Shown: positions 1-64,000 of the stretch, piece after piece
Layout: every line of letters starts with the position of its first letter
Numbering within the stretch: the stretch's first letter is position 1
Assembly: GCA_947501325.1 (NCBI GenBank)
Contig: CANMVC010000001.1
Coordinates: 372,001 to 436,000, forward strand
Reading direction: 5' to 3'
Length of the DNA stretch: 64,000 bases
From: an uncultured Sphingomonadaceae bacterium
GTDB lineage: Bacteria > Pseudomonadota > Alphaproteobacteria > Sphingomonadales > Sphingomonadaceae
Made by a program: the position numbers and the translations under genes
Notes under the pieces: model-generated
Told to the model about the DNA's origin: nothing
The model's database searches: none
The model's input: only the letters and a program-made list of their open reading frames with translations

Positions 1-87
1 AAGAGCAATGCCAGCCACCAATCCGCCGATGCCACCACCAATAATGGCTATTTTGGTGCTTTTATCCAACGCGCGTCCCTGGTTCAC
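1..87 (-). CDS. FAD-dependent oxidoreductase/monooxygenase, N-terminal fragment cut by window start
   Basis: Only the first 29 codons are inside the window. The translation contains the dinucleotide-binding fingerprint IAIIGGGIGGLVAGIAL, the beta-alpha-beta FAD fold found at the N-terminus of PHBH-type monooxygenases and related flavoproteins. The start is read as GTG at 87, because it gives a GTGA overlap with the stop of the upstream oxidase gene, the same coupling used throughout this island. TTG at 69 is an alternative. It is therefore the second gene of an operon with the FAD oxidase at 84-1664. Substrate and full length cannot be judged. Confidence 0.7.
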   Translation of the reverse strand, partial: MNQGRALDKSTKIAIIGGGIGGLVAGIAL

Positions 88-1664
88 AAGCCCAACGCTC
101 CCGGATTGATAATGTTATCCGGATCCAGTGACGTTTTGAGATCGCGAAGCAACGTGGCTGAACCGCTTTCGCGATTTTCCGTATAGGGGTAGAGCCGCCC
201 GATCTGAAAATGGGTTCCGCCGTGCTGATGCACCAACGCATTGAAAGCCGACACGAACTCCCCAACCAATTCCCGCGCCGCGAGGTTTTCCGGAAACTCC
301 GGCATTTTTCCTTCAAGATAATCAGGCGTAAGGCGGTTATGATATTCGTACAGGCTATCCGGCCAGTAAAACACAGGCTCATAAAGCAAACCAATGCCCG
401 CAATCCCGGCAAAAAATTCCGCAACGGTGACCTTGGTCTTTTCCATCTGCTCCGCAAAACTTGTTTTGAGGGATAGGTAATCCTGATGAAAACCGTGCAA
501 TGCTGATTGAGGAAACACCCCATGGATCGGCAACATCCGGCGGCCGTCAGGATGCGTCACTGGCAGAACCGGAAACGGATCGGCGCGCGTCATCAACGGC
601 ACGGTATTGACGATCTCCTCCCCTGATTTGGCAAATCCGCGAATGGCATTTATCCGGCTTTTAAGCTCTGCTTTGTCCCGGCCTTCCACCACAAAATGCG
701 CAGTATATTTTGCCTTGTCCAGAAATCGCCGCCCACTCATTGCAATGCGAAACATTCGGCCGACGGCTGACAATGGATTTCCGGCCGCCTTGCCAATACG
801 CCACATCGCTTTTGCGTCTTCCAAGAGATCAGGCGCGCCCGAATTTTGTCGCGCGACATCGCCATCCATTGCAATCATCTCCGATGACAGACGGCGCATG
901 GACAGATCGGAAAACAGCTGCGCCATGGCATCGAAATCATCATAGGCAAAGGACAGACCGCTAACCTGCGCCGGGCGTGGTTCAATCTCGAGGGTCACCG
1001 CTGTCTTGATTCCCAGCGCCCCGGCATCATTGGCGAATATACCCGTCAAATCCGGCCCGAAATTGCGGTTAAATGGCCGTGTTCCTGTCGTACCATCGGA
1101 GCCGCTGTGTAACAGCTCACCGGCACCGGTCACCACCTCGAAGCTTTTGACGGCATTCGCCGAAGCACCATTGGTGCCAGAGCCAAAAGTCACAGTCCCT
1201 TGACTCATGGAGCCACCAATTGTTGCCGATCGCCCCGACATGGGTCCCCAAAACCGTGCGCGCCTGTCATGCTTGGCAAGTGCTTCATCCAGTGCAGCCC
1301 ATGTGCAGCCCGCTTCCACCGTGACGTGGCCATCCTCAACCGATATCTCACGAATGGCTGATAGCCTGGAGAAATCAAGCATGATGGCGTTTGCAGATGT
1401 AGGCTGGAAAGCCTTTGTGTAAGACATGCCTCCACCGCGCAGGAAAATTGCACGACCCTGTGCTCGGCAAAATTGAACAATCCTGACAACCATATCGGTG
1501 GTTGCCGGACTCACAATTGCAAGCGGCAGGATACCTTCAAAAAACAGGTCCTGCGAAAAGTAGCGCAGGCGGGCTTCATCGGTAGTCACCGCATCCGTAC
1601 CACAAATGGCAGCCAGGCCATTATAGCCTTGCCTTTCTTGTCCTTTTGCTATGTCGGCATCCAT
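84..1664 (-). CDS. FAD-linked oxidase of the VAO/GlcD (PCMH-type FAD-binding) family
   Basis: A 526-residue flavoprotein predicted to oxidise an alcohol, hydroxy acid or phenol side chain. The PCMH-type FAD-binding domain is seen in LRGGGMSYTKAF, GGSMSQGTVTFGSG and GPDLTGIFANDAGALGIK, and the C-terminus ends in the family-typical DPDNIINPGALGL. The start is ATG at 1664 because AAGGGA lies six bases upstream; ATG at 1670 abuts that site, and further upstream in-frame Met codons would add unconserved sequence. It is a clear paralogue of the oxidase at 60801-62351 near the other end of the window. It diverges from the MFS operon at 1778 across about 110 bp that must hold both promoters. No TTGTCCGGACAA site was seen there. 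Confidence 0.85.
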   Translation of the reverse strand: MDADIAKGQERQGYNGLAAICGTDAVTTDEARLRYFSQDLFFEGILPLAIVSPATTDMVVRIVQFCRAQGRAIFLRGGGMSYTKAFQPTSANAIMLDFSRLSAIREISVEDGHVTVEAGCTWAALDEALAKHDRRARFWGPMSGRSATIGGSMSQGTVTFGSGTNGASANAVKSFEVVTGAGELLHSGSDGTTGTRPFNRNFGPDLTGIFANDAGALGIKTAVTLEIEPRPAQVSGLSFAYDDFDAMAQLFSDLSMRRLSSEMIAMDGDVARQNSGAPDLLEDAKAMWRIGKAAGNPLSAVGRMFRIAMSGRRFLDKAKYTAHFVVEGRDKAELKSRINAIRGFAKSGEEIVNTVPLMTRADPFPVLPVTHPDGRRMLPIHGVFPQSALHGFHQDYLSLKTSFAEQMEKTKVTVAEFFAGIAGIGLLYEPVFYWPDSLYEYHNRLTPDYLEGKMPEFPENLAARELVGEFVSAFNALVHQHGGTHFQIGRLYPYTENRESGSATLLRDLKTSLDPDNIINPGALGL

Positions 1665-1777
1665 ATTCATTCCCTTTTGTGCGATAGCGCGAGGGAAATG
1701 ACGAGGGCAGCAAAACTTCTTATCCGGCTGACGGTTAAACGTGCATCTCATGCTGCGCTTTTGGCAACAGTATCATA

Positions 1778-3166
1778 GTGTCAAATCCAATGACTTCAAT
1801 TTCACCTGCGATTGATTTGGAAACAGCCACTCCATCGGTATCACCAGAGGATACCGCCCATTCCCCCTTGCGTTCTTGGTTGGTCGTGGCAGCGCTCTCT
1901 TTTGCCGCAATTGTCAGTTATATTGATCGGCAAATTATCAATCTGCTGGTGGATCCGATCAAGATCAATCTTGGCCTTACCGATGTCCAGATCAGCTTGT
2001 TGCAAGGCTTTTCCTTCGCGTTGCTTTACGCAGTCATGGCTATTCCACTGGCCTGGATCGCAGATCGATATAACAGGAAATGGGTAATATTGGGCGGCCT
2101 CATCTGCTGGTCTGCTGCAACATTCGGCAGCGGCCTCGCCATGGGCTTTGTTTTTCTATTTTTCGCAAGGATGTTCGTCGGGATCGGCGAGGCAACCCTG
2201 TCGCCCGCCGGTTTTTCGATGATCAGCGACTATTTTCCCAAAGAAAAACTACCCGCCGCTATCGGTGTTTTTACCGGAACGGGCTTTATTGGATCGGGTC
2301 TGGCTCTTGTGATCGGCGGTTATCTTTACGCTCAATTGGAAGCGATAGGACCGATAACGCTGCCTTTCGGGACGTTCAAACCGTGGCAGATAACTTTTTT
2401 TACGGTATCCCTACTCAGTGTTCCGGTTTTCTTTTGCCTGTTGCTGATTCGCGAACCCGCCCGCAAAGATGGTAATGTCGTTCTTGCCGATGATGACGCT
2501 CCGCCAGCTCTGGAAATATTGAGCTTTATCCGTAGCAATGCCCTTGTGTTCTTTCCGCTTTTCTTCGGTTTCTCCTGTTTTGCAGCGGCCCAGTTTGGTA
2601 TCGGCGCATGGGCACCAAGCTATTTCATTCGGGTTCATGAATGGACTCAATTGGAGGTCGGTCAATTTTTTGGACCAGTAGTGATGTTTGGCGGCGTCAC
2701 AGGCGTTGTCGCAGGCGGTTTTGCAGCAGAGAAAATGCTGGCTTCCGGAATAAAGGACGCTACTTTGCGGTTGCCGATCATCGCGATATTGTGCGCTTTA
2801 CCCTTCGCAATAGCTTTTCCGTTAGTATCGTCACCATGGGTTGCGCTGGCTCTGCTAGCCTTGGTCTTGTTCTTCGGAACTGTTCCCTTTGGAGCCGGTG
2901 TTGCAACATTCCCGTTGATCACCCCCAACCGCATGCGGGCGCAGGTCATTGCCGTCTATCTGCTGATTGCCAATTTGCTCGGCTATTCTGCCGGACCGCT
3001 ATTGGTCGCGTGGTTGACTGATTATGTTTTCGGATCACCCGCCGCCATTGATCAGTCGCTAGCACTCGCGCCACCTGCCACAATGATTATTGGCTTGGTT
3101 TTGGTCTGTTTCGCGCTCAAACCCTATCGCAAAATGATACAGAAAACCGAAATGGAGTCTTTTTGA
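1778..3166 (+). CDS. MFS transporter, spinster-like
   Basis: A 462-residue inner-membrane protein with about 12 hydrophobic segments. After a polar N-terminal tail of some 30 residues it shows the spinster-like motif YIDRQIINLLVDPIK in the first membrane segment, the MFS loop motif WIADRYNRK, and GIGEATLSPAGFSMISDYFP. These are typical of proton-driven MFS carriers of organic anions found in sphingomonad catabolic clusters. Start GTG 1778; ATG 1790 is also possible and neither has a strong ribosome site. First gene of the eleven-gene operon, overlapping the next by one base (TGATG). A close paralogue lies at 34449. Direction of transport cannot be inferred. Confidence 0.85.
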   Translation: MSNPMTSISPAIDLETATPSVSPEDTAHSPLRSWLVVAALSFAAIVSYIDRQIINLLVDPIKINLGLTDVQISLLQGFSFALLYAVMAIPLAWIADRYNRKWVILGGLICWSAATFGSGLAMGFVFLFFARMFVGIGEATLSPAGFSMISDYFPKEKLPAAIGVFTGTGFIGSGLALVIGGYLYAQLEAIGPITLPFGTFKPWQITFFTVSLLSVPVFFCLLLIREPARKDGNVVLADDDAPPALEILSFIRSNALVFFPLFFGFSCFAAAQFGIGAWAPSYFIRVHEWTQLEVGQFFGPVVMFGGVTGVVAGGFAAEKMLASGIKDATLRLPIIAILCALPFAIAFPLVSSPWVALALLALVLFFGTVPFGAGVATFPLITPNRMRAQVIAVYLLIANLLGYSAGPLLVAWLTDYVFGSPAAIDQSLALAPPATMIIGLVLVCFALKPYRKMIQKTEMESF

Positions 3167-4644
3167 TGGCCGTGATCACCCTCGCATCCGAAACAACATC
3201 ATTCATCGCCAGGGACCAGAAATTACTAATTGGCGGTCAGTGGAAGGACGCTGGCAGAGACGCGCTGATTGACGTCATAAACCCTGCCGATGGCCACCGG
3301 ATTTCCGGAATTGGCAATGCGAGCGATGCCGATATTGACCAGGCCGTTTCGACTGCACGAGAGGCATTTGAAAGCGGCGCCTGGCCGGAGATGAAGCCTG
3401 GCGAGCGCTCACGCATAATTCACAAGATTGCGGATTTGATGGAGGCGCATGCCGAAGAACTGGCGCAGCTGGAAACACTCGATAATGGCAAGCCGATTAA
3501 CTTTGCCCGCGGCGATGTTTTTGCCTCCATCGGGGCCTTCCGCTATTATGCGGGCTGGGCCGACAAAATTCAGGGAACAACCCACACCATAAATTTGCCG
3601 GGCGATCATCACGTCTACACGCTGAAGGAGCCTGTTGGTGTAGTTGCACTGATTGTACCGTGGAATTACCCGTTGGTGATGGCAGCCATGAAACTTGGTC
3701 CTGCATTGGCCGCTGGTTGTACCGCCATATTGAAACCGGCCGAAGACACATCGCTTTCTGCACTGCGCTTGGGGGAACTGGCATTGGAAGCGGGCCTTCC
3801 CGAAGGCGTATTGAATATCGTGACCGGATACGGCCATACGGTTGGCAATAGTCTGATCAATCATCCCGGTATTGATAAAATTGCATTTACCGGCTCTACC
3901 GCAACAGGCAAAATTATCGCCCATGCGGCGGCCGAGAACCTGACGAAAGTCACGCTGGAGCTTGGCGGAAAATCGCCCAACATCATCATGCCCGATGCGG
4001 ACCTTGAAAAAGCCATTCCAGCATCTGCCATGGGCATATTCTTCAACAGCGGTCAGACCTGTACCGCACCCTCACGCATCTATGTGCATGAAGATATTAA
4101 GGACGAAGTTGTCAATGGCATCGCCGCCGTAGGTAAATCGATGAATCTTACCAACGGTCTGGATGAAGAGAGCACCATGGGCCCCTTGGTATCCGCCAAA
4201 CAGTTCGAGCGGGTCAGCGCCTATATCGAACAAGGCCAAAAAGAAGGTGCACATATTGCATCGGGCGGCGTGCGTCATGGCGAAAGCGGCTATTTTCTTG
4301 AGCCAACGGTTATCGATCAGACCAGAAATGACATGAAAATTGTTCAGGAAGAAATCTTTGGCCCGGTGGTGGTGGCTCAGAGTTTCAAGACTGAGGAAGA
4401 AGCGCTCGCCTTAGCCAACGACACCCAATACGGTCTGGCCGGAGCCGTATGGACGCAAAATATCTCTACCGCGCACCGTATGGCCGGCAAGATCAAAGCC
4501 GGTATCATGTGTATCAACGCGGTCATGGGAGCGGATTGGGATGTGCCGCTCGGTGGTTACAAACAGTCAGGCATTGGCCGGGAAAACGGCAAAGACGGCC
4601 TGGAAAACTACCTCAACACCAAAACGGTATTCACTGCCCTATGA
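3166..4644 (+). CDS. NAD(P)-dependent aldehyde dehydrogenase
   Basis: A 492-residue ALDH-superfamily enzyme oxidising an aldehyde to a carboxylate. Visible are the substrate/cofactor segment VPWNYP (N167), the Rossmann turn FTGSTATG, the general base Glu265 in LELGGKSP and the nucleophile Cys299 in FFNSGQTCT. The length is normal for the family. The start is ATG 3166, eight bases after GGAG, giving a one-base overlap with the MFS gene; a TTG one codon earlier is less likely. The position after a transporter and upstream of a hydrolase fits oxidation of an aldehyde made by the FAD oxidases. A second ALDH is at 19471-20985. Confidence 0.93.
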   Translation: MAVITLASETTSFIARDQKLLIGGQWKDAGRDALIDVINPADGHRISGIGNASDADIDQAVSTAREAFESGAWPEMKPGERSRIIHKIADLMEAHAEELAQLETLDNGKPINFARGDVFASIGAFRYYAGWADKIQGTTHTINLPGDHHVYTLKEPVGVVALIVPWNYPLVMAAMKLGPALAAGCTAILKPAEDTSLSALRLGELALEAGLPEGVLNIVTGYGHTVGNSLINHPGIDKIAFTGSTATGKIIAHAAAENLTKVTLELGGKSPNIIMPDADLEKAIPASAMGIFFNSGQTCTAPSRIYVHEDIKDEVVNGIAAVGKSMNLTNGLDEESTMGPLVSAKQFERVSAYIEQGQKEGAHIASGGVRHGESGYFLEPTVIDQTRNDMKIVQEEIFGPVVVAQSFKTEEEALALANDTQYGLAGAVWTQNISTAHRMAGKIKAGIMCINAVMGADWDVPLGGYKQSGIGRENGKDGLENYLNTKTVFTAL

Positions 4645-5450
4645 GTGTGATCCCGACCGATATACAGCACATTGATGTCGGTGACGCGGAAATTCACGTC
4701 GAGATCACCGGCAATGGGCCAGACCTCTTGCTGGTTGCCGGCCTAGGAGGGCGCGCAGCCTTCTGGAACAATCAGGTCCAGGACTTTGCCAAAGATTTTC
4801 GGGTTATCACGTTCGACCATCGCGGTTGCGGTAACAGCACGCCCGACAAGGTTGTCTATGGTGCCGAACATATGGCGCAAGATGTGCTCGCGTTGATGGA
4901 TGCCATGGAGATCAAGAAAGCAAGCCTTGTTGGCCATTCCACTGGCGGTGCAATCGGACAGCATATCGCTCTTGATCAACCGGAGCGGCTTACAAAGCTC
5001 GTGCTTTCATGCAGCTGGGCCGGTCCTGACACTTATTTGACCGAGCTTTTCCGGACGCGGCGAGAGATACTCATCAGCTGCGGGCCGCTCGCCTATCTCA
5101 CTATGGGCACTTATCTCGCCATGCCGAGTTCTCATTTGCAGCCGCAAATGACATCGGCACGAGCTTTTATGGAAGAACGGCTTGCGGCATTTCCGGGATT
5201 GGAAGTGGAATTGTCGCGAATTAACGCTGTCTACACGCATGACTTGCGCAGCCGTCTGCATGAGATTGCCAAACCGACATTATGCATCGGGTCAATGGAT
5301 GATCAAATCACACCGCCCGGTTTTACCCAGGAAATGGGCGATTTGATCCAGGGAGCGGAGACCCACCTGCTCCACCGCGGCGGGCACTTCAGCCCGATTG
5401 TATCGACCGAGATCTATAACAAACGCGTACTGGAATTCTTGACGCAATAG
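4641..5450 (+). CDS. Alpha/beta-fold hydrolase
   Basis: A 269-residue cytosolic hydrolase resembling enol-lactonase, RutD and meta-cleavage hydrolase relatives. The nucleophile elbow is GHSTGG (Ser100), the oxyanion region is VAGLGGRAAFW, the acid is probably the Asp in SMDDQITPP and the His is in HRGGHFSP. ATG 4641 overlaps the ALDH stop by four bases (ATGA), which decides the start; an in-frame extension back to 4449 lies inside the ALDH gene and is rejected. It probably cleaves an ester, lactone or C-C bond in the operon's pathway. Confidence 0.88.
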   Translation: MSVIPTDIQHIDVGDAEIHVEITGNGPDLLLVAGLGGRAAFWNNQVQDFAKDFRVITFDHRGCGNSTPDKVVYGAEHMAQDVLALMDAMEIKKASLVGHSTGGAIGQHIALDQPERLTKLVLSCSWAGPDTYLTELFRTRREILISCGPLAYLTMGTYLAMPSSHLQPQMTSARAFMEERLAAFPGLEVELSRINAVYTHDLRSRLHEIAKPTLCIGSMDDQITPPGFTQEMGDLIQGAETHLLHRGGHFSPIVSTEIYNKRVLEFLTQ

Positions 5451-5459
5451 GAGGCTGTC

Positions 5460-5960
5460 ATGGCGGACGACATCACCAAGGGACAATCGGTCATTGTCGG
5501 GCCCGATGAAGGTCGCTCCCTATGGCAGCCCATGCCCTCGCGCGGCTATGTCGATGTCAATCTCACGCCCGACAACATGCCTTATGACACCTTTTCCAGC
5601 GGGATTCAGTTATTGCCGCCCGGCTGTATGGTGCGCGAGCATGGTCATAAACAAAATCACGAACTGGTCTTTGTTTATGAAGGAACGGGTGAGGTCGATA
5701 TTGATGGGAAAGTGTCAAAATTCGTTCCCGGTACGACAATCCTGTTTGCCCGCAACTGCACCCACTGGATCAAGAATACCGGCGATATCGACATAAAAAT
5801 GTTCTGGGTCTTCTTCCCGCCCGGACTGGAAGACTGGTTCTATGCCATTGGCAAGGACCGCAAACCGGGTGACGCTATGCCGAAACCATTTGACCGGCCC
5901 GACAATGTCCAGGAGGTGATGGACAAGATGCGGTTCCTGCCGCCAAGAAATCCGGGCTGA
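5460..5960 (+). CDS. Cupin-domain protein
   Basis: A 166-residue single-cupin protein. The metal-site pattern is present as H61, H63, H67/E68 and E74 in EHGHKQNHELVFVYEGTG, with a second-motif His at about 102 in NCTHWIKNTGD. Strong ribosome site GGAGG at 5450-5454, five bases before ATG. It could be a small metal-dependent dioxygenase, isomerase or decarboxylase, or a non-catalytic sugar/acid-binding cupin; sequence alone does not decide. It overlaps the next gene by one base (TGATG). Confidence 0.8.
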   Translation: MADDITKGQSVIVGPDEGRSLWQPMPSRGYVDVNLTPDNMPYDTFSSGIQLLPPGCMVREHGHKQNHELVFVYEGTGEVDIDGKVSKFVPGTTILFARNCTHWIKNTGDIDIKMFWVFFPPGLEDWFYAIGKDRKPGDAMPKPFDRPDNVQEVMDKMRFLPPRNPG

Positions 5961-6943
5961 TGCGGATTGTTACCCGATCCGATGTCGAGCGGCTCTTGCC
6001 GATTGGCCCCTGTGTCGACGTTATGCGGCAAGCAATGTCCGCGACCTCCCGCCGCGACGTCTCCCTTCCGATCCGGCAATTCATGCCGATCCCCGATGCG
6101 CCCGGAAAACTGGCTATCATGCCCGGTACATTGGGAGAACCCGCTTGCTTTGGTATCAAGCTGGTTTGCAAATATGATCGCCCGCATGACGACCCGCTCG
6201 GCACCCATGTCGGGATGGTGATGCTATTTGATAGCGTCAAGGGCATTCCGCTGGCGATTATCGAGGGGTCCTCGCTAACTGCGATCCGGACCTCCGCAGC
6301 AAGCGCGCTCGCAACGGACATTCTGGCGCGCAAGAACGCAACCAGACTGGCGATTATCGGCAACGGCGAACAGGCTATGCGCCATGTGCATGCCATGCGA
6401 GCGGTGCGGGACATTGATCATATCAATGTCTGGGGCCGTGATACAGAGCGCGCCAGTGCCTTTGCCGCCAAGGTAGCTGACGAGACCGGCGTAGAGACGA
6501 TTGCGTGGAAAACGGTCGCCGAGACCGCGGCGGATGCGGAGATTATCTGCACCACCACATCTGCCAAGACGCCAGTTCTGTTTGCAGCCGACTTAAAGGC
6601 CGGCCAGCACATTAATCTCGTCGGCTCCGCCATTCCCACGACTGCTGAAGTTGATGACGGAGCAGTTGCCAAATCACGTTTCTACGTCGACTATCGTGAC
6701 GCAGCGATGGCAGCAGCCGGTGAATTGCTCGGTGCGATTGAGCGGGGCGTTATAACGGATGCTCATATTGTCGGTGAAATCGGCGAAGTGATCGATGGCA
6801 ACGCTCCTGGCCGGAACAATGATGACCAGATTACCATGTACAAATCACTCGGTCTCGCCTCGCAGGATCTCGCCGCCGCGCATGTGATCTGGCGTATGGC
6901 CGAGGCCGAAAACAAGGGGATTACCGTTGACCTTATGGACTAG
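5960..6943 (+). CDS. Ornithine cyclodeaminase / mu-crystallin family protein
   Basis: A 327-residue NAD(P)-binding protein. The Rossmann fingerprint IIGNGEQA (about 132-139), the substrate-region motif LTAIRTSAASALAT (Arg110) and a Lys at about 67 match the OCD/mu-crystallin fold. Members act as ornithine or lysine cyclodeaminases, ketimine reductases, or alanine/opine-type dehydrogenases. With no amino-acid catabolism genes next to it, reduction or deamination of a nitrogen-bearing intermediate is more likely than ornithine metabolism (inference). Start fixed by a one-base overlap with the cupin gene. Confidence 0.85.
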   Translation: MRIVTRSDVERLLPIGPCVDVMRQAMSATSRRDVSLPIRQFMPIPDAPGKLAIMPGTLGEPACFGIKLVCKYDRPHDDPLGTHVGMVMLFDSVKGIPLAIIEGSSLTAIRTSAASALATDILARKNATRLAIIGNGEQAMRHVHAMRAVRDIDHINVWGRDTERASAFAAKVADETGVETIAWKTVAETAADAEIICTTTSAKTPVLFAADLKAGQHINLVGSAIPTTAEVDDGAVAKSRFYVDYRDAAMAAAGELLGAIERGVITDAHIVGEIGEVIDGNAPGRNNDDQITMYKSLGLASQDLAAAHVIWRMAEAENKGITVDLMD

Positions 6944-8216
6944 AACCGCGCACTTCATCCTGCCGCTTGCCATGGCGATTGGCGGATGCACCATGAACAC
7001 GGAAGTTGGAGCAGCCGCACCGCCTGATAGCGCCGCAAGCACCGGCGCGGCCGACGAAGCGCTCTACATGCAGCGTTACGAAGCACAACAGAAGGCCGCC
7101 ATCGCCGGTGGCGGCCTGCCCGCCTACGACCCGCTGGAGCCGGTCCGCGGCGCGTCGCCCTATCAGCCGCTACCGGTAGGACCAGCACGCATCGATGCAT
7201 CGCCCCTGCAAAAGGCAGAGCAATTTGCCCGGGAGCGCAACAGTTCCGCCTTTCTGGTCTGGCATGACGGGGCGCTGGTCCAGGAAAGCTATTTTGGCGA
7301 GGCGGATCGCGATTATCTCATCAATGCGAAATCGCTGGCCAAGCCATTGACCGCGATTATCGTCGGCCGCGCCATCCAGCAGGGGCATATTAAGTCGCTC
7401 GACCAGCCGGTTGCAGACTTCATCACCGAATGGAAAAGCGATCCCGGCAAATCCAAAATCCTGATCCGCCACCTGCTCGACATGCGCAGCGGGTTGCTAC
7501 CGCAGGGTTTTGGAGGCGGCCCGGAAAACGTGCTGAACCGCGCCTATCTCCACCCCCGCCATGACGAAGTGATTATCAATGAATATCCCCTGGTGAACGA
7601 ACCGGGCAGCCGATATGAATATGCCAATGCCAATTCCGAACTGGTAGCGCCGGTTATCGAGCGCGCGACTGGACAGCGCTATCACGACTATGTCAGCGAC
7701 GCGTTGCTGATCCCCATTGGCGCTCAGGGTGGGACGGTCTGGGTCAACAGACCCGGCGGCGTGGCTCATGCCGGATGTTGTATTCAACTGCCCGGACAAA
7801 CATGGGTCAGGCTGGGTATTTTGTTGCTGAATGACGGGGTCTGGGAGGGCGAAAGACTGCTTCCGGATGGCTATGTCAATGCCATGCGAACCCCGACCAA
7901 AGAAAATCCGCATGCAGGCCTCGGCGTCTGGGTTGCCGGTGACTATGTCGAAAGCCGCGGGCCGCTGCATCCGTCAATGGAAGCCGGCAAAACGCTGCAC
8001 AGCGAGCCCTATGCCGACAGGGATCTGTTCCTGTTTGACGGCAATGGCAATCAGGTAGTCTATATTGTCCCCTCGCAAAGATTGATCATTGTGCGAACAG
8101 GCGACCGTCCACCGAAAGACAAGCCATGGGACAACAGCTATATTCCCAATCTTATTATCAATGCGATCAAGCGGGGGCCTGACGAACCGCAACCCGTGCC
8201 GCAAGAAGGGAAATAG
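6927..8216 (+). CDS. Serine hydrolase, class C beta-lactamase family, predicted lipoprotein
   Basis: A 429-residue exported hydrolase. The N-terminus has an arginine, a hydrophobic stretch and the lipobox IGGC (Cys21), so it is probably anchored in a membrane and faces the periplasm. The beta-lactamase-fold motifs are S136-L-A-K139 and Y232-A-N234. EstB-like members hydrolyse esters rather than lactams. Start TTG 6927 is chosen because only it supplies the full signal peptide; it overlaps the previous gene by 17 bases. Paralogous in type to 11922-13118 in the same operon. Probable role: periplasmic de-esterification of the imported substrate (inference). Confidence 0.85.
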   Translation: MTLWTRTAHFILPLAMAIGGCTMNTEVGAAAPPDSAASTGAADEALYMQRYEAQQKAAIAGGGLPAYDPLEPVRGASPYQPLPVGPARIDASPLQKAEQFARERNSSAFLVWHDGALVQESYFGEADRDYLINAKSLAKPLTAIIVGRAIQQGHIKSLDQPVADFITEWKSDPGKSKILIRHLLDMRSGLLPQGFGGGPENVLNRAYLHPRHDEVIINEYPLVNEPGSRYEYANANSELVAPVIERATGQRYHDYVSDALLIPIGAQGGTVWVNRPGGVAHAGCCIQLPGQTWVRLGILLLNDGVWEGERLLPDGYVNAMRTPTKENPHAGLGVWVAGDYVESRGPLHPSMEAGKTLHSEPYADRDLFLFDGNGNQVVYIVPSQRLIIVRTGDRPPKDKPWDNSYIPNLIINAIKRGPDEPQPVPQEGK

Positions 8217-8222
8217 CAGTTC

Positions 8223-9650
8223 ATGGCCACCTTAGCTGAAGCATCAGACGTCAGGACCAAACAGGCTCTTCCCGCTTCCCTGAAACTGGGCTGGGGCTCC
8301 GGTGCATTTGGCGTCGCGCTGCTGATGAATGGCGTTTCCGGCCTGATCCTGCTGTTCACGGCCAGTATTTTGCAAATCGAGCCGTGGCTTGCCGGGCTTG
8401 TCATATTTCTGGCCAAACTGATTGACGTTGTTACGGATCCGATCGTTGGCGTGTGGAGCGACCGATTTGAATCGGCCAAGGGGCGGCGCAGGCCCTTTCT
8501 GTTCTGGGGCTCGATTACCGGCGCGATCAGCTTTGCCTTGATCTTTACTTCGCCATCGTTCGAGAACCAGTATCTTACCGCCTTCTATATCTTCATCGTC
8601 CTGAGCTTTTACGCCATCGCCTACACGATCTACAATATTCCCTATATGTCGATGCCGGCGGAAATGACCGACAATTATCATGAACGCTCCTCAATCCATG
8701 CCTATCGCATGGTTTTTATCTCGCTCGGTTCTTTCGTGGCGACAGCCGGAGTGAAGGTGGTACTCGAAGCACTCGGCAAAACCGAACCATCAAGCTATGC
8801 CATTGTCGGCGTCGGTTGTGCGGTACTCATCCTGATCAGCACCATGATCGCCTATTTCACTACCTCTTCTGCCCGGTTCACGCAGGGCGCGCAGAAAAGC
8901 ACCAAAAGCAACGCAGCCCAAGTGGTACAAGAATTTAACGCGGTCCGCAGCAACAAGCATTTTCTGCGCCTGATTAGCGTGAAATTTGCCCAATTGATGG
9001 GCGTGCAAACCGCAGGCGCCGCTTTTGCCTATTTTTTCGTCCAAAGCCTTGGCCGGGATTTCAACATTCTGGCGATCTTCGGGACGACAGTGACAATTTC
9101 GACGATTATCTTCGCACCGCTGCTCGTGAAATTCTCCCAGCGATACGGGAAAAAGAACGCCTATTATCTGGCGGCCGGCGTCAATATTTTATACGCGCTC
9201 AGCTGGTCCCTGGCCAGCGAGGGCGAGCCTTTATGGTCAATCGTGGTGCGCGCCGCATTCGTCGGGATTGCGTTCACCGGGAATGTGGTCATGGCGATGT
9301 CGATGCTGACCGATATCATCAATGCCGATGCCAACCGCACCGGCGTGCGACGCGAGGGCGCATTTACTGCGCTATATAGTTTCGTGGAGAAGCTGACCGG
9401 CGCGGTCGGCCCGCTGATCGTGGGCTTCGCGCTGTCCTTCGCCGGGTTTAACAACAAGCTGCCCTTTGACATGCCGCAAGGTGGCAATGTCGACACCGCC
9501 CTGCTATTTTCAGTGAGCTGGCTCCCTGCCCTATTTGGGCTCGTCGCCATCTGGATTTTATCGGGCTATAAGTTAACCGAACAGGAATTGCAGGCTTCCG
9601 GCGCACAGAACAGTGCCCAAAATGAAGCGAATAAACAGGAGAAATCATGA
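8223..9650 (+). CDS. MFS transporter of the GPH (glycoside-pentoside-hexuronide:cation symporter) family
   Basis: A 475-residue membrane protein of about 12 segments. The GPH signature DVVTDPIVGVWSDRF followed by KGRRRPFLFWG is clear, and the conserved YNIPYMSMPAEMT lies in the expected loop. Family members import glycosides and other sugars with Na+ or H+, and homologues serve varied catabolic substrates, so a glycosylated or sugar-like substrate is possible. Its start six bases after the previous stop and its ATGA overlap with the methyltransferase place it firmly in the operon. Confidence 0.87.
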   Translation: MATLAEASDVRTKQALPASLKLGWGSGAFGVALLMNGVSGLILLFTASILQIEPWLAGLVIFLAKLIDVVTDPIVGVWSDRFESAKGRRRPFLFWGSITGAISFALIFTSPSFENQYLTAFYIFIVLSFYAIAYTIYNIPYMSMPAEMTDNYHERSSIHAYRMVFISLGSFVATAGVKVVLEALGKTEPSSYAIVGVGCAVLILISTMIAYFTTSSARFTQGAQKSTKSNAAQVVQEFNAVRSNKHFLRLISVKFAQLMGVQTAGAAFAYFFVQSLGRDFNILAIFGTTVTISTIIFAPLLVKFSQRYGKKNAYYLAAGVNILYALSWSLASEGEPLWSIVVRAAFVGIAFTGNVVMAMSMLTDIINADANRTGVRREGAFTALYSFVEKLTGAVGPLIVGFALSFAGFNNKLPFDMPQGGNVDTALLFSVSWLPALFGLVAIWILSGYKLTEQELQASGAQNSAQNEANKQEKS

Positions 9651-10687
9651 TGGAATTGCAAGATCCCAAGTTAAAACAGCGTGGCCGCGCCTCGCTCGAT
9701 TTTCTGGCGCAATTGGGTGTGGCTTCTGCGCCGGTGTCGCAAAAAGTGACGTCTGAAATTAGCGACCGACTGGACGTTGATAACTTGCCGGATGATCTTG
9801 ATGAACGGGAAGAGGCAATCGACAACGCGTTGTCGGACTCCACCGCTTTCGCGACCCAGCGCCTGATGGGGGATTGGCACAGCCGCAGCCATGGCCGGAT
9901 TTCATGGGAAGCCTTTGAAGAAATCAAACCGGAATTGCAGCCCGTTCTGGATGCAACCACCAAGGGACCGGCAAGCCTTGTACTTGACCCCGAGCTTAAG
10001 CTTCCTGCTTATTGGGAGGGCGTCCATTTTCACCGCACGGAGGGCGGCTGGGATGCGCATGAGCATATGGGCTATGTCCATGGCGAAATTATCCACAAGA
10101 AAATGGTCGCGCGTTTCTTCCCGGGTGGGATATTCAAGCAAAGGCAAAATGTCGCGGAAATGGCCCCGCGGGACAGCTATGAGCGGATACTCGACATGGG
10201 TTGTTCGAGCGGGCACTTCACCACCGCGCTCGCCAAAACCTATCCGGATGCACAGATTACCGGTGTCGAATTGTCAGCACGGATGCTGGAACATGCCCAT
10301 CGCACGGCTAATGCCAATGGCTGGAACTGGAAACTCTATCAGCGGGCGGCCGAAAATACAGGTTTTGAGGATGCCAGCTTTGATCTTGTCGCGTCCTATA
10401 TCCTGATCCACGAAATTCCTGCTGACGTCGTCGAGCAGGTTTTTGCGGAAGCCTTCCGCGTGCTCGAACCCGGCGGCGACATGATCATGTCGGATGCCAC
10501 CCGCTATGCCGATCTGGACAAGCTGAGCGTATGGAAAGCCGATCGCAGTGCCAAATATGGCGGTGAGCCCTTCTGGCGCGAAACTGCCAGCCTTGACCTC
10601 GCCGAAATCGCCAGAAAAGTAGGCTTTGTAGATGTCAGTGCCGACGGCATATATCCGCATGTCGTTAAAGGGCGCAAACCGGCATGA
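9647..10687 (+). CDS. Class I SAM-dependent methyltransferase with N-terminal extension
   Basis: A 346-residue protein. Residues 1-160 form an extension containing YWEGVHFHRTEGGWDAHEHM; the SAM domain begins at ILDMGCSSGH (181-190) and continues with the motif II acid in ITGVELSARML. It could O- or N-methylate an intermediate, or belong to the methyltransferase-fold proteins without methylation activity. Start ATG 9647 overlaps the transporter stop (ATGA) with GGAG upstream. The fragment at 63509-64000 has a similar N-terminal pattern, suggesting a second copy. Confidence 0.85.
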   Translation: MMELQDPKLKQRGRASLDFLAQLGVASAPVSQKVTSEISDRLDVDNLPDDLDEREEAIDNALSDSTAFATQRLMGDWHSRSHGRISWEAFEEIKPELQPVLDATTKGPASLVLDPELKLPAYWEGVHFHRTEGGWDAHEHMGYVHGEIIHKKMVARFFPGGIFKQRQNVAEMAPRDSYERILDMGCSSGHFTTALAKTYPDAQITGVELSARMLEHAHRTANANGWNWKLYQRAAENTGFEDASFDLVASYILIHEIPADVVEQVFAEAFRVLEPGGDMIMSDATRYADLDKLSVWKADRSAKYGGEPFWRETASLDLAEIARKVGFVDVSADGIYPHVVKGRKPA

Positions 10688-10974
10688 GCGGTCCGGATCG
10701 CGACACGCCTACCAGCTTTAACTTCCCCGAAGGCAAGCTGCTGCATCCCGAACAAGTCGACAATCTCGGTCGGGCCCTGATTAGTCTGACCCGGGAAATC
10801 TGCGTGCTGACCGACCGGCAGATGGTGCTGGAAAAAATACTGGCGGACCAGGGCATCGACGTCACAGAGGCCGTTGAAAATTATCAGCCCGATGAAACGC
10901 TGCAGAGCCGGTTGGATGAACGCACTGGCGCGATTGTCAAAACCATTATCGGTGATCTGACGGGCGCAGAATGA
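10684..10974 (+). CDS. Small conserved-looking protein of unknown function
   Basis: A 96-residue, acidic, probably helical cytosolic protein without signal peptide, membrane segment or cysteine pairs. It does not match a family I recognise. The central stretch LGRALISLTREICVLTDRQMVLEKIL looks like an amphipathic helix or short coiled coil, which suggests a binding partner. It is translationally coupled on both sides by ATGA overlaps, to the methyltransferase and to the secreted hydrolase, which is good evidence that it is a real gene. It could be an accessory subunit of the methyltransferase (inference). Confidence 0.7.
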   Translation: MSGPDRDTPTSFNFPEGKLLHPEQVDNLGRALISLTREICVLTDRQMVLEKILADQGIDVTEAVENYQPDETLQSRLDERTGAIVKTIIGDLTGAE

Positions 10975-11918
10975 TCCATTGGCGTCGTCTGCTCCGAAGC
11001 GTAGCATTGCTCTTACTCGGTTTGGCAAGTGGTGCCGCGCTGGCGATGCAGACCACGTCGACGATTCCGAATGCGCCCCCAAAGCTTGTCGTCACCGAAA
11101 TTCAGACAATGTTGACAACCAAAAGCGGCCACGAATTCCCTGTTACGATATTCGCACCAGACAGATCAGGCACCTTTCCGCTGATCGTGTTCTCAACCGG
11201 TGCTTTTTCAAGCCCGGACCGCTACCTTAATATGCTCCAGCCGATTGCTGAGGCGGGATATATTATTCTCGCGCCAACCCATTTGGATGCGGAGATATTG
11301 GCGCTGGATCCCAAGCCCAAGTCTGAAACCGTTTGGACGACGCGCAATGACGAGATCGCGCATCTTGCAGCAGTTCCTGATCCGGTGGTTGCGCGGCTCA
11401 AAAGACGTGGATTCACTATCGATGCAAACCAGATCGCAATAATGGGGCATAGCTATGGCGCGCTGATAGCTCAGATTGGCGCCGGAGCGATTGCAACGGA
11501 GCCCGATGGCTCGCGCCCCAATCGCAAAATCGAAAATGTCGCTGCACTCGTTACCTATTCCCCGCCCGGTCCGCTTGCAAAGATGATCGACGCCAAAGGC
11601 TGGTCGACTATCGACGTGCCGAGTCTGACGGTGACCGGAACTGCGGATATCCTGCCGGGTTTGATCGACGACTGGCGGCTCCATAAAGCGGCTTATGAAG
11701 CCACCCCCGAAGGCGCGCGGTGGCTGTGGGTCGGGGATGATGTTGACCATTATTTTGACGGGCTTTTCGGGCGGGGCGGATCCATCAGGCCGGAAATCGC
11801 CAAACGGTTCGACCATTCTATTGCAACGACCATCCAGTTTCTCGATCTACATCTGAAACCGGAGCAAGTTTCAACAGGCCCCGAGCCCTTATCTGGCGTT
11901 CAAGTGACAAAGGACTGA
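10971..11918 (+). CDS. Secreted alpha/beta hydrolase (dienelactone hydrolase / PAF-acetylhydrolase-like)
   Basis: A 315-residue protein with a Sec signal peptide (basic WRRLLRS, hydrophobic core, cut near ALA at about 25). The nucleophile elbow is GHSYGA (Ser161) and the fold is of the dienelactone hydrolase or platelet-activating-factor acetylhydrolase type. It would act in the periplasm. Start ATG 10971 overlaps the previous stop by four bases. With the two beta-lactamase-fold lipoproteins it makes three exported hydrolases in one operon. Confidence 0.83.
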   Translation: MIHWRRLLRSVALLLLGLASGAALAMQTTSTIPNAPPKLVVTEIQTMLTTKSGHEFPVTIFAPDRSGTFPLIVFSTGAFSSPDRYLNMLQPIAEAGYIILAPTHLDAEILALDPKPKSETVWTTRNDEIAHLAAVPDPVVARLKRRGFTIDANQIAIMGHSYGALIAQIGAGAIATEPDGSRPNRKIENVAALVTYSPPGPLAKMIDAKGWSTIDVPSLTVTGTADILPGLIDDWRLHKAAYEATPEGARWLWVGDDVDHYFDGLFGRGGSIRPEIAKRFDHSIATTIQFLDLHLKPEQVSTGPEPLSGVQVTKD

Positions 11919-11921
11919 AGC

Positions 11922-13118
11922 ATGCGAGCGATACAAATCACCATAGCGAGCGCATTGCTTTCATCGCTGGCCGCCTGCATGACGCCAGCGACCGATGCCG
12001 TTCCGGAACGCGATCTGGCCGCCGCAGCAGAGGCTTTGCAAGGCGCGACGGTATTGGATGTCGACCTGTTCCAGCCAACGGTCACCATCGGCGAAAAATG
12101 CGGCGAACGGAAGCTGCCAGCAAGCGAGGCCGCGATGTCGACCGATCTTGCCGCCGCCATTGCGCAAGCCGATAGCTATTCCAAGGCGCAAAAGGGCGTG
12201 GGCCTCGTCATTCTGAAAGACGGAAAAATATTGCATGAAAGCTATGCTGACGATGCAGATGCGGCAACCCCGACTGACAGCTATTCCATGCACAAATCCA
12301 TCCTTGCAATGGTCTACGGGATTGCGATTGAAGAGGGCATTATCGGATCGCTGGATGATCGCGCGGGACAATATATCAGCGAATGGAACAATGATCCGCG
12401 CGGTCAGATTACGCTGAGGCAGCTGCTGCATATGGAAAGCGGGCTGAAACTGTACAGCTTTTCCGATCCCGGCGGGAAATCACGGGAACTGCTTTTGGCA
12501 GCCGATATCAATGCGGTGGCACTGGACTATCCGCTAGCCGATGCTCCTGGGTCAGAGTTTCGCTATAATAATGTGAACAGCCAGGTGGCCGGCATCGCAT
12601 TGCAACGCGCGCTTCAAGCAAAGGGCTTTGACAGCTATGCCGGCTATCTGGAACAAAAGCTCTGGTGTCCGGTCGGCAATGACACAGCCAGCCTGTGGCT
12701 CGACCGGGAAGGCGGCGCTCCGCATTATTATTCCGGCTTGTTCACAAACCCGCACAACTGGGCCCGGATCGGTGAACTGATCCGCAATCAAGGCCGATTG
12801 CAGGGCAAACAAATCGTCTCCGCCGAATGGATCAAGGCCATGGCAGAGCCAGCACCGACCAATCCCAATTATGGCCTGCATGTCTGGCGAGGATCGCCTT
12901 ATGTTGCCAAACGCCGCTATAGCCAACAAAACCCGTTAGCGGTGACCCATGGCGCGCCCTATCTGGCCGAAGATGTGCTGTTCTTTGACGGGTTCGGCGG
13001 ACAGCGTGTCTATGTCGTTCCATCCAGCGGGTTGACAATCGTCCGCACAGGCCAGGTGAATTTCGCCTATGACGACGCGAAAATCGTCAACCTGATACTG
13101 GATGGCCTATCCCGCTGA
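11922..13118 (+). CDS. Serine hydrolase, class C beta-lactamase family, predicted lipoprotein
   Basis: A 398-residue exported hydrolase and last gene of the operon. Lipobox LAAC (Cys19) follows a typical lipoprotein signal. The catalytic motifs are S122-M-H-K125 and Y215-N-N217, and the C-terminal strand RVYVVPSSGLTIVRTG aligns with the region of the third motif. It shares layout with 6927-8216 but differs throughout the N-terminal region, so it is a diverged relative rather than a recent copy. Three bases separate it from the previous stop. The opposing GST gene ends eight bases downstream. Confidence 0.85.
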   Translation: MRAIQITIASALLSSLAACMTPATDAVPERDLAAAAEALQGATVLDVDLFQPTVTIGEKCGERKLPASEAAMSTDLAAAIAQADSYSKAQKGVGLVILKDGKILHESYADDADAATPTDSYSMHKSILAMVYGIAIEEGIIGSLDDRAGQYISEWNNDPRGQITLRQLLHMESGLKLYSFSDPGGKSRELLLAADINAVALDYPLADAPGSEFRYNNVNSQVAGIALQRALQAKGFDSYAGYLEQKLWCPVGNDTASLWLDREGGAPHYYSGLFTNPHNWARIGELIRNQGRLQGKQIVSAEWIKAMAEPAPTNPNYGLHVWRGSPYVAKRRYSQQNPLAVTHGAPYLAEDVLFFDGFGGQRVYVVPSSGLTIVRTGQVNFAYDDAKIVNLILDGLSR

Positions 13119-13125
13119 GACGCGG

Positions 13126-13812
13126 TCACTCCTGACCAAACATGGCTTTGAACGATTCCTCTGTCGGATTGCCAACTTTGAGGTCGTCTTCCATGACCGC
13201 CATGCCGCGCTGAACCGCGGGACGGGCACCGACAGTGGCTAGCCAGCGCTCTACATTCGGAAATGCGGTGACATCAACGCTGTGCAAGTTTTGCTGTTTT
13301 TCGGTCATCCAGGGAAAGGTCGACATATCAGCCAAGGAATAGTCGCTGCCCGCCAGATATTCCTGCTCTCCCAGCCGCTTGTCGATCACGCCATAAAGCC
13401 GCTTGGTTTCGCCGCAATAGCGCTGAATTCCGTGCTCCACGCGCTCTTTCGCATAGCCGTTAAAATAGCCGCATTGCCCGAACATCGGACCAACGCTGGC
13501 ATTCTGGAAAAACAGCCATTGCGTTACGATGGATTGCTGCACCGGATCTTCCGGCCAGAATTTCCCGGTCTTTTGCGCAAAATAGAGAAATATCGCCCCC
13601 GATTCAAAGACCGCATGCGGCTGGCCGTCCGGACCGTCATGATCGACTATCGCGGGCACACGGTTATTGGGGCTGATTGCCAGAAATTCCGGCGTATGTT
13701 GTTCACCCGTCAGTATGTTGATGGATTTGGTCTGGTAATCGAGTGCAAATTCCTCGAGCGCGATCGATATTTTGTGCCCGTTGGGCGTCGGCCAGTAATA
13801 GAAGTCGATCAT
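13126..13812 (-). CDS. Glutathione S-transferase, YfcG/Ure2p-like
   Basis: A 228-residue GST with thioredoxin-fold N-terminus (YYWPTPNGHKISIALEE) and the glutathione-binding ESGAI motif in FESGAIFLYFA. The T-x-N-G-x-K pattern is characteristic of the YfcG/Nu-like group, which reduce disulfides or peroxides or cleave ethers. It starts with ATGA overlap to the second GST gene upstream and is the last gene of the four-gene minus-strand operon. Tandem GSTs in sphingomonads often act in ether cleavage or dehalogenation; that link is inference. Confidence 0.9.
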   Translation of the reverse strand: MIDFYYWPTPNGHKISIALEEFALDYQTKSINILTGEQHTPEFLAISPNNRVPAIVDHDGPDGQPHAVFESGAIFLYFAQKTGKFWPEDPVQQSIVTQWLFFQNASVGPMFGQCGYFNGYAKERVEHGIQRYCGETKRLYGVIDKRLGEQEYLAGSDYSLADMSTFPWMTEKQQNLHSVDVTAFPNVERWLATVGARPAVQRGMAVMEDDLKVGNPTEESFKAMFGQE

Positions 13813-14540
13813 TTGGCATGTTCCTTCTGCAAGGCGAGTATGTCCTGCACCGCCCGCTGGCAGCGTTTGGTACTGGTATCGCCTTCAAAATCCTTGTTGT
13901 AATGCGACTGTACGGAAGGGCGTTCGATCGCCGCATCAAACCAGTCCGAAAGCGCCGGACGACCATCGCGCCACCGGAAATCGGGATGGATCGGATCTTT
14001 GGCTTCATAAAATTCCGCGCGAAAACCGAGATAGCTGATCGCGTGCAGCAGCGACGCATGGCCGATATCAAAATCCGTCCAGCTGCCCGCCTGTTGCTCG
14101 AGCCCATCGAGGGCGCGGATATATTTCGGCCATAAGGATTCAAAAACCCGCATATTCCATTGCTCGGGCTCCTGCCATTGCTCGGCCACCATTTGCACCG
14201 TCGTTTCAAAAATCGTGTCTCCCAGAGCCAGCCGGGTGATCGCATCCCAGCGTGCCGGGCCCGACGCCGGATACATTTTGCGTGCCTTGCTATTGGCATC
14301 GAAATATTCGCAGATCGCCTGGCTGCCATAGATGACCTGACCGGTGTCTGTAGCAAGCGTCGGCACCTTGTCGAGCGGGTTGAGCGCAGCGATACTGTAG
14401 GCATCGCCCTGATCTTCCCCGTCCAGATTCTTGAACGGAAAGGTTGGAACAAAATCAATATCGTCCCAATGCCCACACTCATGTGCGGTGACCAGAACCT
14501 TGTGAATGAAGCTGTGAAACGGGGAGTAAAAAAGTTTCAT
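13809..14540 (-). CDS. Glutathione S-transferase
   Basis: A 243-residue GST with N-terminal KLFYSPFHSFIHKVLVTAHECG, a conserved cis-Pro region LDKVPTL and glutathione contact GSQAI. It is a different subfamily from the adjacent GST. The start is set at ATG 14540; a TTG at 14546 has better spacing to an upstream GAGG and would add two residues. It lies 15 bases downstream of the PEP-mutase-fold gene and overlaps the next GST by four bases. Confidence 0.88.
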   Translation of the reverse strand: MKLFYSPFHSFIHKVLVTAHECGHWDDIDFVPTFPFKNLDGEDQGDAYSIAALNPLDKVPTLATDTGQVIYGSQAICEYFDANSKARKMYPASGPARWDAITRLALGDTIFETTVQMVAEQWQEPEQWNMRVFESLWPKYIRALDGLEQQAGSWTDFDIGHASLLHAISYLGFRAEFYEAKDPIHPDFRWRDGRPALSDWFDAAIERPSVQSHYNKDFEGDTSTKRCQRAVQDILALQKEHAK

Positions 14541-14555
14541 GATCAATATCTTCCT

Positions 14556-15380
14556 CTATTTCAAATAGGCATCCGCGCCGATGCGATCGATTTTTGGTCC
14601 ACCGCCACGCAGTTCCGGCGCGCTTTTGAGATCCGCAAAAGCCCGGTCCAATGCCGCACCGACGGCGCCGAGCGCAGTGCCAGGGAATAGCGCGACGCTA
14701 TATCCAATCTGCTGCGCCATGTGAGCATCGGTCACTTCATCCGTGTCGCGAAGCAGGTTATGCAGCAAGGGAGCTTTGCCGTCCATCTGCCGGACAAATT
14801 CTGCCATCTGTGCCCGCGTGGTCAAAGATTCCGCGAAGATCATATCAGCGCCCGCTTCGACATAGGCATGGGCACGTTCCAATGCGCGCTCAAACCCTTC
14901 TGTGGCCATGGCATCGCTGCGCGCGCTGATCATTACGTCCGCATCGGTTAGCGCATCGCGGGCCGCCTTGATTTTACCCACCATAGCATCCTGACTGATC
15001 AACGGGCGGGACAGCGGATCGTCTGCTGGCTTCACTTCCTGCTGGTCTTCAATTTGAATGGCAGAGGCCCCGGCCCGCTCCAGCATCCTGACGGTACGGG
15101 CAACCGCAAAGGCATTGCCGAAGCCCTGATCTGCATCAACCAGCATCGGAATCCCGATGCGATCGGCAATGCGCGCGGCAATGTCTGCTGTCTCGCTCGC
15201 GGAGAGCAATCCGATGTCGGGGCGTGCCAAATGCGCAGCCGCGAGCGCAGAACCGGAAACAAATATCGCCTCAAAGCCAGCGACTTCCGCCCGATAGGCG
15301 CTGAAGGCATCATATACGCCCGGAGCGACGAGAATTTCTCGTTGCTGCAATCGTGTGCGCATTTTTTTGGCCAGAGTCAC
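14556..15380 (-). CDS. Isocitrate lyase / PEP mutase superfamily protein
   Basis: A 274-residue (beta/alpha)8 protein. The Mg-binding segment VDADQGFGN (about 81-89) and IQIEDQ (109-113) match the superfamily that includes methylisocitrate lyase, PEP mutase and oxaloacetate decarboxylase. The K-K-C-G-H loop carrying the lyases' catalytic cysteine is absent: after EDQ comes QEVKPADDPLS. This argues against a standard isocitrate or methylisocitrate lyase and leaves decarboxylase, hydrolase or other retro-aldol chemistry open. Eight bases separate it from the PhyH gene upstream. Confidence 0.82.
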   Translation of the reverse strand: MTLAKKMRTRLQQREILVAPGVYDAFSAYRAEVAGFEAIFVSGSALAAAHLARPDIGLLSASETADIAARIADRIGIPMLVDADQGFGNAFAVARTVRMLERAGASAIQIEDQQEVKPADDPLSRPLISQDAMVGKIKAARDALTDADVMISARSDAMATEGFERALERAHAYVEAGADMIFAESLTTRAQMAEFVRQMDGKAPLLHNLLRDTDEVTDAHMAQQIGYSVALFPGTALGAVGAALDRAFADLKSAPELRGGGPKIDRIGADAYLK

Positions 15381-15388
15381 CGCGGGCT

Positions 15389-16351
15389 TCAGTTCACAGG
15401 CGCCCTGTCTTTGCGGGAAAGTTCCCGGGCATCTTCTTTGACCTTCAGTTCCTTGAATGCTTTATATTCATTCACCCCGGCCATTTCCTGCTTTGGCCAG
15501 CGCGTCGCAAAGCCTCGCGGGAAATGCGCATCGCCATCCGCACGGCCATCTTCAGACCATAGAAGCGGGAAGTGGGAGCCCTCAGGCTTTTCGCCTTCGA
15601 GCATTTCGTCAAAACTGACACCAGCCAGATTCACACAATCCGGACGGGGTGCCCAGCGGATATCATCTCCGAAAACCCGTTCCGAGATGGCAACACGCCA
15701 GTCGTCAGTCGGATTACCAGCGGAGTAATGCAGCACCCATGGATGCACAATCAGCAGATCACCCGGGTCCATATCCCAGGACAGAAAACGCAAATCCGGA
15801 TCGCCGCGCTTGCTCTCGATTTCCGGATGCGGCACCCGATCATCCGGTTTGATCATCTTTCGGGCGTTGGGAGAAAACAGCCAGTAAGGCACGTCATCAT
15901 GCTGCGTGCCGGCCAGAACTTCGAGGCAGTTTGCTTTCACAATCGGCGTCAATGGTATCCAGATAGAGGGCACCATGTTGCCTTTAACCGGCCAGCCCAT
16001 CCGGTCACAATGCCACAGGGTCTTGGCGTCGGATTGCGGTGGCTTGGCGAAAAATTCATCGAAGAAGAACCGGACTTCCTTTGACTGCATGACTTTGCCA
16101 GCAACCTCCGCAATCGGTGATTCAAAAACGAAACGCCGATATTCCTCGATACAACGCGCCATATAGCGGCCCGGAATAGTTGGCAGCAAGCCAACGTCCT
16201 TTTTGTCGATTATGACCTCTCTCGCAATCGGTTCGAGCAGGTCAATCCAGTCGCGGTCCAGCACACTGCGGAGACAGACGACACCATCTCTCGCATAGTC
16301 GTCGATATCCTGTTGTGTGACGTCGCGGAGCGGGCGTTTGTTCAAAGCCAT
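15389..16351 (-). CDS. Phytanoyl-CoA dioxygenase (PhyH) family, Fe(II)/2-oxoglutarate-dependent
   Basis: A 320-residue double-stranded beta-helix oxygenase. The iron triad is visible as H114-C-D116 in LWHCDRMGWP and the distal His in PWVLHYSAGN (about 208), followed by the Arg that binds 2-oxoglutarate in DDWRVAISERVFGDD. Predicted to hydroxylate an aliphatic carbon or remove a side chain using O2 and 2-oxoglutarate. First gene of the minus-strand operon that includes the PEP-mutase-fold enzyme and two GSTs. Its promoter lies in the 199-bp gap shared with the divergent FAD hydroxylase at 16551. Confidence 0.88.
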   Translation of the reverse strand: MALNKRPLRDVTQQDIDDYARDGVVCLRSVLDRDWIDLLEPIAREVIIDKKDVGLLPTIPGRYMARCIEEYRRFVFESPIAEVAGKVMQSKEVRFFFDEFFAKPPQSDAKTLWHCDRMGWPVKGNMVPSIWIPLTPIVKANCLEVLAGTQHDDVPYWLFSPNARKMIKPDDRVPHPEIESKRGDPDLRFLSWDMDPGDLLIVHPWVLHYSAGNPTDDWRVAISERVFGDDIRWAPRPDCVNLAGVSFDEMLEGEKPEGSHFPLLWSEDGRADGDAHFPRGFATRWPKQEMAGVNEYKAFKELKVKEDARELSRKDRAPVN

Positions 16352-16550
16352 GATATTCTGTCCTCTGTCAATTCAGCCTTCCTATAAACAACCAGAGTCG
16401 GATCTGGGTTTAAAGAGGGATCAATATCCACTCGACGGATAGTTTTGGCAACGGCGTTACCGCAGTGCGAATAGTAGAACAGAACAGCGCTCCGCGCCCC
16501 GGATAATTCCTTATGGCGCCAGACACACAAACGCTGGAGCAGCAATACAT

Positions 16551-17756
16551 ATGCAGCATCTGAAAACACAGATCGTAATCGCGGGTGCAGGACCTGTCGG
16601 GAGCGTCGCGGCCTATTTCCTAGCGAATAAAGGCATAGACGTTATCCTGTTGGAATCCGGTGGCGATTGCGCGCTGGATTTGCGCGCCTCCACCTTTCAT
16701 CCACCAACTCTGGAGATGCTGGATCAGTTCGGGATAACCGAAAAACTGATCGAAAAAGGCTTGAAAGCACCGATTTATCATTTCCGGGAGCGCCAGACGG
16801 GCGAGGTCATCGACTTTGACATGGGCGAGATTTCTGACCACACGCCCTTTCCCTATCGCGTCCAGTGCGAGCAATATCATCTCTCGCGCATGTTGTCAGA
16901 CAGCGTACGCAACCTGCCCGGAGCAGACGTGCGCTTCGCGCACCGTGTGGTCGGATTTGACCAGGATCAGACCGGGGTCGATGTCTATGCCGAAAATCCG
17001 CAAGAGATTGTCCAGATTCGTGCGGACTATCTGATCGGAGCTGATGGATCGAACAGCATCATCCGCAAATGGCTTGATACGGATTTTGTTGGTTTCACCT
17101 ATCCGGAAAAGTTTCTCTGTTACACCACCACTGAGCCGTTGGAACAAAAGCTGCCGAATCTATGCCATGTCAATTATGTGTCGGATCCAAAAGAATGGAT
17201 GGTTCTCCTAAGAGTGCCATCGCTCTGGCGCGTGCTCGTTCCTGCCAAGGAAGAACAGCCGGATGACGAGCTACTCGCCGAAGAGAAGAAGAATGACGTG
17301 TTTGATCGGCTGGTTGGCAATGGGGAAAATGTCGAGACCGCGCATCGTACCATATACCGCGTGCATCAGCGCGTGGCGAAGCAGTTCATGCATGACCGGG
17401 TTGCGATTATTGGCGATGCAGCGCATCTTAATAACCCGATTGGGGGTTTTGGCATGAACAGCGGCATTCACGATGCGTTTAATCTGTGCGACAAATTTGC
17501 ACGTATTTATAACAAAGGCGCGGATGCCGACGAAGCACTGGGCATTTTCGAACGGCAACGCCATAAAACAACCCATGATTTTATTCAGGCACAGACGATT
17601 AGAAACATGCAATATTTGGCCGGAGGCGAGAGCGAAGAGCACAAGCGCCGCAAAGAAGAAATGCAGCGTGTCCACAGTGACCCGGAAGCGCGCGAAGGCT
17701 TCCTGTTGCGGCAATCGATGATTGAAAGTCTGGAACAGGAAAAACTGGTCGCCTGA
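16551..17756 (+). CDS. FAD-dependent aromatic hydroxylase (PheA/TfdB type)
   Basis: A 401-residue class A flavoprotein monooxygenase. GAGPVG (12-17) binds ADP, and the motif GDAAHLNNPIGGFGMNSGIHDAFNL is the FAD-ribityl site typical of PheA/TfdB/MhpA-like hydroxylases. It lacks the roughly 150-residue C-terminal thioredoxin-like domain of phenol hydroxylases, as in shorter PHBH-like members. It would use NAD(P)H and O2 to hydroxylate an aromatic or heteroaromatic ring. It overlaps the next gene by one base (TGATG), so hydroxylation and the following step are translationally coupled. Confidence 0.9.
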   Translation: MQHLKTQIVIAGAGPVGSVAAYFLANKGIDVILLESGGDCALDLRASTFHPPTLEMLDQFGITEKLIEKGLKAPIYHFRERQTGEVIDFDMGEISDHTPFPYRVQCEQYHLSRMLSDSVRNLPGADVRFAHRVVGFDQDQTGVDVYAENPQEIVQIRADYLIGADGSNSIIRKWLDTDFVGFTYPEKFLCYTTTEPLEQKLPNLCHVNYVSDPKEWMVLLRVPSLWRVLVPAKEEQPDDELLAEEKKNDVFDRLVGNGENVETAHRTIYRVHQRVAKQFMHDRVAIIGDAAHLNNPIGGFGMNSGIHDAFNLCDKFARIYNKGADADEALGIFERQRHKTTHDFIQAQTIRNMQYLAGGESEEHKRRKEEMQRVHSDPEAREGFLLRQSMIESLEQEKLVA

Positions 17757-18535
17757 TGCCCCTGAAATCTAATCCAAAACCCCGCCCTGATCCCGACGCT
17801 CTTGGCTATCGCAGATTGTTCGGGGTTCTGGGGCCGTCTACCAACACTGTCGTCCAGCCGGATTTTGATGATTTGCGTGTGCGCGGTGTGACCAATCACT
17901 ATAGCCGAATTGTCGTGGAAGACGCGCAGGCAATCTCGGACGAAACTTTCATGGCAGGCACGCTGGAAATTTCCCGCAACACGCTGGATGCTGCACGCGG
18001 TGTCCTGACCTGCAATCCCGACTATCTGGTCATGGGCATGTCCGCCGTCACCTTTTACGGTGGGGCCGAAGGCGCGCAGAAATGGCGCGAGAATATCGAG
18101 AGCGAGGCGGGTCTGAAATTATGCACGGGATCCCAATCGCTGATCGAGGCTTTCACAGCCTATGGCGGGATCAAAAAGATTGTGGTGCTGTCACCTTACT
18201 ACCCGTCGGCCAATGCGCATGTTGCCCATTTCATGGCCGATCATGGTGTTGAAGTCGTCCGAGACACTTGCCTGCGCTGTCCCAGCTGGACTTCGATTGC
18301 GCAAGTACCAACAGAGACATTGCGAGAAGAATTGCGGGCTCTTGATGGCGATGATGTTGATGCACTCGTCCAGGTTGGAACCAACCTGTCTATGACGCGC
18401 CTGGCGGCAGCAGCAGAAATGTATCTGGGCAAGCCCGTCATCGCGATCAACACCGCAACCTATTGGAATGCGCTGCGCCAAAATGGCATTACCGATCAGG
18501 TCAGCGGATTCGGCCGCCTGATGGAAGAATTTTAG
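17756..18535 (+). CDS. Asp/Glu racemase-superfamily protein, arylmalonate decarboxylase / maleate isomerase-like
   Basis: A 259-residue protein whose two-domain pattern fits the AMDase/maleate isomerase branch. GMSAVTFYGG (94-103) corresponds to the oxyanion segment that reads GTSLSFYRG in arylmalonate decarboxylase. The second active-site position, Cys in both AMDase (C188) and maleate isomerase, appears as Gly208 in VQVGTNLSM, and the first maleate isomerase Cys is also absent. Decarboxylation or isomerisation would need a different proton donor. Coupled to the FAD hydroxylase by a one-base overlap and 13 bases upstream of the amidohydrolase. Confidence 0.82.
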   Translation: MPLKSNPKPRPDPDALGYRRLFGVLGPSTNTVVQPDFDDLRVRGVTNHYSRIVVEDAQAISDETFMAGTLEISRNTLDAARGVLTCNPDYLVMGMSAVTFYGGAEGAQKWRENIESEAGLKLCTGSQSLIEAFTAYGGIKKIVVLSPYYPSANAHVAHFMADHGVEVVRDTCLRCPSWTSIAQVPTETLREELRALDGDDVDALVQVGTNLSMTRLAAAAEMYLGKPVIAINTATYWNALRQNGITDQVSGFGRLMEEF

Positions 18536-18548
18536 GAAAGACATACAG

Positions 18549-19466
18549 ATGTTTGATTATGACTATGTCCCGCTGCCAGAGCGTGCGCCGCTGAAGTGGC
18601 CGAACGGCGCAAAAGTGGCATTGATGTTCACTTTCAATCTGGAAACCTGGGATCTCGTGAAAGACACCGACCAACCCTATTATGCCGGTGGCCCTGCCTT
18701 GCTGCCCAATGCACTGGCCGGGCGGATACCCGATTATCCGAACTATAGCTGGCGCGAATATGGCCAGCGCGTCGGTATCTGGCGGATGTTTGATCTTTTT
18801 GACGAACTTGGCGCAAAGGCAGGATGCACCACCAATGCGGTAACCTTTGAGCGGCGCAAGGCCATGACCGATGCCTGTCTGGAGCGCGGCTGGGAACTGA
18901 TTGCCCATAATCATGAGCAGGGCGAACTGCTGACGGATTTTCATGATGATATTGATGCCGAACGCGACATTATTCGCCGGTCGGTCGAGATGTATGAAAA
19001 GCATACGGGCAAACGACCCACAGGTTGGCTGTCCTCCTCGCTACGCGGAACATTGAATACGCCCACCATATTGGTCGAGGAAGGCTTCAAATTTTACTGC
19101 GATATCATGAATGATGATCAACCCTATATGATCCGCACGGATGCAGGGCCGATAGTCGCCACGCCCTATTCCAATGTCATCAACGACTTCACCATATTGA
19201 CCCGCAACGCCCGCACCACCGATGAGTATCGCGACCTGCTGATTGAAGAGTTGACAGTGCTGCACAAGGAAGGCGCAACAACCGGACGGATCATGAATGT
19301 TGGCCTGCATCCCCATGTATCGGGCCGCGCCTATAACATCCGCGCCTTGCGAGAATTTATTGAATATGCGCAGGGGCTGGACGGCATATGGTGGGCGACA
19401 AGAGAAGAAATTGCTGACTGGTATGCCGACAATCACGAAGCCCATTTTCCGGGACAACTCGGCTGA
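18549..19466 (+). CDS. Polysaccharide deacetylase-fold amidohydrolase (PuuE/allantoinase-like)
   Basis: A 305-residue NodB-fold metal hydrolase. The catalytic/metal acidic segment is NLETWD near residue 30 and the metal-ligand motif appears as HNHEQGE (about 119-125). The shape resembles PuuE-type allantoinases, peptidoglycan deacetylases and N-formyl or cyclic-imide hydrolases rather than polysaccharide enzymes. After a hydroxylase and an isomerase-like protein it could open a cyclic amide or remove a formyl group (inference). A paralogue in type is at 39830-40696. Its stop lies four bases from the end of the convergent ALDH gene. Confidence 0.85.
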   Translation: MFDYDYVPLPERAPLKWPNGAKVALMFTFNLETWDLVKDTDQPYYAGGPALLPNALAGRIPDYPNYSWREYGQRVGIWRMFDLFDELGAKAGCTTNAVTFERRKAMTDACLERGWELIAHNHEQGELLTDFHDDIDAERDIIRRSVEMYEKHTGKRPTGWLSSSLRGTLNTPTILVEEGFKFYCDIMNDDQPYMIRTDAGPIVATPYSNVINDFTILTRNARTTDEYRDLLIEELTVLHKEGATTGRIMNVGLHPHVSGRAYNIRALREFIEYAQGLDGIWWATREEIADWYADNHEAHFPGQLG

Positions 19467-19470
19467 AGGA

Positions 19471-20985
19471 TCAGATGATCGCGCAGACGGTCTTTAGCTC
19501 CAGATAGTTTTCCAGAGCAGCCTGCCCACTATCGCGGCCCCAGCCCGACTGTTTCATCCCGCCAATGGGAAGCGACGCATCGTACATGGCGTGGCCATTG
19601 ACCCAGACCGTGCCGGCTTTCAGGCGATTAGCCATACGCATGCCGTTCGAAAGGCCTTCGGTCCAGACGCCAGCTGCCAGCGCGTAGTCGCTATCGTTCG
19701 CAGCAGCGACAACTTCCTCTGTATCGTCAAACGGGGTCACAACGACCACTGGACCGAAAATTTCTTCGCGGACAATCCGCATATCCGGCGTCACATCCGT
19801 GATCACGGTCGGTTCGACAAAACTCTGATTGGGACCACCTGTTTCGCCCCCCGACAATATCGAGGCGCCAGCCGATTTGCCGTCCGTAATATAGGCGGCA
19901 ACTTTGGCGCTATGTTCTTTCGACACCAACGGCCCCATTTGCGTTTCCGGATCAAGACCGTGGCCGAGCTTGATCTGTCCGCCAATCGCAGCAATCCCCT
20001 CGGCCACTTTATCCATGATCGAGCGGTGGCAGTATAGGCGGGATCCGGCGATACACACCTGTCCGCCATTGAAGAATATCGCATTGGCAGCGCCCTGAAT
20101 AGCCGCATCAATATCGGCATCAGGCATGATGATGACCGGCGACTTTCCGCCGAGCTCCAATGTTATCCGTTTCAAATTGCCTTGCGCTGCATTCATGATG
20201 GCGCGGCCGGTTTGCGTCGAACCGGTAAATGCGATTTTATCGACATCCTTATGTTCGGCCAAAGCAGCGCCGGCCTCATGCCCGAATCCCGTTACCAGAT
20301 TTATCACGCCGTCGGGCAGCCCGGCTTGCTGCATCAATTCAACTAGCCTTACTGCTGTCAGTGACGTATTCTCCGCCGGCTTCAGCACCACCGTACACCC
20401 GGCCGCCAGGGCAGGAGCGAGCTTCATCGCGGTGAGAACCAGAGGCGAATTCCACGGTACAATCGCACCGACCACGCCCACCGGTTCTTTCTGGGTATAG
20501 GCGAAAACCTCCTTGCCCTCGGGCTGGTAATTGATCGACGTGGGAATGGTTGCGCCCTCGATCTTGGTCGCCAGGCCGGCAAAATATCGAAACTGGTTCA
20601 CTGCACCGGGAATTTCTGCCCAGCGCCCGACATATAGCGCTTTTCCCTGATCCAGCGTTTCCAGTTCCGCCAGTTCGTCAATATTGGCTTCCAACAGGTC
20701 CGCTATTTTCCAGAGGATCCGGCTGCGTTCCATCGGGGTTATTTGGGACCATGATCCGTTGTCAAAAGCGTTGCGCGCCGCGCGGACCGCCTTTTCGACA
20801 TCCCCTGCCCCCGATCTCTGAAGCTTTCCGATCACTTCACCGGTTGCGGGATCGAGCGTATCAAAGGTTTCACCGCTTTGGCAGGACAGCCATTCGCCAT
20901 TTACCAGATTGGAATATATGCCTTTTTCCAGAAACTTTGTCGCAGCCGGACCCGGCTGGGGGATGGAAAGATTGATCTCTTGCAT
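19471..20985 (-). CDS. NAD(P)-dependent aldehyde dehydrogenase
   Basis: A 504-residue ALDH with all hallmarks: VPWNSP (N179), FTGSTQTG, Glu277 in LELGGKSP and nucleophile Cys311 in FFNGGQVCIAGS. It resembles betaine/phenylacetaldehyde-type ALDHs and is clearly diverged from the first ALDH at 3166. It is monocistronic. Twelve bases upstream of its ATG sits a perfect 9-1-9 inverted repeat (20998-21016), probably an operator. It diverges from the ThDP enzyme gene at 21190. Confidence 0.94.
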   Translation of the reverse strand: MQEINLSIPQPGPAATKFLEKGIYSNLVNGEWLSCQSGETFDTLDPATGEVIGKLQRSGAGDVEKAVRAARNAFDNGSWSQITPMERSRILWKIADLLEANIDELAELETLDQGKALYVGRWAEIPGAVNQFRYFAGLATKIEGATIPTSINYQPEGKEVFAYTQKEPVGVVGAIVPWNSPLVLTAMKLAPALAAGCTVVLKPAENTSLTAVRLVELMQQAGLPDGVINLVTGFGHEAGAALAEHKDVDKIAFTGSTQTGRAIMNAAQGNLKRITLELGGKSPVIIMPDADIDAAIQGAANAIFFNGGQVCIAGSRLYCHRSIMDKVAEGIAAIGGQIKLGHGLDPETQMGPLVSKEHSAKVAAYITDGKSAGASILSGGETGGPNQSFVEPTVITDVTPDMRIVREEIFGPVVVVTPFDDTEEVVAAANDSDYALAAGVWTEGLSNGMRMANRLKAGTVWVNGHAMYDASLPIGGMKQSGWGRDSGQAALENYLELKTVCAII

Positions 20986-20997
20986 ATAATATCCTCA

Positions 20998-21016
20998 ATT
21001 TCTGGTGACCAGAAAT
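20998..21016. promoter_or_regulatory. Perfect 9-1-9 inverted repeat, probable operator
   Basis: ATTTCTGGTGACCAGAAAT: arms ATTTCTGGT and ACCAGAAAT around a single G. It lies 12 bases upstream of the ALDH start at 20985 in the divergent ALDH/ThDP intergenic region. The inner TGGT-G-ACCA resembles the TGGT-N-ACCA half-sites of FadR-type GntR proteins, which is suggestive only. It is unrelated to the TTGTCCGGACAA sites. Confidence 0.6.
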
Positions 21017-21096
21017 GGCATCCGCCGCGAGAAAGCGCCATTCCGAAAAGTGACAATAGAGAGCTTCGCGCCAACCGAAACATGCACAATTGATTT

Positions 21097-21113
21097 TGTC
21101 CATCAGATGGACA
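21097..21113. promoter_or_regulatory. Perfect 8-1-8 inverted repeat, possible operator
   Basis: TGTCCATCAGATGGACA, arms of eight bases around a central A, in the same divergent region and 76 bases upstream of the ThDP enzyme start. The outer TGTCC/GGACA resembles the half-sites of the TTGTCCGGACAA operators but with a seven-base insertion, so it is probably a site for another protein. Confidence 0.45.
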
Positions 21114-21189
21114 GGGTGCAATTCCTAAGCTGGTGCATAAAGACCATGATGTCTATGTGTAGTTGCAACTCATCTGGAACGCCGAGATC

Positions 21190-23529
21190 ATGACCACAAA
21201 AACGAACAGTAGGATATCAAATGAAATGCAGATGCTGGAACTGCTGGAATCACGGTTGCGGTGGCTGTCGTCATGGACGGTGCACAATGCCAATCACATC
21301 CGGGAAAAGCGTGACGGGCTGAAAGTCGGCGGTCATCAGGCGAGCTGTTCCTCGATGACCGCGATCATGGCGGCGCTATATTTTCATGCGTTGCGACCGC
21401 AGGACAAAGTCGCGGTCAAGCCCCATGCTGGCCCTGTGCTCCATGCCATCCACTATCTGCTCGGCAATCAGAGTCAGGGAAAGCTGGAACGCTTTCGCGG
21501 CCTCGGCGGTGTGCAAAGCTACCCGTCGCGGACCAAAGACACCATCCCGATCGATTTTTCCACCGGGTCGGTCGGCCTTGGTGTGGCGGTGACCGCTTTT
21601 TCCAGTTTGATGCAAGATTATCTGATCGCCCATGGTCAAATGGAAGAGAGCGATGCCGGCCGGATGATCGCCCTTATGGGCGATGCCGAGCTGGACGAAG
21701 GTAATATCTATGAGTGCCTGATCGAGGCTTACAAGCATGATATCCGCAATTGCTGGTGGGTGGTCGACTACAACCGGCAGTCGCTCGACAGCACGACCGC
21801 AGACCGCATGTTCCGCCGGTTTGATGACATTTTCGAAACCTGCGGCTGGCGCGTTGTCACCTTGAAATACGGCAAGCGGCAACAGGCGGCATTCAAGAAA
21901 CCCGGCGGCAAGACACTCGAACAATGGATAGACAATTGTCCCAATGCGGATTTTGCCGCGCTGACCTATCAAGGTGGCGAAGCATGGCGCAAGCGGCTGA
22001 TTGACGATATCGGCGGCAAGCCCAATGTGAAAAAGCTGCTCGCCGGCTTCGATGATGATGCACTTGCCGATCTGATGACCAATCTCGGCGGCCACTGTGT
22101 CGAAACGCTGTCGGATGCATTTGATGCCTGTGATGATGAGCGACCAACACTGTTCATTGCCTATACCGTGAAGGGCTTTGGCCTGCCCTTGGCGGGTCAC
22201 AAGGACAATCATTCCGGCATGATGAACCCGACGCAGATGGAGGGTTATCGCAACAGCCTGGGAATCGAGCAAGGCGCTGAGTGGGAAGCCTATGGCGGAC
22301 TGGGCGACAATGCGGCAGCACAGCTGAAAGCTTTCGTCGAAAAAAGCGCGCTTGCAAGACAGAAACCGGAGCCAAAGGCCGCTCCGGTCGTCGTCCCGGA
22401 TCGGTTCGAAGTACCAGCGGGTGCGGAACAATCCACCCAGGCTGCGTTTGGCAAAGTTCTTCTGGATCTTGCAAAATCGGGAGAAGAAATCGGCGACCGG
22501 ATCGTTACGACGGCTCCCGACGTTACCCAGACAACCAATCTTGGTGCCTTTGTGAACCAGCGCGGTCTTTTTCGGCGTCAGGAAGTAGCCGATGTTTTCC
22601 AACAAGCCAAAATTCCTTCCGCGCAAAAATGGTCCGCGCATGGCGCAGGTCAGCATATCGAGCTGGGCATAGCGGAGAATAATTTCTTCCTGATGCTCAC
22701 GTCGATGGGACTGACGGCCCCGCATTTCGGAACGCGTTTACTGCCGGTGGGGACGGTCTATGATCCCTTCATCGCCCGCGGCCTCGATGCGCTAAACTAT
22801 GGCTGTTATCAGGACGCGCGTTTTCTGCTGGTCGGGACACCGTCCGGCCTGACACTAGGGCCGGAGGGCGGCGCCCATCAATCGATCAACACACCATTGA
22901 TCGGGATGGGGCAACCTGGCCTGGTCTATTTCGAGCCGGTCTGGGCTGACGAAGTGGCGTTGATGATGCGCTGGGCCTTTGATCATATGCAGCGCGAAGA
23001 CGGCAGTTCCGTTTATTTGCGCCTCAGCACACGATCGATCGCGCAAATAGAGCGTGACAATGACAGCTGGGAAGCGGACGCACTCAAGGGCGCCTATTGG
23101 TTACGCAGACCCGCCAAAGGCGCGGAGGCAGCCATTGCCTTTACCGGAGCGATAGCGCCGGAAGTGCTGCAGGCTTATGACAGTCTGGTCACGGATATCC
23201 CCGGGCTGGGATTGCTCAACGTGACATCACCCGACCTGCTCCATCGCGGATGGTCAGACCAATGTGCCGCGCGCTGGCAAGGCAAAGATAATGAGGCCTG
23301 TCATGCCAAGCTAATGCTGGACGAATTGTCACCGGATGCAGGCTTGATCACGGTTCTGGATGGCTCTCCTTCAGCCCTAACCTGGCTGGGTGCTGTGCGA
23401 GGCATGAAGGTCAGTCCTCTCGGCACCGATCGCTTTGGCCAGACCGGAGACTTGCCTGATCTCTACAATGCCTACCGGATAGACGAGAACGCGATTATCG
23501 ATGCAGCGGCTGAGTTATTTTTGGGTTGA
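21190..23529 (+). CDS. Thiamine-diphosphate enzyme, transketolase-like / homodimeric pyruvate dehydrogenase E1-like
   Basis: A 779-residue ThDP enzyme. The cofactor motif runs from GDAELDEGN (164-172) to VDYN (Asn195). HTVKG-type text IAYTVKGFGLPLAGHKDNHSG is close to the AceE-type E1 of pyruvate dehydrogenase, followed by a transketolase-like pyrimidine-binding domain and a C-terminal domain. It is shorter than AceE (about 890), and no E2 or E3 gene is nearby. It could act as a transketolase-like carboligase or a 2-oxoacid decarboxylase. Start ATG 21190; an upstream in-frame codon at 21163 lacks support. A hairpin terminator for the opposite gene lies downstream. Confidence 0.82.
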   Translation: MTTKTNSRISNEMQMLELLESRLRWLSSWTVHNANHIREKRDGLKVGGHQASCSSMTAIMAALYFHALRPQDKVAVKPHAGPVLHAIHYLLGNQSQGKLERFRGLGGVQSYPSRTKDTIPIDFSTGSVGLGVAVTAFSSLMQDYLIAHGQMEESDAGRMIALMGDAELDEGNIYECLIEAYKHDIRNCWWVVDYNRQSLDSTTADRMFRRFDDIFETCGWRVVTLKYGKRQQAAFKKPGGKTLEQWIDNCPNADFAALTYQGGEAWRKRLIDDIGGKPNVKKLLAGFDDDALADLMTNLGGHCVETLSDAFDACDDERPTLFIAYTVKGFGLPLAGHKDNHSGMMNPTQMEGYRNSLGIEQGAEWEAYGGLGDNAAAQLKAFVEKSALARQKPEPKAAPVVVPDRFEVPAGAEQSTQAAFGKVLLDLAKSGEEIGDRIVTTAPDVTQTTNLGAFVNQRGLFRRQEVADVFQQAKIPSAQKWSAHGAGQHIELGIAENNFFLMLTSMGLTAPHFGTRLLPVGTVYDPFIARGLDALNYGCYQDARFLLVGTPSGLTLGPEGGAHQSINTPLIGMGQPGLVYFEPVWADEVALMMRWAFDHMQREDGSSVYLRLSTRSIAQIERDNDSWEADALKGAYWLRRPAKGAEAAIAFTGAIAPEVLQAYDSLVTDIPGLGLLNVTSPDLLHRGWSDQCAARWQGKDNEACHAKLMLDELSPDAGLITVLDGSPSALTWLGAVRGMKVSPLGTDRFGQTGDLPDLYNAYRIDENAIIDAAAELFLG

Positions 23530-23561
23530 GCACAATCGCGGAAACAAGAAATCAGAATCAA

Positions 23562-23595
23562 ATTGCCGGACACCTCCCCCAAGGTGCCCGGCAAT
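23562..23595 (-). terminator. Hairpin between convergent genes, terminator mainly for the TonB receptor
   Basis: Stem ATTGCCGG/CCGGCAAT continued after a mismatch by CACCT/AGGTG with a six-base loop. Read on the minus strand it is followed by TTTGATTCTGATTTC, a T-rich tail expected of a Rho-independent terminator for the gene at 23631-25970. It may also slow readthrough from the ThDP gene. Confidence 0.7.
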
Positions 23596-23630
23596 GCGTG
23601 ACGAAGCCAAAGGCTTTGTGACACAAGCGA

Positions 23631-25970
23631 TTAGAAATTAACTTTGCCTGTCAGGCCAAATGTGCGCCGCTCACCGAAAAATTCACCATAGGTGGTACCG
23701 AAAGGCAGAACCACAACGAAAGCATTGGACACATATTTTTTGTCAAAAGCATTGCGTATCCAGGCATTTACAGAAAAGTTTCCGAAGGTAACGCCTGCAC
23801 TGCCATTGACCAGAAAGCGGTCCGGAATTGTCCCGACATTGGCCGTCGATGCGAAAAAGTCGCTTTGATAGCTGAAATCCGTCCGCAGATAATAATTGCT
23901 ATCTCCGGAACCGATTTCTCCCTCCCACTGGATACCAAAGGATGCCTGGGTCGGTGGCGTACGTTCAATATCATTGCCGCCAACATCGCCATTGGAGTTA
24001 CACACCACATCATCACAAGGTGCGGAGATGAAAAAGGGTGTACCCGGCGTACCACGTGTCCGCGCAAAGCGCTGATCGATAGTACCATCATCATAGGTTG
24101 CTTCAGAATGCGAGAAAGTCGCGTCAATGCTCAGGTTATCGGTGATCTGATAAAAGGCATCAAGCTCGATACCATAGATAGATGCACCACCAAGATTTTG
24201 GGCAATTGCGGTGGCATTCGGGTCCGTCGCATCCGGATCGGGAGAATTGATCACCACATCCCGCCAATCCGTGTAATATATCGATCCGTTGAGACGAAGA
24301 TCACCGCCCAGAAACGTATTTTTGGAACCAATTTCAAAGGTCCAGTTGGTCTCTTTGTCAAAAACCTGGTTCTCCGGAGCGATTGCTGTGGGGTTGAAGC
24401 CACCGGCCTTTGAGCCCTTTGCGACCGTGGCAAAAAGAAGACTCTCATCACTGAGATCATATTCGGCCGTAAAGCGCGGCGCGAAATCTTTAAACGTATC
24501 ACCCAATATTAAAGCTCTGCGATTGTCCGTTGCTGTAATCTCGGTCTCGGAATATCGTCCTTCTGCGCCCAAGCGCAGCACGCCACTTGCCGATGTCCAA
24601 TGAATTTCACCAAAAATCGATTTGATTTCGGTGTCGGTGGTGGTGTCTCCCAAAAGAAAGGCGAATGGATCGCCCGGAAAAGGATCATCGGCACTGACAA
24701 TCGGATTTAGATTGTTGCTCGTAAATGTCGTGATGTCCGTACCATCGGAATAATAGATCCCGATTGCTCCACGAAACTGACCCGAATTGTCAAAATTGAG
24801 CCGTACCTCATGGGAATCATAATCCATGCTGCCAACCGGTGTATTCTGGAAATTACACCGCCCGGCAACCAGCGTTCCGCAATTGATGGGTTCCGGTTCG
24901 CCGCTGACCGCAATATCAACATCGCCGTTTACGTTGCCGAACAAATAGCTGAATGTCAGCGCATCAGAAACGTCAATTTCCAGATTGGCCCGGAAAAAGC
25001 CGGTTTTTGAGTGGACACCATAGGCCCGCGGGTCGACGATGACTGAATCTCCCGGTGCAGGCAAGTCGCCGCAAATCAGCGCAGGATTCGGGCCCACGCC
25101 AAAAATGCTGCGATTGGAACCACAATTGAAATCACCCAGAACTTCCGCCAGATAGCGGTTCGCGCGGGCTTCTTCTTTTCTGTTAAAATGATTGTAGGAC
25201 GCTTCCAGGCGCACTCCGTCCAACGGTTTGAACGCTGCGGAAACCGAAATGGCTTGATTGTCCCGACCACCGACATTGCCAGATGTACCGCGATCCAAGT
25301 CCAGGCTGTCGGCGAACGGGTGGTCATTTTCCCAAGAGCCGTCAAACGATGAATATTCGTAAGAACCTGCAATGGCGAACCATTCATTGACCGAGAAGTT
25401 TAGAAAACCGCCAATATCATAGCGCTCGTCAGACCCAATTGTGCCCTCGATCTCGCCGGAAATCTCTCCCGTAATCTCGGCTTTCCTTGGAATATAGTTG
25501 ATTGCGCCGGCAAAAGCGTTGCGTCCATAACGCGCGCTTTGCGGGCCCTTGACGATCTCAATACGCTGAAGACTTGTTGTACCGAGGTCCACAGCCCAGG
25601 CGCGCGGTATGTAAATGCCGTCCAAAAAGGTTGAAACATTCGATTCCAGAGCGGTGACGCGTGTTTGGGCCTGTCCGCGAATAACCGGTGTGCCGATACC
25701 GCCGGAGAAATCCTCAAAGCTGAAACCTGGCGTAAAACGCGCAACATCATCCAGTTCCTGAATCGCCTGGCGGGATATGTCTTCTGCGTCAAACGCTGTG
25801 ATGGCGAGAGGCACTTCCTGAATATTCTCAGCACGATTACGCGCTGTTACAACAATGATATTGCCGTCATCTGCTTCGGCAGCCTCAGATGTTTGGGCAA
25901 CCGCAACGCTTGGAACTACAAATCCGCTTGCTACTGCAAGGGCTATTAGACTCGCTTTTTGAATGCGCAT
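23631..25970 (-). CDS. TonB-dependent outer-membrane receptor
   Basis: A 779-residue receptor. Signal peptide of about 26 residues ending AVAQ, then a short acidic linker with the TonB-box-like stretch NIIVVTARNRAENIQEVPLAITAF, a plug domain (about 40-165, with GPQSARYGRNAFAGAINYI) and a 22-strand barrel ending in the terminal Phe of LTGKVNF. The group handles large natural compounds and siderophore-like molecules. It lies beside the exported-enzyme operon. Unlike the other two receptors, no TTGTCCGGACAA site is close to its start; the nearest is 286 bp away, next to the divergent gene. Confidence 0.93.
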   Translation of the reverse strand: MRIQKASLIALAVASGFVVPSVAVAQTSEAAEADDGNIIVVTARNRAENIQEVPLAITAFDAEDISRQAIQELDDVARFTPGFSFEDFSGGIGTPVIRGQAQTRVTALESNVSTFLDGIYIPRAWAVDLGTTSLQRIEIVKGPQSARYGRNAFAGAINYIPRKAEITGEISGEIEGTIGSDERYDIGGFLNFSVNEWFAIAGSYEYSSFDGSWENDHPFADSLDLDRGTSGNVGGRDNQAISVSAAFKPLDGVRLEASYNHFNRKEEARANRYLAEVLGDFNCGSNRSIFGVGPNPALICGDLPAPGDSVIVDPRAYGVHSKTGFFRANLEIDVSDALTFSYLFGNVNGDVDIAVSGEPEPINCGTLVAGRCNFQNTPVGSMDYDSHEVRLNFDNSGQFRGAIGIYYSDGTDITTFTSNNLNPIVSADDPFPGDPFAFLLGDTTTDTEIKSIFGEIHWTSASGVLRLGAEGRYSETEITATDNRRALILGDTFKDFAPRFTAEYDLSDESLLFATVAKGSKAGGFNPTAIAPENQVFDKETNWTFEIGSKNTFLGGDLRLNGSIYYTDWRDVVINSPDPDATDPNATAIAQNLGGASIYGIELDAFYQITDNLSIDATFSHSEATYDDGTIDQRFARTRGTPGTPFFISAPCDDVVCNSNGDVGGNDIERTPPTQASFGIQWEGEIGSGDSNYYLRTDFSYQSDFFASTANVGTIPDRFLVNGSAGVTFGNFSVNAWIRNAFDKKYVSNAFVVVLPFGTTYGEFFGERRTFGLTGKVNF

Positions 25971-26230
25971 TTTTTAACCTCCGTGAAATCTGAACCTTTT
26001 GGAAAAGCTATATTTTCAACGCGCCTAGTTTGACGGTTGTCCCCGAACTGTCATAAAGCTTGCTGAATTTTCCGCGGAATACTGGTTCAATAAAATCCCT
26101 ATCCGCCTATCGGATAATTTTGCAGCGTAAGGGCCTTAGATCTCCAAACCTATGAGAAATACTGAAAAAAGTGCCCTCAGCGCGGTGTTTGACGAGCGCG
26201 AAGGGTAGCCATCTTGGTAGCTTAACGCTG

Positions 26231-26258
26231 TTGCGCCTCACGGTTTAAATGGTAAGTT
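26231..26258 (+). promoter_or_regulatory. Candidate promoter of the exported-enzyme operon
   Basis: -35-like TTGCGC (26231-26236), a 16-bp spacer and -10-like TAAGTT (26253-26258). The last two bases of the -10 are the first two of the operator core. The geometry is identical to the promoter at 32059-32086, which is the main reason for calling it. Confidence 0.5.
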
Positions 26259-26269
26259 GTCCGGACAAC
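26256..26269. promoter_or_regulatory. TTGTCCGGACAA operator (site 1)
   Basis: GTTGTCCGGACAAC, a perfect 14-bp palindrome with core at 26257-26268. It overlaps the candidate -10 and the start region of the operon at 26290, 21 bases before the ATG. A bound repressor here would block initiation. Confidence 0.8.
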
Positions 26270-26289
26270 ATTATCATGAAGGACCTGCC

Positions 26290-27099
26290 ATGACGTCTCT
26301 GTCTAGCCTCGCCGCTCTAGCGCTCGCCGCGACCACACCACATGGTACGACGCTGGGAGAAATATTGCCTGGAATTTATACGAATGAGGAACAGGCCTAT
26401 TTCGAGAGAGACGCGGGCCGCACGCCACCGAGTTGGATTGCGTTAAAAATTGAAAAACAGGGCGCCGATCTGATCGTCACCCGCACGGATGCCTTCGGCA
26501 AGGCCGTTTCTGCGCCGCTAAAAGGATTTGCCGCCGTCGGGGTGGAACGCGACAGCCTGACATTGGACAAATGTTCGCGTAATTTTGATCGCACGGATGC
26601 GGGCTGGACCTATAGCGCGCTGCAAAATAAGAAAGCCTGTCATCAGGACTATCAGATTATCGAGGTCACTACAGATGGCGTAAAACTTCGCTTTGCTGAT
26701 GGTAGAAAAACCCAATTGAAACGCGCTCGTCCGGTTGAATGCTGGGCAGCCGCGCGCAAGACTCAACCCAAGGCGGATGGCAGTCTCGATTGGCTATTTG
26801 TTCAAAAACTCGACCTCCATGATCAAGGCGGGCGTGTCATGGTTGGCGGCGGCGATAGCGGAGCGGAACCTCTCATCTTGCGGATGCGGGCCGTCCATTG
26901 GCCCAAGCCCAGCACCAACCGCCCGAGTATGGTGCTCTATGTCCACAAGGCTGACAACCCAGACAGCGCGGTCAGCTACAGCTGGGCTGATATCGACGCC
27001 AGCAGGGTTGGCTTGAACCTGCGCTGGATGCAGGCCAGCTGTACAATCAAGGGAGCGGAACGTGCCTCGGACGTCAAAGCCGCCGATTTCCGAGGATAG
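26290..27099 (+). CDS. Probably exported protein of unknown function, faintly CpcT/CpeT-like
   Basis: A 269-residue protein. The N-terminus LSSLAALALAATTPHG is hydrophobic and may be a short signal peptide, though it lacks basic residues. The stretch LPGIYTNEEQAYFE is reminiscent of the opening of CpcT/CpeT-type chromophore lyases (GxYSNxxQA), and two later cysteines (CSRNF, KKACHQDY) fit that fold; I am not sure of this. Start ATG 26290 follows AAGGAC by six bases; an ATG at 26257 sits inside the operator and is rejected. First gene of a three-gene operon with two Tat-exported enzymes, directly under operator site 1. Confidence 0.65.
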   Translation: MTSLSSLAALALAATTPHGTTLGEILPGIYTNEEQAYFERDAGRTPPSWIALKIEKQGADLIVTRTDAFGKAVSAPLKGFAAVGVERDSLTLDKCSRNFDRTDAGWTYSALQNKKACHQDYQIIEVTTDGVKLRFADGRKTQLKRARPVECWAAARKTQPKADGSLDWLFVQKLDLHDQGGRVMVGGGDSGAEPLILRMRAVHWPKPSTNRPSMVLYVHKADNPDSAVSYSWADIDASRVGLNLRWMQASCTIKGAERASDVKAADFRG

Positions 27100-27105
27100 C
27101 CGAAC

Positions 27106-28512
27106 ATGTCCAATCTCCATCTGATCAGCAGGCGCGCCTTTGTCGGCGGGATGAGTGCATCGCTTATCGCGTGCGCAAGTCCGCGACTGACATCGACCAC
27201 CAATACAGCAGATGTCATCGTAATCGGCGCTGGCCTGGCAGGGCTACACGCCACGAAGCAGATCGAAAATGCGGGTTATAAAGTTTTATTGATTGAAGGA
27301 TCAGGCCGCATTGGTGGCCGTCTGCACACATTGGATGATTTACCCGGAAGCCCCGATGCAGGCGGTATCCAAATAGGCGCAGGCTATAAAAGGTTTCATG
27401 CGATTGCCGATGAACTGGCTGTCGAACGCTATGTCCCACCTCCTTCACCGCGAGGATCTCTTTATCACATAGGCGGGGCGTTGCTCACCGCCCAGCAATG
27501 GCCCGAAGCGGCGCAAAACAAACTGACTGCGCGAGAAAAAACAACGCCGCCAGATCGGTTGTTCTTCTCGTATCTCAAAGACCTGCCGAGGCTTGAAAAT
27601 GTCGCAGACTGGATGGAACCGGAGGCTCAGGCCATTGATATCCCGCTCCGTCAATATCTCAAGGATCAGGGGGCGTCGGGAGAAGCCCTGCGTTTGATCA
27701 ACGCCAATCTCAACGGCAACAGCATCGATACGCAATCAGCTTTGCATATGGCCAGATCACTCGCCATTTTCCGCGCTGGGGGCAGTCCAATCCGCTATGT
27801 CCGTGGCGGATCACAGCGGATGACCGACGCCATGGCCGCAGCTCTGAAAAGCGATATCCTGTTGGACAGCCCGGTTAAGGCCATTGCCGATGCGGGCAGC
27901 GGCGTTGCGCTAAGCCTTGGTGATGGACGCCAGTTCCGGGCGCGTCAGGTTATCTGCACCGCACCGTTTTCCGCCCTTCGATCAATGGATGTACAGGCAG
28001 ATCTGCCAAACAGTCTTCGCACCACGATAGCGCGGCTTCCATACACACGCGCAAGCTTCGCCTATATATCCGCAACTGAGCCGTTCTGGCAAAATGATGG
28101 CCTGCCAGAAACCATTTGGTCTGATGATCCTATTCTCGGGCGCGTGTTCGTACTGGGTGACAATCCTGCAATGGTGAAGGTCTGGCTCAATGGTCCGAGC
28201 GCAGATCTTGTTGATGCTATGGATGATGCGTCCGCCGGAGCTGCGATAATCCGTAAAATCGAAGAGGCTCGACCTTCTGCCGTTGGCAAACTGAAATTGC
28301 TTAGAATGTTCAGCTGGCAGAAAAATCCGTTTGCCCGCGGTATATATCATCATATCGGTGCCGGTCAGAGCCCCACCCTGGCACAGGCCGCGCAATATAG
28401 CGGGCAGCGTCTGCATTTTGCAGGCGAACATCTGGCACAGCAAAGCTCTGGCATAGAGGGCGCGCTGGAAAGTGGCGCTCGCGCGGCCGAACATGTGCTT
28501 ACAATGCTCTAG
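27106..28512 (+). CDS. FAD-dependent amine oxidase-family protein, Tat-exported lipoprotein
   Basis: A 468-residue flavin oxidoreductase of the monoamine oxidase/phytoene desaturase type. The signal has the twin-arginine motif S8-R-R-A-F and a lipobox LIAC (Cys23), so it would fold with FAD in the cytoplasm and be exported through Tat. FAD motif VIGAGLAGL (GxGxxG 41-46), then GRIGGRLHTL, and the C-terminal FAD segment HFAGEHLAQQSSGIEGALESG. It may oxidise an amine or a C-C/C-N bond of the newly imported substrate. Six bases after the previous gene, with GAGG upstream. Confidence 0.88.
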   Translation: MSNLHLISRRAFVGGMSASLIACASPRLTSTTNTADVIVIGAGLAGLHATKQIENAGYKVLLIEGSGRIGGRLHTLDDLPGSPDAGGIQIGAGYKRFHAIADELAVERYVPPPSPRGSLYHIGGALLTAQQWPEAAQNKLTAREKTTPPDRLFFSYLKDLPRLENVADWMEPEAQAIDIPLRQYLKDQGASGEALRLINANLNGNSIDTQSALHMARSLAIFRAGGSPIRYVRGGSQRMTDAMAAALKSDILLDSPVKAIADAGSGVALSLGDGRQFRARQVICTAPFSALRSMDVQADLPNSLRTTIARLPYTRASFAYISATEPFWQNDGLPETIWSDDPILGRVFVLGDNPAMVKVWLNGPSADLVDAMDDASAGAAIIRKIEEARPSAVGKLKLLRMFSWQKNPFARGIYHHIGAGQSPTLAQAAQYSGQRLHFAGEHLAQQSSGIEGALESGARAAEHVLTML

Positions 28513-28537
28513 TGGAAAATCATGATAAGGCACCCAT

Positions 28538-29401
28538 ATGGATGATCAGAAACCTCTAAAGCTCAACCGGCGTGAGGTCATCGCAGGCACTGGTGCGTTG
28601 GGGCTTTCGGCCTCGATCAGCAGTCATGCCAGCGCAAAAAAGCAGCCCGAAACTCTAGAGCTAAAGCAGCGCGAAATATTTGTTCTGGTGCATGGAGCAT
28701 GGCATGGCGGCTGGTGCTGGCGAGACGTGAGGACGCAGCTTGAAGCGCAAGGTCATCGGGTATTCACGCCAACCTTAACCGGTCTCGCCGACCGCGCGCA
28801 TTTGCTTTCGGCAGACATCGGCCTCGACACGCATATGAAAGATATTACTTCCCTGATCGACTATTATGATCTCAGCGACATCATATTGGTCGGCCACAGC
28901 TATGGCGGGATGGTGATTACCGGGGTGGCCGATGCCAGGAAGGATCGGATCAGTAAGATAGTCTATCTCGATGCCGCGCTGCCCAAAAATGGTGAAACTA
29001 TGATCACGCAGGGACCGGAACGGAACCAAACTATCATCGAACAGACCCGCAAAGCATTGACGGAACTGGCCCCCGACGGCATCGGTATGGCGGCCATTCC
29101 ACCGGAATTTCTGGGTATCCCCAAAGACCATCCCAGCTACGACTGGGTCGCCGAAAAGCTGACACCACATCCGCTGAAAACCTGGCTAGACCCGATTATG
29201 TTGAAAAATGGCGGATCGCTGGGCCTGAAGCGCAGCTACATTCATTGTACGGCTCCGGCTTTGCCCAATAGCAGCTTTCCCTATCATGCTGCGCAGGTGC
29301 AAGCAGATGATAGCTGGGTCTATTACGAGCTCGCTACTGGTCATGACGCGATGGTGACGGCACCGGACGAAATTGTCAGGATACTGACAGCCGCAATATA
29401 A
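28538..29401 (+). CDS. Tat-exported alpha/beta hydrolase (plant methylesterase-like)
   Basis: A 287-residue esterase-like protein. The Tat motif is L-N10-R11-R12-E-V in the first 15 residues followed by a hydrophobic stretch ending near HASA. VHGAWHGGWCW is the oxyanion-side motif of the methylesterase/hydroxynitrile lyase group and GHSYGG (Ser121) the nucleophile elbow; the His is in ATGHDAM. Start ATG 28538 has AAGG seven bases upstream. Last gene of the exported trio, ending in a bidirectional terminator. Confidence 0.87.
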   Translation: MDDQKPLKLNRREVIAGTGALGLSASISSHASAKKQPETLELKQREIFVLVHGAWHGGWCWRDVRTQLEAQGHRVFTPTLTGLADRAHLLSADIGLDTHMKDITSLIDYYDLSDIILVGHSYGGMVITGVADARKDRISKIVYLDAALPKNGETMITQGPERNQTIIEQTRKALTELAPDGIGMAAIPPEFLGIPKDHPSYDWVAEKLTPHPLKTWLDPIMLKNGGSLGLKRSYIHCTAPALPNSSFPYHAAQVQADDSWVYYELATGHDAMVTAPDEIVRILTAAI

Positions 29402-29432
29402 AAACCCGCGACCCTTTCAGGTAGCGGGTTTT
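29401..29432. terminator. Bidirectional Rho-independent terminator
   Basis: AAAACCCGC / GCGGGTTTT nine-base stem extended internally by ACC/GGT with a six-base loop. A-tract before and T-tract after make it work in both directions, serving the hydrolase (+) and the TonB receptor (-) that converge here. The stem overlaps the last base of the hydrolase stop codon. Confidence 0.9.
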
Positions 29433-29451
29433 CTGATAGTTTGTTACTTCT

Positions 29452-31902
29452 TCAGTACCGGGCTGTCAAAACAACCCCAAATCTGCGGCCGGGCCGAAGA
29501 CCCGCGATAAAGTTACGCTTGAACGTATCGTCACCATCAGCATAGCGAATAATCTGCGCGACTGAATCTTCGTCAAACAGGTTTTTGACATAACCCTGTA
29601 TCTTGAAGTTCTCATTCTGGAAGCCGAGCCGGATGTCAGAAACAACCGATCCGCCTGTTTCCGCAAGATTATGAACCTGTGCAAAGCTGGTCGAAACCAC
29701 GCTGACATTGGCGCCTGCAAATAGCTCCCAATCGCCAGAACCCACCGGCATTCGCCAATCTGCATCTGCAAATATCTGATGGACTGGCGCGCGCGGAATG
29801 CTCTTGCCTTTGATTGATCCAAAGATCGATTGGCAGCCCGCTGTGTCCGGGAATTCGTCTCCAGTTGAGCAGTTTACCAGATTATCGTCAGCGACATCAT
29901 CCAGCACGCCCTGGTTCTGATCGAAGCCCGATGTAAATTTGCTGTCAGCAAGGGCATAATTGATTGTAAAGGTGAGGTTGTCGCTTGGCTTCAAAACCGT
30001 TTCCAATTCGAGACCAAATACCCGTGCATCGCCTGCATTAACCACAGCCGACACAACACTCGTCGGAGACTGGACATTCTGGGTTAACTGGTATCCTTCT
30101 ATTTCGTTGTAGAAGGCTGCTAAATTGACCGTCAGCGCGCGATCGAGAAAGACGTTCTTCGAACCAATTTCATAGGCAGTTGCTTCTTCCTCCTGATAGG
30201 AAGGCACACCGGCATTAATGGCTGTAACACCATTGAAACCGCCGGGTTTCTGGCCTTGCGCAAAAGTGGCATAAAGCAAGTTATCCGGTGTGACCTGCCA
30301 ATCGAGCAAGACACGCGGAGAAAATTTGGTGAATGTCTCCGATGATAATACTGGTGTCACTGCCGGATCGCCCAAATCACGGTCAATCACTGATTGCTCG
30401 ATTTTCTCTTCCGCATAGCGTGCTTCTACACTCAGCGTTACCGTATCGGTAATATCGAAACCCACAGCACCAAAAATGGCCCAGTTACGCAAGTCCTGAT
30501 TGTTGACATTGCGCGGAACGATCACCGTTCCGGCTCCCGCAGGGTCAGTCAGGAAGTTAAAGAAGCAGCCATTGGCTGGGGAACATAACTCCGCACGGCG
30601 GGCTTCTGAATTAGCCAGAGCACGTGCATTGGCATCGGCCGGTAGCGTTCGGATATCGCGGCTATCATCGCTTTGGTCGAAATAAAAGCCACCAACCATC
30701 ACATCAATGCCATCACCATCATAGGCCAAGCGGAGTTCTTGCGACCAGTCTTCGGTCTCACCAGCATTAGCGAATGAAAAGTCGGTTGGGCCTCCATTGA
30801 CGATGCCGATGCCTACAGGTCCTGCTGGGAAAGTAGCAAATGTGGAGGGCTGAAAACTATTCGGACCATAATCGCCGTCCGTCACCAGACTATCCCTCAC
30901 GCGATTATAACCCGTCAAGGATGTCAGCGTCAGTTGATCACTAATTTCATAATCCATACGCAAACTGGCGTTAAATGTTTTCACATTCAAACCCACGTCA
31001 TCGGGATCGGCAAATTGTCGGGTATAGTCGGTGTTAATCTGTCCAGGCTGAATCACGCCACAGAAATAGCGGCCTGCCCCTCCATAGAAGCCGCCATTGT
31101 CAAAGAAGCAGTTATTGTCACTCGCGCTGGTTGCAAAAATAGCCGGTTGGCCATCATCTGTGCGGTTATAGTAGGTCCGCACCTGTGCGGTAAAAGGTCC
31201 GCCATCATCGAAGGCAAAACCACCAGCGAAAGAATAGGACTTCTGCTTGCCCACCTTGTTACCATCGAACAAGTTGGTATATTCACCACCAAATTCAAAA
31301 TAACGGCCAGAAGCAAAGGCTGTGATGGAATCGGTTACGGGACCACGAATATTGGCATTGATATCAAAGCGGCTATTCTCTGAGATGTCGGCAGATATAC
31401 TGCCCGTCAAATTATCTGCACCAGTCTTTGAAATGATATTGATCGCGCCAGAATAGGTATTACGCCCATAAAGTGCACTTTGCGGACCCTTAACGACTTC
31501 GATCCGTTCGATATTATCGACATTATAATCACCGATAGAGCCACTAAAATAGATCCCATCGATAAAAATAGCGACGCCCGACGTACCCAGCACATTGGCT
31601 TGACCACGAATGACGGGACGGTCCGCATCCCGACCTAGGCTTGCATCAAATGTCAAACCGGCGGTGACTTTCGAAATATCAGCGACGCTGTCTAGCGCGA
31701 GATCATCGATCACTTCGGCCGAAACAACGGCAACCGATGTTGGGATTTCTTGTAGGTTTTCAGAAAATTTCCGCGCCGTGACAATTATAACATCGGAATC
31801 ATCCTCAGCAGCGGTATCATTAGTGCCCACATTTTGTGCCAAGACCGAGGACGGCATGGCCGCCGTTGCCGCCAAAAGCGCAGCTTTCAATATCTTTTTC
31901 AT
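29452..31902 (-). CDS. TonB-dependent outer-membrane receptor
   Basis: An 816-residue receptor with signal peptide ending SVLAQ (about 22), TonB-box-like DVIIVTARKFSENLQEIPTSVAVV, plug containing GPQSALYGRNTYSGAINII, and a barrel ending RFGVVLTARY with the aromatic terminal residue needed for BAM insertion. It is more similar in layout to 23631-25970 than to the third receptor. Two operator palindromes sit upstream (31924 and 31971), the nearer 22 bases from the ATG, so it should be tightly controlled by the same regulator as the divergent nine-gene operon. Confidence 0.94.
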   Translation of the reverse strand: MKKILKAALLAATAAMPSSVLAQNVGTNDTAAEDDSDVIIVTARKFSENLQEIPTSVAVVSAEVIDDLALDSVADISKVTAGLTFDASLGRDADRPVIRGQANVLGTSGVAIFIDGIYFSGSIGDYNVDNIERIEVVKGPQSALYGRNTYSGAINIISKTGADNLTGSISADISENSRFDINANIRGPVTDSITAFASGRYFEFGGEYTNLFDGNKVGKQKSYSFAGGFAFDDGGPFTAQVRTYYNRTDDGQPAIFATSASDNNCFFDNGGFYGGAGRYFCGVIQPGQINTDYTRQFADPDDVGLNVKTFNASLRMDYEISDQLTLTSLTGYNRVRDSLVTDGDYGPNSFQPSTFATFPAGPVGIGIVNGGPTDFSFANAGETEDWSQELRLAYDGDGIDVMVGGFYFDQSDDSRDIRTLPADANARALANSEARRAELCSPANGCFFNFLTDPAGAGTVIVPRNVNNQDLRNWAIFGAVGFDITDTVTLSVEARYAEEKIEQSVIDRDLGDPAVTPVLSSETFTKFSPRVLLDWQVTPDNLLYATFAQGQKPGGFNGVTAINAGVPSYQEEEATAYEIGSKNVFLDRALTVNLAAFYNEIEGYQLTQNVQSPTSVVSAVVNAGDARVFGLELETVLKPSDNLTFTINYALADSKFTSGFDQNQGVLDDVADDNLVNCSTGDEFPDTAGCQSIFGSIKGKSIPRAPVHQIFADADWRMPVGSGDWELFAGANVSVVSTSFAQVHNLAETGGSVVSDIRLGFQNENFKIQGYVKNLFDEDSVAQIIRYADGDDTFKRNFIAGLRPGRRFGVVLTARY

Positions 31903-31923
31903 TATATCTTCTCCCTGATGCCC

Positions 31924-31939
31924 AATTGTCCGGACAATT
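31924..31939. promoter_or_regulatory. TTGTCCGGACAA operator (site 2)
   Basis: AATTGTCCGGACAATT, a perfect 16-bp palindrome, core 31926-31937, just upstream of the receptor start at 31902. Close enough to the start codon to overlap the transcribed leader. Confidence 0.85.
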
Positions 31940-31970
31940 TCTCCTAGCGTTGATTTCCACCACTAACTTA

Positions 31971-31986
31971 ATTTGTCCAGACAAAT
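31971..31986. promoter_or_regulatory. TTGTC-N2-GACAA operator (site 3)
   Basis: ATTTGTCCAGACAAAT: perfect seven-base arms around CA instead of CG. It lies 47 bp centre-to-centre from site 2, upstream of the receptor promoter region. Confidence 0.75.
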
Positions 31987-32058
31987 TTTATTTCTCTCTG
32001 TTTTGGAAGCCGCTACTGTTACATAAATGCAACTATGCAGTTTGAGTATAAATAGCGG

Positions 32059-32086
32059 TTGCAATCACCCGCCTCTTGCGTAATTT
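32059..32086 (+). promoter_or_regulatory. Candidate promoter of the nine-gene operon
   Basis: -35-like TTGCAA (32059-32064), 16-bp spacer, -10-like TAATTT (32081-32086). The operator core begins in the last two bases of the -10, the same geometry as at 26231-26268. Confidence 0.55.
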
Positions 32087-32096
32087 GTCCGGACAA
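32085..32096. promoter_or_regulatory. TTGTCCGGACAA operator (site 4)
   Basis: Perfect 12-bp palindrome 20 bases before the ATG of the DUF1330 gene, covering the candidate -10 and start region. Confidence 0.82.
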
Positions 32097-32116
32097 CTTT
32101 TGGAGAGGACTAGTCC

Positions 32117-32419
32117 ATGCCCGCCTATATGATCGTTACCGCCAAGATTTCAGACCGTGACAAGTTCATAAAGGGTTATGGCGCTGCCGCTGGCACTCTG
32201 GTCGAAAAATTTGGTGGCAGATACGTGCTGCGCGGCCCGGGAGCGGAGCTTCTGGAAGGCGATTTTGGCGATGGTGCTTCCATGGTCATTTCCGAATGGC
32301 CAGACAAGGCGGCCGTCCATAAATTCTGGAACAGCCCGGAATATCAGGAAGCCAAAAAGCTGCGGGCCGACATCGCCGATTGTCAGGTCCTCGTCATCGA
32401 AAGCCCCAAAATCGCATGA
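32117..32419 (+). CDS. DUF1330 protein
   Basis: A 100-residue ferredoxin-like alpha+beta barrel protein (MPAYMIVTAKISDRDKFIKGY ... ASMVISEWPDKAAVHKFWNSPEYQEAKKLR), complete relative to the family. The biochemical role of DUF1330 is unsettled; dimeric alpha-beta barrel relatives include small monooxygenases and cyclases. GGAGAGG lies eight bases before the ATG. First gene of the nine-gene operon, directly behind operator site 4, and overlapping the next gene by four bases. Confidence 0.85.
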   Translation: MPAYMIVTAKISDRDKFIKGYGAAAGTLVEKFGGRYVLRGPGAELLEGDFGDGASMVISEWPDKAAVHKFWNSPEYQEAKKLRADIADCQVLVIESPKIA

Positions 32420-32889
32420 CGGACATTATCAAACGCACGACCCTGATGGTTCGCGACGGTGACGCAGCCTCCAACTGGTATGAAACCGTTTTCGGCATGA
32501 CCAAGTGGATGGACACGCCCTTTACGCTGTCGGGTACGCAGCTAGCCGCTGGCAAGAAAGGTGATCAGACCCGGTTGATCATCATGAAATGCGAGCACGA
32601 CATGATTGGCATGATCGGCCTGCTCGAATGGATCGATCCCAAACAGGATGCGCCGGAAGAATTGCCCACCGAAATCAAATTCGGCGCACCGGTTTTTGTT
32701 GTCGCGTCCGAAGATGCCAGGGGCGCAGTCGAACGCGCCCGCGCGCTCGGCTCTCGCATTCACAGCGAACCTCGCGAATGGAGCGTTACCGGCGCAGATG
32801 GCAAACAAAAGGATATGATCGGCTGTTCCTTCTGGGATCTGGATGGCTATTTCTTTGAAGTGAATCAGGTCGTGAAGGTTCATGACTGA
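32416..32889 (+). CDS. VOC (glyoxalase/bleomycin resistance) superfamily protein
   Basis: A 157-residue protein with the VOC pattern: KRTTLMVRDGDAASNWYETVFGM at the first beta-alpha-beta unit and DMIGCSFWDLDGYFFEVNQVV at the C-terminal metal-side strand. The real start is ATG 32416, set by the ATGA overlap; the longer reading frame begins inside the DUF1330 gene. VOC proteins include metal-dependent isomerases, epimerases and ring-cleavage dioxygenases, so the reaction is open. One of three VOC genes in this region. Confidence 0.82.
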   Translation: MTDIIKRTTLMVRDGDAASNWYETVFGMTKWMDTPFTLSGTQLAAGKKGDQTRLIIMKCEHDMIGMIGLLEWIDPKQDAPEELPTEIKFGAPVFVVASEDARGAVERARALGSRIHSEPREWSVTGADGKQKDMIGCSFWDLDGYFFEVNQVVKVHD

Positions 32890-33984
32890 GTGACCGCCGC
32901 TGGTTCATCTATTACCGATTTCGATACCCTTTCTGCTGACAAGCAGATTGACGAGGATGCCAATTATCAATGGCGCGTTGCGGCGCGGCCGGTTGGCAAT
33001 GTTGTGCCGTCGGACTTTAAATGGGCGGTCACCGACATAGCCGAGCCGGGCGAAGGCGAGGTACTGCTCAAAACCCATTATCTCGGCCTCGCCCCGGTTA
33101 TGCGGTTTTACATGCAGGGCACGGGCGCAGCAGGAGAAAAAGTGCTGGAACCTGGTGACGTGATCCATGGCCGCGGCGTTGCCCAAGTCGTCAAGTCACG
33201 CCACCCCGAGTGGCGGGAAGGTGAAATGGTACAGGGCCAGATAGGCTGGCAGACGTACAAAGTCTCCGCAATGACGCCGCAGGAGAAATTCTTCCGGATG
33301 CCGCCCAATGGCCTGCCAGCCGCGCTGGGTTCAGGAGTGTTAGGAATGACGGGCCTCTCGGCTCATGCCGGGCTGTTTGCCTGCGGCGATCCCAGAAAAG
33401 GCGACCGGATGCTGTTGTCCGGTGCGGCTGGCGGGGTCGGGTCGATGGTCAGTCAGATGGCGGCAAATGTTGCCGGCTGCGACGTTGTCGGCATGGCCGG
33501 AGGACCGGCAAAATGCGCCTTCATTCTCGATCATGGATGTTGCGATGCAATTGACTATAAATCCGAAAATATCGAAGCGCGGCTGGATGAACTTCTGCCC
33601 GACGGGATAGACCTGTATTTTGACAATGTCGGCGGCGAAACACTTGAGGCCTGTCTGGAGCGGCTGCGTCTGCACAGCCGGGTCGTGCTCTGCGGATCGA
33701 TCAGCGAATATACCCGTGATGAGCCGTTCAAGCTGTCCAACTACACCCGCTTGCGCGCGACGGAAACGCGGATGCAGGGCTTTTTTGTCTATAATCATCT
33801 GGATCGCTGGGACGCGGTGATGGATGATCTGGCGGGATGGATTCATGACGGTAAGCTGAAACCTGTACAGGATGTCGAGCAGGGTTTTCAGCACATGCCT
33901 CGGGCGCTGGCCAATCTCTATTATGGTCAGAATGTCGGCGTGCAATGCTGTTCGGTTCGCGGCGAGCCAGATATATGGAATTGA
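32890..33984 (+). CDS. NADPH-dependent MDR oxidoreductase (CurA/YncB, alkenal reductase-like)
   Basis: A 364-residue medium-chain reductase without the zinc residues of alcohol dehydrogenases. The nucleotide site is LLSGAAGGVGSMVSQMA and the family text FDNVGGETLEACLERLR...GSISEYT is typical of prostaglandin/curcumin/alkenal double-bond reductases. It would reduce an enone or enal C=C with NADPH. The start is GTG 32890, immediately after the VOC stop codon. Confidence 0.88.
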   Translation: MTAAGSSITDFDTLSADKQIDEDANYQWRVAARPVGNVVPSDFKWAVTDIAEPGEGEVLLKTHYLGLAPVMRFYMQGTGAAGEKVLEPGDVIHGRGVAQVVKSRHPEWREGEMVQGQIGWQTYKVSAMTPQEKFFRMPPNGLPAALGSGVLGMTGLSAHAGLFACGDPRKGDRMLLSGAAGGVGSMVSQMAANVAGCDVVGMAGGPAKCAFILDHGCCDAIDYKSENIEARLDELLPDGIDLYFDNVGGETLEACLERLRLHSRVVLCGSISEYTRDEPFKLSNYTRLRATETRMQGFFVYNHLDRWDAVMDDLAGWIHDGKLKPVQDVEQGFQHMPRALANLYYGQNVGVQCCSVRGEPDIWN

Positions 33985-33996
33985 GGGAGACGGGTT

Positions 33997-34449
33997 ATGA
34001 GTGAGAAACAGCAGACACGGTTTCAGCGCGGCAATTTTGTCGTGGCCGATATCGATCGCGCGCTGACCTTCTATCGCGATGTGCTGGGTTTTGAAGAAAC
34101 TTTCCGCAAGGGCCATAATCCCGACAGCTATTCTTTCCCGGTCTTTGAGATTCCCAAGGAAGCGGAGATCGGATTTTCCATCCTTTCCCTGCCGAGCCAG
34201 CCCCGCGTGATGGCGCTGTCAGAGGTTAAAAATGTTCCGCTGGAACCCGTTCCTCATCCGCGGCGCGGCGCGATTGTGCTGGATGTGGCTGATCCCGATG
34301 CGGTGAGGGAAGGCGCGCGAAAGCTGGGCCTGCAGGTCTATGAAGAAGGCCGGCTTGAAACCCATGACGGGCGGATCGGACGGGAAATCGGCATTGTCGA
34401 CTTTGATGATAATCTGGTCGTTATCTATCTCATCCCGGATACTCAATAA
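33997..34449 (+). CDS. VOC (glyoxalase) superfamily protein
   Basis: A 150-residue VOC protein: RGNFVVADIDRALTFYRDVLGFEE opens the first module and GREIGIVDFDDNLVVIYLIPD closes the second. A single-domain member likely to dimerise. Distinct from the VOC protein encoded at 32416. It precedes the transporter gene with a TAATG one-base overlap. Confidence 0.85.
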   Translation: MSEKQQTRFQRGNFVVADIDRALTFYRDVLGFEETFRKGHNPDSYSFPVFEIPKEAEIGFSILSLPSQPRVMALSEVKNVPLEPVPHPRRGAIVLDVADPDAVREGARKLGLQVYEEGRLETHDGRIGREIGIVDFDDNLVVIYLIPDTQ

Positions 34450-35792
34450 TGGCAAGCCAGACAGACGCAGCCGCTGCTCCTGCCAAGCCCTATCCCAGCG
34501 CCGCAGCGGGCTGGTTTCTCGTGGTCATGCTGACCATCGCCTATATTTTCAGCTTTGTGGATCGCTATATTCTTGGCCTTTTGATTGAACCGATCAAGGC
34601 GGAATTTGATCTTTCCGACCGTCAGATCGGCTGGCTGCTCAGTGCATTTACATTGGTCTATGGCTTTGTTGGCATATTCATGGGCTGGCTGATTGATCGC
34701 GGCAAACGCATCTGGATTGTATCGATCGGCGTTGCTTTATGGTCCGCAGCTACAGTCGCGACCGGCATGGCGAAAAATTTTTTTCAGCTGTTTGCAGCCC
34801 GCATGGGCGTCGGCGTCGGTGAGGCAACGCTCAGCCCAGCGACATTTTCAATGATCGGCGACAGTTTCCCGACCGAGAAACGCGGCAAGCCCATCGCCTT
34901 CTATTCTTCCGCTCTTCCCATTGGTGCGGGCCTCGCATCCCTTTTAAGCGGTGCGATAATCGCATGGACTGTATCAAGCGGCAACCAGTCCCTGCCCTTC
35001 TTTGGCGAATTGTCACCCTGGCGCTTTACCCTGATTCTTGTCGGCCTGCCCGGGATATTTTTTGCGCTGTTTTTCCTGTTCATGAAAGAGCCGGAACGGC
35101 GCCCTGTCGCCGCATCTGCCGGTGTCATAAGCGGCAGCGGCTTTTTCGATGCGCTCAAATATATCTGGCAAAACAAGATGCTCTATATCGGCTTTGTGCT
35201 GATCATCTGCACGATGACGACCATCGCCTATAGTCAGGGATTTCTGGCCCCTACTTTTGAACGGACATGGGGCTGGTCGGCGCAGAAATATGCTTTCGTC
35301 AACGGGGTTGCGCTGCTGATTATCGGCCCGGCCAACATGATGATCATGGGCACGATTTCAGACTGGTGGACGAAAAAAGGCGTGCAGGATGCGTCCTTGC
35401 GTATCCTCTATGTCGGCTTTTTCATCATGGTGCCGACCGCTGCCATTCCGCTGTTCATGCCCAGCGCGGAACTGGCCTTTGCGATATTGTGTATCAACAC
35501 AGTGGGCATCGGCATTGTCTCCGCCATTGGTGTAACTTCCCTGCTGGTCATCACGCCAGCGCAGATCAGGGGACAGGTGGTCGCGCTATATTATCTCGCC
35601 ATCAGCTGGTTCGGGTCGCTCGGCCCGATCGTTGTCGGCGAACTGTCGAGCAGTGTTTTTGGCGAAGATAATCTCCGCTATGCGGTCGCAGCGGTCCCGC
35701 TGATATTTGGCGTGGTGCCATTTTTGATGATGCCTGTGACACGGCGGCTCTATCGTGAGCAGATGGTCCGCTTGGGCGCTGCCAGCGAATGA
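34449..35792 (+). CDS. MFS transporter, spinster-like
   Basis: A 447-residue 12-segment carrier. YIFSFVDRYILGLLIEPIKAEFDLSD and GVGEATLSPATFSMIGDSFP align with the transporter at 1778-3166, so these are paralogues at opposite sides of the TonB block. Its neighbours are VOC proteins and an alpha/beta hydrolase, pointing to uptake of a partly processed compound from the periplasm or export of an intermediate. ATGA overlap with the next gene. Confidence 0.88.
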   Translation: MASQTDAAAAPAKPYPSAAAGWFLVVMLTIAYIFSFVDRYILGLLIEPIKAEFDLSDRQIGWLLSAFTLVYGFVGIFMGWLIDRGKRIWIVSIGVALWSAATVATGMAKNFFQLFAARMGVGVGEATLSPATFSMIGDSFPTEKRGKPIAFYSSALPIGAGLASLLSGAIIAWTVSSGNQSLPFFGELSPWRFTLILVGLPGIFFALFFLFMKEPERRPVAASAGVISGSGFFDALKYIWQNKMLYIGFVLIICTMTTIAYSQGFLAPTFERTWGWSAQKYAFVNGVALLIIGPANMMIMGTISDWWTKKGVQDASLRILYVGFFIMVPTAAIPLFMPSAELAFAILCINTVGIGIVSAIGVTSLLVITPAQIRGQVVALYYLAISWFGSLGPIVVGELSSSVFGEDNLRYAVAAVPLIFGVVPFLMMPVTRRLYREQMVRLGAASE

Positions 35793-36595
35793 TCCGCAAG
35801 GGCTATAGCGACGGCCCATTCGGTCAGGTGCACTGGCGGATGCTGGCACCGGAAGGCACACCAACACAGCCAGACCTTTACTGCCTGCACCCTGCCCCGT
35901 TCAGCGGGCTCGCCTTTACCACAATCATGCCGTATCTCGCGCAAACTCGCCGTGTCTTTGCACCAGATTATCCCGGCTATGGCGGCTCGGATCCTTTCAA
36001 AGAGGAACCGACGATAGCGGAATATGCCGCCGCCTTGATCGCGGTGGTTGATTACCAATCCGGCGGCGGCCCGGTGGACCTGATGGGCTTTCACACCGGC
36101 AATCTCGTGGCGGCCGAAATGGCCCTGACCGCGCCCGAAAAAATCCGACTTCTGGCGATGGTGGACGTACCAGCCTTTGATAACGAAACAATCGCCAAAT
36201 ATCGCGCCGACAGTGCCAAGACATTCGAAATCGCACCCGATCTCTCCTGCCTTGAAGGGCCATGGGAACGCGGAATGACCAAGCGTATCGAAAGCCAGGG
36301 CCCAGAACGCAGCTTTGAAATGTTCGCCGAGCAATTGCGCCCCGGACGACTGATGAACAAGGCTTTCCATGCGGCATTCAGCTATGATGTCGACGCAAGA
36401 TTGCCCGCGGTCACGCACGAGACATTGATACTGGCCTCGCAGTCCGGCCTGTTGGGCGCTACCCGTCATGCGGCCGAGATCATGCCGAGCGCTACATTGG
36501 TCGAGCGGCTCGATATCAAACGCGCTGTCCTTGACGAAGCGGCAGAAATAACGGCAGCTGAAATTCTGAAATTTCTGGATAGGACATCATTATGA
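35789..36595 (+). CDS. Alpha/beta-fold hydrolase-like protein with His at the nucleophile elbow
   Basis: A 268-residue alpha/beta-hydrolase fold. The oxyanion motif HPAPFSG and FAPDYPGYGGSD are as expected, but the elbow reads G100-F-H102-T-G104 instead of G-x-S-x-G. A His cannot do standard acyl-enzyme chemistry, so the protein may be a lyase, cofactor-free oxygenase-like enzyme, decarboxylase or a binding protein. Translation is coupled to the genes on both sides by ATGA overlaps. Confidence 0.8.
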   Translation: MIRKGYSDGPFGQVHWRMLAPEGTPTQPDLYCLHPAPFSGLAFTTIMPYLAQTRRVFAPDYPGYGGSDPFKEEPTIAEYAAALIAVVDYQSGGGPVDLMGFHTGNLVAAEMALTAPEKIRLLAMVDVPAFDNETIAKYRADSAKTFEIAPDLSCLEGPWERGMTKRIESQGPERSFEMFAEQLRPGRLMNKAFHAAFSYDVDARLPAVTHETLILASQSGLLGATRHAAEIMPSATLVERLDIKRAVLDEAAEITAAEILKFLDRTSL

Positions 36596-36894
36596 AAGCC
36601 TTTGCCATCTATTGCACCGACAAACCGGACACCGAACAGAAACGTCTCGACGCACGCGGCGCGCATTTTGCCCATATCGAGAAGACCATCGACAATCTGT
36701 TTGTCGCCGGACCTTTTAAAAATGCGCAAGGCGATACGATTGGATCGCTGTTGATCGTCAAGGCCGAGACGGCCGAAGATGCCCGCGCGCAGCTCGAAGC
36801 CGATCCCTATTATCATGCCGATATCTGGGCCGATATTCGCATTCATGAATTTACCGCAGCCGCTGGCGACTGGATTGGCGGCAAGATATGGTAG
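36592..36894 (+). CDS. YciI-like protein
   Basis: A 100-residue ferredoxin-like fold protein with the YciI pattern: MKAFAIYCTDKPDTEQKRLDARGAHFAHIE, then GPFKN and a C-terminal ADIWADIRIHEF. YciI relatives include muconolactone isomerase-like and dehydrochlorinase-like enzymes using a His-Asp pair. Start set by ATGA overlap with the hydrolase-like gene. Function in this pathway unknown. Confidence 0.82.
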   Translation: MKAFAIYCTDKPDTEQKRLDARGAHFAHIEKTIDNLFVAGPFKNAQGDTIGSLLIVKAETAEDARAQLEADPYYHADIWADIRIHEFTAAAGDWIGGKIW

Positions 36895-36923
36895 GTTTTC
36901 CCAATCGCTGAGGAGAGCAGAAA

Positions 36924-37526
36924 ATGACGCGCATCACGCCGCTGACTATCGACGAACTGCCGGACGAGACACAGGCTGCTCTCAAATTTTCTGAAAATCT
37001 GATGGGTTATGTTCCCAATTCGGTGATGACCATGGCGCACTGGCCGGAATTGCTCGGCGCGTTTCGCGGGTTGGTCAGCGTGATCTATGGGGAAAGCGCC
37101 ATCGACAATGGCCTGAAACGCCTGATCGGAGCGGTCGTCAGCGCCGCAGCCGGATGCCAATATTGCAAGGCGCATACGACATTGGGCGCCCGTGATGTCG
37201 GGGTTGCCGAAGAGAAAGTCAAAGCCGTCTGGGACTATCAGTCGAGCGACCTGTTCAACCCTGCCGAGCGGGCGGCGCTCGACCTCGCCTTTGCCGCTGG
37301 ACAGGTTCCCAACGCGGTGACGGACGCGCATTTCAAGGCGCTCGATGCCTATTATGACGAGCGCCAGAAAACCGAGATTATGGCGGTGATCAGCATGTTC
37401 GGTTTTCTCAACCGCTGGAATGACAGCCTCGCAACCGCGCTGGAAGACAAGCCGTTTGAATCAGCCAGCAGCCTGTATCAGCCAGACCAATGGCAGGCCG
37501 GGCAGCATCGACGTGAGGAGACATGA
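36924..37526 (+). CDS. Carboxymuconolactone decarboxylase / AhpD-like protein
   Basis: A 200-residue all-helical protein. The redox motif C78-Q-Y-C81-x-x-H84 in AAAGCQYCKAHT is the AhpD signature, so it is more probably a thiol peroxidase/disulfide reductase than a decarboxylase. Preceded by GAGGAG-type sequence 10 bases upstream and 29 bases after the YciI gene. It may protect against peroxide made by the FAD oxidases (inference). Confidence 0.86.
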   Translation: MTRITPLTIDELPDETQAALKFSENLMGYVPNSVMTMAHWPELLGAFRGLVSVIYGESAIDNGLKRLIGAVVSAAAGCQYCKAHTTLGARDVGVAEEKVKAVWDYQSSDLFNPAERAALDLAFAAGQVPNAVTDAHFKALDAYYDERQKTEIMAVISMFGFLNRWNDSLATALEDKPFESASSLYQPDQWQAGQHRREET

Positions 37527-37530
37527 AGCA

Positions 37531-38040
37531 ATGCCGATAAAAGCAAGTCTGATAGCCGCGGCACTCGCGATCACACTCCCGGCATCTTCGCCAGCCTATG
37601 CTCTTGATAGTCACGCTGAAACATCGCCAACAGATGAGCAGATGATCACCAAGTGGGGCACAAAGTGGCAGCAGCTATTCGAGGCCGGTGATAACGAAAA
37701 GATGCGCGACATGTATGAACCTGACGCGGTTCTGATGGCACATGGTTCGTTGCCGCAAATAGGCGTTGATGCGATCCTGTCTTTTCTCGGTCGCAACAAG
37801 GCCGTCGGCAATAAAGTCACCATTGATTTTGCCAATGAAGACATCACCATCGACGGCCAGCGCGCCTATCTGACCGCCAAATATTGGATGACAATCACTC
37901 CCGCCAACGGCCAGGTTCTCGACTTTAAAGGCCGATCCTTTCTGGTGTACAAGAAAAGCAAAAATGGCCTGTGGCGGCTTTGGCGCGACATGGATAATCA
38001 GGCACCAGACGTGATGGCGGAAGACCGCCCCGCCCGCTAA
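37531..38040 (+). CDS. Secreted SnoaL/NTF2-like protein
   Basis: A 169-residue protein with Sec signal peptide (ASLIAAALAITLPASSPAYA, cut at about residue 23) and an NTF2-like cone fold: WQQLFEAGDNEKMRDMYEPDAVLMAHG, then FKGRSFLVYKKSKNGLWRLWRDMDN. Such proteins include ketosteroid isomerase-like and polyketide cyclase-like enzymes. Periplasmic location distinguishes it from the rest of this operon. Start ATG 37531, ten bases after GAGGAG. Its last four bases (CTAA) are shared with the convergent VOC gene. Confidence 0.82.
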   Translation: MPIKASLIAAALAITLPASSPAYALDSHAETSPTDEQMITKWGTKWQQLFEAGDNEKMRDMYEPDAVLMAHGSLPQIGVDAILSFLGRNKAVGNKVTIDFANEDITIDGQRAYLTAKYWMTITPANGQVLDFKGRSFLVYKKSKNGLWRLWRDMDNQAPDVMAEDRPAR

Positions 38041-38939
38041 CCGATTTCGATCAATTCCAACAATTCACCCGCCGGGCCAATAGCTGTTGCCGTTCGGCGA
38101 TCGCGATAAAGCGCGCCTGCCCGCACCTGTGGCGGCGCGATCCAGTCAATCTTGACCGCATCCAGATCATCGACAGCCAGCGTCACCAGCGCATTACCCG
38201 GCGGCAACATGCCCTCATGCTTTGGCCGCGACGTTGCTTCGTCCGGATAATCATCCACTTCGACAATTGGCAATCGATCGATCTGTACCATGGTCAGGTC
38301 AGATACCGTTCCTGCAGGCTTTCCGAACGCTTCATTGATCATGGTATATTCCAGCGTATAGGTATCGCCCTCGGTCAAATGCAACCTGTCGCGATACCAG
38401 TTCACGGTTTTCACGCGGTCCGGAGTCGCTATAATGACGATGAATATATGATCAGTCAGCGATCGTGCTTTGGGCAGGTCCGTTGTCGGTGTATTTTCGC
38501 GCACTTCATTAAGATAGATCATCTCACGGCCGGGGCCGAGCGCCTGCATCGGTACAAAATAAGGCAGGATATCGATCTCCTTGGGCGGCCCGATAATATC
38601 AAAGCTACTGCCCTCCAGACGCCCCGGCCAGCCAAAGACATCCTGAACGGTTAGCTCATAGGCCGCCCAACCATAAGTGGTTGTCGGCTTGAAATCCGGA
38701 TGATCAGGCTGTTCGACCAGACGGATGAAGCAATCGGCCCCGCTGGCTGGCTGCAAAACTGCCATGGGAGCCCCCGCTATTTTTGGGCAGGCCCACGCCT
38801 GCGCCAGATCGTCCGACATTGACCCGCTTTCGATAACCTTCATGCCCAGCACATCACGATAGTCTTTCAGCGCCGTTTCCAGATCGGGCACCGTTGCCAC
38901 TCCACCCAGTATCGAGCCATGTTGCAATGTATGTGTCAT
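38037..38939 (-). CDS. Two-domain VOC (glyoxalase/extradiol dioxygenase-like) protein
   Basis: A 300-residue protein made of two VOC modules: SILGGVATVPDLETALKDYRDVLGM at the N-terminus and SLTDHIFIVIIATPDRVKTVNWYRDRLHL from about residue 165. Two-module length matches extradiol ring-cleavage enzymes, but a complete 2-His-1-Glu iron site could not be confirmed. ATG 38939 follows AGGAG by seven bases; the longer frame runs into the REP sequence upstream and is rejected. Last gene of the ten-gene minus operon, separated from it by a REP pair. Confidence 0.8.
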   Translation of the reverse strand: MTHTLQHGSILGGVATVPDLETALKDYRDVLGMKVIESGSMSDDLAQAWACPKIAGAPMAVLQPASGADCFIRLVEQPDHPDFKPTTTYGWAAYELTVQDVFGWPGRLEGSSFDIIGPPKEIDILPYFVPMQALGPGREMIYLNEVRENTPTTDLPKARSLTDHIFIVIIATPDRVKTVNWYRDRLHLTEGDTYTLEYTMINEAFGKPAGTVSDLTMVQIDRLPIVEVDDYPDEATSRPKHEGMLPPGNALVTLAVDDLDAVKIDWIAPPQVRAGALYRDRRTATAIGPAGELLELIEIG

Positions 38940-38951
38940 GTTCGCTCCTGT

Positions 38952-38971
38952 ATTCCTGCGTAGGCAGGAAT
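38952..38971 (-). repeat. REP-like palindrome, first of a divergent pair
   Basis: ATTCCTGC-GTAG-GCAGGAAT, perfect 8-4-8 hairpin flanked by CCA, so the minus strand reads TGG then the hairpin. This is the common alphaproteobacterial repetitive extragenic hairpin type. Confidence 0.75.
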
Positions 38972-39013
38972 CCATCTCCTGCCGTTTCGTCTATTCGTCA
39001 GCCTCTAAGATGG

Positions 39014-39033
39014 ACCCCCGCCTGCGCGGGGGT
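39014..39033 (+). repeat. REP-like palindrome, second of a divergent pair
   Basis: ACCCCCGC-CTGC-GCGGGGGT, perfect 8-4-8 hairpin preceded by TGG on the plus strand. Same architecture as 38952-38971 with different stem sequence and opposite orientation; 42 bases lie between the two. Possibly also acts as a transcription barrier inside the operon. Confidence 0.75.
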
Positions 39034-39068
39034 TGACGCTTCGGAACGCGGATGCATTCCGTGGCGCG

Positions 39069-39833
39069 TCAAAACTCCGGCTTTCTCTTTTCCATGAACG
39101 CTCTGACGCCCTCTTTGAAATCATCGCTCTCGAAAGCAGAGTCGAACAGCTGCTCTGTCTCCGCATCATCATCGGCCTGCCCGTCCAATATGCGCTTGAT
39201 AATCGACTTGCTCATCGTCTGGCTATGCAAGGATACCGATGCCATCGTGGCCGCCAGCGCTTCGGCCTCGGCATAGGGATCGTCAGCCAACAGGGTAATC
39301 AGGCCAATATCGAGCGCTTGCTGTGTGGACAGCAATTGTCCGGTGAACAATATCCGCTTGGCCTGCGAAGGGCCGACCAGATCGACAAGCAATTTGGTGT
39401 CATGCAGCGGATAAACCAGTCCTAGCTTAGACGGTGTAATCCCGAAACGCGCTTTCGGCCCAGCCACCCGCATGTCGCAGGCTAGCGCGATACCACATCC
39501 GCCGCCCACACAATCGCCATCAATAATCGCGATTGTCGGCTTGGGCGCCTGCGCGAGTTCGTGCTGGACCCGGCCAATCGCCGCCTGATTGCGGGCGCGC
39601 CATTCAGGATCGGCGGAGCCGGTTGCAAATTCGCCGATATCGGCACCCGCACAAAAGGCGCTATCCTTGCGGCTGGCATGCAGCATCAACACGCGGATCG
39701 CATCGTCGGCCATGGCATCGGCCAGCAACGCGGGCAGCAGCTCCCACATCGCCTGATTAAACGCATTGCGCTTGTCCGGTCGGTCGATAAGCAGATGCGC
39801 AACCTTGCCCTGTTTCTCCAGCCGCAGGGTCAT
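39069..39833 (-). CDS. Crotonase (enoyl-CoA hydratase/isomerase) superfamily protein lacking both hydratase glutamates
   Basis: A 254-residue crotonase-fold protein. The CoA-binding/oxyanion segment SAFCAGADIGEF and GDCVGGGCGIALACD are clear. The first catalytic Glu of hydratases is Gly114 (GGGCG) and the second is Ser135 in GITPSKLGLVYPLHDT. The latter text resembles methylmalonyl-CoA decarboxylase relatives, so decarboxylation or thioester chemistry is more likely than hydration. It overlaps the deacetylase-fold gene by four bases. Confidence 0.84.
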   Translation of the reverse strand: MTLRLEKQGKVAHLLIDRPDKRNAFNQAMWELLPALLADAMADDAIRVLMLHASRKDSAFCAGADIGEFATGSADPEWRARNQAAIGRVQHELAQAPKPTIAIIDGDCVGGGCGIALACDMRVAGPKARFGITPSKLGLVYPLHDTKLLVDLVGPSQAKRILFTGQLLSTQQALDIGLITLLADDPYAEAEALAATMASVSLHSQTMSKSIIKRILDGQADDDAETEQLFDSAFESDDFKEGVRAFMEKRKPEF

Positions 39834-40696
39834 AGCGGATCAACCTTCGCCAGATGCTGGGCAATCTGGTGGCGGGTGGTCACCCAGACGTCCTTTTTGG
39901 ATCGCACATATTTCAGAAATTCCTCAAAGGCCCAGATGCGCCCCGGACGGCCAATGATCCGCAAATGCAAGCCTAGGGACATCATTTTCGGATTGCCTTC
40001 TTCGCCTTCGCGATAAATCTGGTCGAAATTATGCTTGGCATAATCCAGCCATTGCTGCGGCGTCATCGCAGGATCGGTCCACATTTTCATGTCATTGCTA
40101 TCAAGCTGATAGGGCACAATCGCAATCGGTTTTTCCGGCACCGTTTCCTTGTCCCAGAACGGAATGTCGCCGGAATAATCGTCCATATGATAGGCAAAGC
40201 CCTCTTCGATCAGCAGCCGCCGCGTATTGTCGGTATGAAAATAGCGCGACAGCCAGCCAAAGGGTCGCGTGCCTGTCGTTTTCTCAATCGACGTGACAGC
40301 CTTGCGAATAAACTCTCGCTCCTTGGCCTCGTCCATCTTGAACTGATGCACCCAGCGATAGCCATGGCTCACGGGCTCATGACCCATATCTGCAATCGCT
40401 GCGCCAATTTCCGGATGGTTTTCGAGGCTCATCGCCGCCACAGTCCAGCTCGCCATGATCTCATAGTCTTTCAGCAATTTGACGATGCGGGGCGCGCCTG
40501 CCTTGATGCCGTAGAGATAATTGCTCTCGTTGCCGTAATTACGGATCGGGGACTTGATATGAATGCCCAGCTCATCCACCGGCTCCATACCGCGATCACC
40601 CCGCCCCACGGTCATCTCGCTGCCTTCCTCGACATTGACGACAATGCTCAGCGCCATTTTCGCGCCGTCCGGCCAGTCCATTCGTTCTTCCTGCAT
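39830..40696 (-). CDS. Polysaccharide deacetylase-fold amidohydrolase (PuuE-like)
   Basis: A 288-residue NodB-fold protein. VVNVEEGSE occupies the catalytic acid position and EPVSHGYRW the metal-ligand His region, with GWLSRYFHTDNTRRLL further on. It is related in type to 18549-19466. The start is ATG 40696, one base after the GFA stop. ATG 40681, with AGGA seven bases upstream, would remove five residues and is nearly as good. Preceded by the GFA gene and followed by the crotonase with ATGA overlap. Confidence 0.84.
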   Translation of the reverse strand: MQEERMDWPDGAKMALSIVVNVEEGSEMTVGRGDRGMEPVDELGIHIKSPIRNYGNESNYLYGIKAGAPRIVKLLKDYEIMASWTVAAMSLENHPEIGAAIADMGHEPVSHGYRWVHQFKMDEAKEREFIRKAVTSIEKTTGTRPFGWLSRYFHTDNTRRLLIEEGFAYHMDDYSGDIPFWDKETVPEKPIAIVPYQLDSNDMKMWTDPAMTPQQWLDYAKHNFDQIYREGEEGNPKMMSLGLHLRIIGRPGRIWAFEEFLKYVRSKKDVWVTTRHQIAQHLAKVDPL

Positions 40697-40697
40697 A

Positions 40698-41120
40698 TCA
40701 GTTCTTGTCCTTGATCGTGGCCGGTGTCCAGCCCTTCGCCCGGCGGTCGAGACGCGAATCCAGTATTTCTCCGTCGAGATCCATCGGCGCGGTTTGTTCA
40801 AGAAAGACGGCACTTTGTTCAAGGCAATTCACTCGAACGACACCGAGCAATTGTCCCTCAATCTCACTGACCACTGCCGGGACGACACCGCAATTTGTGC
40901 AGATCAGAAAATCGGCGGTCTTCGTTCCGAACCGGTATCGGGAAACCGGCCCGGTCAATATGATGTCAACATTGCCCTGCGGATCGGATGTCCACGACGC
41001 ACCGTGCTGCTGGCAAAAAGAACATTGGTAGGTCCGCGCCCCGAGTTCCGCCGCCGATTTTTCGCTGCGGAAATCCAGCGTCAATGCGTCGCAATGGCAG
41101 GCCCCGGCATAATGTAGCAT
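40698..41120 (-). CDS. GFA/CENP-V family zinc protein
   Basis: A 140-residue protein with the glutathione-dependent formaldehyde-activating (Gfa) fold. Zinc ligands are visible as C8/C10 (ACHC), C33/C36 (CSFC) and C74/C77 (CTNCG). Family members handle S-hydroxymethyl adducts or are uncharacterised zinc proteins. A formaldehyde or thiol-adduct role would fit demethylation chemistry nearby (inference). It overlaps the SDR gene upstream by one base. Confidence 0.88.
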   Translation of the reverse strand: MLHYAGACHCDALTLDFRSEKSAAELGARTYQCSFCQQHGASWTSDPQGNVDIILTGPVSRYRFGTKTADFLICTNCGVVPAVVSEIEGQLLGVVRVNCLEQSAVFLEQTAPMDLDGEILDSRLDRRAKGWTPATIKDKN

Positions 41121-41923
41121 CAGTGCATTTCCTCTCCGCCGGACACATTGATGGCCTCTCCCGTCACATAAAAGGCATCATCGCTGGCCAGCCAGGCACA
41201 GGCAGCGGCCGTGTCAGAAGGCAGGCCGGGCCGGCCCATCGGGTTTTTCGTACTCATATTGGCAAGATAGGCCTCAACGCTGTCAAAGCCGAGCAGCTTT
41301 GAAAAATATTCGTTCTGCTGGGCACCCAGACCGGTCGTCACGTGATTAGGACAGACAGCGTTGACGGTAATGCCGTGCCCGCCCAATTCAACGGCGCTCG
41401 CCCGTGTCAGGCCAACCATGCCATGTTTGGAGCTGACATAGGCCGCCAAGTGCGGAAAGCCCGTTTTCGCAGCTTGCGATGCGATATTGATGATGCGCCC
41501 ACCATTACCAGCTGCAACCATCGCTTTGGCTGCCGCCTGGGTACAGTAAAAGGCACCGGACAGGTTCACACCGATGACCTGATCCCATTCCTTGGCCGTA
41601 TCGACTTCCAGCAGCGGCTTCATCATGAAACCGATACCGGCATTATTGACGAAAATATCCACCGCGCCAAAAGCATCCACGCTTTGATCGACCAGCGCCT
41701 GACATTGCGCCGCGTCGCTGACATCGCAGGCTATGGTCGCGACTTTTGCACCGCGCCCGCGCAACTCTTCGGCCACGCCTTCTTCCTGATCACCGATGGA
41801 AAGGTCGGAAACCACACAATTGGCTCCTTCGTCCGCAAAGCGCTGCAATATGCCTTGTCCCAGTCCCTTTTCCTTGCCCGAACCAGTGACAACGATCGTT
41901 TTTCCTGTAAAGCGGCCTGACAT
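41120..41923 (-). CDS. Short-chain dehydrogenase/reductase
   Basis: A 267-residue classical SDR. Cofactor motif TGSGKEKGLGQG (13-24), structural NNAG (93-96) and catalytic S149, Y162 and K166 in AAYVSSKHG. Length and order are normal. It would interconvert an alcohol and a ketone with NAD(P)H. One-base overlaps tie it to HapK-like and GFA genes. Confidence 0.93.
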   Translation of the reverse strand: MSGRFTGKTIVVTGSGKEKGLGQGILQRFADEGANCVVSDLSIGDQEEGVAEELRGRGAKVATIACDVSDAAQCQALVDQSVDAFGAVDIFVNNAGIGFMMKPLLEVDTAKEWDQVIGVNLSGAFYCTQAAAKAMVAAGNGGRIINIASQAAKTGFPHLAAYVSSKHGMVGLTRASAVELGGHGITVNAVCPNHVTTGLGAQQNEYFSKLLGFDSVEAYLANMSTKNPMGRPGLPSDTAAACAWLASDDAFYVTGEAINVSGGEEMH

Positions 41924-42228
41924 CAGAGGTCTTCTGTCAGAATGAATTGGGGGTTATCGGCATAATCCTGAAACGGTGCTGCCATGGCCTGAAATTCAGG
42001 GTCCGACACATCGGCAACAAATGCATCCAGGCCGGTAATGTCGATAATCTCGAAATATTCATAAGGGGATGGATCGTCGGAACCGAACAGGCCGGTCGCT
42101 TTGTGGACGGTGAACGATGTGACCGAACCCAGCGCATTAACCGCCGGAACATCACGCGTCTTCGCCCATTCCTCATATTCGCCAATATCCACGCCATCTT
42201 TCAGGTTAAACAAAACAACGATGCGCAT
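41923..42228 (-). CDS. HapK/RedY-like protein
   Basis: A 101-residue alpha+beta barrel protein. MRIVVLFNLKDGVDIGEYEEWAKTRDVP, SFTVHKATG and the terminal DNPQFILTEDL look like the HapK/RedY family, named after a prodigiosin-cluster protein of unknown reaction. The start is ATG 42228, seven bases after AGGAG; ATG 42231 would be four bases away. A much longer frame upstream is not coding. Coupled by a one-base overlap to the SDR. Confidence 0.82.
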   Translation of the reverse strand: MRIVVLFNLKDGVDIGEYEEWAKTRDVPAVNALGSVTSFTVHKATGLFGSDDPSPYEYFEIIDITGLDAFVADVSDPEFQAMAAPFQDYADNPQFILTEDL

Positions 42229-42241
42229 CATCTTTCTCCTC

Positions 42242-43435
42242 TTATGTGATTTCCAAATAGGTTTCTGGGCGACGATAACCGCGTAGCTTCTCGTCCAGTC
42301 TCCGCGCCAGAGCAAATAGATCCGCTTCGCATCCTTTTGGCGCCAAAATCTGGAGCCCCAAAGGCATACCATTGTCGTTAAAGCCAGAAGGAATGGTAAT
42401 CGCGGGCAGGTCTGCAATATTGGCAATACAGGTATAATCAGCCTGATTGGCCGGTGCCTCTTCGCTATGCGGAAAGGCACCTTGCGGGGCGGTCGGCAAG
42501 ATACAAAAACCGTGTTTTGAAACCAGAATCTGCATCGTTTCAGAAGTCTGTTCGAGGATCGCCTGATCCTCGTCCCAATCGGCGGCGCTGCGTTTGGGAC
42601 CATAGGTAAGCAATTTTTTCAAACCATTGGAAAGCTTGCTTTGATCTTCGTCCGCAAAATGTGCAGCCATGGCTTTCGATGTTCTTATAAATCCGGCAAA
42701 ACGGATGCGAGACAACGGATGTTTCAGCTGAGCCACGACAATAGTTTCCCCCGTCCAGCGTATTATGTCACGGAAATTTTCGATGACTTCCAGTTCGCAA
42801 TCAACACCCGTTTCAACCAATGTCGCCAGTGATCCTGTCTCAGCCTTATCCTCACCGAAATCGCTAATGACTCGCGCCACCTTTTCCAACAGGTCTAAGT
42901 TCCGGGCCAGCGGTCCGATGCAGTCCAGCGATTGCTCCGCCAGCTCCAAACCGTCCTGGCTAATCGCCGACTGCGCGGGTTTAAATCCGTACACTCCGCA
43001 GTAAGCGGCCGGTATACGCACAGACCCCATTGTGTCTGTGCCCAAGGCGACATCGCATAGACCAGCCGCCACAGCAGCCCCGCTTCCGCCAGATGAACCG
43101 CCGGGCGTATAACCTTCCTTGTGCGGATTAAATGTTTTGCCGAACCATGGATTGTCGGTCTTTGCGCCCAGCGCGGCCTCCTCCATATTCAGCATCCCAA
43201 TTATGGCCCCTCCGGCTGCCCGCAGCCTTGCAACTACCGCCGCGTCTTCGCTCGCAACGCGGTCACGATAGAGTTCGCAACCGGCGGTCCAGGGCATGTC
43301 TTTAACCGCGATATTGCCCTTCACGCCGACGGTGACCCCGGCAAGAGGTCCGGTACCACCCGTCGCGGCCCGATCAAAATCGGTAAAGGCGTTTAACCGC
43401 CTGTTGGCCGTTTTCAAGGCGTCCCAGTCGATCAT
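42242..43435 (-). CDS. Amidase (amidase signature family)
   Basis: A 397-residue Ser-cisSer-Lys amidase. Lys39 in VGVKGNIAV, the glycine/serine-rich signature GGSSGGSGAAVAAG (112-125) with the cis-Ser, and nucleophile Ser138 in DTMGSVRIPAA are all present. The enzyme is shorter than GatA and probably acts on a small amide in the pathway. It overlaps the upstream PaaK-like ligase gene by four bases. Confidence 0.92.
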   Translation of the reverse strand: MIDWDALKTANRRLNAFTDFDRAATGGTGPLAGVTVGVKGNIAVKDMPWTAGCELYRDRVASEDAAVVARLRAAGGAIIGMLNMEEAALGAKTDNPWFGKTFNPHKEGYTPGGSSGGSGAAVAAGLCDVALGTDTMGSVRIPAAYCGVYGFKPAQSAISQDGLELAEQSLDCIGPLARNLDLLEKVARVISDFGEDKAETGSLATLVETGVDCELEVIENFRDIIRWTGETIVVAQLKHPLSRIRFAGFIRTSKAMAAHFADEDQSKLSNGLKKLLTYGPKRSAADWDEDQAILEQTSETMQILVSKHGFCILPTAPQGAFPHSEEAPANQADYTCIANIADLPAITIPSGFNDNGMPLGLQILAPKGCEADLFALARRLDEKLRGYRRPETYLEIT

Positions 43436-44793
43436 AAACCCCGCTCGTCAATCAGTCTTATCGGCTTTTGCCTTGTATCAATTTGCGTATCTTCGGCTGT
43501 CGCGCCGACATCGACAAGTTGCACGGCGACCTCAATACCCAATCCCTTGCGTAGCAGATCGGCGGTTTGAGCATGATCGCTATCGCCGCGGCTTTCGAGC
43601 GTCACCTGCATCTCGTCCCGTCCGCTATCGTCCCGTGTAACGCGGCACACATATTCGCCGGTCAGGTCACTACGCCCTTCAATGATCGCGCCAATGGCAT
43701 GCGGGAATATGTTGATACCGCGCAGCTTGACCATATTGTCGCTGCGCCCCTTGAAACCGGTAATGCGCTTGAAAACCATGCCGGTGGCATTGCTGTCGGT
43801 GCGTTCCTCGGTAATATCATGGGTGTTGAAGCGGATACAGGGCGCGATGTCGTCCTTGAACAGGCAGGTCACGACCATGTCACCTGTCTCTCCTGCAGCC
43901 ACTGGCGCGCCGGTATCGACATCCAGCAATTCAAGATATTGCGCATCTTCCCACACATACATGCCGTCGCGTTCGGGCCCTTCGCCAGCAATGCTGCCGG
44001 TATCGCCAACGCCATACCAGTCAAAGGCCTTGGCCCCTTGCCAGGCCGCTTCGGTTGACGCGCGATCTTCGGTTCCCAGATGACCGATGATCATCTTGAG
44101 ATTGATGCGGTCAAACAGGTCTTCCGCCGCTGCGACCTCGGCCAGCTTGCGAATATAGTCAACAAAGCCAACCATGCAGCTGACATTGAAATCCGCCATC
44201 AGGTTTACCTGATTGATCGACCGGGTTTCAATTCCGGTGCCGGCGCTGAGGAACAGCGCGTTGGTGAAATGGGTCACCGCCTCGCGGATATAATGTCCGC
44301 CATTGATCATGCCGTGCCCATAGACCGACTGCACCACGTCATCGCGTCCGAGACCCATCCAGCGATACATCCGCCCGACCAGCAAATTTGTGATCTCCCG
44401 CCCTTTGGGCCCGAACATCAGTGGTTGAGGGCGACCCGTTGTGCCCGACGTGGTGTGGAACACCACCGGTGCATCTCCGCGCCCGTCAAAATCACCATAA
44501 GGCGGATAGTCGTTAACCGAGGCCATCAGGTCGCTTTTGTCATAAACCGGCAGCTTGGTGATATCCTCCAGCCCCTTGATATCGCCAGCTTCTATGCCCT
44601 GATTGCTCCACAAGCGATGGTAAAAGGGAATTTCCCATCCGCGCTGCATCAGCTTCAAAAACTGCTTGTTCTGAATGGCAAAAAGTTCATCCCGGGACAT
44701 ACCAATATAGCGCGCGGTAAAAGCGTCACCGACGGGATAGTCGGCAAGCATCTGCTTGGCATCAAAGGCTTCAAAATAGGTCGGAAAAGTCAT
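43432..44793 (-). CDS. Phenylacetate-CoA ligase-like (PaaK-type) AMP-binding enzyme
   Basis: A 453-residue adenylate-forming enzyme with the ATP loop TTSGTTGRPQPL (114-125), a middle domain with GVGDTGSIAGEGPERDGMYVWED and the C-terminal lid (GRSDNMVKLRGINIFPHAIG). Length and lid text match PaaK rather than long-chain acyl-CoA synthetases. It would activate an aryl or other carboxylic acid as a CoA thioester. It overlaps the first PrpD-like gene and the amidase gene by four bases each. Confidence 0.9.
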   Translation of the reverse strand: MTFPTYFEAFDAKQMLADYPVGDAFTARYIGMSRDELFAIQNKQFLKLMQRGWEIPFYHRLWSNQGIEAGDIKGLEDITKLPVYDKSDLMASVNDYPPYGDFDGRGDAPVVFHTTSGTTGRPQPLMFGPKGREITNLLVGRMYRWMGLGRDDVVQSVYGHGMINGGHYIREAVTHFTNALFLSAGTGIETRSINQVNLMADFNVSCMVGFVDYIRKLAEVAAAEDLFDRINLKMIIGHLGTEDRASTEAAWQGAKAFDWYGVGDTGSIAGEGPERDGMYVWEDAQYLELLDVDTGAPVAAGETGDMVVTCLFKDDIAPCIRFNTHDITEERTDSNATGMVFKRITGFKGRSDNMVKLRGINIFPHAIGAIIEGRSDLTGEYVCRVTRDDSGRDEMQVTLESRGDSDHAQTADLLRKGLGIEVAVQLVDVGATAEDTQIDTRQKPIRLIDERGL

Positions 44794-46097
44794 TGGGGCT
44801 CCGTGGCATAAGCTAAGGCATCATCAAATATTCTGGGATCGCAATCATCGCGCGCAAGCGAATGGGCGAGATCACGTTTGGACTGGGATTGAGCATCCGA
44901 CATCGGAGCTGTAGGACTGCCGAGATTATCGGTGATCACACGCTCAATCGTGCTGCCATCCGACAGCGTGATGCTCAGCTTTTGCGGTGCCAATGCGTTT
45001 TGGTCGGGATTATCATCGATACGGACGATGACATGGCTGCCCAGCTTCACCAGATCGGGATTGGCAAATTCCGTTGAACCGAAACAGCGTGGATCAATAA
45101 TGCCGTCCCGCAGCATTAATGGCACCAGAAAGGGCAGACAAAGCCGCGCATAGCCGGGTGTCATATCGGTTTTATAAGGGCGTCCGACGAGCCGGTGGAT
45201 CAATGACGGCGCTGCCACATCAGCCGACCGAACCATTGCCGGGTCCAATGATCCGTCACGGATCATATCATCAATCGCGCCCAATATTCCATGGCTGGCG
45301 CGACCGGACGGGAAGGGCTTTGTGCTGACTTCCTCGATCAACCAGCGATTGCCGATATCATCGGTGTAGCGCGTCAGATCGCCCGGCTCGAACAGCTTGA
45401 AATAGCCAAAGGGTCCCTCAAGCGCATCATGCGGTCCATTCATGCCGACCTTTGCCAGATCAACAGCCGTAATTGCCGCGCGAGAGGCATTGGCGATCTG
45501 CAGCGGCAAGGCGATGGACGCCTCGGCATGGGCCTGCATGGTTCCGGCCGCTTGTGAGTAAGCCAGCCCCAGAATATCGGGAAATTTATCTGCGGGAAGG
45601 TCTTCGAGCCTGGCGACGGCAAGAGCCGCACCGATTATGCCTGCCGTCGCGGGGCGGAAAAACTGCATTCCGCCGGTTGCTGCCAATCCCATGCCGCTAG
45701 CGATATCCACCCCGGTGGCCAAAGCTGTGAGGAACATGTCTGCATCGCAGCCGCCCATCCGTTCAGCACTGGCCAGCATAGCCGCCGTCACGACGGACAT
45801 GACATGGACAACCGCCGGTTCGTGCACGGCATCCCATTCCAGGCAATGGATGGCAAAGCCATTAAACCAGGCCGCCGACGGGGTGGGCAGCCGATCCGCC
45901 AAGCCCAGTAACCGGACTTCGTCCCCAGCGCCCCAGCTACGTACAGCAGCCAGCATGGCTTGTGCTTGATCAGACGCCGCGCCGGCTGCGCCGCCAGCCA
46001 ATGTGTCACCGAGCAACCGAATTGCCGCCGCCCTCGCGCTGTCGGGCAGGACATGTCTGGCCGCTGCGAAATCCAGAATTTGCTGGGTTGCTGTCAT
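44790..46097 (-). CDS. MmgE/PrpD family protein
   Basis: A 435-residue protein of the family that includes 2-methylcitrate dehydratase and cis-aconitate decarboxylase. Helical N-terminal domain with LLGDTLAGGAAG, the conserved NGFAIHCLEWDAVHEPAVVHVMS region, and SGRASHGILGAIDDM in the second domain. The start is ATG 46097 giving ATGA overlap with the upstream PrpD gene; a GTG nine bases earlier is possible. Tandem with another PrpD gene; the pair may act on different isomers or form a heteromer (inference). Confidence 0.87.
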   Translation of the reverse strand: MTATQQILDFAAARHVLPDSARAAAIRLLGDTLAGGAAGAASDQAQAMLAAVRSWGAGDEVRLLGLADRLPTPSAAWFNGFAIHCLEWDAVHEPAVVHVMSVVTAAMLASAERMGGCDADMFLTALATGVDIASGMGLAATGGMQFFRPATAGIIGAALAVARLEDLPADKFPDILGLAYSQAAGTMQAHAEASIALPLQIANASRAAITAVDLAKVGMNGPHDALEGPFGYFKLFEPGDLTRYTDDIGNRWLIEEVSTKPFPSGRASHGILGAIDDMIRDGSLDPAMVRSADVAAPSLIHRLVGRPYKTDMTPGYARLCLPFLVPLMLRDGIIDPRCFGSTEFANPDLVKLGSHVIVRIDDNPDQNALAPQKLSITLSDGSTIERVITDNLGSPTAPMSDAQSQSKRDLAHSLARDDCDPRIFDDALAYATEPQ

Positions 46098-47341
46098 GAT
46101 AGCCACTCTGACAACATCTCATGGATGGCTGCTGGATCATCTCCGTTTAACGCCAGATCAATCGCCCGATCCGCTTCCTTGTCGTCCAGCCCTCCCCAAG
46201 CAATTAGCGCCCGTACTTTCTCGATTATGCCCGCTTTGGACAACGGTCGTTCCGGATCGCCCAGCGTATCGACCAGTTCAATAGCTTCTTCGCCGCATGT
46301 AATCCGCGCACCATAATGTTCGGGATAGCGAGTGGTTATGTCACCGGCTTCGGAAACCGTGACGCGGGCCCGAGCATCGGCCAGAGCTGCAATGGCATCG
46401 GGTTCAAAATCCGCCAGCTGCGGCACGCCGCGTTCGGCCACTACCGCCACAGCATGCTGAAGCGAAAATTTCGCGTCGATGACGGTTTGCGGATCAGGGC
46501 GATCACAAAAACTGATCGCGTCAGCATAGGTTTCAACATGGATATCGCCGTCCAGCGCGCCCAGCTTTGCCTTGAGTTCCAGCGCGGCATCAATCGCCGG
46601 ATGGGCATGGCGGCAAGCCCCCCATGGTTTGAAGCTGACTTCGTGGATACGCCAATGATCCGGAAAGGTCATGGGTTTGGGATTTTCACAGGTGGCAGCG
46701 TAAAGGCCTTGTGGACCTTCGAGGATGAAGCGGGGGCCAGTAGCGCCCTCCAGGGATGCTTCGGCAACATGCCAACCGGTTTCTGCAGCGTGGAAAATAT
46801 GCCACTGCTTTGTAATTGTATCCTCGTTACGCATCTGCCAAAATCCGCCTGACACTGATCCAGCTAACCCCATGGCATCGACCACATTTTCCAAGGATGG
46901 TCTTTGTTCAAAGGAGAAAGACGCCGCTACTGCAGCGCCAAATATTCCGGCTGTTGAGGTGTTGTGCCAGTACGAATAATGACGATCGTCAAAAGTCGAA
47001 CCAATAGCGATCACGGCCTCATAGCCTCTAATGGCAGCTTCCAACATTTCGTCAAAATCGGCAGCCAATTGACCAAATATATTTCCCCAGACCACGGGGC
47101 CAGGATGTAAAATGGATGACCGGTGAATATCATCCATCTCCAGAACATTACCTAACCAAGATCCATGATAGCCTGGCACCCCCGAAATCTTTCTCGGTAA
47201 ACTGCCTACTTCGCTGGTGAGCGCACCCGCTACGCACCCAAGCCAATCGAGCAGATGCAATCTTGCCCGTTGCCGCGTCGCTTCATCAACCGGCCGCATC
47301 AAATGAGTCGCCAATTTCTCCGTCAGGCTCTCTTGCGTCAT
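46094..47341 (-). CDS. MmgE/PrpD family protein
   Basis: A 415-residue protein: LLDWLGCVAGAL near the N-terminus, LGNVLEMDDIHRSSILHPG in the substrate region and SFKPWGACRHAHPAID near residue 260, all typical. The start is ATG 47341; the frame extends to 47401 but would overlap the divergent regulator. It is only 26 bp from the GntR start, so this ten-gene operon's promoter must overlap the regulator's coding start. First gene of the operon. Confidence 0.87.
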   Translation of the reverse strand: MTQESLTEKLATHLMRPVDEATRQRARLHLLDWLGCVAGALTSEVGSLPRKISGVPGYHGSWLGNVLEMDDIHRSSILHPGPVVWGNIFGQLAADFDEMLEAAIRGYEAVIAIGSTFDDRHYSYWHNTSTAGIFGAAVAASFSFEQRPSLENVVDAMGLAGSVSGGFWQMRNEDTITKQWHIFHAAETGWHVAEASLEGATGPRFILEGPQGLYAATCENPKPMTFPDHWRIHEVSFKPWGACRHAHPAIDAALELKAKLGALDGDIHVETYADAISFCDRPDPQTVIDAKFSLQHAVAVVAERGVPQLADFEPDAIAALADARARVTVSEAGDITTRYPEHYGARITCGEEAIELVDTLGDPERPLSKAGIIEKVRALIAWGGLDDKEADRAIDLALNGDDPAAIHEMLSEWLS

Positions 47342-47367
47342 AGCGGCGCCCGTCCTAAGACTGCCCG

Positions 47368-48147
47368 ATGTCCGGGAGAGAAAAATTGGCCGCGAAAGCA
47401 CCCGCTAAATCCAAAAACGCGTCGAAGAAGAAGCCGCGCTATCTCGAATTGGCCGACGAACTGCGCGAGGCGGTTTTGCGCGGAGACTATTCCGATCCCG
47501 GTGATTTTCCGACCGAATCTGTCTTGTGTAAAAAATATGATGTCAGCCGCTTCACGGTGCGGGAGGCCTTGCGCAAACTGACCGCCGAGGGCCTGATCAC
47601 CCGCAAGCGTGGTTCCGGCACGGTCGTACAACCAGCGACCGCGCGCGCCGGTGCGCTGCACCAGCCGCTGAGCAATGTCGGCGAGATTTTGCAATATGCC
47701 CGCGACACCACCATTGCCTTTGAAAAGCGGGACGCGGGCGCGATCCCCAGCGATGTTGCCGAGCAAATCGGCGCCAAGGCCGAAGGTGACTGGTTCGCCT
47801 TTCACGGCAAGCGGATGAAGCCTGGTCGCAAGCGCCCCATTGCCGTGACCGAGGCGTGGGTACATCCCGAACTGGCCGATGCTGTCGCCCAGATTGACGT
47901 CAACGCCAAAACCCTGTTCGGGCAGATTGAAACGCTGGGCAAAGTGAGCGTGACCCGGGTGACGCAGGATATTCAGGCGATCAAGGGCACTAAGGATATA
48001 CTGTCCGATCTGGGCCTGGAAAAAGGCGATCCGGTGCTGCGCATCCTGCGCTGCTATTTTGACGAAAGCGACCGGATGTTTGAAATTTCTGCGAGCTATC
48101 ATCCCGGCGAGCGCTTTGCCTATTCGATGCATATCGAGGTCGACTGA
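47368..48147 (+). CDS. GntR-family transcriptional regulator, HutC subfamily (UTRA domain)
   Basis: A 259-residue regulator. A basic tail (residues 1-23) precedes the winged helix-turn-helix (about 24-88) with FPTESVLCKKYDVSRFTVREALRKLTAEGLITRKRGSGTVV, then a UTRA effector domain (about 95-255) of HutC/FarR type. The UTRA domain normally binds a small acid or sugar effector that releases DNA. HutC-type sites have GT and AC separated by four bases, as in TTGTCCGGACAA. It is the only GntR gene in the window and lies between two large catabolic operons, so it is my candidate for the operator-binding protein. No operator lies in front of its own gene, so autoregulation is not evident. Confidence 0.9.
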   Translation: MSGREKLAAKAPAKSKNASKKKPRYLELADELREAVLRGDYSDPGDFPTESVLCKKYDVSRFTVREALRKLTAEGLITRKRGSGTVVQPATARAGALHQPLSNVGEILQYARDTTIAFEKRDAGAIPSDVAEQIGAKAEGDWFAFHGKRMKPGRKRPIAVTEAWVHPELADAVAQIDVNAKTLFGQIETLGKVSVTRVTQDIQAIKGTKDILSDLGLEKGDPVLRILRCYFDESDRMFEISASYHPGERFAYSMHIEVD

Positions 48148-48155
48148 AGCCCGCG

Positions 48156-49244
48156 TCATTGCGACTCATCCAGGACCGGGGCATCATCTGCCTGCCAGCC
48201 TGTTTCCGATGCAAAGCGAAAAGACGGGCCGATTTGATGGCTGCCATGGGCCTCGATCAAAAGGCCGCGCTCGCGCAGAAAATCCTGGTCCAGCGCTTCG
48301 CGAAAATCGAGAACAGGGGAGAAGGCAACGTCCTTGTCGGCAAACCACTCTACCCATTGGTCACGGGTTCTGGTCGCGAACATCTCCCGCAAAAAAGCGA
48401 CCAAGGGCGCTTGCCCCGCGCCCGGTTCAGCCTCGGCGAGCGCCAACAAATCCAGTCGTTCCAGCGCGGTCAAAAGATTGCGCGCAAATTTCACCTCGCG
48501 CGCGCCCAGCACGACATGTTTGTCATCTGCGGTTTTATAGATATTGTAAAAAGCCGCGCCGCCCAAGGACCGCTGTGACTGCGATTGAGGCGAAGCACCT
48601 CCAGCAATAGCCGATCCGGCAATATGGGCGCACCATGGCAACATGGAGTCAAACATGGCTATGTCGATATAGTCGCCCTCGCCGGTTTTTTCGCGCCCTA
48701 TCAACGCCATCAACACGGCCGATAACCCGTTTAGCCCAGCAGCCATATCCGCCGAAGGCACACCTGGCACGACCGGCATTCCATCTGCGCCATCATTGAC
48801 GGACAGGAAGCCGGACAAGGCCTGCACGGCCAGATCATGGGCGGGGTGATGCGCCATTTCGCCTTCCTGCCCAAAGGCGGAAATCGAGCAATAGACGATG
48901 CGCGGGAAACGCGCCGAAACCGTGTCATAGTCAAAGCCGAGCCGCTTCATCACGCCGGGGCGAAAGCCCTCGATCATCACATCGGCATCGGCCAGCAATT
49001 CCCAAAGCTGCGCCCTGCCTGCATCGGATTTCAGATCGAGCGCCAGCGCCTGCTTGCCGCGATTGAGGTTACGGAACCAGACAGATTGCCCTGCCTCCAT
49101 CGGCTCCATTGCGCGGGCGGGATCACTGGTCGGCGGCTCAACCTTGATCACCTCGGCCCCGTGGTCGGCCATCATCATGCTGAGCATCGGGCCCGGCAGG
49201 AAAAGCGAGAGGTCGATGACCTTGATACCGGTCAGTTTGGCCAT
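48156..49244 (-). CDS. Class III CoA-transferase (CaiB/BaiF)
   Basis: A 362-residue family III CoA-transferase. The catalytic Asp is D137 in HPAHDLAVQALSG; VIDLSLFLPGPM, GAEVIKVEPP and the Rossmann-like core are as expected. The family moves CoA between organic acids by a mixed-anhydride mechanism. Last gene of the five-gene minus operon; the regulator gene ends nine bases away on the other strand. Two CaiB genes side by side often encode a heteromer or two steps. Confidence 0.9.
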   Translation of the reverse strand: MAKLTGIKVIDLSLFLPGPMLSMMMADHGAEVIKVEPPTSDPARAMEPMEAGQSVWFRNLNRGKQALALDLKSDAGRAQLWELLADADVMIEGFRPGVMKRLGFDYDTVSARFPRIVYCSISAFGQEGEMAHHPAHDLAVQALSGFLSVNDGADGMPVVPGVPSADMAAGLNGLSAVLMALIGREKTGEGDYIDIAMFDSMLPWCAHIAGSAIAGGASPQSQSQRSLGGAAFYNIYKTADDKHVVLGAREVKFARNLLTALERLDLLALAEAEPGAGQAPLVAFLREMFATRTRDQWVEWFADKDVAFSPVLDFREALDQDFLRERGLLIEAHGSHQIGPSFRFASETGWQADDAPVLDESQ

Positions 49245-49251
49245 AAGATGT

Positions 49252-50445
49252 TCAGACTATCCCTTTCGCACGCAGGTCAGCAATCGCACCCGAATCATAA
49301 CCGGCTTCAGCCAGAACCGCATCACTATCAGCCCCGAGCAGTGGCCCTGCCCGACTAGGCAGCCGCTCGCCATTCAGCTTGATCGGGCTCGACAGGACAT
49401 TCATGTCTGCGCGATCCGGATGGCTGACCGTATCCCGCATGCCAATGGTCTTCAACCAAGGGCTGTCGAGTGCCTGATCCAGGCTATAGACCGGCGCAAT
49501 CGGCATCAGGCCCTGCAGCAGCTCCAGCCAGTGCGCGACCGGATGCGCGGCAAAGATATCGCTCAAAATATCCGACAAGGCCGAGCGGTTGGTCAGGCGA
49601 TTGGCCGGTGTGTCAAAACGCGGATCCGTCATTAGCTCTTCATGACCGATCCGCTCGCATAATATGGTCCAGAATTTGGGCAGCTGTGCCATGACGAACA
49701 TCCAGCCATCGGCGGCCTTGAACATCTGGCTCGGCGTGGCGGACGGATGCGCGCCATAGGGTGCACGGCCCGTCACATCTTCCTCGTTCATATACCACAG
49801 CGCGGGATAGCTGGTCTGATGTACAGCGGCAGACAACAGATCAACATCGACATCGCAGCCTTCGCCCGAACGCTGCGCATCCAGCAAAGCGGCGAGCAGG
49901 CCAACGGCGGCCATTGTGCCGGTCATGAAATCGACCATCGACAGGCCAAAGCGCACGGGCGGCCCGTCAGGCTCTCCGGTAAGCGCACAAAAACCGGCCT
50001 CTGCCTGCATGAGATAGTCATAGCCCGGCCATTTCGACCGTTCGTTGCCGCGCCCGTAGGCAGAAATATGGGCACAGACGATGGCCGGATTAACGGTCTT
50101 TAGAGCATCATAGTTGAGGCCGACCTTGTCCGGCACATCACCGCGCAGATTATTCGCCACGACATGTGCGTCTTTGGCGAGTGTGTGCAGCACCTCCTGC
50201 CCTTCGTCGGTGCGCAGATCAAGGGTGAGCGAGCGCTTGTTCAGATTGAAGCTCTGAAAATAGAGGCTTTCCTGTTCGCGCAGCCAGTGTGGCCCGACAT
50301 GGCGTGCCGTGTCACCGCCTTTTGGTGGTTCAATCTTGATTACATCGGCGCCCATCTGGGCAAGGAACATGGTTCCGTAAGGGCCGGCACCATATTGTTC
50401 GGCAGAGAGGACGCGAAAGCCTTTAAGTGGTTGTCTTGCAGTCAT
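49252..50445 (-). CDS. Class III CoA-transferase (CaiB/BaiF)
   Basis: A 397-residue paralogue with catalytic Asp143 in WPGYDYLMQAEAGF and GADVIKIEPPKGGD near the N-terminus. It is clearly diverged from the adjacent 362-residue copy. Seven bases separate the two genes. Together with MaoC and CitE types it completes the kind of set used for itaconate or mesaconate activation. A 145-bp gap with an inverted repeat separates it from the acyl-CoA dehydrogenase. Confidence 0.9.
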   Translation of the reverse strand: MTARQPLKGFRVLSAEQYGAGPYGTMFLAQMGADVIKIEPPKGGDTARHVGPHWLREQESLYFQSFNLNKRSLTLDLRTDEGQEVLHTLAKDAHVVANNLRGDVPDKVGLNYDALKTVNPAIVCAHISAYGRGNERSKWPGYDYLMQAEAGFCALTGEPDGPPVRFGLSMVDFMTGTMAAVGLLAALLDAQRSGEGCDVDVDLLSAAVHQTSYPALWYMNEEDVTGRAPYGAHPSATPSQMFKAADGWMFVMAQLPKFWTILCERIGHEELMTDPRFDTPANRLTNRSALSDILSDIFAAHPVAHWLELLQGLMPIAPVYSLDQALDSPWLKTIGMRDTVSHPDRADMNVLSSPIKLNGERLPSRAGPLLGADSDAVLAEAGYDSGAIADLRAKGIV

Positions 50446-50450
50446 AACTT

Positions 50451-50575
50451 AAGCCCCTCCTCTTTCGGGGAGGGGTTTGGGGTGGGGCATGCAAGATCAA
50501 AGGAGTTCGCTAACGCGAGCGATGTTTGCACATCGCCCCCACCCCTTTCCCCTCCCCTGAAGGGGAGGGGCTTTT
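50451..50575. repeat. MITE/BIME-like imperfect inverted repeat
   Basis: Left arm from 50451 and right arm ending 50575 match as AAGCCCCTCC-N6-GGGGAGGGG-N3-GGGGTGGGG then GCAA, in opposite orientation, about 45 bases each with roughly 35 bases between. It fills the gap between two genes of one operon. No coding capacity. It is the short non-autonomous or REP-type repeat seen in many alphaproteobacteria; origin not determined. Confidence 0.75.
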
Positions 50576-50590
50576 TCGTGGTCAACTCAC

Positions 50591-51769
50591 TCACGCAGGG
50601 TTCCTCTTGACCCATTGTTTGGAAATAATCATCCGCTGCATCTCGTTGGTCCCTTCACCAATACACATAAGCAATGAATCGCGATAATAGCGCTCGATTT
50701 CATATTCCTTGGAATAGGCATAGCCGCCATGGACGCGCATGGATTCCTCAGAATTGCGCACCGCCGCTTCCGATGCAAAATATTTCGCCATGCCCGCTTC
50801 CAGATCACAGCGCTCCCCGCGATCATAGGCTTCCGCCGCATCAAGGGTCAGCAAACGCGCGGCTCTTGCGCGGGTCACCATTTCACCCAGTTTCAACTGG
50901 ATCGCCTGATGTTCGGATATTGGCTTGCCCATTGTCTCGCGCAGCTGCGCATATTCAGTGGCGAGCCGAAGCGAACCCTCGGCCAGACCAACGCCCCGCG
51001 CAGCAACATTGATACGGCCCAGCTCCAGACCGCCTGTGGCCTGAAAAAAGCCCTGGCCTTCGACACCGCCGATAAGATTGTCCGCCGGAATACGATAATT
51101 GTCGAACACAAGCTCCGCGCTGTCGATGCTGTTATATCCCAGCTTTTTGAACTTCTTGCCAACCGTAAAGCCTTCCCCCTTGGGCGCTATCATCAGGCTC
51201 ATACCCTTATAGCGCGGATCTGCCTTGGGGTCGGTTTTGACCAACAGTGCAAAACAGCTGCCGTTAATGCCGTTGGAAATCCAGGTCTTGGTGCCGTTGA
51301 TGACATATTCATTGCCGTCGCGGACAGCCGTGGTGCGGATCGCCTGCAAATCCGTACCCGCATTGGGCTCGGTTAGCGCCAGCCCGCCGCGAATTTCGCC
51401 GCTGGCAAATTTGGGCAGCCATTTGGCTTTTTGCTCGGCCGTACCAAAACGCTCGACCGCACAGGCCATGATCAGGTGCGAATTGAAAATGCCGGTTATT
51501 GCCATCCAGTGCGAGGCTATTTCGGCCACGATCTTCGCATAGCTGGTCGCTGGCAAGCCGAGGCCGCCATATTCCTCGCCAATGGTGGCGCCGAACAGAC
51601 CCATGTCGGCCATTTCGCCCACCAGTTGCTCCGGCCATTTGTCCTCGTGATCATGCTCCATGACCACAGGCTTCACGGAACGGGTGATCCATTTCTGGAT
51701 CGCATCCATGAAAGCCTGTTCTTCTTCCGGATCAATCATATGCTGTGCATTATCAATTGCCGTTGCCAT
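50591..51769 (-). CDS. Acyl-CoA dehydrogenase
   Basis: A 392-residue FAD acyl-CoA dehydrogenase. ALTEPNAGTDL is the flavin contact, TWISNG the middle-domain signature, and the C-terminal SKEYEIERYYRDS region holds the catalytic base area. It resembles glutaryl-CoA/methylsuccinyl-CoA-like and short-branched-chain members. It would introduce a 2,3-double bond into the CoA ester delivered by the CoA-transferases. AGGAG lies eight bases before its ATG. ETF genes are not in the window. Confidence 0.92.
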   Translation of the reverse strand: MATAIDNAQHMIDPEEEQAFMDAIQKWITRSVKPVVMEHDHEDKWPEQLVGEMADMGLFGATIGEEYGGLGLPATSYAKIVAEIASHWMAITGIFNSHLIMACAVERFGTAEQKAKWLPKFASGEIRGGLALTEPNAGTDLQAIRTTAVRDGNEYVINGTKTWISNGINGSCFALLVKTDPKADPRYKGMSLMIAPKGEGFTVGKKFKKLGYNSIDSAELVFDNYRIPADNLIGGVEGQGFFQATGGLELGRINVAARGVGLAEGSLRLATEYAQLRETMGKPISEHQAIQLKLGEMVTRARAARLLTLDAAEAYDRGERCDLEAGMAKYFASEAAVRNSEESMRVHGGYAYSKEYEIERYYRDSLLMCIGEGTNEMQRMIISKQWVKRNPA

Positions 51770-51833
51770 TTTCGTCGCTCCTGAGTGTCTTAAAACTGGG
51801 GTTCCCTCCCCCGTTTATTTTGTCGTCGACTTT

Positions 51834-52343
51834 TTAATCGTCCGCGCCGCCAAAGCCGCGCTTCCAGATCAGCATGGTGCGTTCAAATGTGCACACAACC
51901 TTGTCATCCTGGTTCTTGCCAATTGTCTTTATGGTGACAATGCCCTGTTCCGGACGTGAAGAGGATTCCCGCTTTTCCAGCACTTCGCTCTCGGCATAGA
52001 GCGTATCACCGGGAAATAACGGATGGGTGAGGCGGATTTTGTCCCAACCAAGATTGGCCACCGCTTTCTGGCTGGTATCGGAAACGCTCATCCCGACCAT
52101 CAACGCGACGGTGAGCGGAGAGCAGACCAGCGGCTTTTCAAATTCGGTTTTCTTGGCAAATTCATAGTCAAAATGCGCAGGATGCGTGTTCATCGTCAGC
52201 AAGGTGAAATGCACATTGTCGGTATCGGTGATCGTCCGGCCGGGACGATGCTCGTAAATATGCCCCTCTACAAAATCTTCAAAATAGCGTCCGAACGTTT
52301 CGCGGAAACGTCCCGAGCTGACTTCTATAACTCCATCACGCAT
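51834..52343 (-). CDS. MaoC-like (R)-specific enoyl-CoA hydratase
   Basis: A 169-residue hot-dog protein. DTDNVHFTLLTMNTHPAHFDYEFA carries the hydratase residues (N52, H57), and FPGDTLYAESEVLEKRESSSRPEQGIV matches mesaconyl-CoA/itaconyl-CoA-type hydratases. The single hot-dog length suggests a homodimer. It would hydrate an enoyl-CoA to a 3-hydroxyacyl- or citramalyl-type CoA. Start ATG 52343 follows AAGGA by seven bases. Confidence 0.88.
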   Translation of the reverse strand: MRDGVIEVSSGRFRETFGRYFEDFVEGHIYEHRPGRTITDTDNVHFTLLTMNTHPAHFDYEFAKKTEFEKPLVCSPLTVALMVGMSVSDTSQKAVANLGWDKIRLTHPLFPGDTLYAESEVLEKRESSSRPEQGIVTIKTIGKNQDDKVVCTFERTMLIWKRGFGGADD

Positions 52344-52381
52344 GTAATTGTCCTTGTTGATTAAACATTCTGGTCTTCGCT

Positions 52382-53209
52382 TTATCCGACTGCTGCCGCG
52401 ATATGCCTATATCGTTGCATAACCGGCGCCTCTAACATACGCCCATTATGACTAATCGCTTTACCGCCGGCTGCGTCAAAAGCATTGATTGCGTCTATCG
52501 CTTCGGCCACTTCCGCCGCCGTCGGTTTCATGGTCTTGGCGATGAGAGCGATCTGCTTGGGATGGATAGCAGCCTTGGCGTGAAAACCCATGGCTTTTGC
52601 TTTAGCGGATTCCTCTTCCAGACCGGCCTCATTGCCCATGTCGATATAGGGGACGTCAATCGCGGCGATCGCAGCCGAAGCGCAGCACAAAATAAACGCA
52701 CCGCGCGCAGCCAGCAGCGGTTCCCATTCCAGCCTGGTGCCCAGCTCTGCGGAAAAATCGCCGCCACCGAACATCATAGCGGTGACGCCGGCGCTCGCGG
52801 CAATGGCATCACCGGCGCGCAGGCCTTTGACGGTTTCGATCAGCGGGACCAGACCGTCGACCCGGTCGCCTAAAATGCTATGTGCAATTTCAACCTCGGT
52901 AGCGCTTTCAACCATCGGCAGAAAAAGCAGAGCAGGAAGACGATCAGCGGCTGAAAAGGCGAGCAGGTCAGTCAGACCGGCAGCCGTCCTGAGCCCATTG
53001 ATTCGTACCGCCGTTTTTGACCGGTCGAGCGTTTTCAGGGCATCCATAACGGATTCGCGCGCGCTTTCCTTTTGATCTGCAGGCACCGAATCCTCCAAAT
53101 CGATACAGATCAAATCTGCACCACTATTCGCCGCTTTTTCAAAGCGTTCAGGCCTGTTGGCAGGTACAAAAAGGAAGTTGGTAAAACCGGTCATAGGATC
53201 CAATATCAT
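52382..53209 (-). CDS. HpcH/HpaI (CitE-like) CoA-ester lyase
   Basis: A 275-residue (beta/alpha)8 lyase. NFLFVPANRPERFEKA at the N-terminus, CIDLEDSVP carrying metal/substrate residues, LIETVKG and FGGGDFSAELG are CitE/citramalyl-CoA or malyl-CoA lyase hallmarks. It would cleave a 3-hydroxyacyl-type CoA into acetyl-CoA plus an oxoacid. ATG 53194 gives a more family-like N-terminus and is an alternative start. First gene of the CoA operon; operator site 5 lies 27 bp before the ATG. Confidence 0.9.
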   Translation of the reverse strand: MILDPMTGFTNFLFVPANRPERFEKAANSGADLICIDLEDSVPADQKESARESVMDALKTLDRSKTAVRINGLRTAAGLTDLLAFSAADRLPALLFLPMVESATEVEIAHSILGDRVDGLVPLIETVKGLRAGDAIAASAGVTAMMFGGGDFSAELGTRLEWEPLLAARGAFILCCASAAIAAIDVPYIDMGNEAGLEEESAKAKAMGFHAKAAIHPKQIALIAKTMKPTAAEVAEAIDAINAFDAAGGKAISHNGRMLEAPVMQRYRHIAAAVG

Positions 53210-53234
53210 GTTCGATCATTATTTCCTCTTCACA

Positions 53235-53250
53235 ATTTGTCCGGACAAAT
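53235..53250. promoter_or_regulatory. TTGTCCGGACAA operator (site 5)
   Basis: ATTTGTCCGGACAAAT, a perfect 16-bp palindrome, core 53237-53248, in the divergent gap between the CitE-type lyase and the DUF1838 gene. It can control both. Confidence 0.85.
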
Positions 53251-53318
53251 CTAAAGTCAACCAGAAAGTGAAATTAATTGCATGATAACTTGGCACGATT
53301 TTTAGGGAGATGCGTGAA

Positions 53319-54227
53319 ATGAATCGAATTTTTAGGCGGACTGCTTTGGCAACAATGGTAGCATCCTTTGCTCTTGCCAGCCCTTCGTCCGCACGGACCC
53401 TTGATCCGAAAAAACCAGAAGATGCCCTGGAAATTATGAAACGGACGCAATGTGGCACTGCTGACGGTGTCCCTGCCGTCTATCATTGGTCCGGCAAAGT
53501 CTATTCCCGCGTACAGGGCGAACCCGATCGGCATCTGTATAATGGCGAAGGCATGAATATCCGGCAATGTGTCCGGATCGAAGACCCCAAGCGCGGCGTC
53601 GGCTATCGTCAGGTCAGCCGCGAAGTGATGTTCTATCTTGATCCCAAGACCAATGAAATATTGCGCACCTGGGACAATCCATGGACGGGCGAGACGGTCA
53701 AAGTGATGCAAATTGCCAATGACCCTGTAAACAGCCGTCCCAACTATCCTTACCGCGCCGATGGCACGCCATACACGCTGCCCAATATCCGGCAGCAGGG
53801 CAACTGGATGTTCATGCCGATCGAAGTGCCGCTCTTCTATCACAATGTATTGGCGGGCGATTATCAGGATTATGTCGGCAATAAATATCATGCGATGGAG
53901 ATTTTCGACTTCACCATGCTCGCTGATGAAATTCTCGATACCAATAATCCCACCGCTTATCCGTCGATCAGTTGGGTACGGATTTCCGACTGGATGCCGT
54001 GGATGAAAATGCGCGGGCGGCAGGGACAGATGGTGTTCAACGCCATGGGCGCAAAGCTGAAAAGCTATGATGAGCTGCCGGACGTGATCAAGGATGAGAT
54101 TGCGCTCAACTATCCCGAATATACCGCGCCGCCACCCGGCGATGATCCGCGCAAGAATGAAACCACCTGGACGGTGTTCAAGAAGATGATTGATGCAGAG
54201 CGGGCGGCGGAAGCGGACAAAAAGTAA
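53319..54227 (+). CDS. Exported DUF1838 protein
   Basis: A 302-residue protein with Sec signal peptide (NRIFRRTALATMVASFALASPSSA, cut at about 25) followed by a DUF1838 domain: YHWSGKVYSRVQGEPDRHLYNGEGMNIRQC, EVMFYLDPKTNEILRTWDNPWTG and ISWVRISDWMPWMKM. The biochemical function of DUF1838 is unknown; members occur in catabolic clusters. ATG 53319 is preferred because AGGGAG lies nine bases upstream; ATG 53310 directly overlaps that site. Single-gene unit, ended by a strong terminator, with operator site 5 about 70 bp upstream. Confidence 0.85.
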   Translation: MNRIFRRTALATMVASFALASPSSARTLDPKKPEDALEIMKRTQCGTADGVPAVYHWSGKVYSRVQGEPDRHLYNGEGMNIRQCVRIEDPKRGVGYRQVSREVMFYLDPKTNEILRTWDNPWTGETVKVMQIANDPVNSRPNYPYRADGTPYTLPNIRQQGNWMFMPIEVPLFYHNVLAGDYQDYVGNKYHAMEIFDFTMLADEILDTNNPTAYPSISWVRISDWMPWMKMRGRQGQMVFNAMGAKLKSYDELPDVIKDEIALNYPEYTAPPPGDDPRKNETTWTVFKKMIDAERAAEADKK

Positions 54228-54253
54228 CGCTTCCCGTCAGAGTTTCTCCCTGG

Positions 54254-54284
54254 GGGTCGGCCACGTTGGCCGGCCTCTTTTTTT
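54254..54284 (+). terminator. Rho-independent terminator after the DUF1838 gene
   Basis: GGTCGGCCA / TGGCCGGCC nine-base stem (one G-T pair) with a three-base loop, followed directly by TCTTTTTTT. Oriented for the plus strand. Confidence 0.9.
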
Positions 54285-54286
54285 CC

Positions 54287-54973
54287 CTAAAACGGCTTGA
54301 TATTACCAAGAAATGCGGTGGCGAGTAGCAACAGATAGACAATCCAAACCCAAATACGCGTGGTGTCCATCGTCTTGCGGAGCGGGATTTCTGTTTCATC
54401 CGATGATCCCTCGGCAATCAGCTTGCCGAGCTGCGGCCCTACGGGCTTGAACGCAACATCGATCATGATGGCCGCGGCAAAGATCAGGCCGAACATCAAC
54501 GCCTTGGTCGCCAGCCATATGGGGATTAGCGGCTCGCCTTGCACCAGCGAGAGGATGCCGAGACCCAGATAGAAAAGGGTCAGGCCGATTTTCAGCACGA
54601 ACTCGATTTTCCGGTCACGCGCCGCCCGCTCCGTCTGGTCATGGATATGCGCGTCCCAGACCAGCCACAGCCACACGGCACCAACCACCCAGGACAAAGC
54701 CACGCCCCAGCCCGGCACATTCCACCAGCCGCCAGCATCGACCATCGTGATCGTCAGCGGGACCATAAGGGCCCAGGCCGTCCGCGGTGTCATGTCGAGA
54801 TTGACGAGCAGTTGCAGCAGAACCAGCCGCTGCGGCAAATCATATTTCTCCCGCTTGCGAAAATGCTGACCGAGCATGAACACGCCCACATCGGCGCCGA
54901 GCCACAGGACAAACAGGATGATGTGGATAAAGACGAGCAGCTGATAAAAGGAAAAGTTGAATAATTCTGTCAT
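54287..54973 (-). CDS. Integral membrane protein of unknown function
   Basis: A 228-residue protein with about six hydrophobic segments (for example FYQLLVFIHIILFVLWLGADVGVFML, WVVGAVWLWLVW, IWVWIVYLLLLATAFLG). A His in the first segment and the HxxxxxxLWLG pattern resemble CopD-/DUF2269-like membrane proteins, which may bind heme or metal. It could partner with the exported DUF1838 protein or a TonB receptor (inference). Operator site 6 lies 44 bp before the ATG, so it belongs to the same regulon. Confidence 0.75.
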   Translation of the reverse strand: MTELFNFSFYQLLVFIHIILFVLWLGADVGVFMLGQHFRKREKYDLPQRLVLLQLLVNLDMTPRTAWALMVPLTITMVDAGGWWNVPGWGVALSWVVGAVWLWLVWDAHIHDQTERAARDRKIEFVLKIGLTLFYLGLGILSLVQGEPLIPIWLATKALMFGLIFAAAIMIDVAFKPVGPQLGKLIAEGSSDETEIPLRKTMDTTRIWVWIVYLLLLATAFLGNIKPF

Positions 54974-55017
54974 TGCGCCGGACCCCTGAATGTTGCTGCT
55001 TCAACTTATCAATAAAT

Positions 55018-55029
55018 ATGTCCGGACAA
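55018..55029. promoter_or_regulatory. TTGTCCGGACAA-like operator (site 6)
   Basis: ATGTCCGGACAA; the inner 10 bp TGTCCGGACA is a perfect palindrome and only the first base departs from the core. It lies in front of the membrane-protein gene on the minus strand. On that strand TTGCAA precedes it as a possible -35, putting the operator in the promoter spacer. Confidence 0.7.
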
Positions 55030-55040
55030 ATTGCAATGCC

Positions 55041-55511
55041 TCAATCCATCACCCGCTGCTCGTCGCACAAGGTGCGCTTGAACAATTGTCCGTCCTTGAA
55101 CCAGTGCCACGTCCGCGCCCGGTGGTTGCCATCGTCGCCTAGACAAATAATCTCATAGAAATTCGCCCCCGGGTCATCCTTGCGATTGAGGTTGAGCAGG
55201 ACAAGCCCGAAATCCGTTTCCCAGCCGCAACCATCAAAATTTTCATTGTCCCACCAAAGTTTGCCGTCGCGCAGCACACCGTTCAGGGTGGAGCGATATT
55301 CCCGGCCATCCTCCCATTGAAACAGGTTTTTCTGGACATAGGCATAGCGGCCATCATGCGGGAATATGCATTCGACGCGCGCCTGGTGCTGATCGACCAG
55401 CTGGTTGTCCGTGTCGACATGGCGATAGGTCCCTGTCCAGATTCCTTCATGCTTCATCATGCCGGGCATGATTCCGGTCAAAATGGGTTTGCTTAGCGCC
55501 GCCACGGCCAA
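55041..55511 (-). CDS. DUF3598-like (lipocalin-type) protein
   Basis: A 156-residue protein. HEGIWTGTYRHVDTDNQLVDQHQARVECIFP followed by YAYVQKNLFQWEDGREY looks like the N-terminal half of DUF3598 proteins, a beta-barrel family of unknown function. TTG 55511, three to four bases after GAGGA, is used as start; ATG 55469 would give a 142-residue protein beginning close to the conserved region. No signal peptide. Divergent from the LysR regulator gene across 122 bp. Confidence 0.7.
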   Translation of the reverse strand: MAVAALSKPILTGIMPGMMKHEGIWTGTYRHVDTDNQLVDQHQARVECIFPHDGRYAYVQKNLFQWEDGREYRSTLNGVLRDGKLWWDNENFDGCGWETDFGLVLLNLNRKDDPGANFYEIICLGDDGNHRARTWHWFKDGQLFKRTLCDEQRVMD

Positions 55512-55633
55512 ATATCCTCGCTGCTCCGTAATATTTTGATTCCGCTAGGCGACCTGATAGGAGACAGCTAACAACCGATATTGGCTTAAGCACAGCTATT
55601 GATTGTGATGAGCCTTCATGAAAGGACCTGATC

Positions 55634-56623
55634 ATGAGCAAACCCGATCTGCGCCAGCGCTTTATCAAGCCCTCCATGGATCCCCAAAAATTGCAGCATT
55701 TTCTCTCCGTCTATGACACGGGAAGCTTCTCTCGCGCCGCCAGTAACAATGGTGTCAGCCAGCAGGCAGTGTCGAAAAGCATTGCGAAACTGGAAGAAAG
55801 CCTTGGCGTCAAACTGTTCGAACGCGGTGCTTTTGGAGCCGAACCCAACCGGTTTGGCGAAGCTCTGGCGCGCCGGGCGAAAGTCATTACCGCCGAAAGC
55901 CGCCTCGCCGCTGCCGAGATCAGCGCCCTGCGCGGCGCCGATAAAGGCTATGTCCGCATTGGCCTTGGCTGGTCTTTCCTCACTCGCATTGCCCCTATGG
56001 TCATCAATCGTTTCAGTGAAAAACAGCCCGGGGTCACCCTCAGCATCACGTCAGGCGACACCAAATCGCTTTACGAGAAACTGTTGCGCGGAGAAGTCGA
56101 ATTTGTCGCCAGCGCCCCGCCGACCGATCTGGAAATCGACTCTGCCATCGATACCACCGAGATGTTCGAGGACCGCGATGTCGTCATGATGCGGCGGGAT
56201 CATCCGCTTGCTTCCAAGTCCGACATAACACTGGAAGACCTAGCGTCCCAGACATGGCTGGTGTCCATGCAGCTTCAGATGCAATGGCAGCGCATCTGTA
56301 ACGTCTTTCTCGCCGCCGGGCTCTCCCCGCCGGCCAAATATGTCGATATGGATTCGGTCATCCTCGCCAAATCGACCTTGCTGCAAAGTGACGCGGTCAT
56401 GCTGCTCGCCAAGGAATTGTTCGCGACCGAGGAAGAACGCGCGCAATATCATATCGTGGAAGGCACCGAATTCCCCGTAGCACGCACCGCCTATTTCGCG
56501 ATTCGCCGCAATTCGGTGCTGCAACCAGCAGCCCAGAGCCTGAAAAACGAGCTGATTGCCGCCTGCCGCTCCGTAGTCGGGATTAAGCAGCTGCGCGGCA
56601 TGACTGTGGCGGAAAAACCATAA
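55634..56623 (+). CDS. LysR-family transcriptional regulator
   Basis: A 329-residue LTTR. The winged helix-turn-helix is at about 17-75 (FSRAASNNGVSQQAVSKSIAKLEESLGVKLFERG), followed by the two-lobed effector domain. Seven bases separate AGGA from ATG 55634; a second Met at residue 15 is possible. LTTRs usually regulate a divergent gene, here the DUF3598-like gene, or the TonB receptor downstream. It is a second regulatory input next to the GntR protein. Confidence 0.92.
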   Translation: MSKPDLRQRFIKPSMDPQKLQHFLSVYDTGSFSRAASNNGVSQQAVSKSIAKLEESLGVKLFERGAFGAEPNRFGEALARRAKVITAESRLAAAEISALRGADKGYVRIGLGWSFLTRIAPMVINRFSEKQPGVTLSITSGDTKSLYEKLLRGEVEFVASAPPTDLEIDSAIDTTEMFEDRDVVMMRRDHPLASKSDITLEDLASQTWLVSMQLQMQWQRICNVFLAAGLSPPAKYVDMDSVILAKSTLLQSDAVMLLAKELFATEEERAQYHIVEGTEFPVARTAYFAIRRNSVLQPAAQSLKNELIAACRSVVGIKQLRGMTVAEKP

Positions 56624-56710
56624 AAACGCGGAAAATTCATCTGGTTGTAGTGATAGGCCAATTGGTTGTTAGCATTCGCCCTATCAAGAAGATTAGCCCT
56701 AACCTTTAAA

Positions 56711-56724
56711 TTTGTCTGGACAAC
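56711..56724. promoter_or_regulatory. TTGTC-N2-GACAA operator (site 7)
   Basis: TTTGTCTGGACAAC with perfect five-base arms TTGTC/GACAA (core 56712-56723) and TG at the centre. It is 52 bp upstream of the third TonB receptor's ATG. Confidence 0.75.
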
Positions 56725-56775
56725 TTGGATGTAAATCAAGCATTCTCTGTTTGTCGGGAACCAGGGAGTCAAACA

Positions 56776-59313
56776 ATGATATCGCGCAAAGCAACATTAA
56801 GAAATTCAACCATTTTCGGTCTGGCATTGGCTTCACTAGCTGGTGCGCCAGCCTATGCACAGTCTTCGACGGACCAGGAAGTATCCGAAGAAGGCGGGCT
56901 GAATGTCATTGTGGTGACCGCACAGCGCCGGGAAGAAAGCGTGCAAGACATCCCCATCGCAATCAGCGCCTTCTCCGCCGAAGAACTGGAAACCCGCGGT
57001 ATATCCAATGCTTTGGAAGTAACACAATTTGTCCCCAATCTGGTCGGACTGAACAATACCGGTCTGGGCACGGCCAATTCCTATTTCCTGCGCGGGATCG
57101 GCAACACGGAATCCATTGCCACATTTGACCCGCCCATTGGCACCTATGTCGACGATATCTACATGTCGCGGCAAAACGCCAATAACCTGTCGTTTTTCGA
57201 CATCGAGCGGCTGGAGGTTCTTCGTGGTCCGCAGGGGACATTATTTGGCCGGAACACAACCGGCGGTGCGATCAATGTCATCCTGAAAGAACCCGGCGAT
57301 GAATTCGCCGGCTATGTGGAAGCGGGATATGGAAGCTATGAACGCTATCTCGTGCGCGCATCGGTGGATGTGCCTCTGGCAGACAGCTTCGCTGTCAAAG
57401 TCTCCGGCTATTTTCAAGATGACGAGGGCTATGCCAAGAATACAACCACCGGAGAACGCACCAATGAAAGCGATGGCTGGGGTGTCCGTCTCGGGTTCCG
57501 CGGAGAATTGTCTGACTCCGTTCGCTGGACCGGCTCTTACATGCACACTTATGCCGATGCCGGGAACATCCTGAACTTCGACTGTGATCCGGCAGATACT
57601 ACCAATTGTTCGGGACGTTTTGTTACGACCGGCCTGACCAAGGACAGCAATTTCAATGGTATTTTAACGGGTCCGAAGAGCGATTTCGGGCTGGGCAACG
57701 AAGTCGAGATGGATTTTGTCTCTTCCAATCTCGAAATCGATCTGGGTGATTTTGAGATCAATCTCATCACCGGCTTCATCGATCTGAGCCAAGATTTTGC
57801 TCTCGACTTCGCCGATGGTCGCGGCCTCCCTAGCACTTCGACACCAATTCCGCCGGTCATCGGTTTCACCAGCGGCGGCTTCACCATCGCCAATCAGGGC
57901 GAACATGACCAGTTCACGCAGGAAATCAAAATTACCGGATCGCTGGCAGATGGTCTGATCGACTTTGTGGGCGGCGTCTATTATTTTGACGAGAATAACC
58001 GCACCGACTTTGGCGACATATTCTCCCTCGCCTTTCCACCGCTTCCGGCAGGCTTCCCGCTGGTTCTAGCGGACAGGGAGATTCGCAATGAAACCACGGC
58101 CTGGGCCGGTTATCTGCAAGCCGATGTCAATGTCACCGACGCACTGAAGCTGACCGCCGGTATCCGCTATACGGATGAGGAAAAGACCTTTGCGGTGCGC
58201 GACAATCGGCCGGTCGTCGGAACCAATGCCTTGGGACAGAATACCTGTTTCGGGCCGTTTCAGTTCGGTCCCAGCACCTGTATCGACAGCGCCAATCTCG
58301 TAGCCAATAACGGGGCTGCCATTCCGGAGGAACAGAATGTAAAAATCTGGACCCCGCGCTTTGCGATAAATTATGATGTGTCGGACGACATTCTGATTTT
58401 TGCCTCCGCCACCCGCGGCTTTAAGTCAGGCGGCTGGAATGCGCGCGGAACATCGCCCGGAGAGTTGCTGCCATTCGGTCCCGAAAAGGCATGGAGTTAT
58501 GAAGCCGGCTTCAAATCCGAATTTTTCGATCGCCGCGTCCGGTTGAATGTCACCGCCTTCCAGCTTGATATCGATGGCTTGCAAACCCCTTCCGCCTTCA
58601 TCCGTCCCGATGGATCGCTGGCCTTCATCACCCGGAACTTTGCTGACTACCGGAACCGCGGGCTTGAGGTTGAACTCAACACAGCGCTTTACGACGGGCT
58701 GAATATCTTCGCGTCTCTGGGTTATCAGGACGATAAGTACCGCATTGATCGCAACGCAGCCGCGCTCGATGCCTTTGGCGTGCAATCCGTCAATGCCCAG
58801 CAGGCAGCCTGTCTGGCCCAGCTCGCTGGTGGATTGATCCCCAACGCTGCCGGAGCAGATACGGCGGCATCTTGCGGTGTTGGTATTGTGGCACCGGACG
58901 GCAGCATCGCCGAACCGGTCAGAACACCTGATTTCACCATCGCAATTGGCGCAAGCTATACGGCGGAATTTGGCGGTGGCTTGTCGCTCGTTCCTTCGAT
59001 CAATGCCAACTGGCGCAGCGACAGCGAAACCGGTACCAGCGAAGTCACGCTGTTTGATCAGCCTGTAACCGGCCTTTCCGGAACGGTTTTCCCGTCCAAC
59101 ACGCTCGGTAATGGCGATGTTATAACCGGCAGCTTTTCGGAAGACCGCTGGATCGTCAATGCAGGACTGGCGCTGAAGAGCGAGGCTGGCTGGTCGATTA
59201 CAGCAGAATGCAAAAACTGTTTCGATGAGGAATCCGTTGAATCCACATTGGCCAATTACAGCTATCTGAACCCGCCACGGACCTTCCTGATCAAGGGACG
59301 CTTTGATTTTTAA
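56776..59313 (+). CDS. TonB-dependent outer-membrane receptor
   Basis: An 845-residue receptor. Signal peptide ending PAYAQ (about 29), TonB-box-like NVIVVTAQRREESVQDIPIAISAF, plug with GPQGTLFGRNTTGGAINVI and a barrel ending IKGRFDF. This is the common sphingomonad receptor type linked to aromatic and terpenoid-like catabolism. Start ATG 56776 follows AGGGAG by seven bases; the frame extends to 56725 but without a ribosome site. Operator site 7 is upstream. A long hairpin follows the gene. Confidence 0.94.
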   Translation: MISRKATLRNSTIFGLALASLAGAPAYAQSSTDQEVSEEGGLNVIVVTAQRREESVQDIPIAISAFSAEELETRGISNALEVTQFVPNLVGLNNTGLGTANSYFLRGIGNTESIATFDPPIGTYVDDIYMSRQNANNLSFFDIERLEVLRGPQGTLFGRNTTGGAINVILKEPGDEFAGYVEAGYGSYERYLVRASVDVPLADSFAVKVSGYFQDDEGYAKNTTTGERTNESDGWGVRLGFRGELSDSVRWTGSYMHTYADAGNILNFDCDPADTTNCSGRFVTTGLTKDSNFNGILTGPKSDFGLGNEVEMDFVSSNLEIDLGDFEINLITGFIDLSQDFALDFADGRGLPSTSTPIPPVIGFTSGGFTIANQGEHDQFTQEIKITGSLADGLIDFVGGVYYFDENNRTDFGDIFSLAFPPLPAGFPLVLADREIRNETTAWAGYLQADVNVTDALKLTAGIRYTDEEKTFAVRDNRPVVGTNALGQNTCFGPFQFGPSTCIDSANLVANNGAAIPEEQNVKIWTPRFAINYDVSDDILIFASATRGFKSGGWNARGTSPGELLPFGPEKAWSYEAGFKSEFFDRRVRLNVTAFQLDIDGLQTPSAFIRPDGSLAFITRNFADYRNRGLEVELNTALYDGLNIFASLGYQDDKYRIDRNAAALDAFGVQSVNAQQAACLAQLAGGLIPNAAGADTAASCGVGIVAPDGSIAEPVRTPDFTIAIGASYTAEFGGGLSLVPSINANWRSDSETGTSEVTLFDQPVTGLSGTVFPSNTLGNGDVITGSFSEDRWIVNAGLALKSEAGWSITAECKNCFDEESVESTLANYSYLNPPRTFLIKGRFDF

Positions 59314-59345
59314 CGGGCAAAGGAAGCAAGGCCCAAAATAGGTTT

Positions 59346-59383
59346 TTCCGCTGGGACCATGCGCAAGCTTGGTGCCAGCGGAA
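59346..59383 (+). terminator. Long hairpin after the third TonB receptor, probable terminator
   Basis: TTCCGCTGG / CCAGCGGAA nine-base stem, a G-G mismatch, ACCA/TGGT, then a GC/GC closing pair around a GCAA tetraloop. Only a weak T tail (TATTTG) follows, so termination may be partial or the structure may stabilise the receptor mRNA 3' end. Confidence 0.55.
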
Positions 59384-59493
59384 TATTTGATTGCAGGCGA
59401 AAGGCCGGTTGCCACAGAGACTGATATTCTGTGCGCATATTTCCGGACCATTCATATCTTGCCTGTCATCCATCGGAGAGGCACAAACGCGTA

Positions 59494-60801
59494 ATGAATA
59501 TAACACAATCATCCGTGAACGATCCCGAGCGGAATGAATTTGCGATGGGCTGGAAGGTTCTGCTTGCCGGCGTGCTCGGCGTGGCCTGCGGGGCGTCACC
59601 GATACCCTTTAATGTCATCGGCTTCACGGTCGAACCGTTGATTGAAGAATTTGGCTGGACCCGCACGCAGATTCTCTTTCCGATCACGATTTTCGGGATT
59701 ATCGCGTCCTTGCTGGCGCCGTTTTTCGGCTCGCTCGCGGATAAATATGGCGTCCGGAAAGTGGCGCTCTATTCGCTGCTGGCTTTTGGCCTGTCCTTTG
59801 CGGCTATCTCCTTCACGCCAACGGCTCAGGTGACATCCACGCTGTATATTTACTATGCCCTTTGGGTGGTTGTCGGACTGATCGGCATCGGCTCGACTCC
59901 TGTAAGCTGGAGCCGGGCGATCAACCTCTGGTTTTACAAAAACCGCGGGCTTGCGCTAGGCATCTTGCTGCTGGGAACCAGTCTCGCCGCCATCGTCGTC
60001 CCCAAGCTCGCTGTGTGGGGCATTGAGAATTATGGCTGGCGGGCGATGTTCGCGATTGTCGCGGCGCTGCCGCTGTTCGTCGCCTTGCCGCTTGGTTATT
60101 TCCTGTTTCGCGAACCACGCCCGGAAGAACGCCCCAAAGCGATTTTGAGCGACAGCGGCAACCTGACCGGTGTTACCTTGGGTACAGCGTTGAAGGACTA
60201 TCGTTTCTGGCTGATCTGGTTATCAATTGCCGTGATTGCCACAGCCTTTGGCGGCGCATTTATCAACCTGCCAACCATGCTGGGTGATCGCGGATTGGAT
60301 GCCCAGACCGCAGCCAGTGTCATGGGCGTTTTGGGAATCGGTATATTGTCAGGCCGGATCATTACCGGCGCCTTACTCGACCGGTTCTGGCAGGGATTTG
60401 TCGCTTTTCCGCTGCTCTGCCTGCCGGCCATCTCCTGCTACGTTCTGCTCGGCGACAGCATCACCTTTCCGCTCGCCGCGCTGGCGGCTTTTCTGCTCGG
60501 CTTTGCAGCCGGTGCGGAGAGCGATCTGATCGCCTATCTTACCGGACGCTATTTCGGCATGGCCAACTATGGTAAAATCTATGGCATGCTTTACATGCCC
60601 TTTGGTTTTTTCTCTGCCCTGTCACCGATCATCTACGCCAGCGTGCGCGACAATATGGGCAGCTATGACCCGATCCTGAGCGTGGCGATTTTCGGTTTCG
60701 TTATTGGTGGCGGGCTGCTCCTGTTCCTCGGTCGCTATCCCGATAGCTTTCCCGAAACTGATCCTTCCCCCACAGAAACCCTAGCCACGGAGCCAAACTG
60801 A
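59494..60801 (+). CDS. MFS transporter (monocarboxylate/OFA-type)
   Basis: A 435-residue 12-segment carrier: GWKVLLAGVLGVACGASPIPFNVIGF in the first segment, TRTQILFPITIFG, then FGSLADKYGVRKVAL as the MFS loop. The pattern resembles monocarboxylate/oxalate-formate type MFS proteins rather than the spinster-like pair. The start is ATG 59494, with GGAGAGG 12 bases upstream; the frame reaches back to 59431 without support. It overlaps the FAD oxidase gene by one base (TGATG). Confidence 0.87.
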   Translation: MNITQSSVNDPERNEFAMGWKVLLAGVLGVACGASPIPFNVIGFTVEPLIEEFGWTRTQILFPITIFGIIASLLAPFFGSLADKYGVRKVALYSLLAFGLSFAAISFTPTAQVTSTLYIYYALWVVVGLIGIGSTPVSWSRAINLWFYKNRGLALGILLLGTSLAAIVVPKLAVWGIENYGWRAMFAIVAALPLFVALPLGYFLFREPRPEERPKAILSDSGNLTGVTLGTALKDYRFWLIWLSIAVIATAFGGAFINLPTMLGDRGLDAQTAASVMGVLGIGILSGRIITGALLDRFWQGFVAFPLLCLPAISCYVLLGDSITFPLAALAAFLLGFAAGAESDLIAYLTGRYFGMANYGKIYGMLYMPFGFFSALSPIIYASVRDNMGSYDPILSVAIFGFVIGGGLLLFLGRYPDSFPETDPSPTETLATEPN

Positions 60802-62351
60802 TGGCCACAAAAGCCAATCCCACCGCTGCCCAATATATATCTGATACGGGCGCAGAAGTACTGACCGACGGCGATAGCCTGAACTTCTACGCGCATGATG
60901 TATACCAGCGCGGCGCCGATCTGCTCGCTGTGGTTCGTCCGAAAAACAAGGATGAATTGTCCGCCGCGATTGCCGCGACCACATCGCAGAATATCCCGGT
61001 CATCCCCCGTGGCGGCGGCATGAGCTATACTGGCGGCTATACGGCGGAAAAGGCCGGTGCGGTGCTGTTCGATCTGGCGGCAATGGACCGGATATTGGAG
61101 ATTAACGAGACCGATATGACGGTCACCGTCGAGGCTGGCTGCACCTGGGCCAAGCTTTATGAAACGCTGGCCCCCAAAAAATTGCGGACACCATTTTGGG
61201 GAACCTTGTCGGGTCTGAAAGCATCCATAGGCGGCGGGATGAGTCAGAATTGCCTGTTCTGGGGATCAGGGCGCTATGGCACGGCGGCGCAAAGCTGCAT
61301 CGCGATGGAAGTGGTGCTGGCCGATGGCACCATCCTGAAAACCGGCGCAAATTTCACTCGGCCTTATGGCCCGGATCTTACGGGTCTCTTCCTTGCCGAC
61401 ACCGGCGCATTGGGCATGAAGGCGACCATCACTTTGCGAATGATCCCAGAAGCCGAGGCGCATGGCTATGCAAGCTTCACCTTCGAAAACCACGAAGATA
61501 TTCTCTCAGCAATGGGGGCCATTGAACGTTCCGGCGTGTCCACGGAATGTTTCGGTTTTGACCCGAGTCTGAACGCCATCCGCATGCACCGTGACAGTCT
61601 CGGCAGCGATGCCAAGGCATTGGGTCAGATGATGAAGAAACAGGGCAGTGTCTGGGGCGCAATCAAGGAAGGCGCAAAGGTTGTCGCGGCGGGCCGGGCC
61701 TTTATGGACGAAGCGAAATTCTCGCTCCATGTGCTGACCGAGGCGCGTATCCAGGCGGCGGCGGATGATGATCTGGAACGGGCACGGAAAATGGCTTTGG
61801 AACATGGAGCGACGGAGACCGAGAACACCATTCCCAAGATCATCCGCGCCAATCCGTTCGGACCGCTCAACAGCATGTTGGGTCCGCAAGGCGAACGCTG
61901 GGCACCCATTCACGGACTGTTGCCGCATAGCCGCGCAATTCCCTGTTATGATGCTGTCCTCGCGCTGTTCGAAGAGCATCGCGAAGAGATGGACCAGCAT
62001 GGCGTCTTCACTGGCATCCTGGTGTCGGCGGTCAGCGGTTCCGGCGCGATTATTGAGCCGTGCCTCTACTGGCCCGACGCATCCAACCCGATCCATGCGG
62101 CGACCATAGAACCGGCGCATTTTGCCAAGCTACCGACATTGGAAGCCAATAGCGCCGCATGGGAACTGACCCGGAAGCTGAAACAGGCGCTGGTTGACCT
62201 GTTTCATGATCAGGGTGCGGCGCATCTGCAGATAGCGAAGACCTATCGTTACCGCGACAGCCTGGACCCCGCCGCCGATGCGTTGCTGCAGGACCTGAAA
62301 AAAGCCGTTGATCCAAAGGGACTTATGAATCCGGGATCGCTCGGTCTATAG
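60801..62351 (+). CDS. FAD-linked oxidase of the VAO/GlcD family
   Basis: A 516-residue flavoprotein, paralogue of the 84-1664 product. Shared text includes PRGGGMSYTGGY, GPDLTGLFLADTGALGMKATITLRM and the C-terminal DPKGLMNPGSLGL. It follows a carboxylate-type transporter and precedes a nitrilase-like protein. Both copies begin operons at opposite ends of the window, so they may act on related substrates or on two ends of one substrate (inference). ATG 60801 is fixed by a one-base overlap. Confidence 0.87.
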   Translation: MATKANPTAAQYISDTGAEVLTDGDSLNFYAHDVYQRGADLLAVVRPKNKDELSAAIAATTSQNIPVIPRGGGMSYTGGYTAEKAGAVLFDLAAMDRILEINETDMTVTVEAGCTWAKLYETLAPKKLRTPFWGTLSGLKASIGGGMSQNCLFWGSGRYGTAAQSCIAMEVVLADGTILKTGANFTRPYGPDLTGLFLADTGALGMKATITLRMIPEAEAHGYASFTFENHEDILSAMGAIERSGVSTECFGFDPSLNAIRMHRDSLGSDAKALGQMMKKQGSVWGAIKEGAKVVAAGRAFMDEAKFSLHVLTEARIQAAADDDLERARKMALEHGATETENTIPKIIRANPFGPLNSMLGPQGERWAPIHGLLPHSRAIPCYDAVLALFEEHREEMDQHGVFTGILVSAVSGSGAIIEPCLYWPDASNPIHAATIEPAHFAKLPTLEANSAAWELTRKLKQALVDLFHDQGAAHLQIAKTYRYRDSLDPAADALLQDLKKAVDPKGLMNPGSLGL

Positions 62352-62357
62352 TGTAGG

Positions 62358-63512
62358 ATGGATTTTGACCGCAGACAGATGATGGCCGCAGCGCTTTGTG
62401 CCGCTGTCGCATCACCTGTTTCGGCCTCGACCGGAAAATATGATAAAGAAAAGACCATGACCGAAACCAAAAACTATGCCGCCGTCGCGATGCAACTGGC
62501 TGCGCGTTCGATTGAAAAAACACCGGACAAGGCCGCGGCCCGCGCGCAGATGCTGGCGATGATTGGAGAGATCGAGACAAAGATCCGTTCCGCCACGATC
62601 TTCGTCCAGCAATATAGCGGCAGTCCGGTCAAACTGGTGGTGTTGCCGGAATATCTGCTGACCAGCTATCCCGGGCGCATTTCCATTCCCGATTTTGCCG
62701 ACAAGGCTGCACTGGAAGTGGACGGCCCGGAATATGAGGCGCTGGGCGCGATGGCACAGCGGCTGAAAATGTTCATTGCCGGCAATGCCTATGAAGTCGA
62801 CGCCAATTTCCCCGGCCTCTATTTCCAGGCCAGTTTCGTGGTCGCGCCATCGGGCGATGTGGTGCTGCGCTATCGCCGGCTCAATTCCATGTTCGCGCCG
62901 ACGCCGCATGATGTGTGGACGAAATATCTCGATATTTACGGCCTCGACGGCGTGTTCCCGGTAGCGAAGACGAAGATTGGCAATCTTTCTGCCATCGCCT
63001 CGGAAGAGATACTCTATCCCGAAATAGCCCGCGCCCATGCGCTGCGCGGTGCCGAGATTTTCGTGCACAGCTCTTCGGAAATAGGCTCCCCGCTCGACAC
63101 GCCCAAGGATATTGGCAAACGCGCGCGGGCGCAGGAAAATATGGCCTATGTCGTCTCCGCCAACACGGCGGGCATAGAAAACACCACCCTGCCGCTCGCT
63201 TCGGCCGATGGCAACAGCATGGTCGTGGACTATAAAGGCCGGGTGATGGCGGAATCGAATAGCGGCGAGACCTTTACCGCTTTTGCCGATATCGATCTGG
63301 GTGCCTTGCGCGCCGCACGCCGCAAACCGGCAATGACCAATTTCCTTGCGCGCCAGCGACTGGAGCTTTTTGCGGCCACTTATGGTAATTTGTCCGTACA
63401 AAAAGCCGATGGTTTGATTCAGAACAATGACATCATCTCTCCGGACCGCGACTATTTTCTGCGTACCCAGGAAGAAACCATCGAACGCATGATAAAGGAG
63501 GGCTTGATATGA
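62358..63512 (+). CDS. Nitrilase-superfamily protein with Cys and Lys of the triad replaced
   Basis: A 384-residue carbon-nitrogen hydrolase fold. Glu98 in VLPEYLL is kept. The Lys of the usual YRK motif is Arg174 (RYRRLN). The nucleophile position, Cys in the usual ICEE/ICYD motif, is Ser215 in AIASEEILYPEIAR. The protein is therefore either inactive, a binding protein, or uses Ser. The N-terminus DRRQMMAAALCAAVASP may be a Tat-like signal; ATG 62458 is a possible internal start without signal. Located between the FAD oxidase and a methyltransferase. Confidence 0.8.
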   Translation: MDFDRRQMMAAALCAAVASPVSASTGKYDKEKTMTETKNYAAVAMQLAARSIEKTPDKAAARAQMLAMIGEIETKIRSATIFVQQYSGSPVKLVVLPEYLLTSYPGRISIPDFADKAALEVDGPEYEALGAMAQRLKMFIAGNAYEVDANFPGLYFQASFVVAPSGDVVLRYRRLNSMFAPTPHDVWTKYLDIYGLDGVFPVAKTKIGNLSAIASEEILYPEIARAHALRGAEIFVHSSSEIGSPLDTPKDIGKRARAQENMAYVVSANTAGIENTTLPLASADGNSMVVDYKGRVMAESNSGETFTAFADIDLGALRAARRKPAMTNFLARQRLELFAATYGNLSVQKADGLIQNNDIISPDRDYFLRTQEETIERMIKEGLI

Positions 63513-64000
63513 GCACCACACCGACCGAGCAAAAACTCGACGTCGCACCGCCCTATAATGCGGTAGCACGTCATGGCGTTTCGCCCGAACCATCGCATGA
63601 CGAGATTGCGCGCTTTGATTTTCTCGCCAATTTCAACAAATTCCTTTCCGGCGCGCTCGGCCCGGGCAACAAACTTGCCTATGACCGACGCGTCCTGCCG
63701 GCTTTTCTGAAGGAACATGGCCGGGAACCGCAGGACCGTTTCGAGATCCGCCGCGCGATGAACAAGGATCCCTTCCATAAATTCTGGTCCGCGCTCAAAC
63801 GCAATTCGATGGAGATGCGCCAGCAAAATGGGCGGTCCATGGTGCTGCGCCAGATTGACGAACTGAATGCCAGGGCCCGGCAATTTAATGAAGGCCGTGA
63901 TACATTGGAACTCAACCCGGAAATCGACGTGCCGCGCTACCAGTCGGCCGTCGATATCCACTGCATGCCCGGCAGCTATCATGGCGAAGAGCTGCCCGGT
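63509..64000 (+). CDS. Probable SAM-dependent methyltransferase, N-terminal 164 codons
   Basis: The gene starts with an ATGA overlap to the nitrilase-like gene and continues past the window end. Only the N-terminal region is present: a helical segment with DFLANFNKFLSG, then LELNPEIDVPRYQSAVDIHCMPGSYHGEE. The last stretch parallels LVLDPELKLPAYWEGVHFHRTEGGW in the methyltransferase at 9647, where the SAM domain begins about 45 residues later. The SAM motif itself is outside the window, so the call is provisional. Confidence 0.6.
   Translation, partial: MSTTPTEQKLDVAPPYNAVARHGVSPEPSHDEIARFDFLANFNKFLSGALGPGNKLAYDRRVLPAFLKEHGREPQDRFEIRRAMNKDPFHKFWSALKRNSMEMRQQNGRSMVLRQIDELNARARQFNEGRDTLELNPEIDVPRYQSAVDIHCMPGSYHGEELPG

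Follow-up and report, generated by a model that had tools for sequence, protein, structure and literature searches.

Copies of the palindrome

What is marked by the short palindrome that recurs before genes in this Sphingomonadaceae genome, and which protein would read it? A preliminary description of the window (the whole stretch of 64,000 nucleotides analysed here) had placed seven copies at promoters. All seven were found where claimed: exact TTGTCNNGACAA at 26257, 31926, 31973, 32085, 53237 and 56712, and a one-mismatch form at 55018. The palindromes at 31926 and 53237 do extend to 16 bases; the one at 31973, given as 7-2-7, measures 8-2-8, and instead of a single near-match in coding sequence we counted three (two in a TonB receptor gene, at 23828 and 25258, and one in a CN-hydrolase gene, at 63390). 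The sites are listed below, with scores from a position weight matrix (PWM) whose training sites include the window's own and leave out genome G072.

26257..26268: putative operator TTGTCCGGACAA, 21 bp before operon 26290-29401 (+); PWM 26.6
31926..31937: putative operator, 23 bp before TonB_B; PWM 21.0
31973..31984: putative operator TTGTCCAGACAA, 70 bp before TonB_B; PWM 33.6
32085..32096: putative operator, 20 bp before DUF1330 and the nine-gene operon 32117-38040 (+); PWM 34.0
53237..53248: putative operator between the RipC-like lyase operon (53209-48156, -) and the DUF1838 gene (53319, +); PWM 32.3
55018..55029: putative operator ATGTCCGGACAA, 44 bp before membrane-protein gene 54287-54973 (-); PWM 27.5
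56712..56723: putative operator TTGTCTGGACAA, 52 bp before TonB_C (56776, +) and the genes after it; PWM 30.3
63390..63401: weak match TTGTCCGTACAA in the CN-hydrolase gene, 107 bp before methyltransferase gene MT1; PWM 19.1
47368..47379 (+): decayed match ATGTCCGGGAGA at the gntR start codon

No PWM match was found upstream of MmgE2 in the window genome.

The window holds 10 matches with at most one mismatch to the core, against a mean of 1.59 and a maximum of 6 in 100 shuffles. In the 3.58-Mb genome exact TTGTCNNGACAA occurs 12 times and the reversed-pattern control twice. Nine of the 12 fall within 47 kb (C1:398257-445236), six in the window and three shortly beyond its right end (C1:437863, 445211 and 445225), and none of the nine is inside any mapped gene; the motif is concentrated in the island rather than spread over unrelated loci genome-wide. 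An even spread would put 0.16 copies in that interval (Poisson P ~1e-13). Of the other three copies, those at C2:341277 and C2:731986 fall within open frames (238 and 412 aa), and C5:68485 is within a 119-aa frame, ~105 bp before a 364-aa frame; their presence outside the interval speaks for a chance clustering of a common 12-mer. That reading has virtually no probability left and is ruled out by the shuffles, the genome-wide counts and the co-occurrence with the regulator gene described below. When two mismatches are allowed genome-wide, the signal is drowned (236 forward vs 185 control matches).

One exact copy past the window, C1:445211 (TTGTCGAGACAA), fits the pattern yet is probably a -35-like element: it scores 20.1 vs 35.3 for the neighbouring copy, and most of the relatives listed retain only CTTGTCGAG at this position. 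Since it is doubtful, the tally stands at eight exact putative operators plus 55018, not nine. The motif had been assigned to the central 30 kb of the window; sites do occur there, but this extent is too narrow, and site-bearing operons continue for 15 kb past the window, to ~C1:451 kb.

Genes of the island

The genes in the window are as follows; their functions are mostly guesses from family names.

26290..29401, +: 269-aa protein without family (scanned from 26299), flavin amine oxidase, alpha/beta hydrolase
29452..31902, -: TonB-dependent receptor TonB_B
32117..38040, +: nine-gene operon of DUF1330, glyoxalase fold, oxidoreductase, glyoxalase fold, MFS, alpha/beta hydrolase, YCII, CMD, SnoaL-like
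38037..47341, -: MmgE2, MmgE1, PaaK-like ligase, amidase, HapK-like, SDR, GFA-like (below cut-off), PuuE-like, ECH, glyoxalase fold
47368..48147, +: GntR-family regulator with UTRA domain (HutC subfamily), 259 aa, the proposed island repressor
48156..53209, -: operon of RipC-like, RipB-like, acyl-CoA dehydrogenase and two CaiB CoA-transferases (Pfam/NCBIfam)
53319..54227, +: DUF1838 protein
54287..54973, -: membrane protein memb1, with no Pfam or NCBIfam match
55634-56623: LysR protein, between two sites
56776..63512, +: TonB_C, MFS, FAD-binding oxidase, CN-hydrolase

NCBIfam scores of island proteins are mostly below cut-offs; LeuC-, LeuD- and HMG-CoA-lyase-type models were passed. The DUF1838 protein had one match among solved structures, at E 0.002, which we took for chance. 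A literature search for the literal 12-mer gave a single occurrence in an unrelated context (fly stem cells), and topical searches gave nothing on this island or its substrate among the matches listed. To that extent, and no wider, the system can be called undescribed, as the preliminary description had it.

Conservation in relatives

We mapped the neighbourhoods of 20 relatives, all picked for carrying the GntR gene (genome G246, fetched in part, was left out), and found the island with its sites in 12 of the 14 genera fetched. There are 107 TTGTCYRGACAA sites in 18 of the 21 neighbourhoods. A called gene start lies within -60 to +300 bp of 93 of these sites, vs 34 expected for random positions, and 34 are inside a called gene vs 95 expected. 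The sites recur before the same genes, including in other genera, which is the conservation upstream of orthologues that the preliminary description asked of the regulon idea. The first gene of operon 26290-29401 has a site in eight of the 21 neighbourhoods (window included), the orthologue of membrane-protein gene 54287-54973 has an exact site in nine other neighbourhoods, and site 53237 is kept beside TTGACTTTA. The match at the gntR start codon reads ATGTCCGGACAA in some close relatives. Operator-like sequence (at most two mismatches) stands 5′ of gntR in 26 of 77 regions, vs 0-4 for five control palindromes; these are 77 of 80 loci, with L122, L123 and L155 left out (anchor peptide not found). 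At 69 of the 80 named GntR loci there is a site in the sequence stretch examined, with 146 sites in all vs 0 of the reversed pattern; for the 11 loci where there is none, the stretches are only 4-16 kb.

The wider survey sampled 298 genomes of the family. An orthologue of the GntR protein was defined by E <1e-40, a threshold set after viewing the list, where identities fall from 39% to at most 30%; it is present in 23 genera of the sample. At least three sites were found in 35 of 39 genomes with the orthologue (at least 39% identity) vs one of the 259 others, with means of 6.8 vs 0.17 sites per genome. Carriers have the higher mean in all 19 genera holding both kinds, weak-match genomes being counted as non-carriers. 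Family genomes with a match number 78, and zero sites were counted in 212 of the 247 genomes that lack a GntR match. The motif tracks the GntR gene across the 298 genomes, as the proposed link to this nearby protein had implied; together with island clustering and placement before orthologues, this co-occurrence supports the regulon-level signal first suggested from the window.

Several genomes depart from this pattern. G203, of the same genus, has five sites, four of them within open frames of at least 120 aa, and its best GntR match reaches only 44.5 bits. G038, G219 and G030 (GntR 39-42%) have a partial island; the 40-60 kb fetched from each contains no site, and the sites they do have (4, 3 and 3) are elsewhere in the genome. 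In 45 more distant genomes that carry GntR relatives, 57 sites were counted, of which only 13 are no more than 25 kb away from such a relative. Of the 41 sites in G072, 39 fall beyond the 60-kb stretch taken around its GntR gene, and the 12 examined are all in long open frames; this abundance would suit a mobile or repeated element, or some DNA signal other than an operator. We regard that reading as highly improbable, given that island copies sit at gene starts, keep their AAT/ATT flanks and precede the same genes in other genera, and that most genomes without a GntR match have no copy. For the window genome a repeated element was rejected on the placement of the sites.

Because one island carries both the GntR gene and the sites, their co-occurrence is by itself compatible with another island-borne regulator, such as the LysR protein, whose gene sits between two sites; and since the mapped relatives were chosen for GntR, the persistence of GntR there is no evidence against such a reader. 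However, a LysR orthologue (51-95%) was found in only three of the 20 mapped relatives, with weaker matches (25-32%) in three more, whereas 17 of the 20 have sites, and a GT-N4-AC palindrome suits the GntR/HutC class. LysR is an unlikely reader of the palindrome, and we give any regulator of this kind other than GntR a slim chance.

Putative operator and proposed regulator

The extended putative operator is AATTTGTCCGGACAAATT, with core TTGTC-YR-GACAA. Flanks outside the searched core are kept: of 190 distinct sites, many of them from close kin, 93% have A at -8, 73% have A at -9 and 72% have T at -7. HutC-subfamily sites mostly have 4 nt between GT and AC, with consensus NyGTMTAKACNy (PMC4494728). 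The spacing here, TTGT-CYRG-ACAA, is the same, GntR binding being assumed; the M and K positions fit (C and G), and the centre is CG, TG or CA, not TA. The best-resolved promoter is that of RipC. Its copies in 13 genomes of eight genera, each chosen by its core (G072 and G243 were left out of the listing), all keep AATTTGTCCGGACAA; TAAAGTCAA, the reverse of TTGACTTTA, adjoins the site in 12 of the 13, and the thirteenth has TTGACC. The putative operator thus stands directly downstream of a conserved TTGACTTTA (-35-like) element, an overlap that suggests repression by occlusion.

The regulator has an N-terminal GntR winged helix-turn-helix (PF00392, 61.4 bits, cut-off 27) and a C-terminal UTRA ligand domain of chorismate-lyase fold (PF07702, 58.6 bits, cut-off 23.8). 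Its best PDB match is NagR/YvoA.

Very probably, judging from the evidence above, AATTTGTCCGGACAAATT is the operator of the GntR/UTRA regulator at 47368-48147, acting as a ligand-released repressor of the island. A GntR dimer would bind the palindrome with each monomer on one half-site; because the sites lie near start codons, and directly after the -35-like element at the RipC promoter, the bound dimer should block RNA polymerase. A pathway ligand held in the UTRA domain would release GntR from the operator, and the TonB receptors, MFS carriers and catabolic operons would be induced jointly. We infer from the GntR/UTRA architecture, together with the promoter overlap, that the system is substrate-induced, as first described. 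With these same sites GntR could instead act as an activator or dual regulator, and site-to-start-codon distances do vary; but at RipC promoters a dimer bound at the site, downstream of TTGACTTTA, should block polymerase, and the HutC-subfamily relative NagR is described as a repressor (PMC4333415), and we consider an activating or dual role unlikely.

Possible pathway and substrate

We infer that the regulon joins TonB uptake to a pathway ending in CoA chemistry of the itaconate/methylsuccinate kind, which PuuE-like and amidase steps would precede. Since PuuE-like, amidase and N-carbamoylsarcosine-hydrolase-like proteins adjoin the core, substituted dicarboxylic acids derived from cyclic amides or imides are expected.

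More speculatively, and with little probability in our estimate, the regulon might serve substituted cyclic imides (maleimides or succinimides), e.g., the methyl-ethyl- or carboxyethyl-methyl-maleimides that remain when chlorophyll, haem or bilins are broken down oxidatively; this is the boldest reading. Ring opening of the imide by PuuE-like hydrolases and amidases would yield substituted dicarboxylic acids. The unsaturated and saturated acids would next be cut, by a LeuCD-like hydratase plus HMG-CoA-lyase-like cleavage and by CaiB-ACAD-RipB-RipC, and several parallel copies of each step would match the differing side chains of tetrapyrrole rings. If true, this would be a bacterial pathway for tetrapyrrole fragments under a single GntR switch.

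Whatever the substrate, a regulator, a putative operator and a ~53-kb island are tied together, and one regulon would show which genes known by family name only belong together. An operator and GntR reporter would let a compound panel reveal the inducer.

Comparison with known systems

The itaconate/methylsuccinate degradation cluster described for Pseudomonas aeruginosa and Cupriavidus necator (PMC12290011) shares with the island a CoA-transferase, a RipB/Ich-like hydratase, a RipC/Ccl-like lyase, an acyl-CoA dehydrogenase and MmgE/PrpD, so that the island holds the family-level set CaiB, Ich/RipB, Ccl/RipC, ACAD and MmgE/PrpD. The RipB-like (237.4 of 340 bits) and RipC-like (222.5 of 375 bits) proteins fall short of their equivalog cut-offs, and therefore the island resembles this cluster but is not classed as one. 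Beyond the cluster, it has two MmgE, three CaiB, three PuuE-like, LeuCD-like and HMG-CoA-lyase-like genes, a PaaK-like ligase and amidases, and it includes the GntR gene.

PheR of Sphingobium sp. SHPJ-2, an IclR-family catabolic repressor whose loss is reported to raise TonB-dependent receptors (PMC13273656), is like the window GntR (as proposed) a sphingomonad catabolic repressor; as described there, it differs in regulator family, operator and substrate. With the HutC histidine-utilization repressor the window protein shares subfamily and domain layout, and HutC TIGR02018 is its best NCBIfam model, at 94.1 bits far under the equivalog cut-off of 220.

Closest are NagR/YvoA of Bacillus subtilis and DasR, with which it shares winged helix-turn-helix and UTRA domains, GT-N4-AC palindromes and a recognition-helix arginine. 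NagR, which governs uptake and catabolism genes as proposed here for the window GntR, reads G-5 with Arg38 and G-4 with Arg48 (PMC4333415). Arg48 is retained as Arg61; the position of Arg38 is Ser51 in the window GntR and S, T or A across 12 aligned sequences, and the putative operator fits this, carrying T at -5 and G at -4 in place of the NagR/DasR GG half-site (G-5, G-4). Its centre, YR and mostly CG, is also unlike theirs, and its targets would be a CoA/amide catabolic island and TonB receptors, whereas theirs are amino-sugar genes. The loss of both Arg38 and G-5 gives a handle on how HutC-type specificity changes; the regulator and its operator appear to be new, but of a known kind.

Motif copies and gene content of the island

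The window covers C1:372001-436000 of the genome. The preliminary description had named seven palindromic sites before genes of this region, and all seven are present in the window sequence. A search of the whole 3.58 Mb genome with TTGTCNNGACAA yielded 12 exact copies, against 2 for the reversed control pattern. The interval C1:398257-445236 accounts for nine of these, of which six fall in the window and three a little beyond its right edge, read in the adjoining stretch L006. Those at C2:341277 and C2:731986 are within open frames, and that at C5:68485 falls inside a frame of 119 aa and precedes a longer frame by about 105 bp. The match to the pattern at C1:445211 (TTGTCGAGACAA, L006 11211-11222) is more likely a -35-like element beside the operator at 445225, because most relatives listed retain only CTTGTCGAG there.

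Pfam and NCBIfam matches gave the following gene map:

Left end, in order: TonB receptor, 269-aa protein without family, flavin amine oxidase, hydrolase, TonB_B, nine-gene operon
Long leftward row: MmgE2, MmgE1, PaaK-like, amidase, HapK-like, SDR, GFA-like, PuuE-like, ECH, glyoxalase fold
47368-48147: GntR regulator gene
Then, leftward: RipC-RipB-ACAD-CaiB-CaiB operon
Then: DUF1838, membrane protein, LysR, TonB_C, MFS, FAD oxidase, CN-hydrolase, methyltransferase
Past the window, first part: second membrane protein, dehydrogenase, another methyltransferase, ALDH, two PuuE-like proteins
Past the window, second part: isochorismatase-family hydrolase, alpha/beta hydrolase, LeuC-like, LeuD-like, HMG-CoA-lyase-like, third CaiB

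The two membrane-protein genes (54287-54973; L006 3129-3821) have one putative operator each. Two further proteins of unknown function (55041-55511; L006 12625-13125) show weak DUF3598_N matches (16.2 and 22.4 bits). At 13126-16351 two GST-like proteins, a PEP-mutase/ICL-family protein and a PhyH-family protein stand in a row; the motif is absent there.

Operator sequence and promoter geometry

The operator profile comprises 190 distinct 28-mers, with only identical kin removed. Its flanks beyond the searched core (A at -9, 73%; A at -8, 93%; T at -7, 72%) give AATTTGTCCGGACAAATT. The weight matrix, which has the window sites among its sources, found 11 matches above 8 bits in the window and L006, ten upstream of genes and one within a gene. 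The latter (63390-63401, TTGTCCGTACAA) has an operator-like left flank (TAAT) and lies in the CN-hydrolase gene; the methyltransferase gene, 107 bp further on, has its own site in three relatives.

RipC promoters from 13 genomes of 8 genera, each selected by the core, have AATTTGTCCGGACAA in 13/13 and the adjacent TAAAGTCAA in 12/13. In the RipC direction TAAAGTCAA reads TTGACTTTA; the first base of this -35-like box is 12-14 bp ahead of the core in seven RipC promoters. Mainly because this box adjoins the core, we propose that GntR bound at the operator would block the promoter, repressing by occlusion.

Autoregulation may also occur. An operator match with at most two mismatches was found in 26/77 gntR 5′ regions, while five control palindromes gave 0, 3, 0, 0 and 4. 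In some close relatives (P. marina, L173; also L118, L116 and L117) an operator-like match spans the gntR start codon, the start being ATGTCCGGACAA (Met-Ser-Gly-Gln) or a near variant; the window gene begins with ATGTCCGGGAGA (47368-47379), a decayed match. Upstream of the divergent MmgE2 gene the matrix found no match in the window, which counts against assigning the operators to GntR.

Sites before orthologous genes

For 20 relatives from 14 genera, selected for carrying the regulator, we took the 40-80 kb surrounding GntR and mapped the genes against the window. With the window stretch included, 18 of 21 neighbourhoods contain TTGTCYRGACAA, for 107 sites; the stretches around GntR in G038, G219 and G030 have none, another point against the assignment. 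A called gene start lies within -60 to +300 bp of 93 sites (34 expected at random positions). Only 34 of the 107 fall within a called gene (95 expected), and some of these may reflect over-long frames, starts having been called mechanically. Sites recur before orthologous genes, as expected of a regulon:

Neighbourhoods (of 21) with a site at the gene
Alpha/beta hydrolase: 14
TonB_B: 12
TonB_C: 11
RipC: 10
Membrane protein: 9
DUF1838: 9
269-aa protein: 8
Isochorismatase: 8
DUF1330: 7

Among 80 named GntR loci, 69 have a site (146 in all, against 0 for the reversed pattern; centres CG 126, TG 10, CA 10), and the 11 without one span only 4-16 kb. The palindromes are a real, conserved set of putative operators.

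Co-occurrence of GntR and the motif

GntR matches (1e-20) were found in 51 of 298 family genomes: 39 at ≥39% identity (23 genera) and 12 at ≤30%, a division set after inspection of the match list. The 39 carry 1 to 41 TTGTCYRGACAA sites (at least 3 in 35), the 12 at most one each. Sites are absent from 212 of the 247 genomes that lack a match; another 34 hold 1 or 2, and only G203 reaches 5. Fisher's test gives P 6e-40, kinship ignored, and carriers have the higher mean in 19/19 genera holding both carriers and non-carriers, weak matches counting as non-carriers.

Two genomes speak against the assignment. G203, of the window genome's genus and lacking a close GntR, has its sites on five contigs (L194-L198), four within open frames of at least 120 aa. 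On its two contigs G072 (e.g., L199-L208) has 41 TTGTCCGGACAA-type sites and not one match to the reversed pattern; the twelve examined are in long open frames, in more than one reading frame by GC phase, without paired AAT/ATT flanks, and look like another DNA signal. G140, of the same genus, had none in the site count.

Across 385 class genomes, 46 have a GntR relative (1e-30). Excluding the source genome, 27/45 of these have a site, against 8/35 examined without a relative (Fisher 0.001), the latter tending to be smaller, a bias favouring the 45. Site totals are 57 against 18 reversed in the former and 8 against 14 in the latter. Class-wide linkage also tells against the assignment: only 13/57 sites are within 25 kb of the relative (some contigs are short). 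Linked sites stand before RipB (L209), RipC (L211) and RipB-ACAD-CaiB2 (L219), between MmgE2 and GntR (L213), and in other places. All considered, the operator set probably belongs to the GntR regulator.

Comparison with known systems

PF00392 has five matches in the genome, four above cut-off; one (47440-47628) is within the 259-aa frame 47368-48147, whose GntR and UTRA domains both exceed cut-off and which aligns with NagR/YvoA across nearly its entire length. Elsewhere, G168 has two GntR orthologues (C2:1200458, C3:536002; L128, L140), and G060 a second match split across two frames (C1:135053-135810). HutC-subfamily sites mostly have 4 nt separating GT from AC, according to PMC4494728; PMC4333415 has NagR Arg48 reading G-4 and Arg38 reading G-5. 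Arg48 is retained in the window GntR as Arg61, whereas the Arg38 position is Ser51 (S, T or A across 12 aligned sequences), and the predicted operator has G-4 but T-5. This set of residues and bases is compatible with binding of the palindrome by GntR.

The best NCBIfam model for the PuuE-like proteins is allantoinase PuuE, below cut-off, and together with the amidases they suggest that rings and amides are hydrolysed. The isochorismatase-family hydrolase has its best solved relatives among proteins annotated either as isochorismatase-family hydrolase or as N-carbamoylsarcosine amidohydrolase. A maleimide-type substrate is our own suggestion, and an improbable one. As described in PMC12290011, the itaconate/methylsuccinate cluster has the gene set of the island's CaiB, RipB-like, RipC-like, ACAD and MmgE/PrpD; the island RipB and RipC score under the equivalog cut-offs, and therefore the acids handled are probably different.
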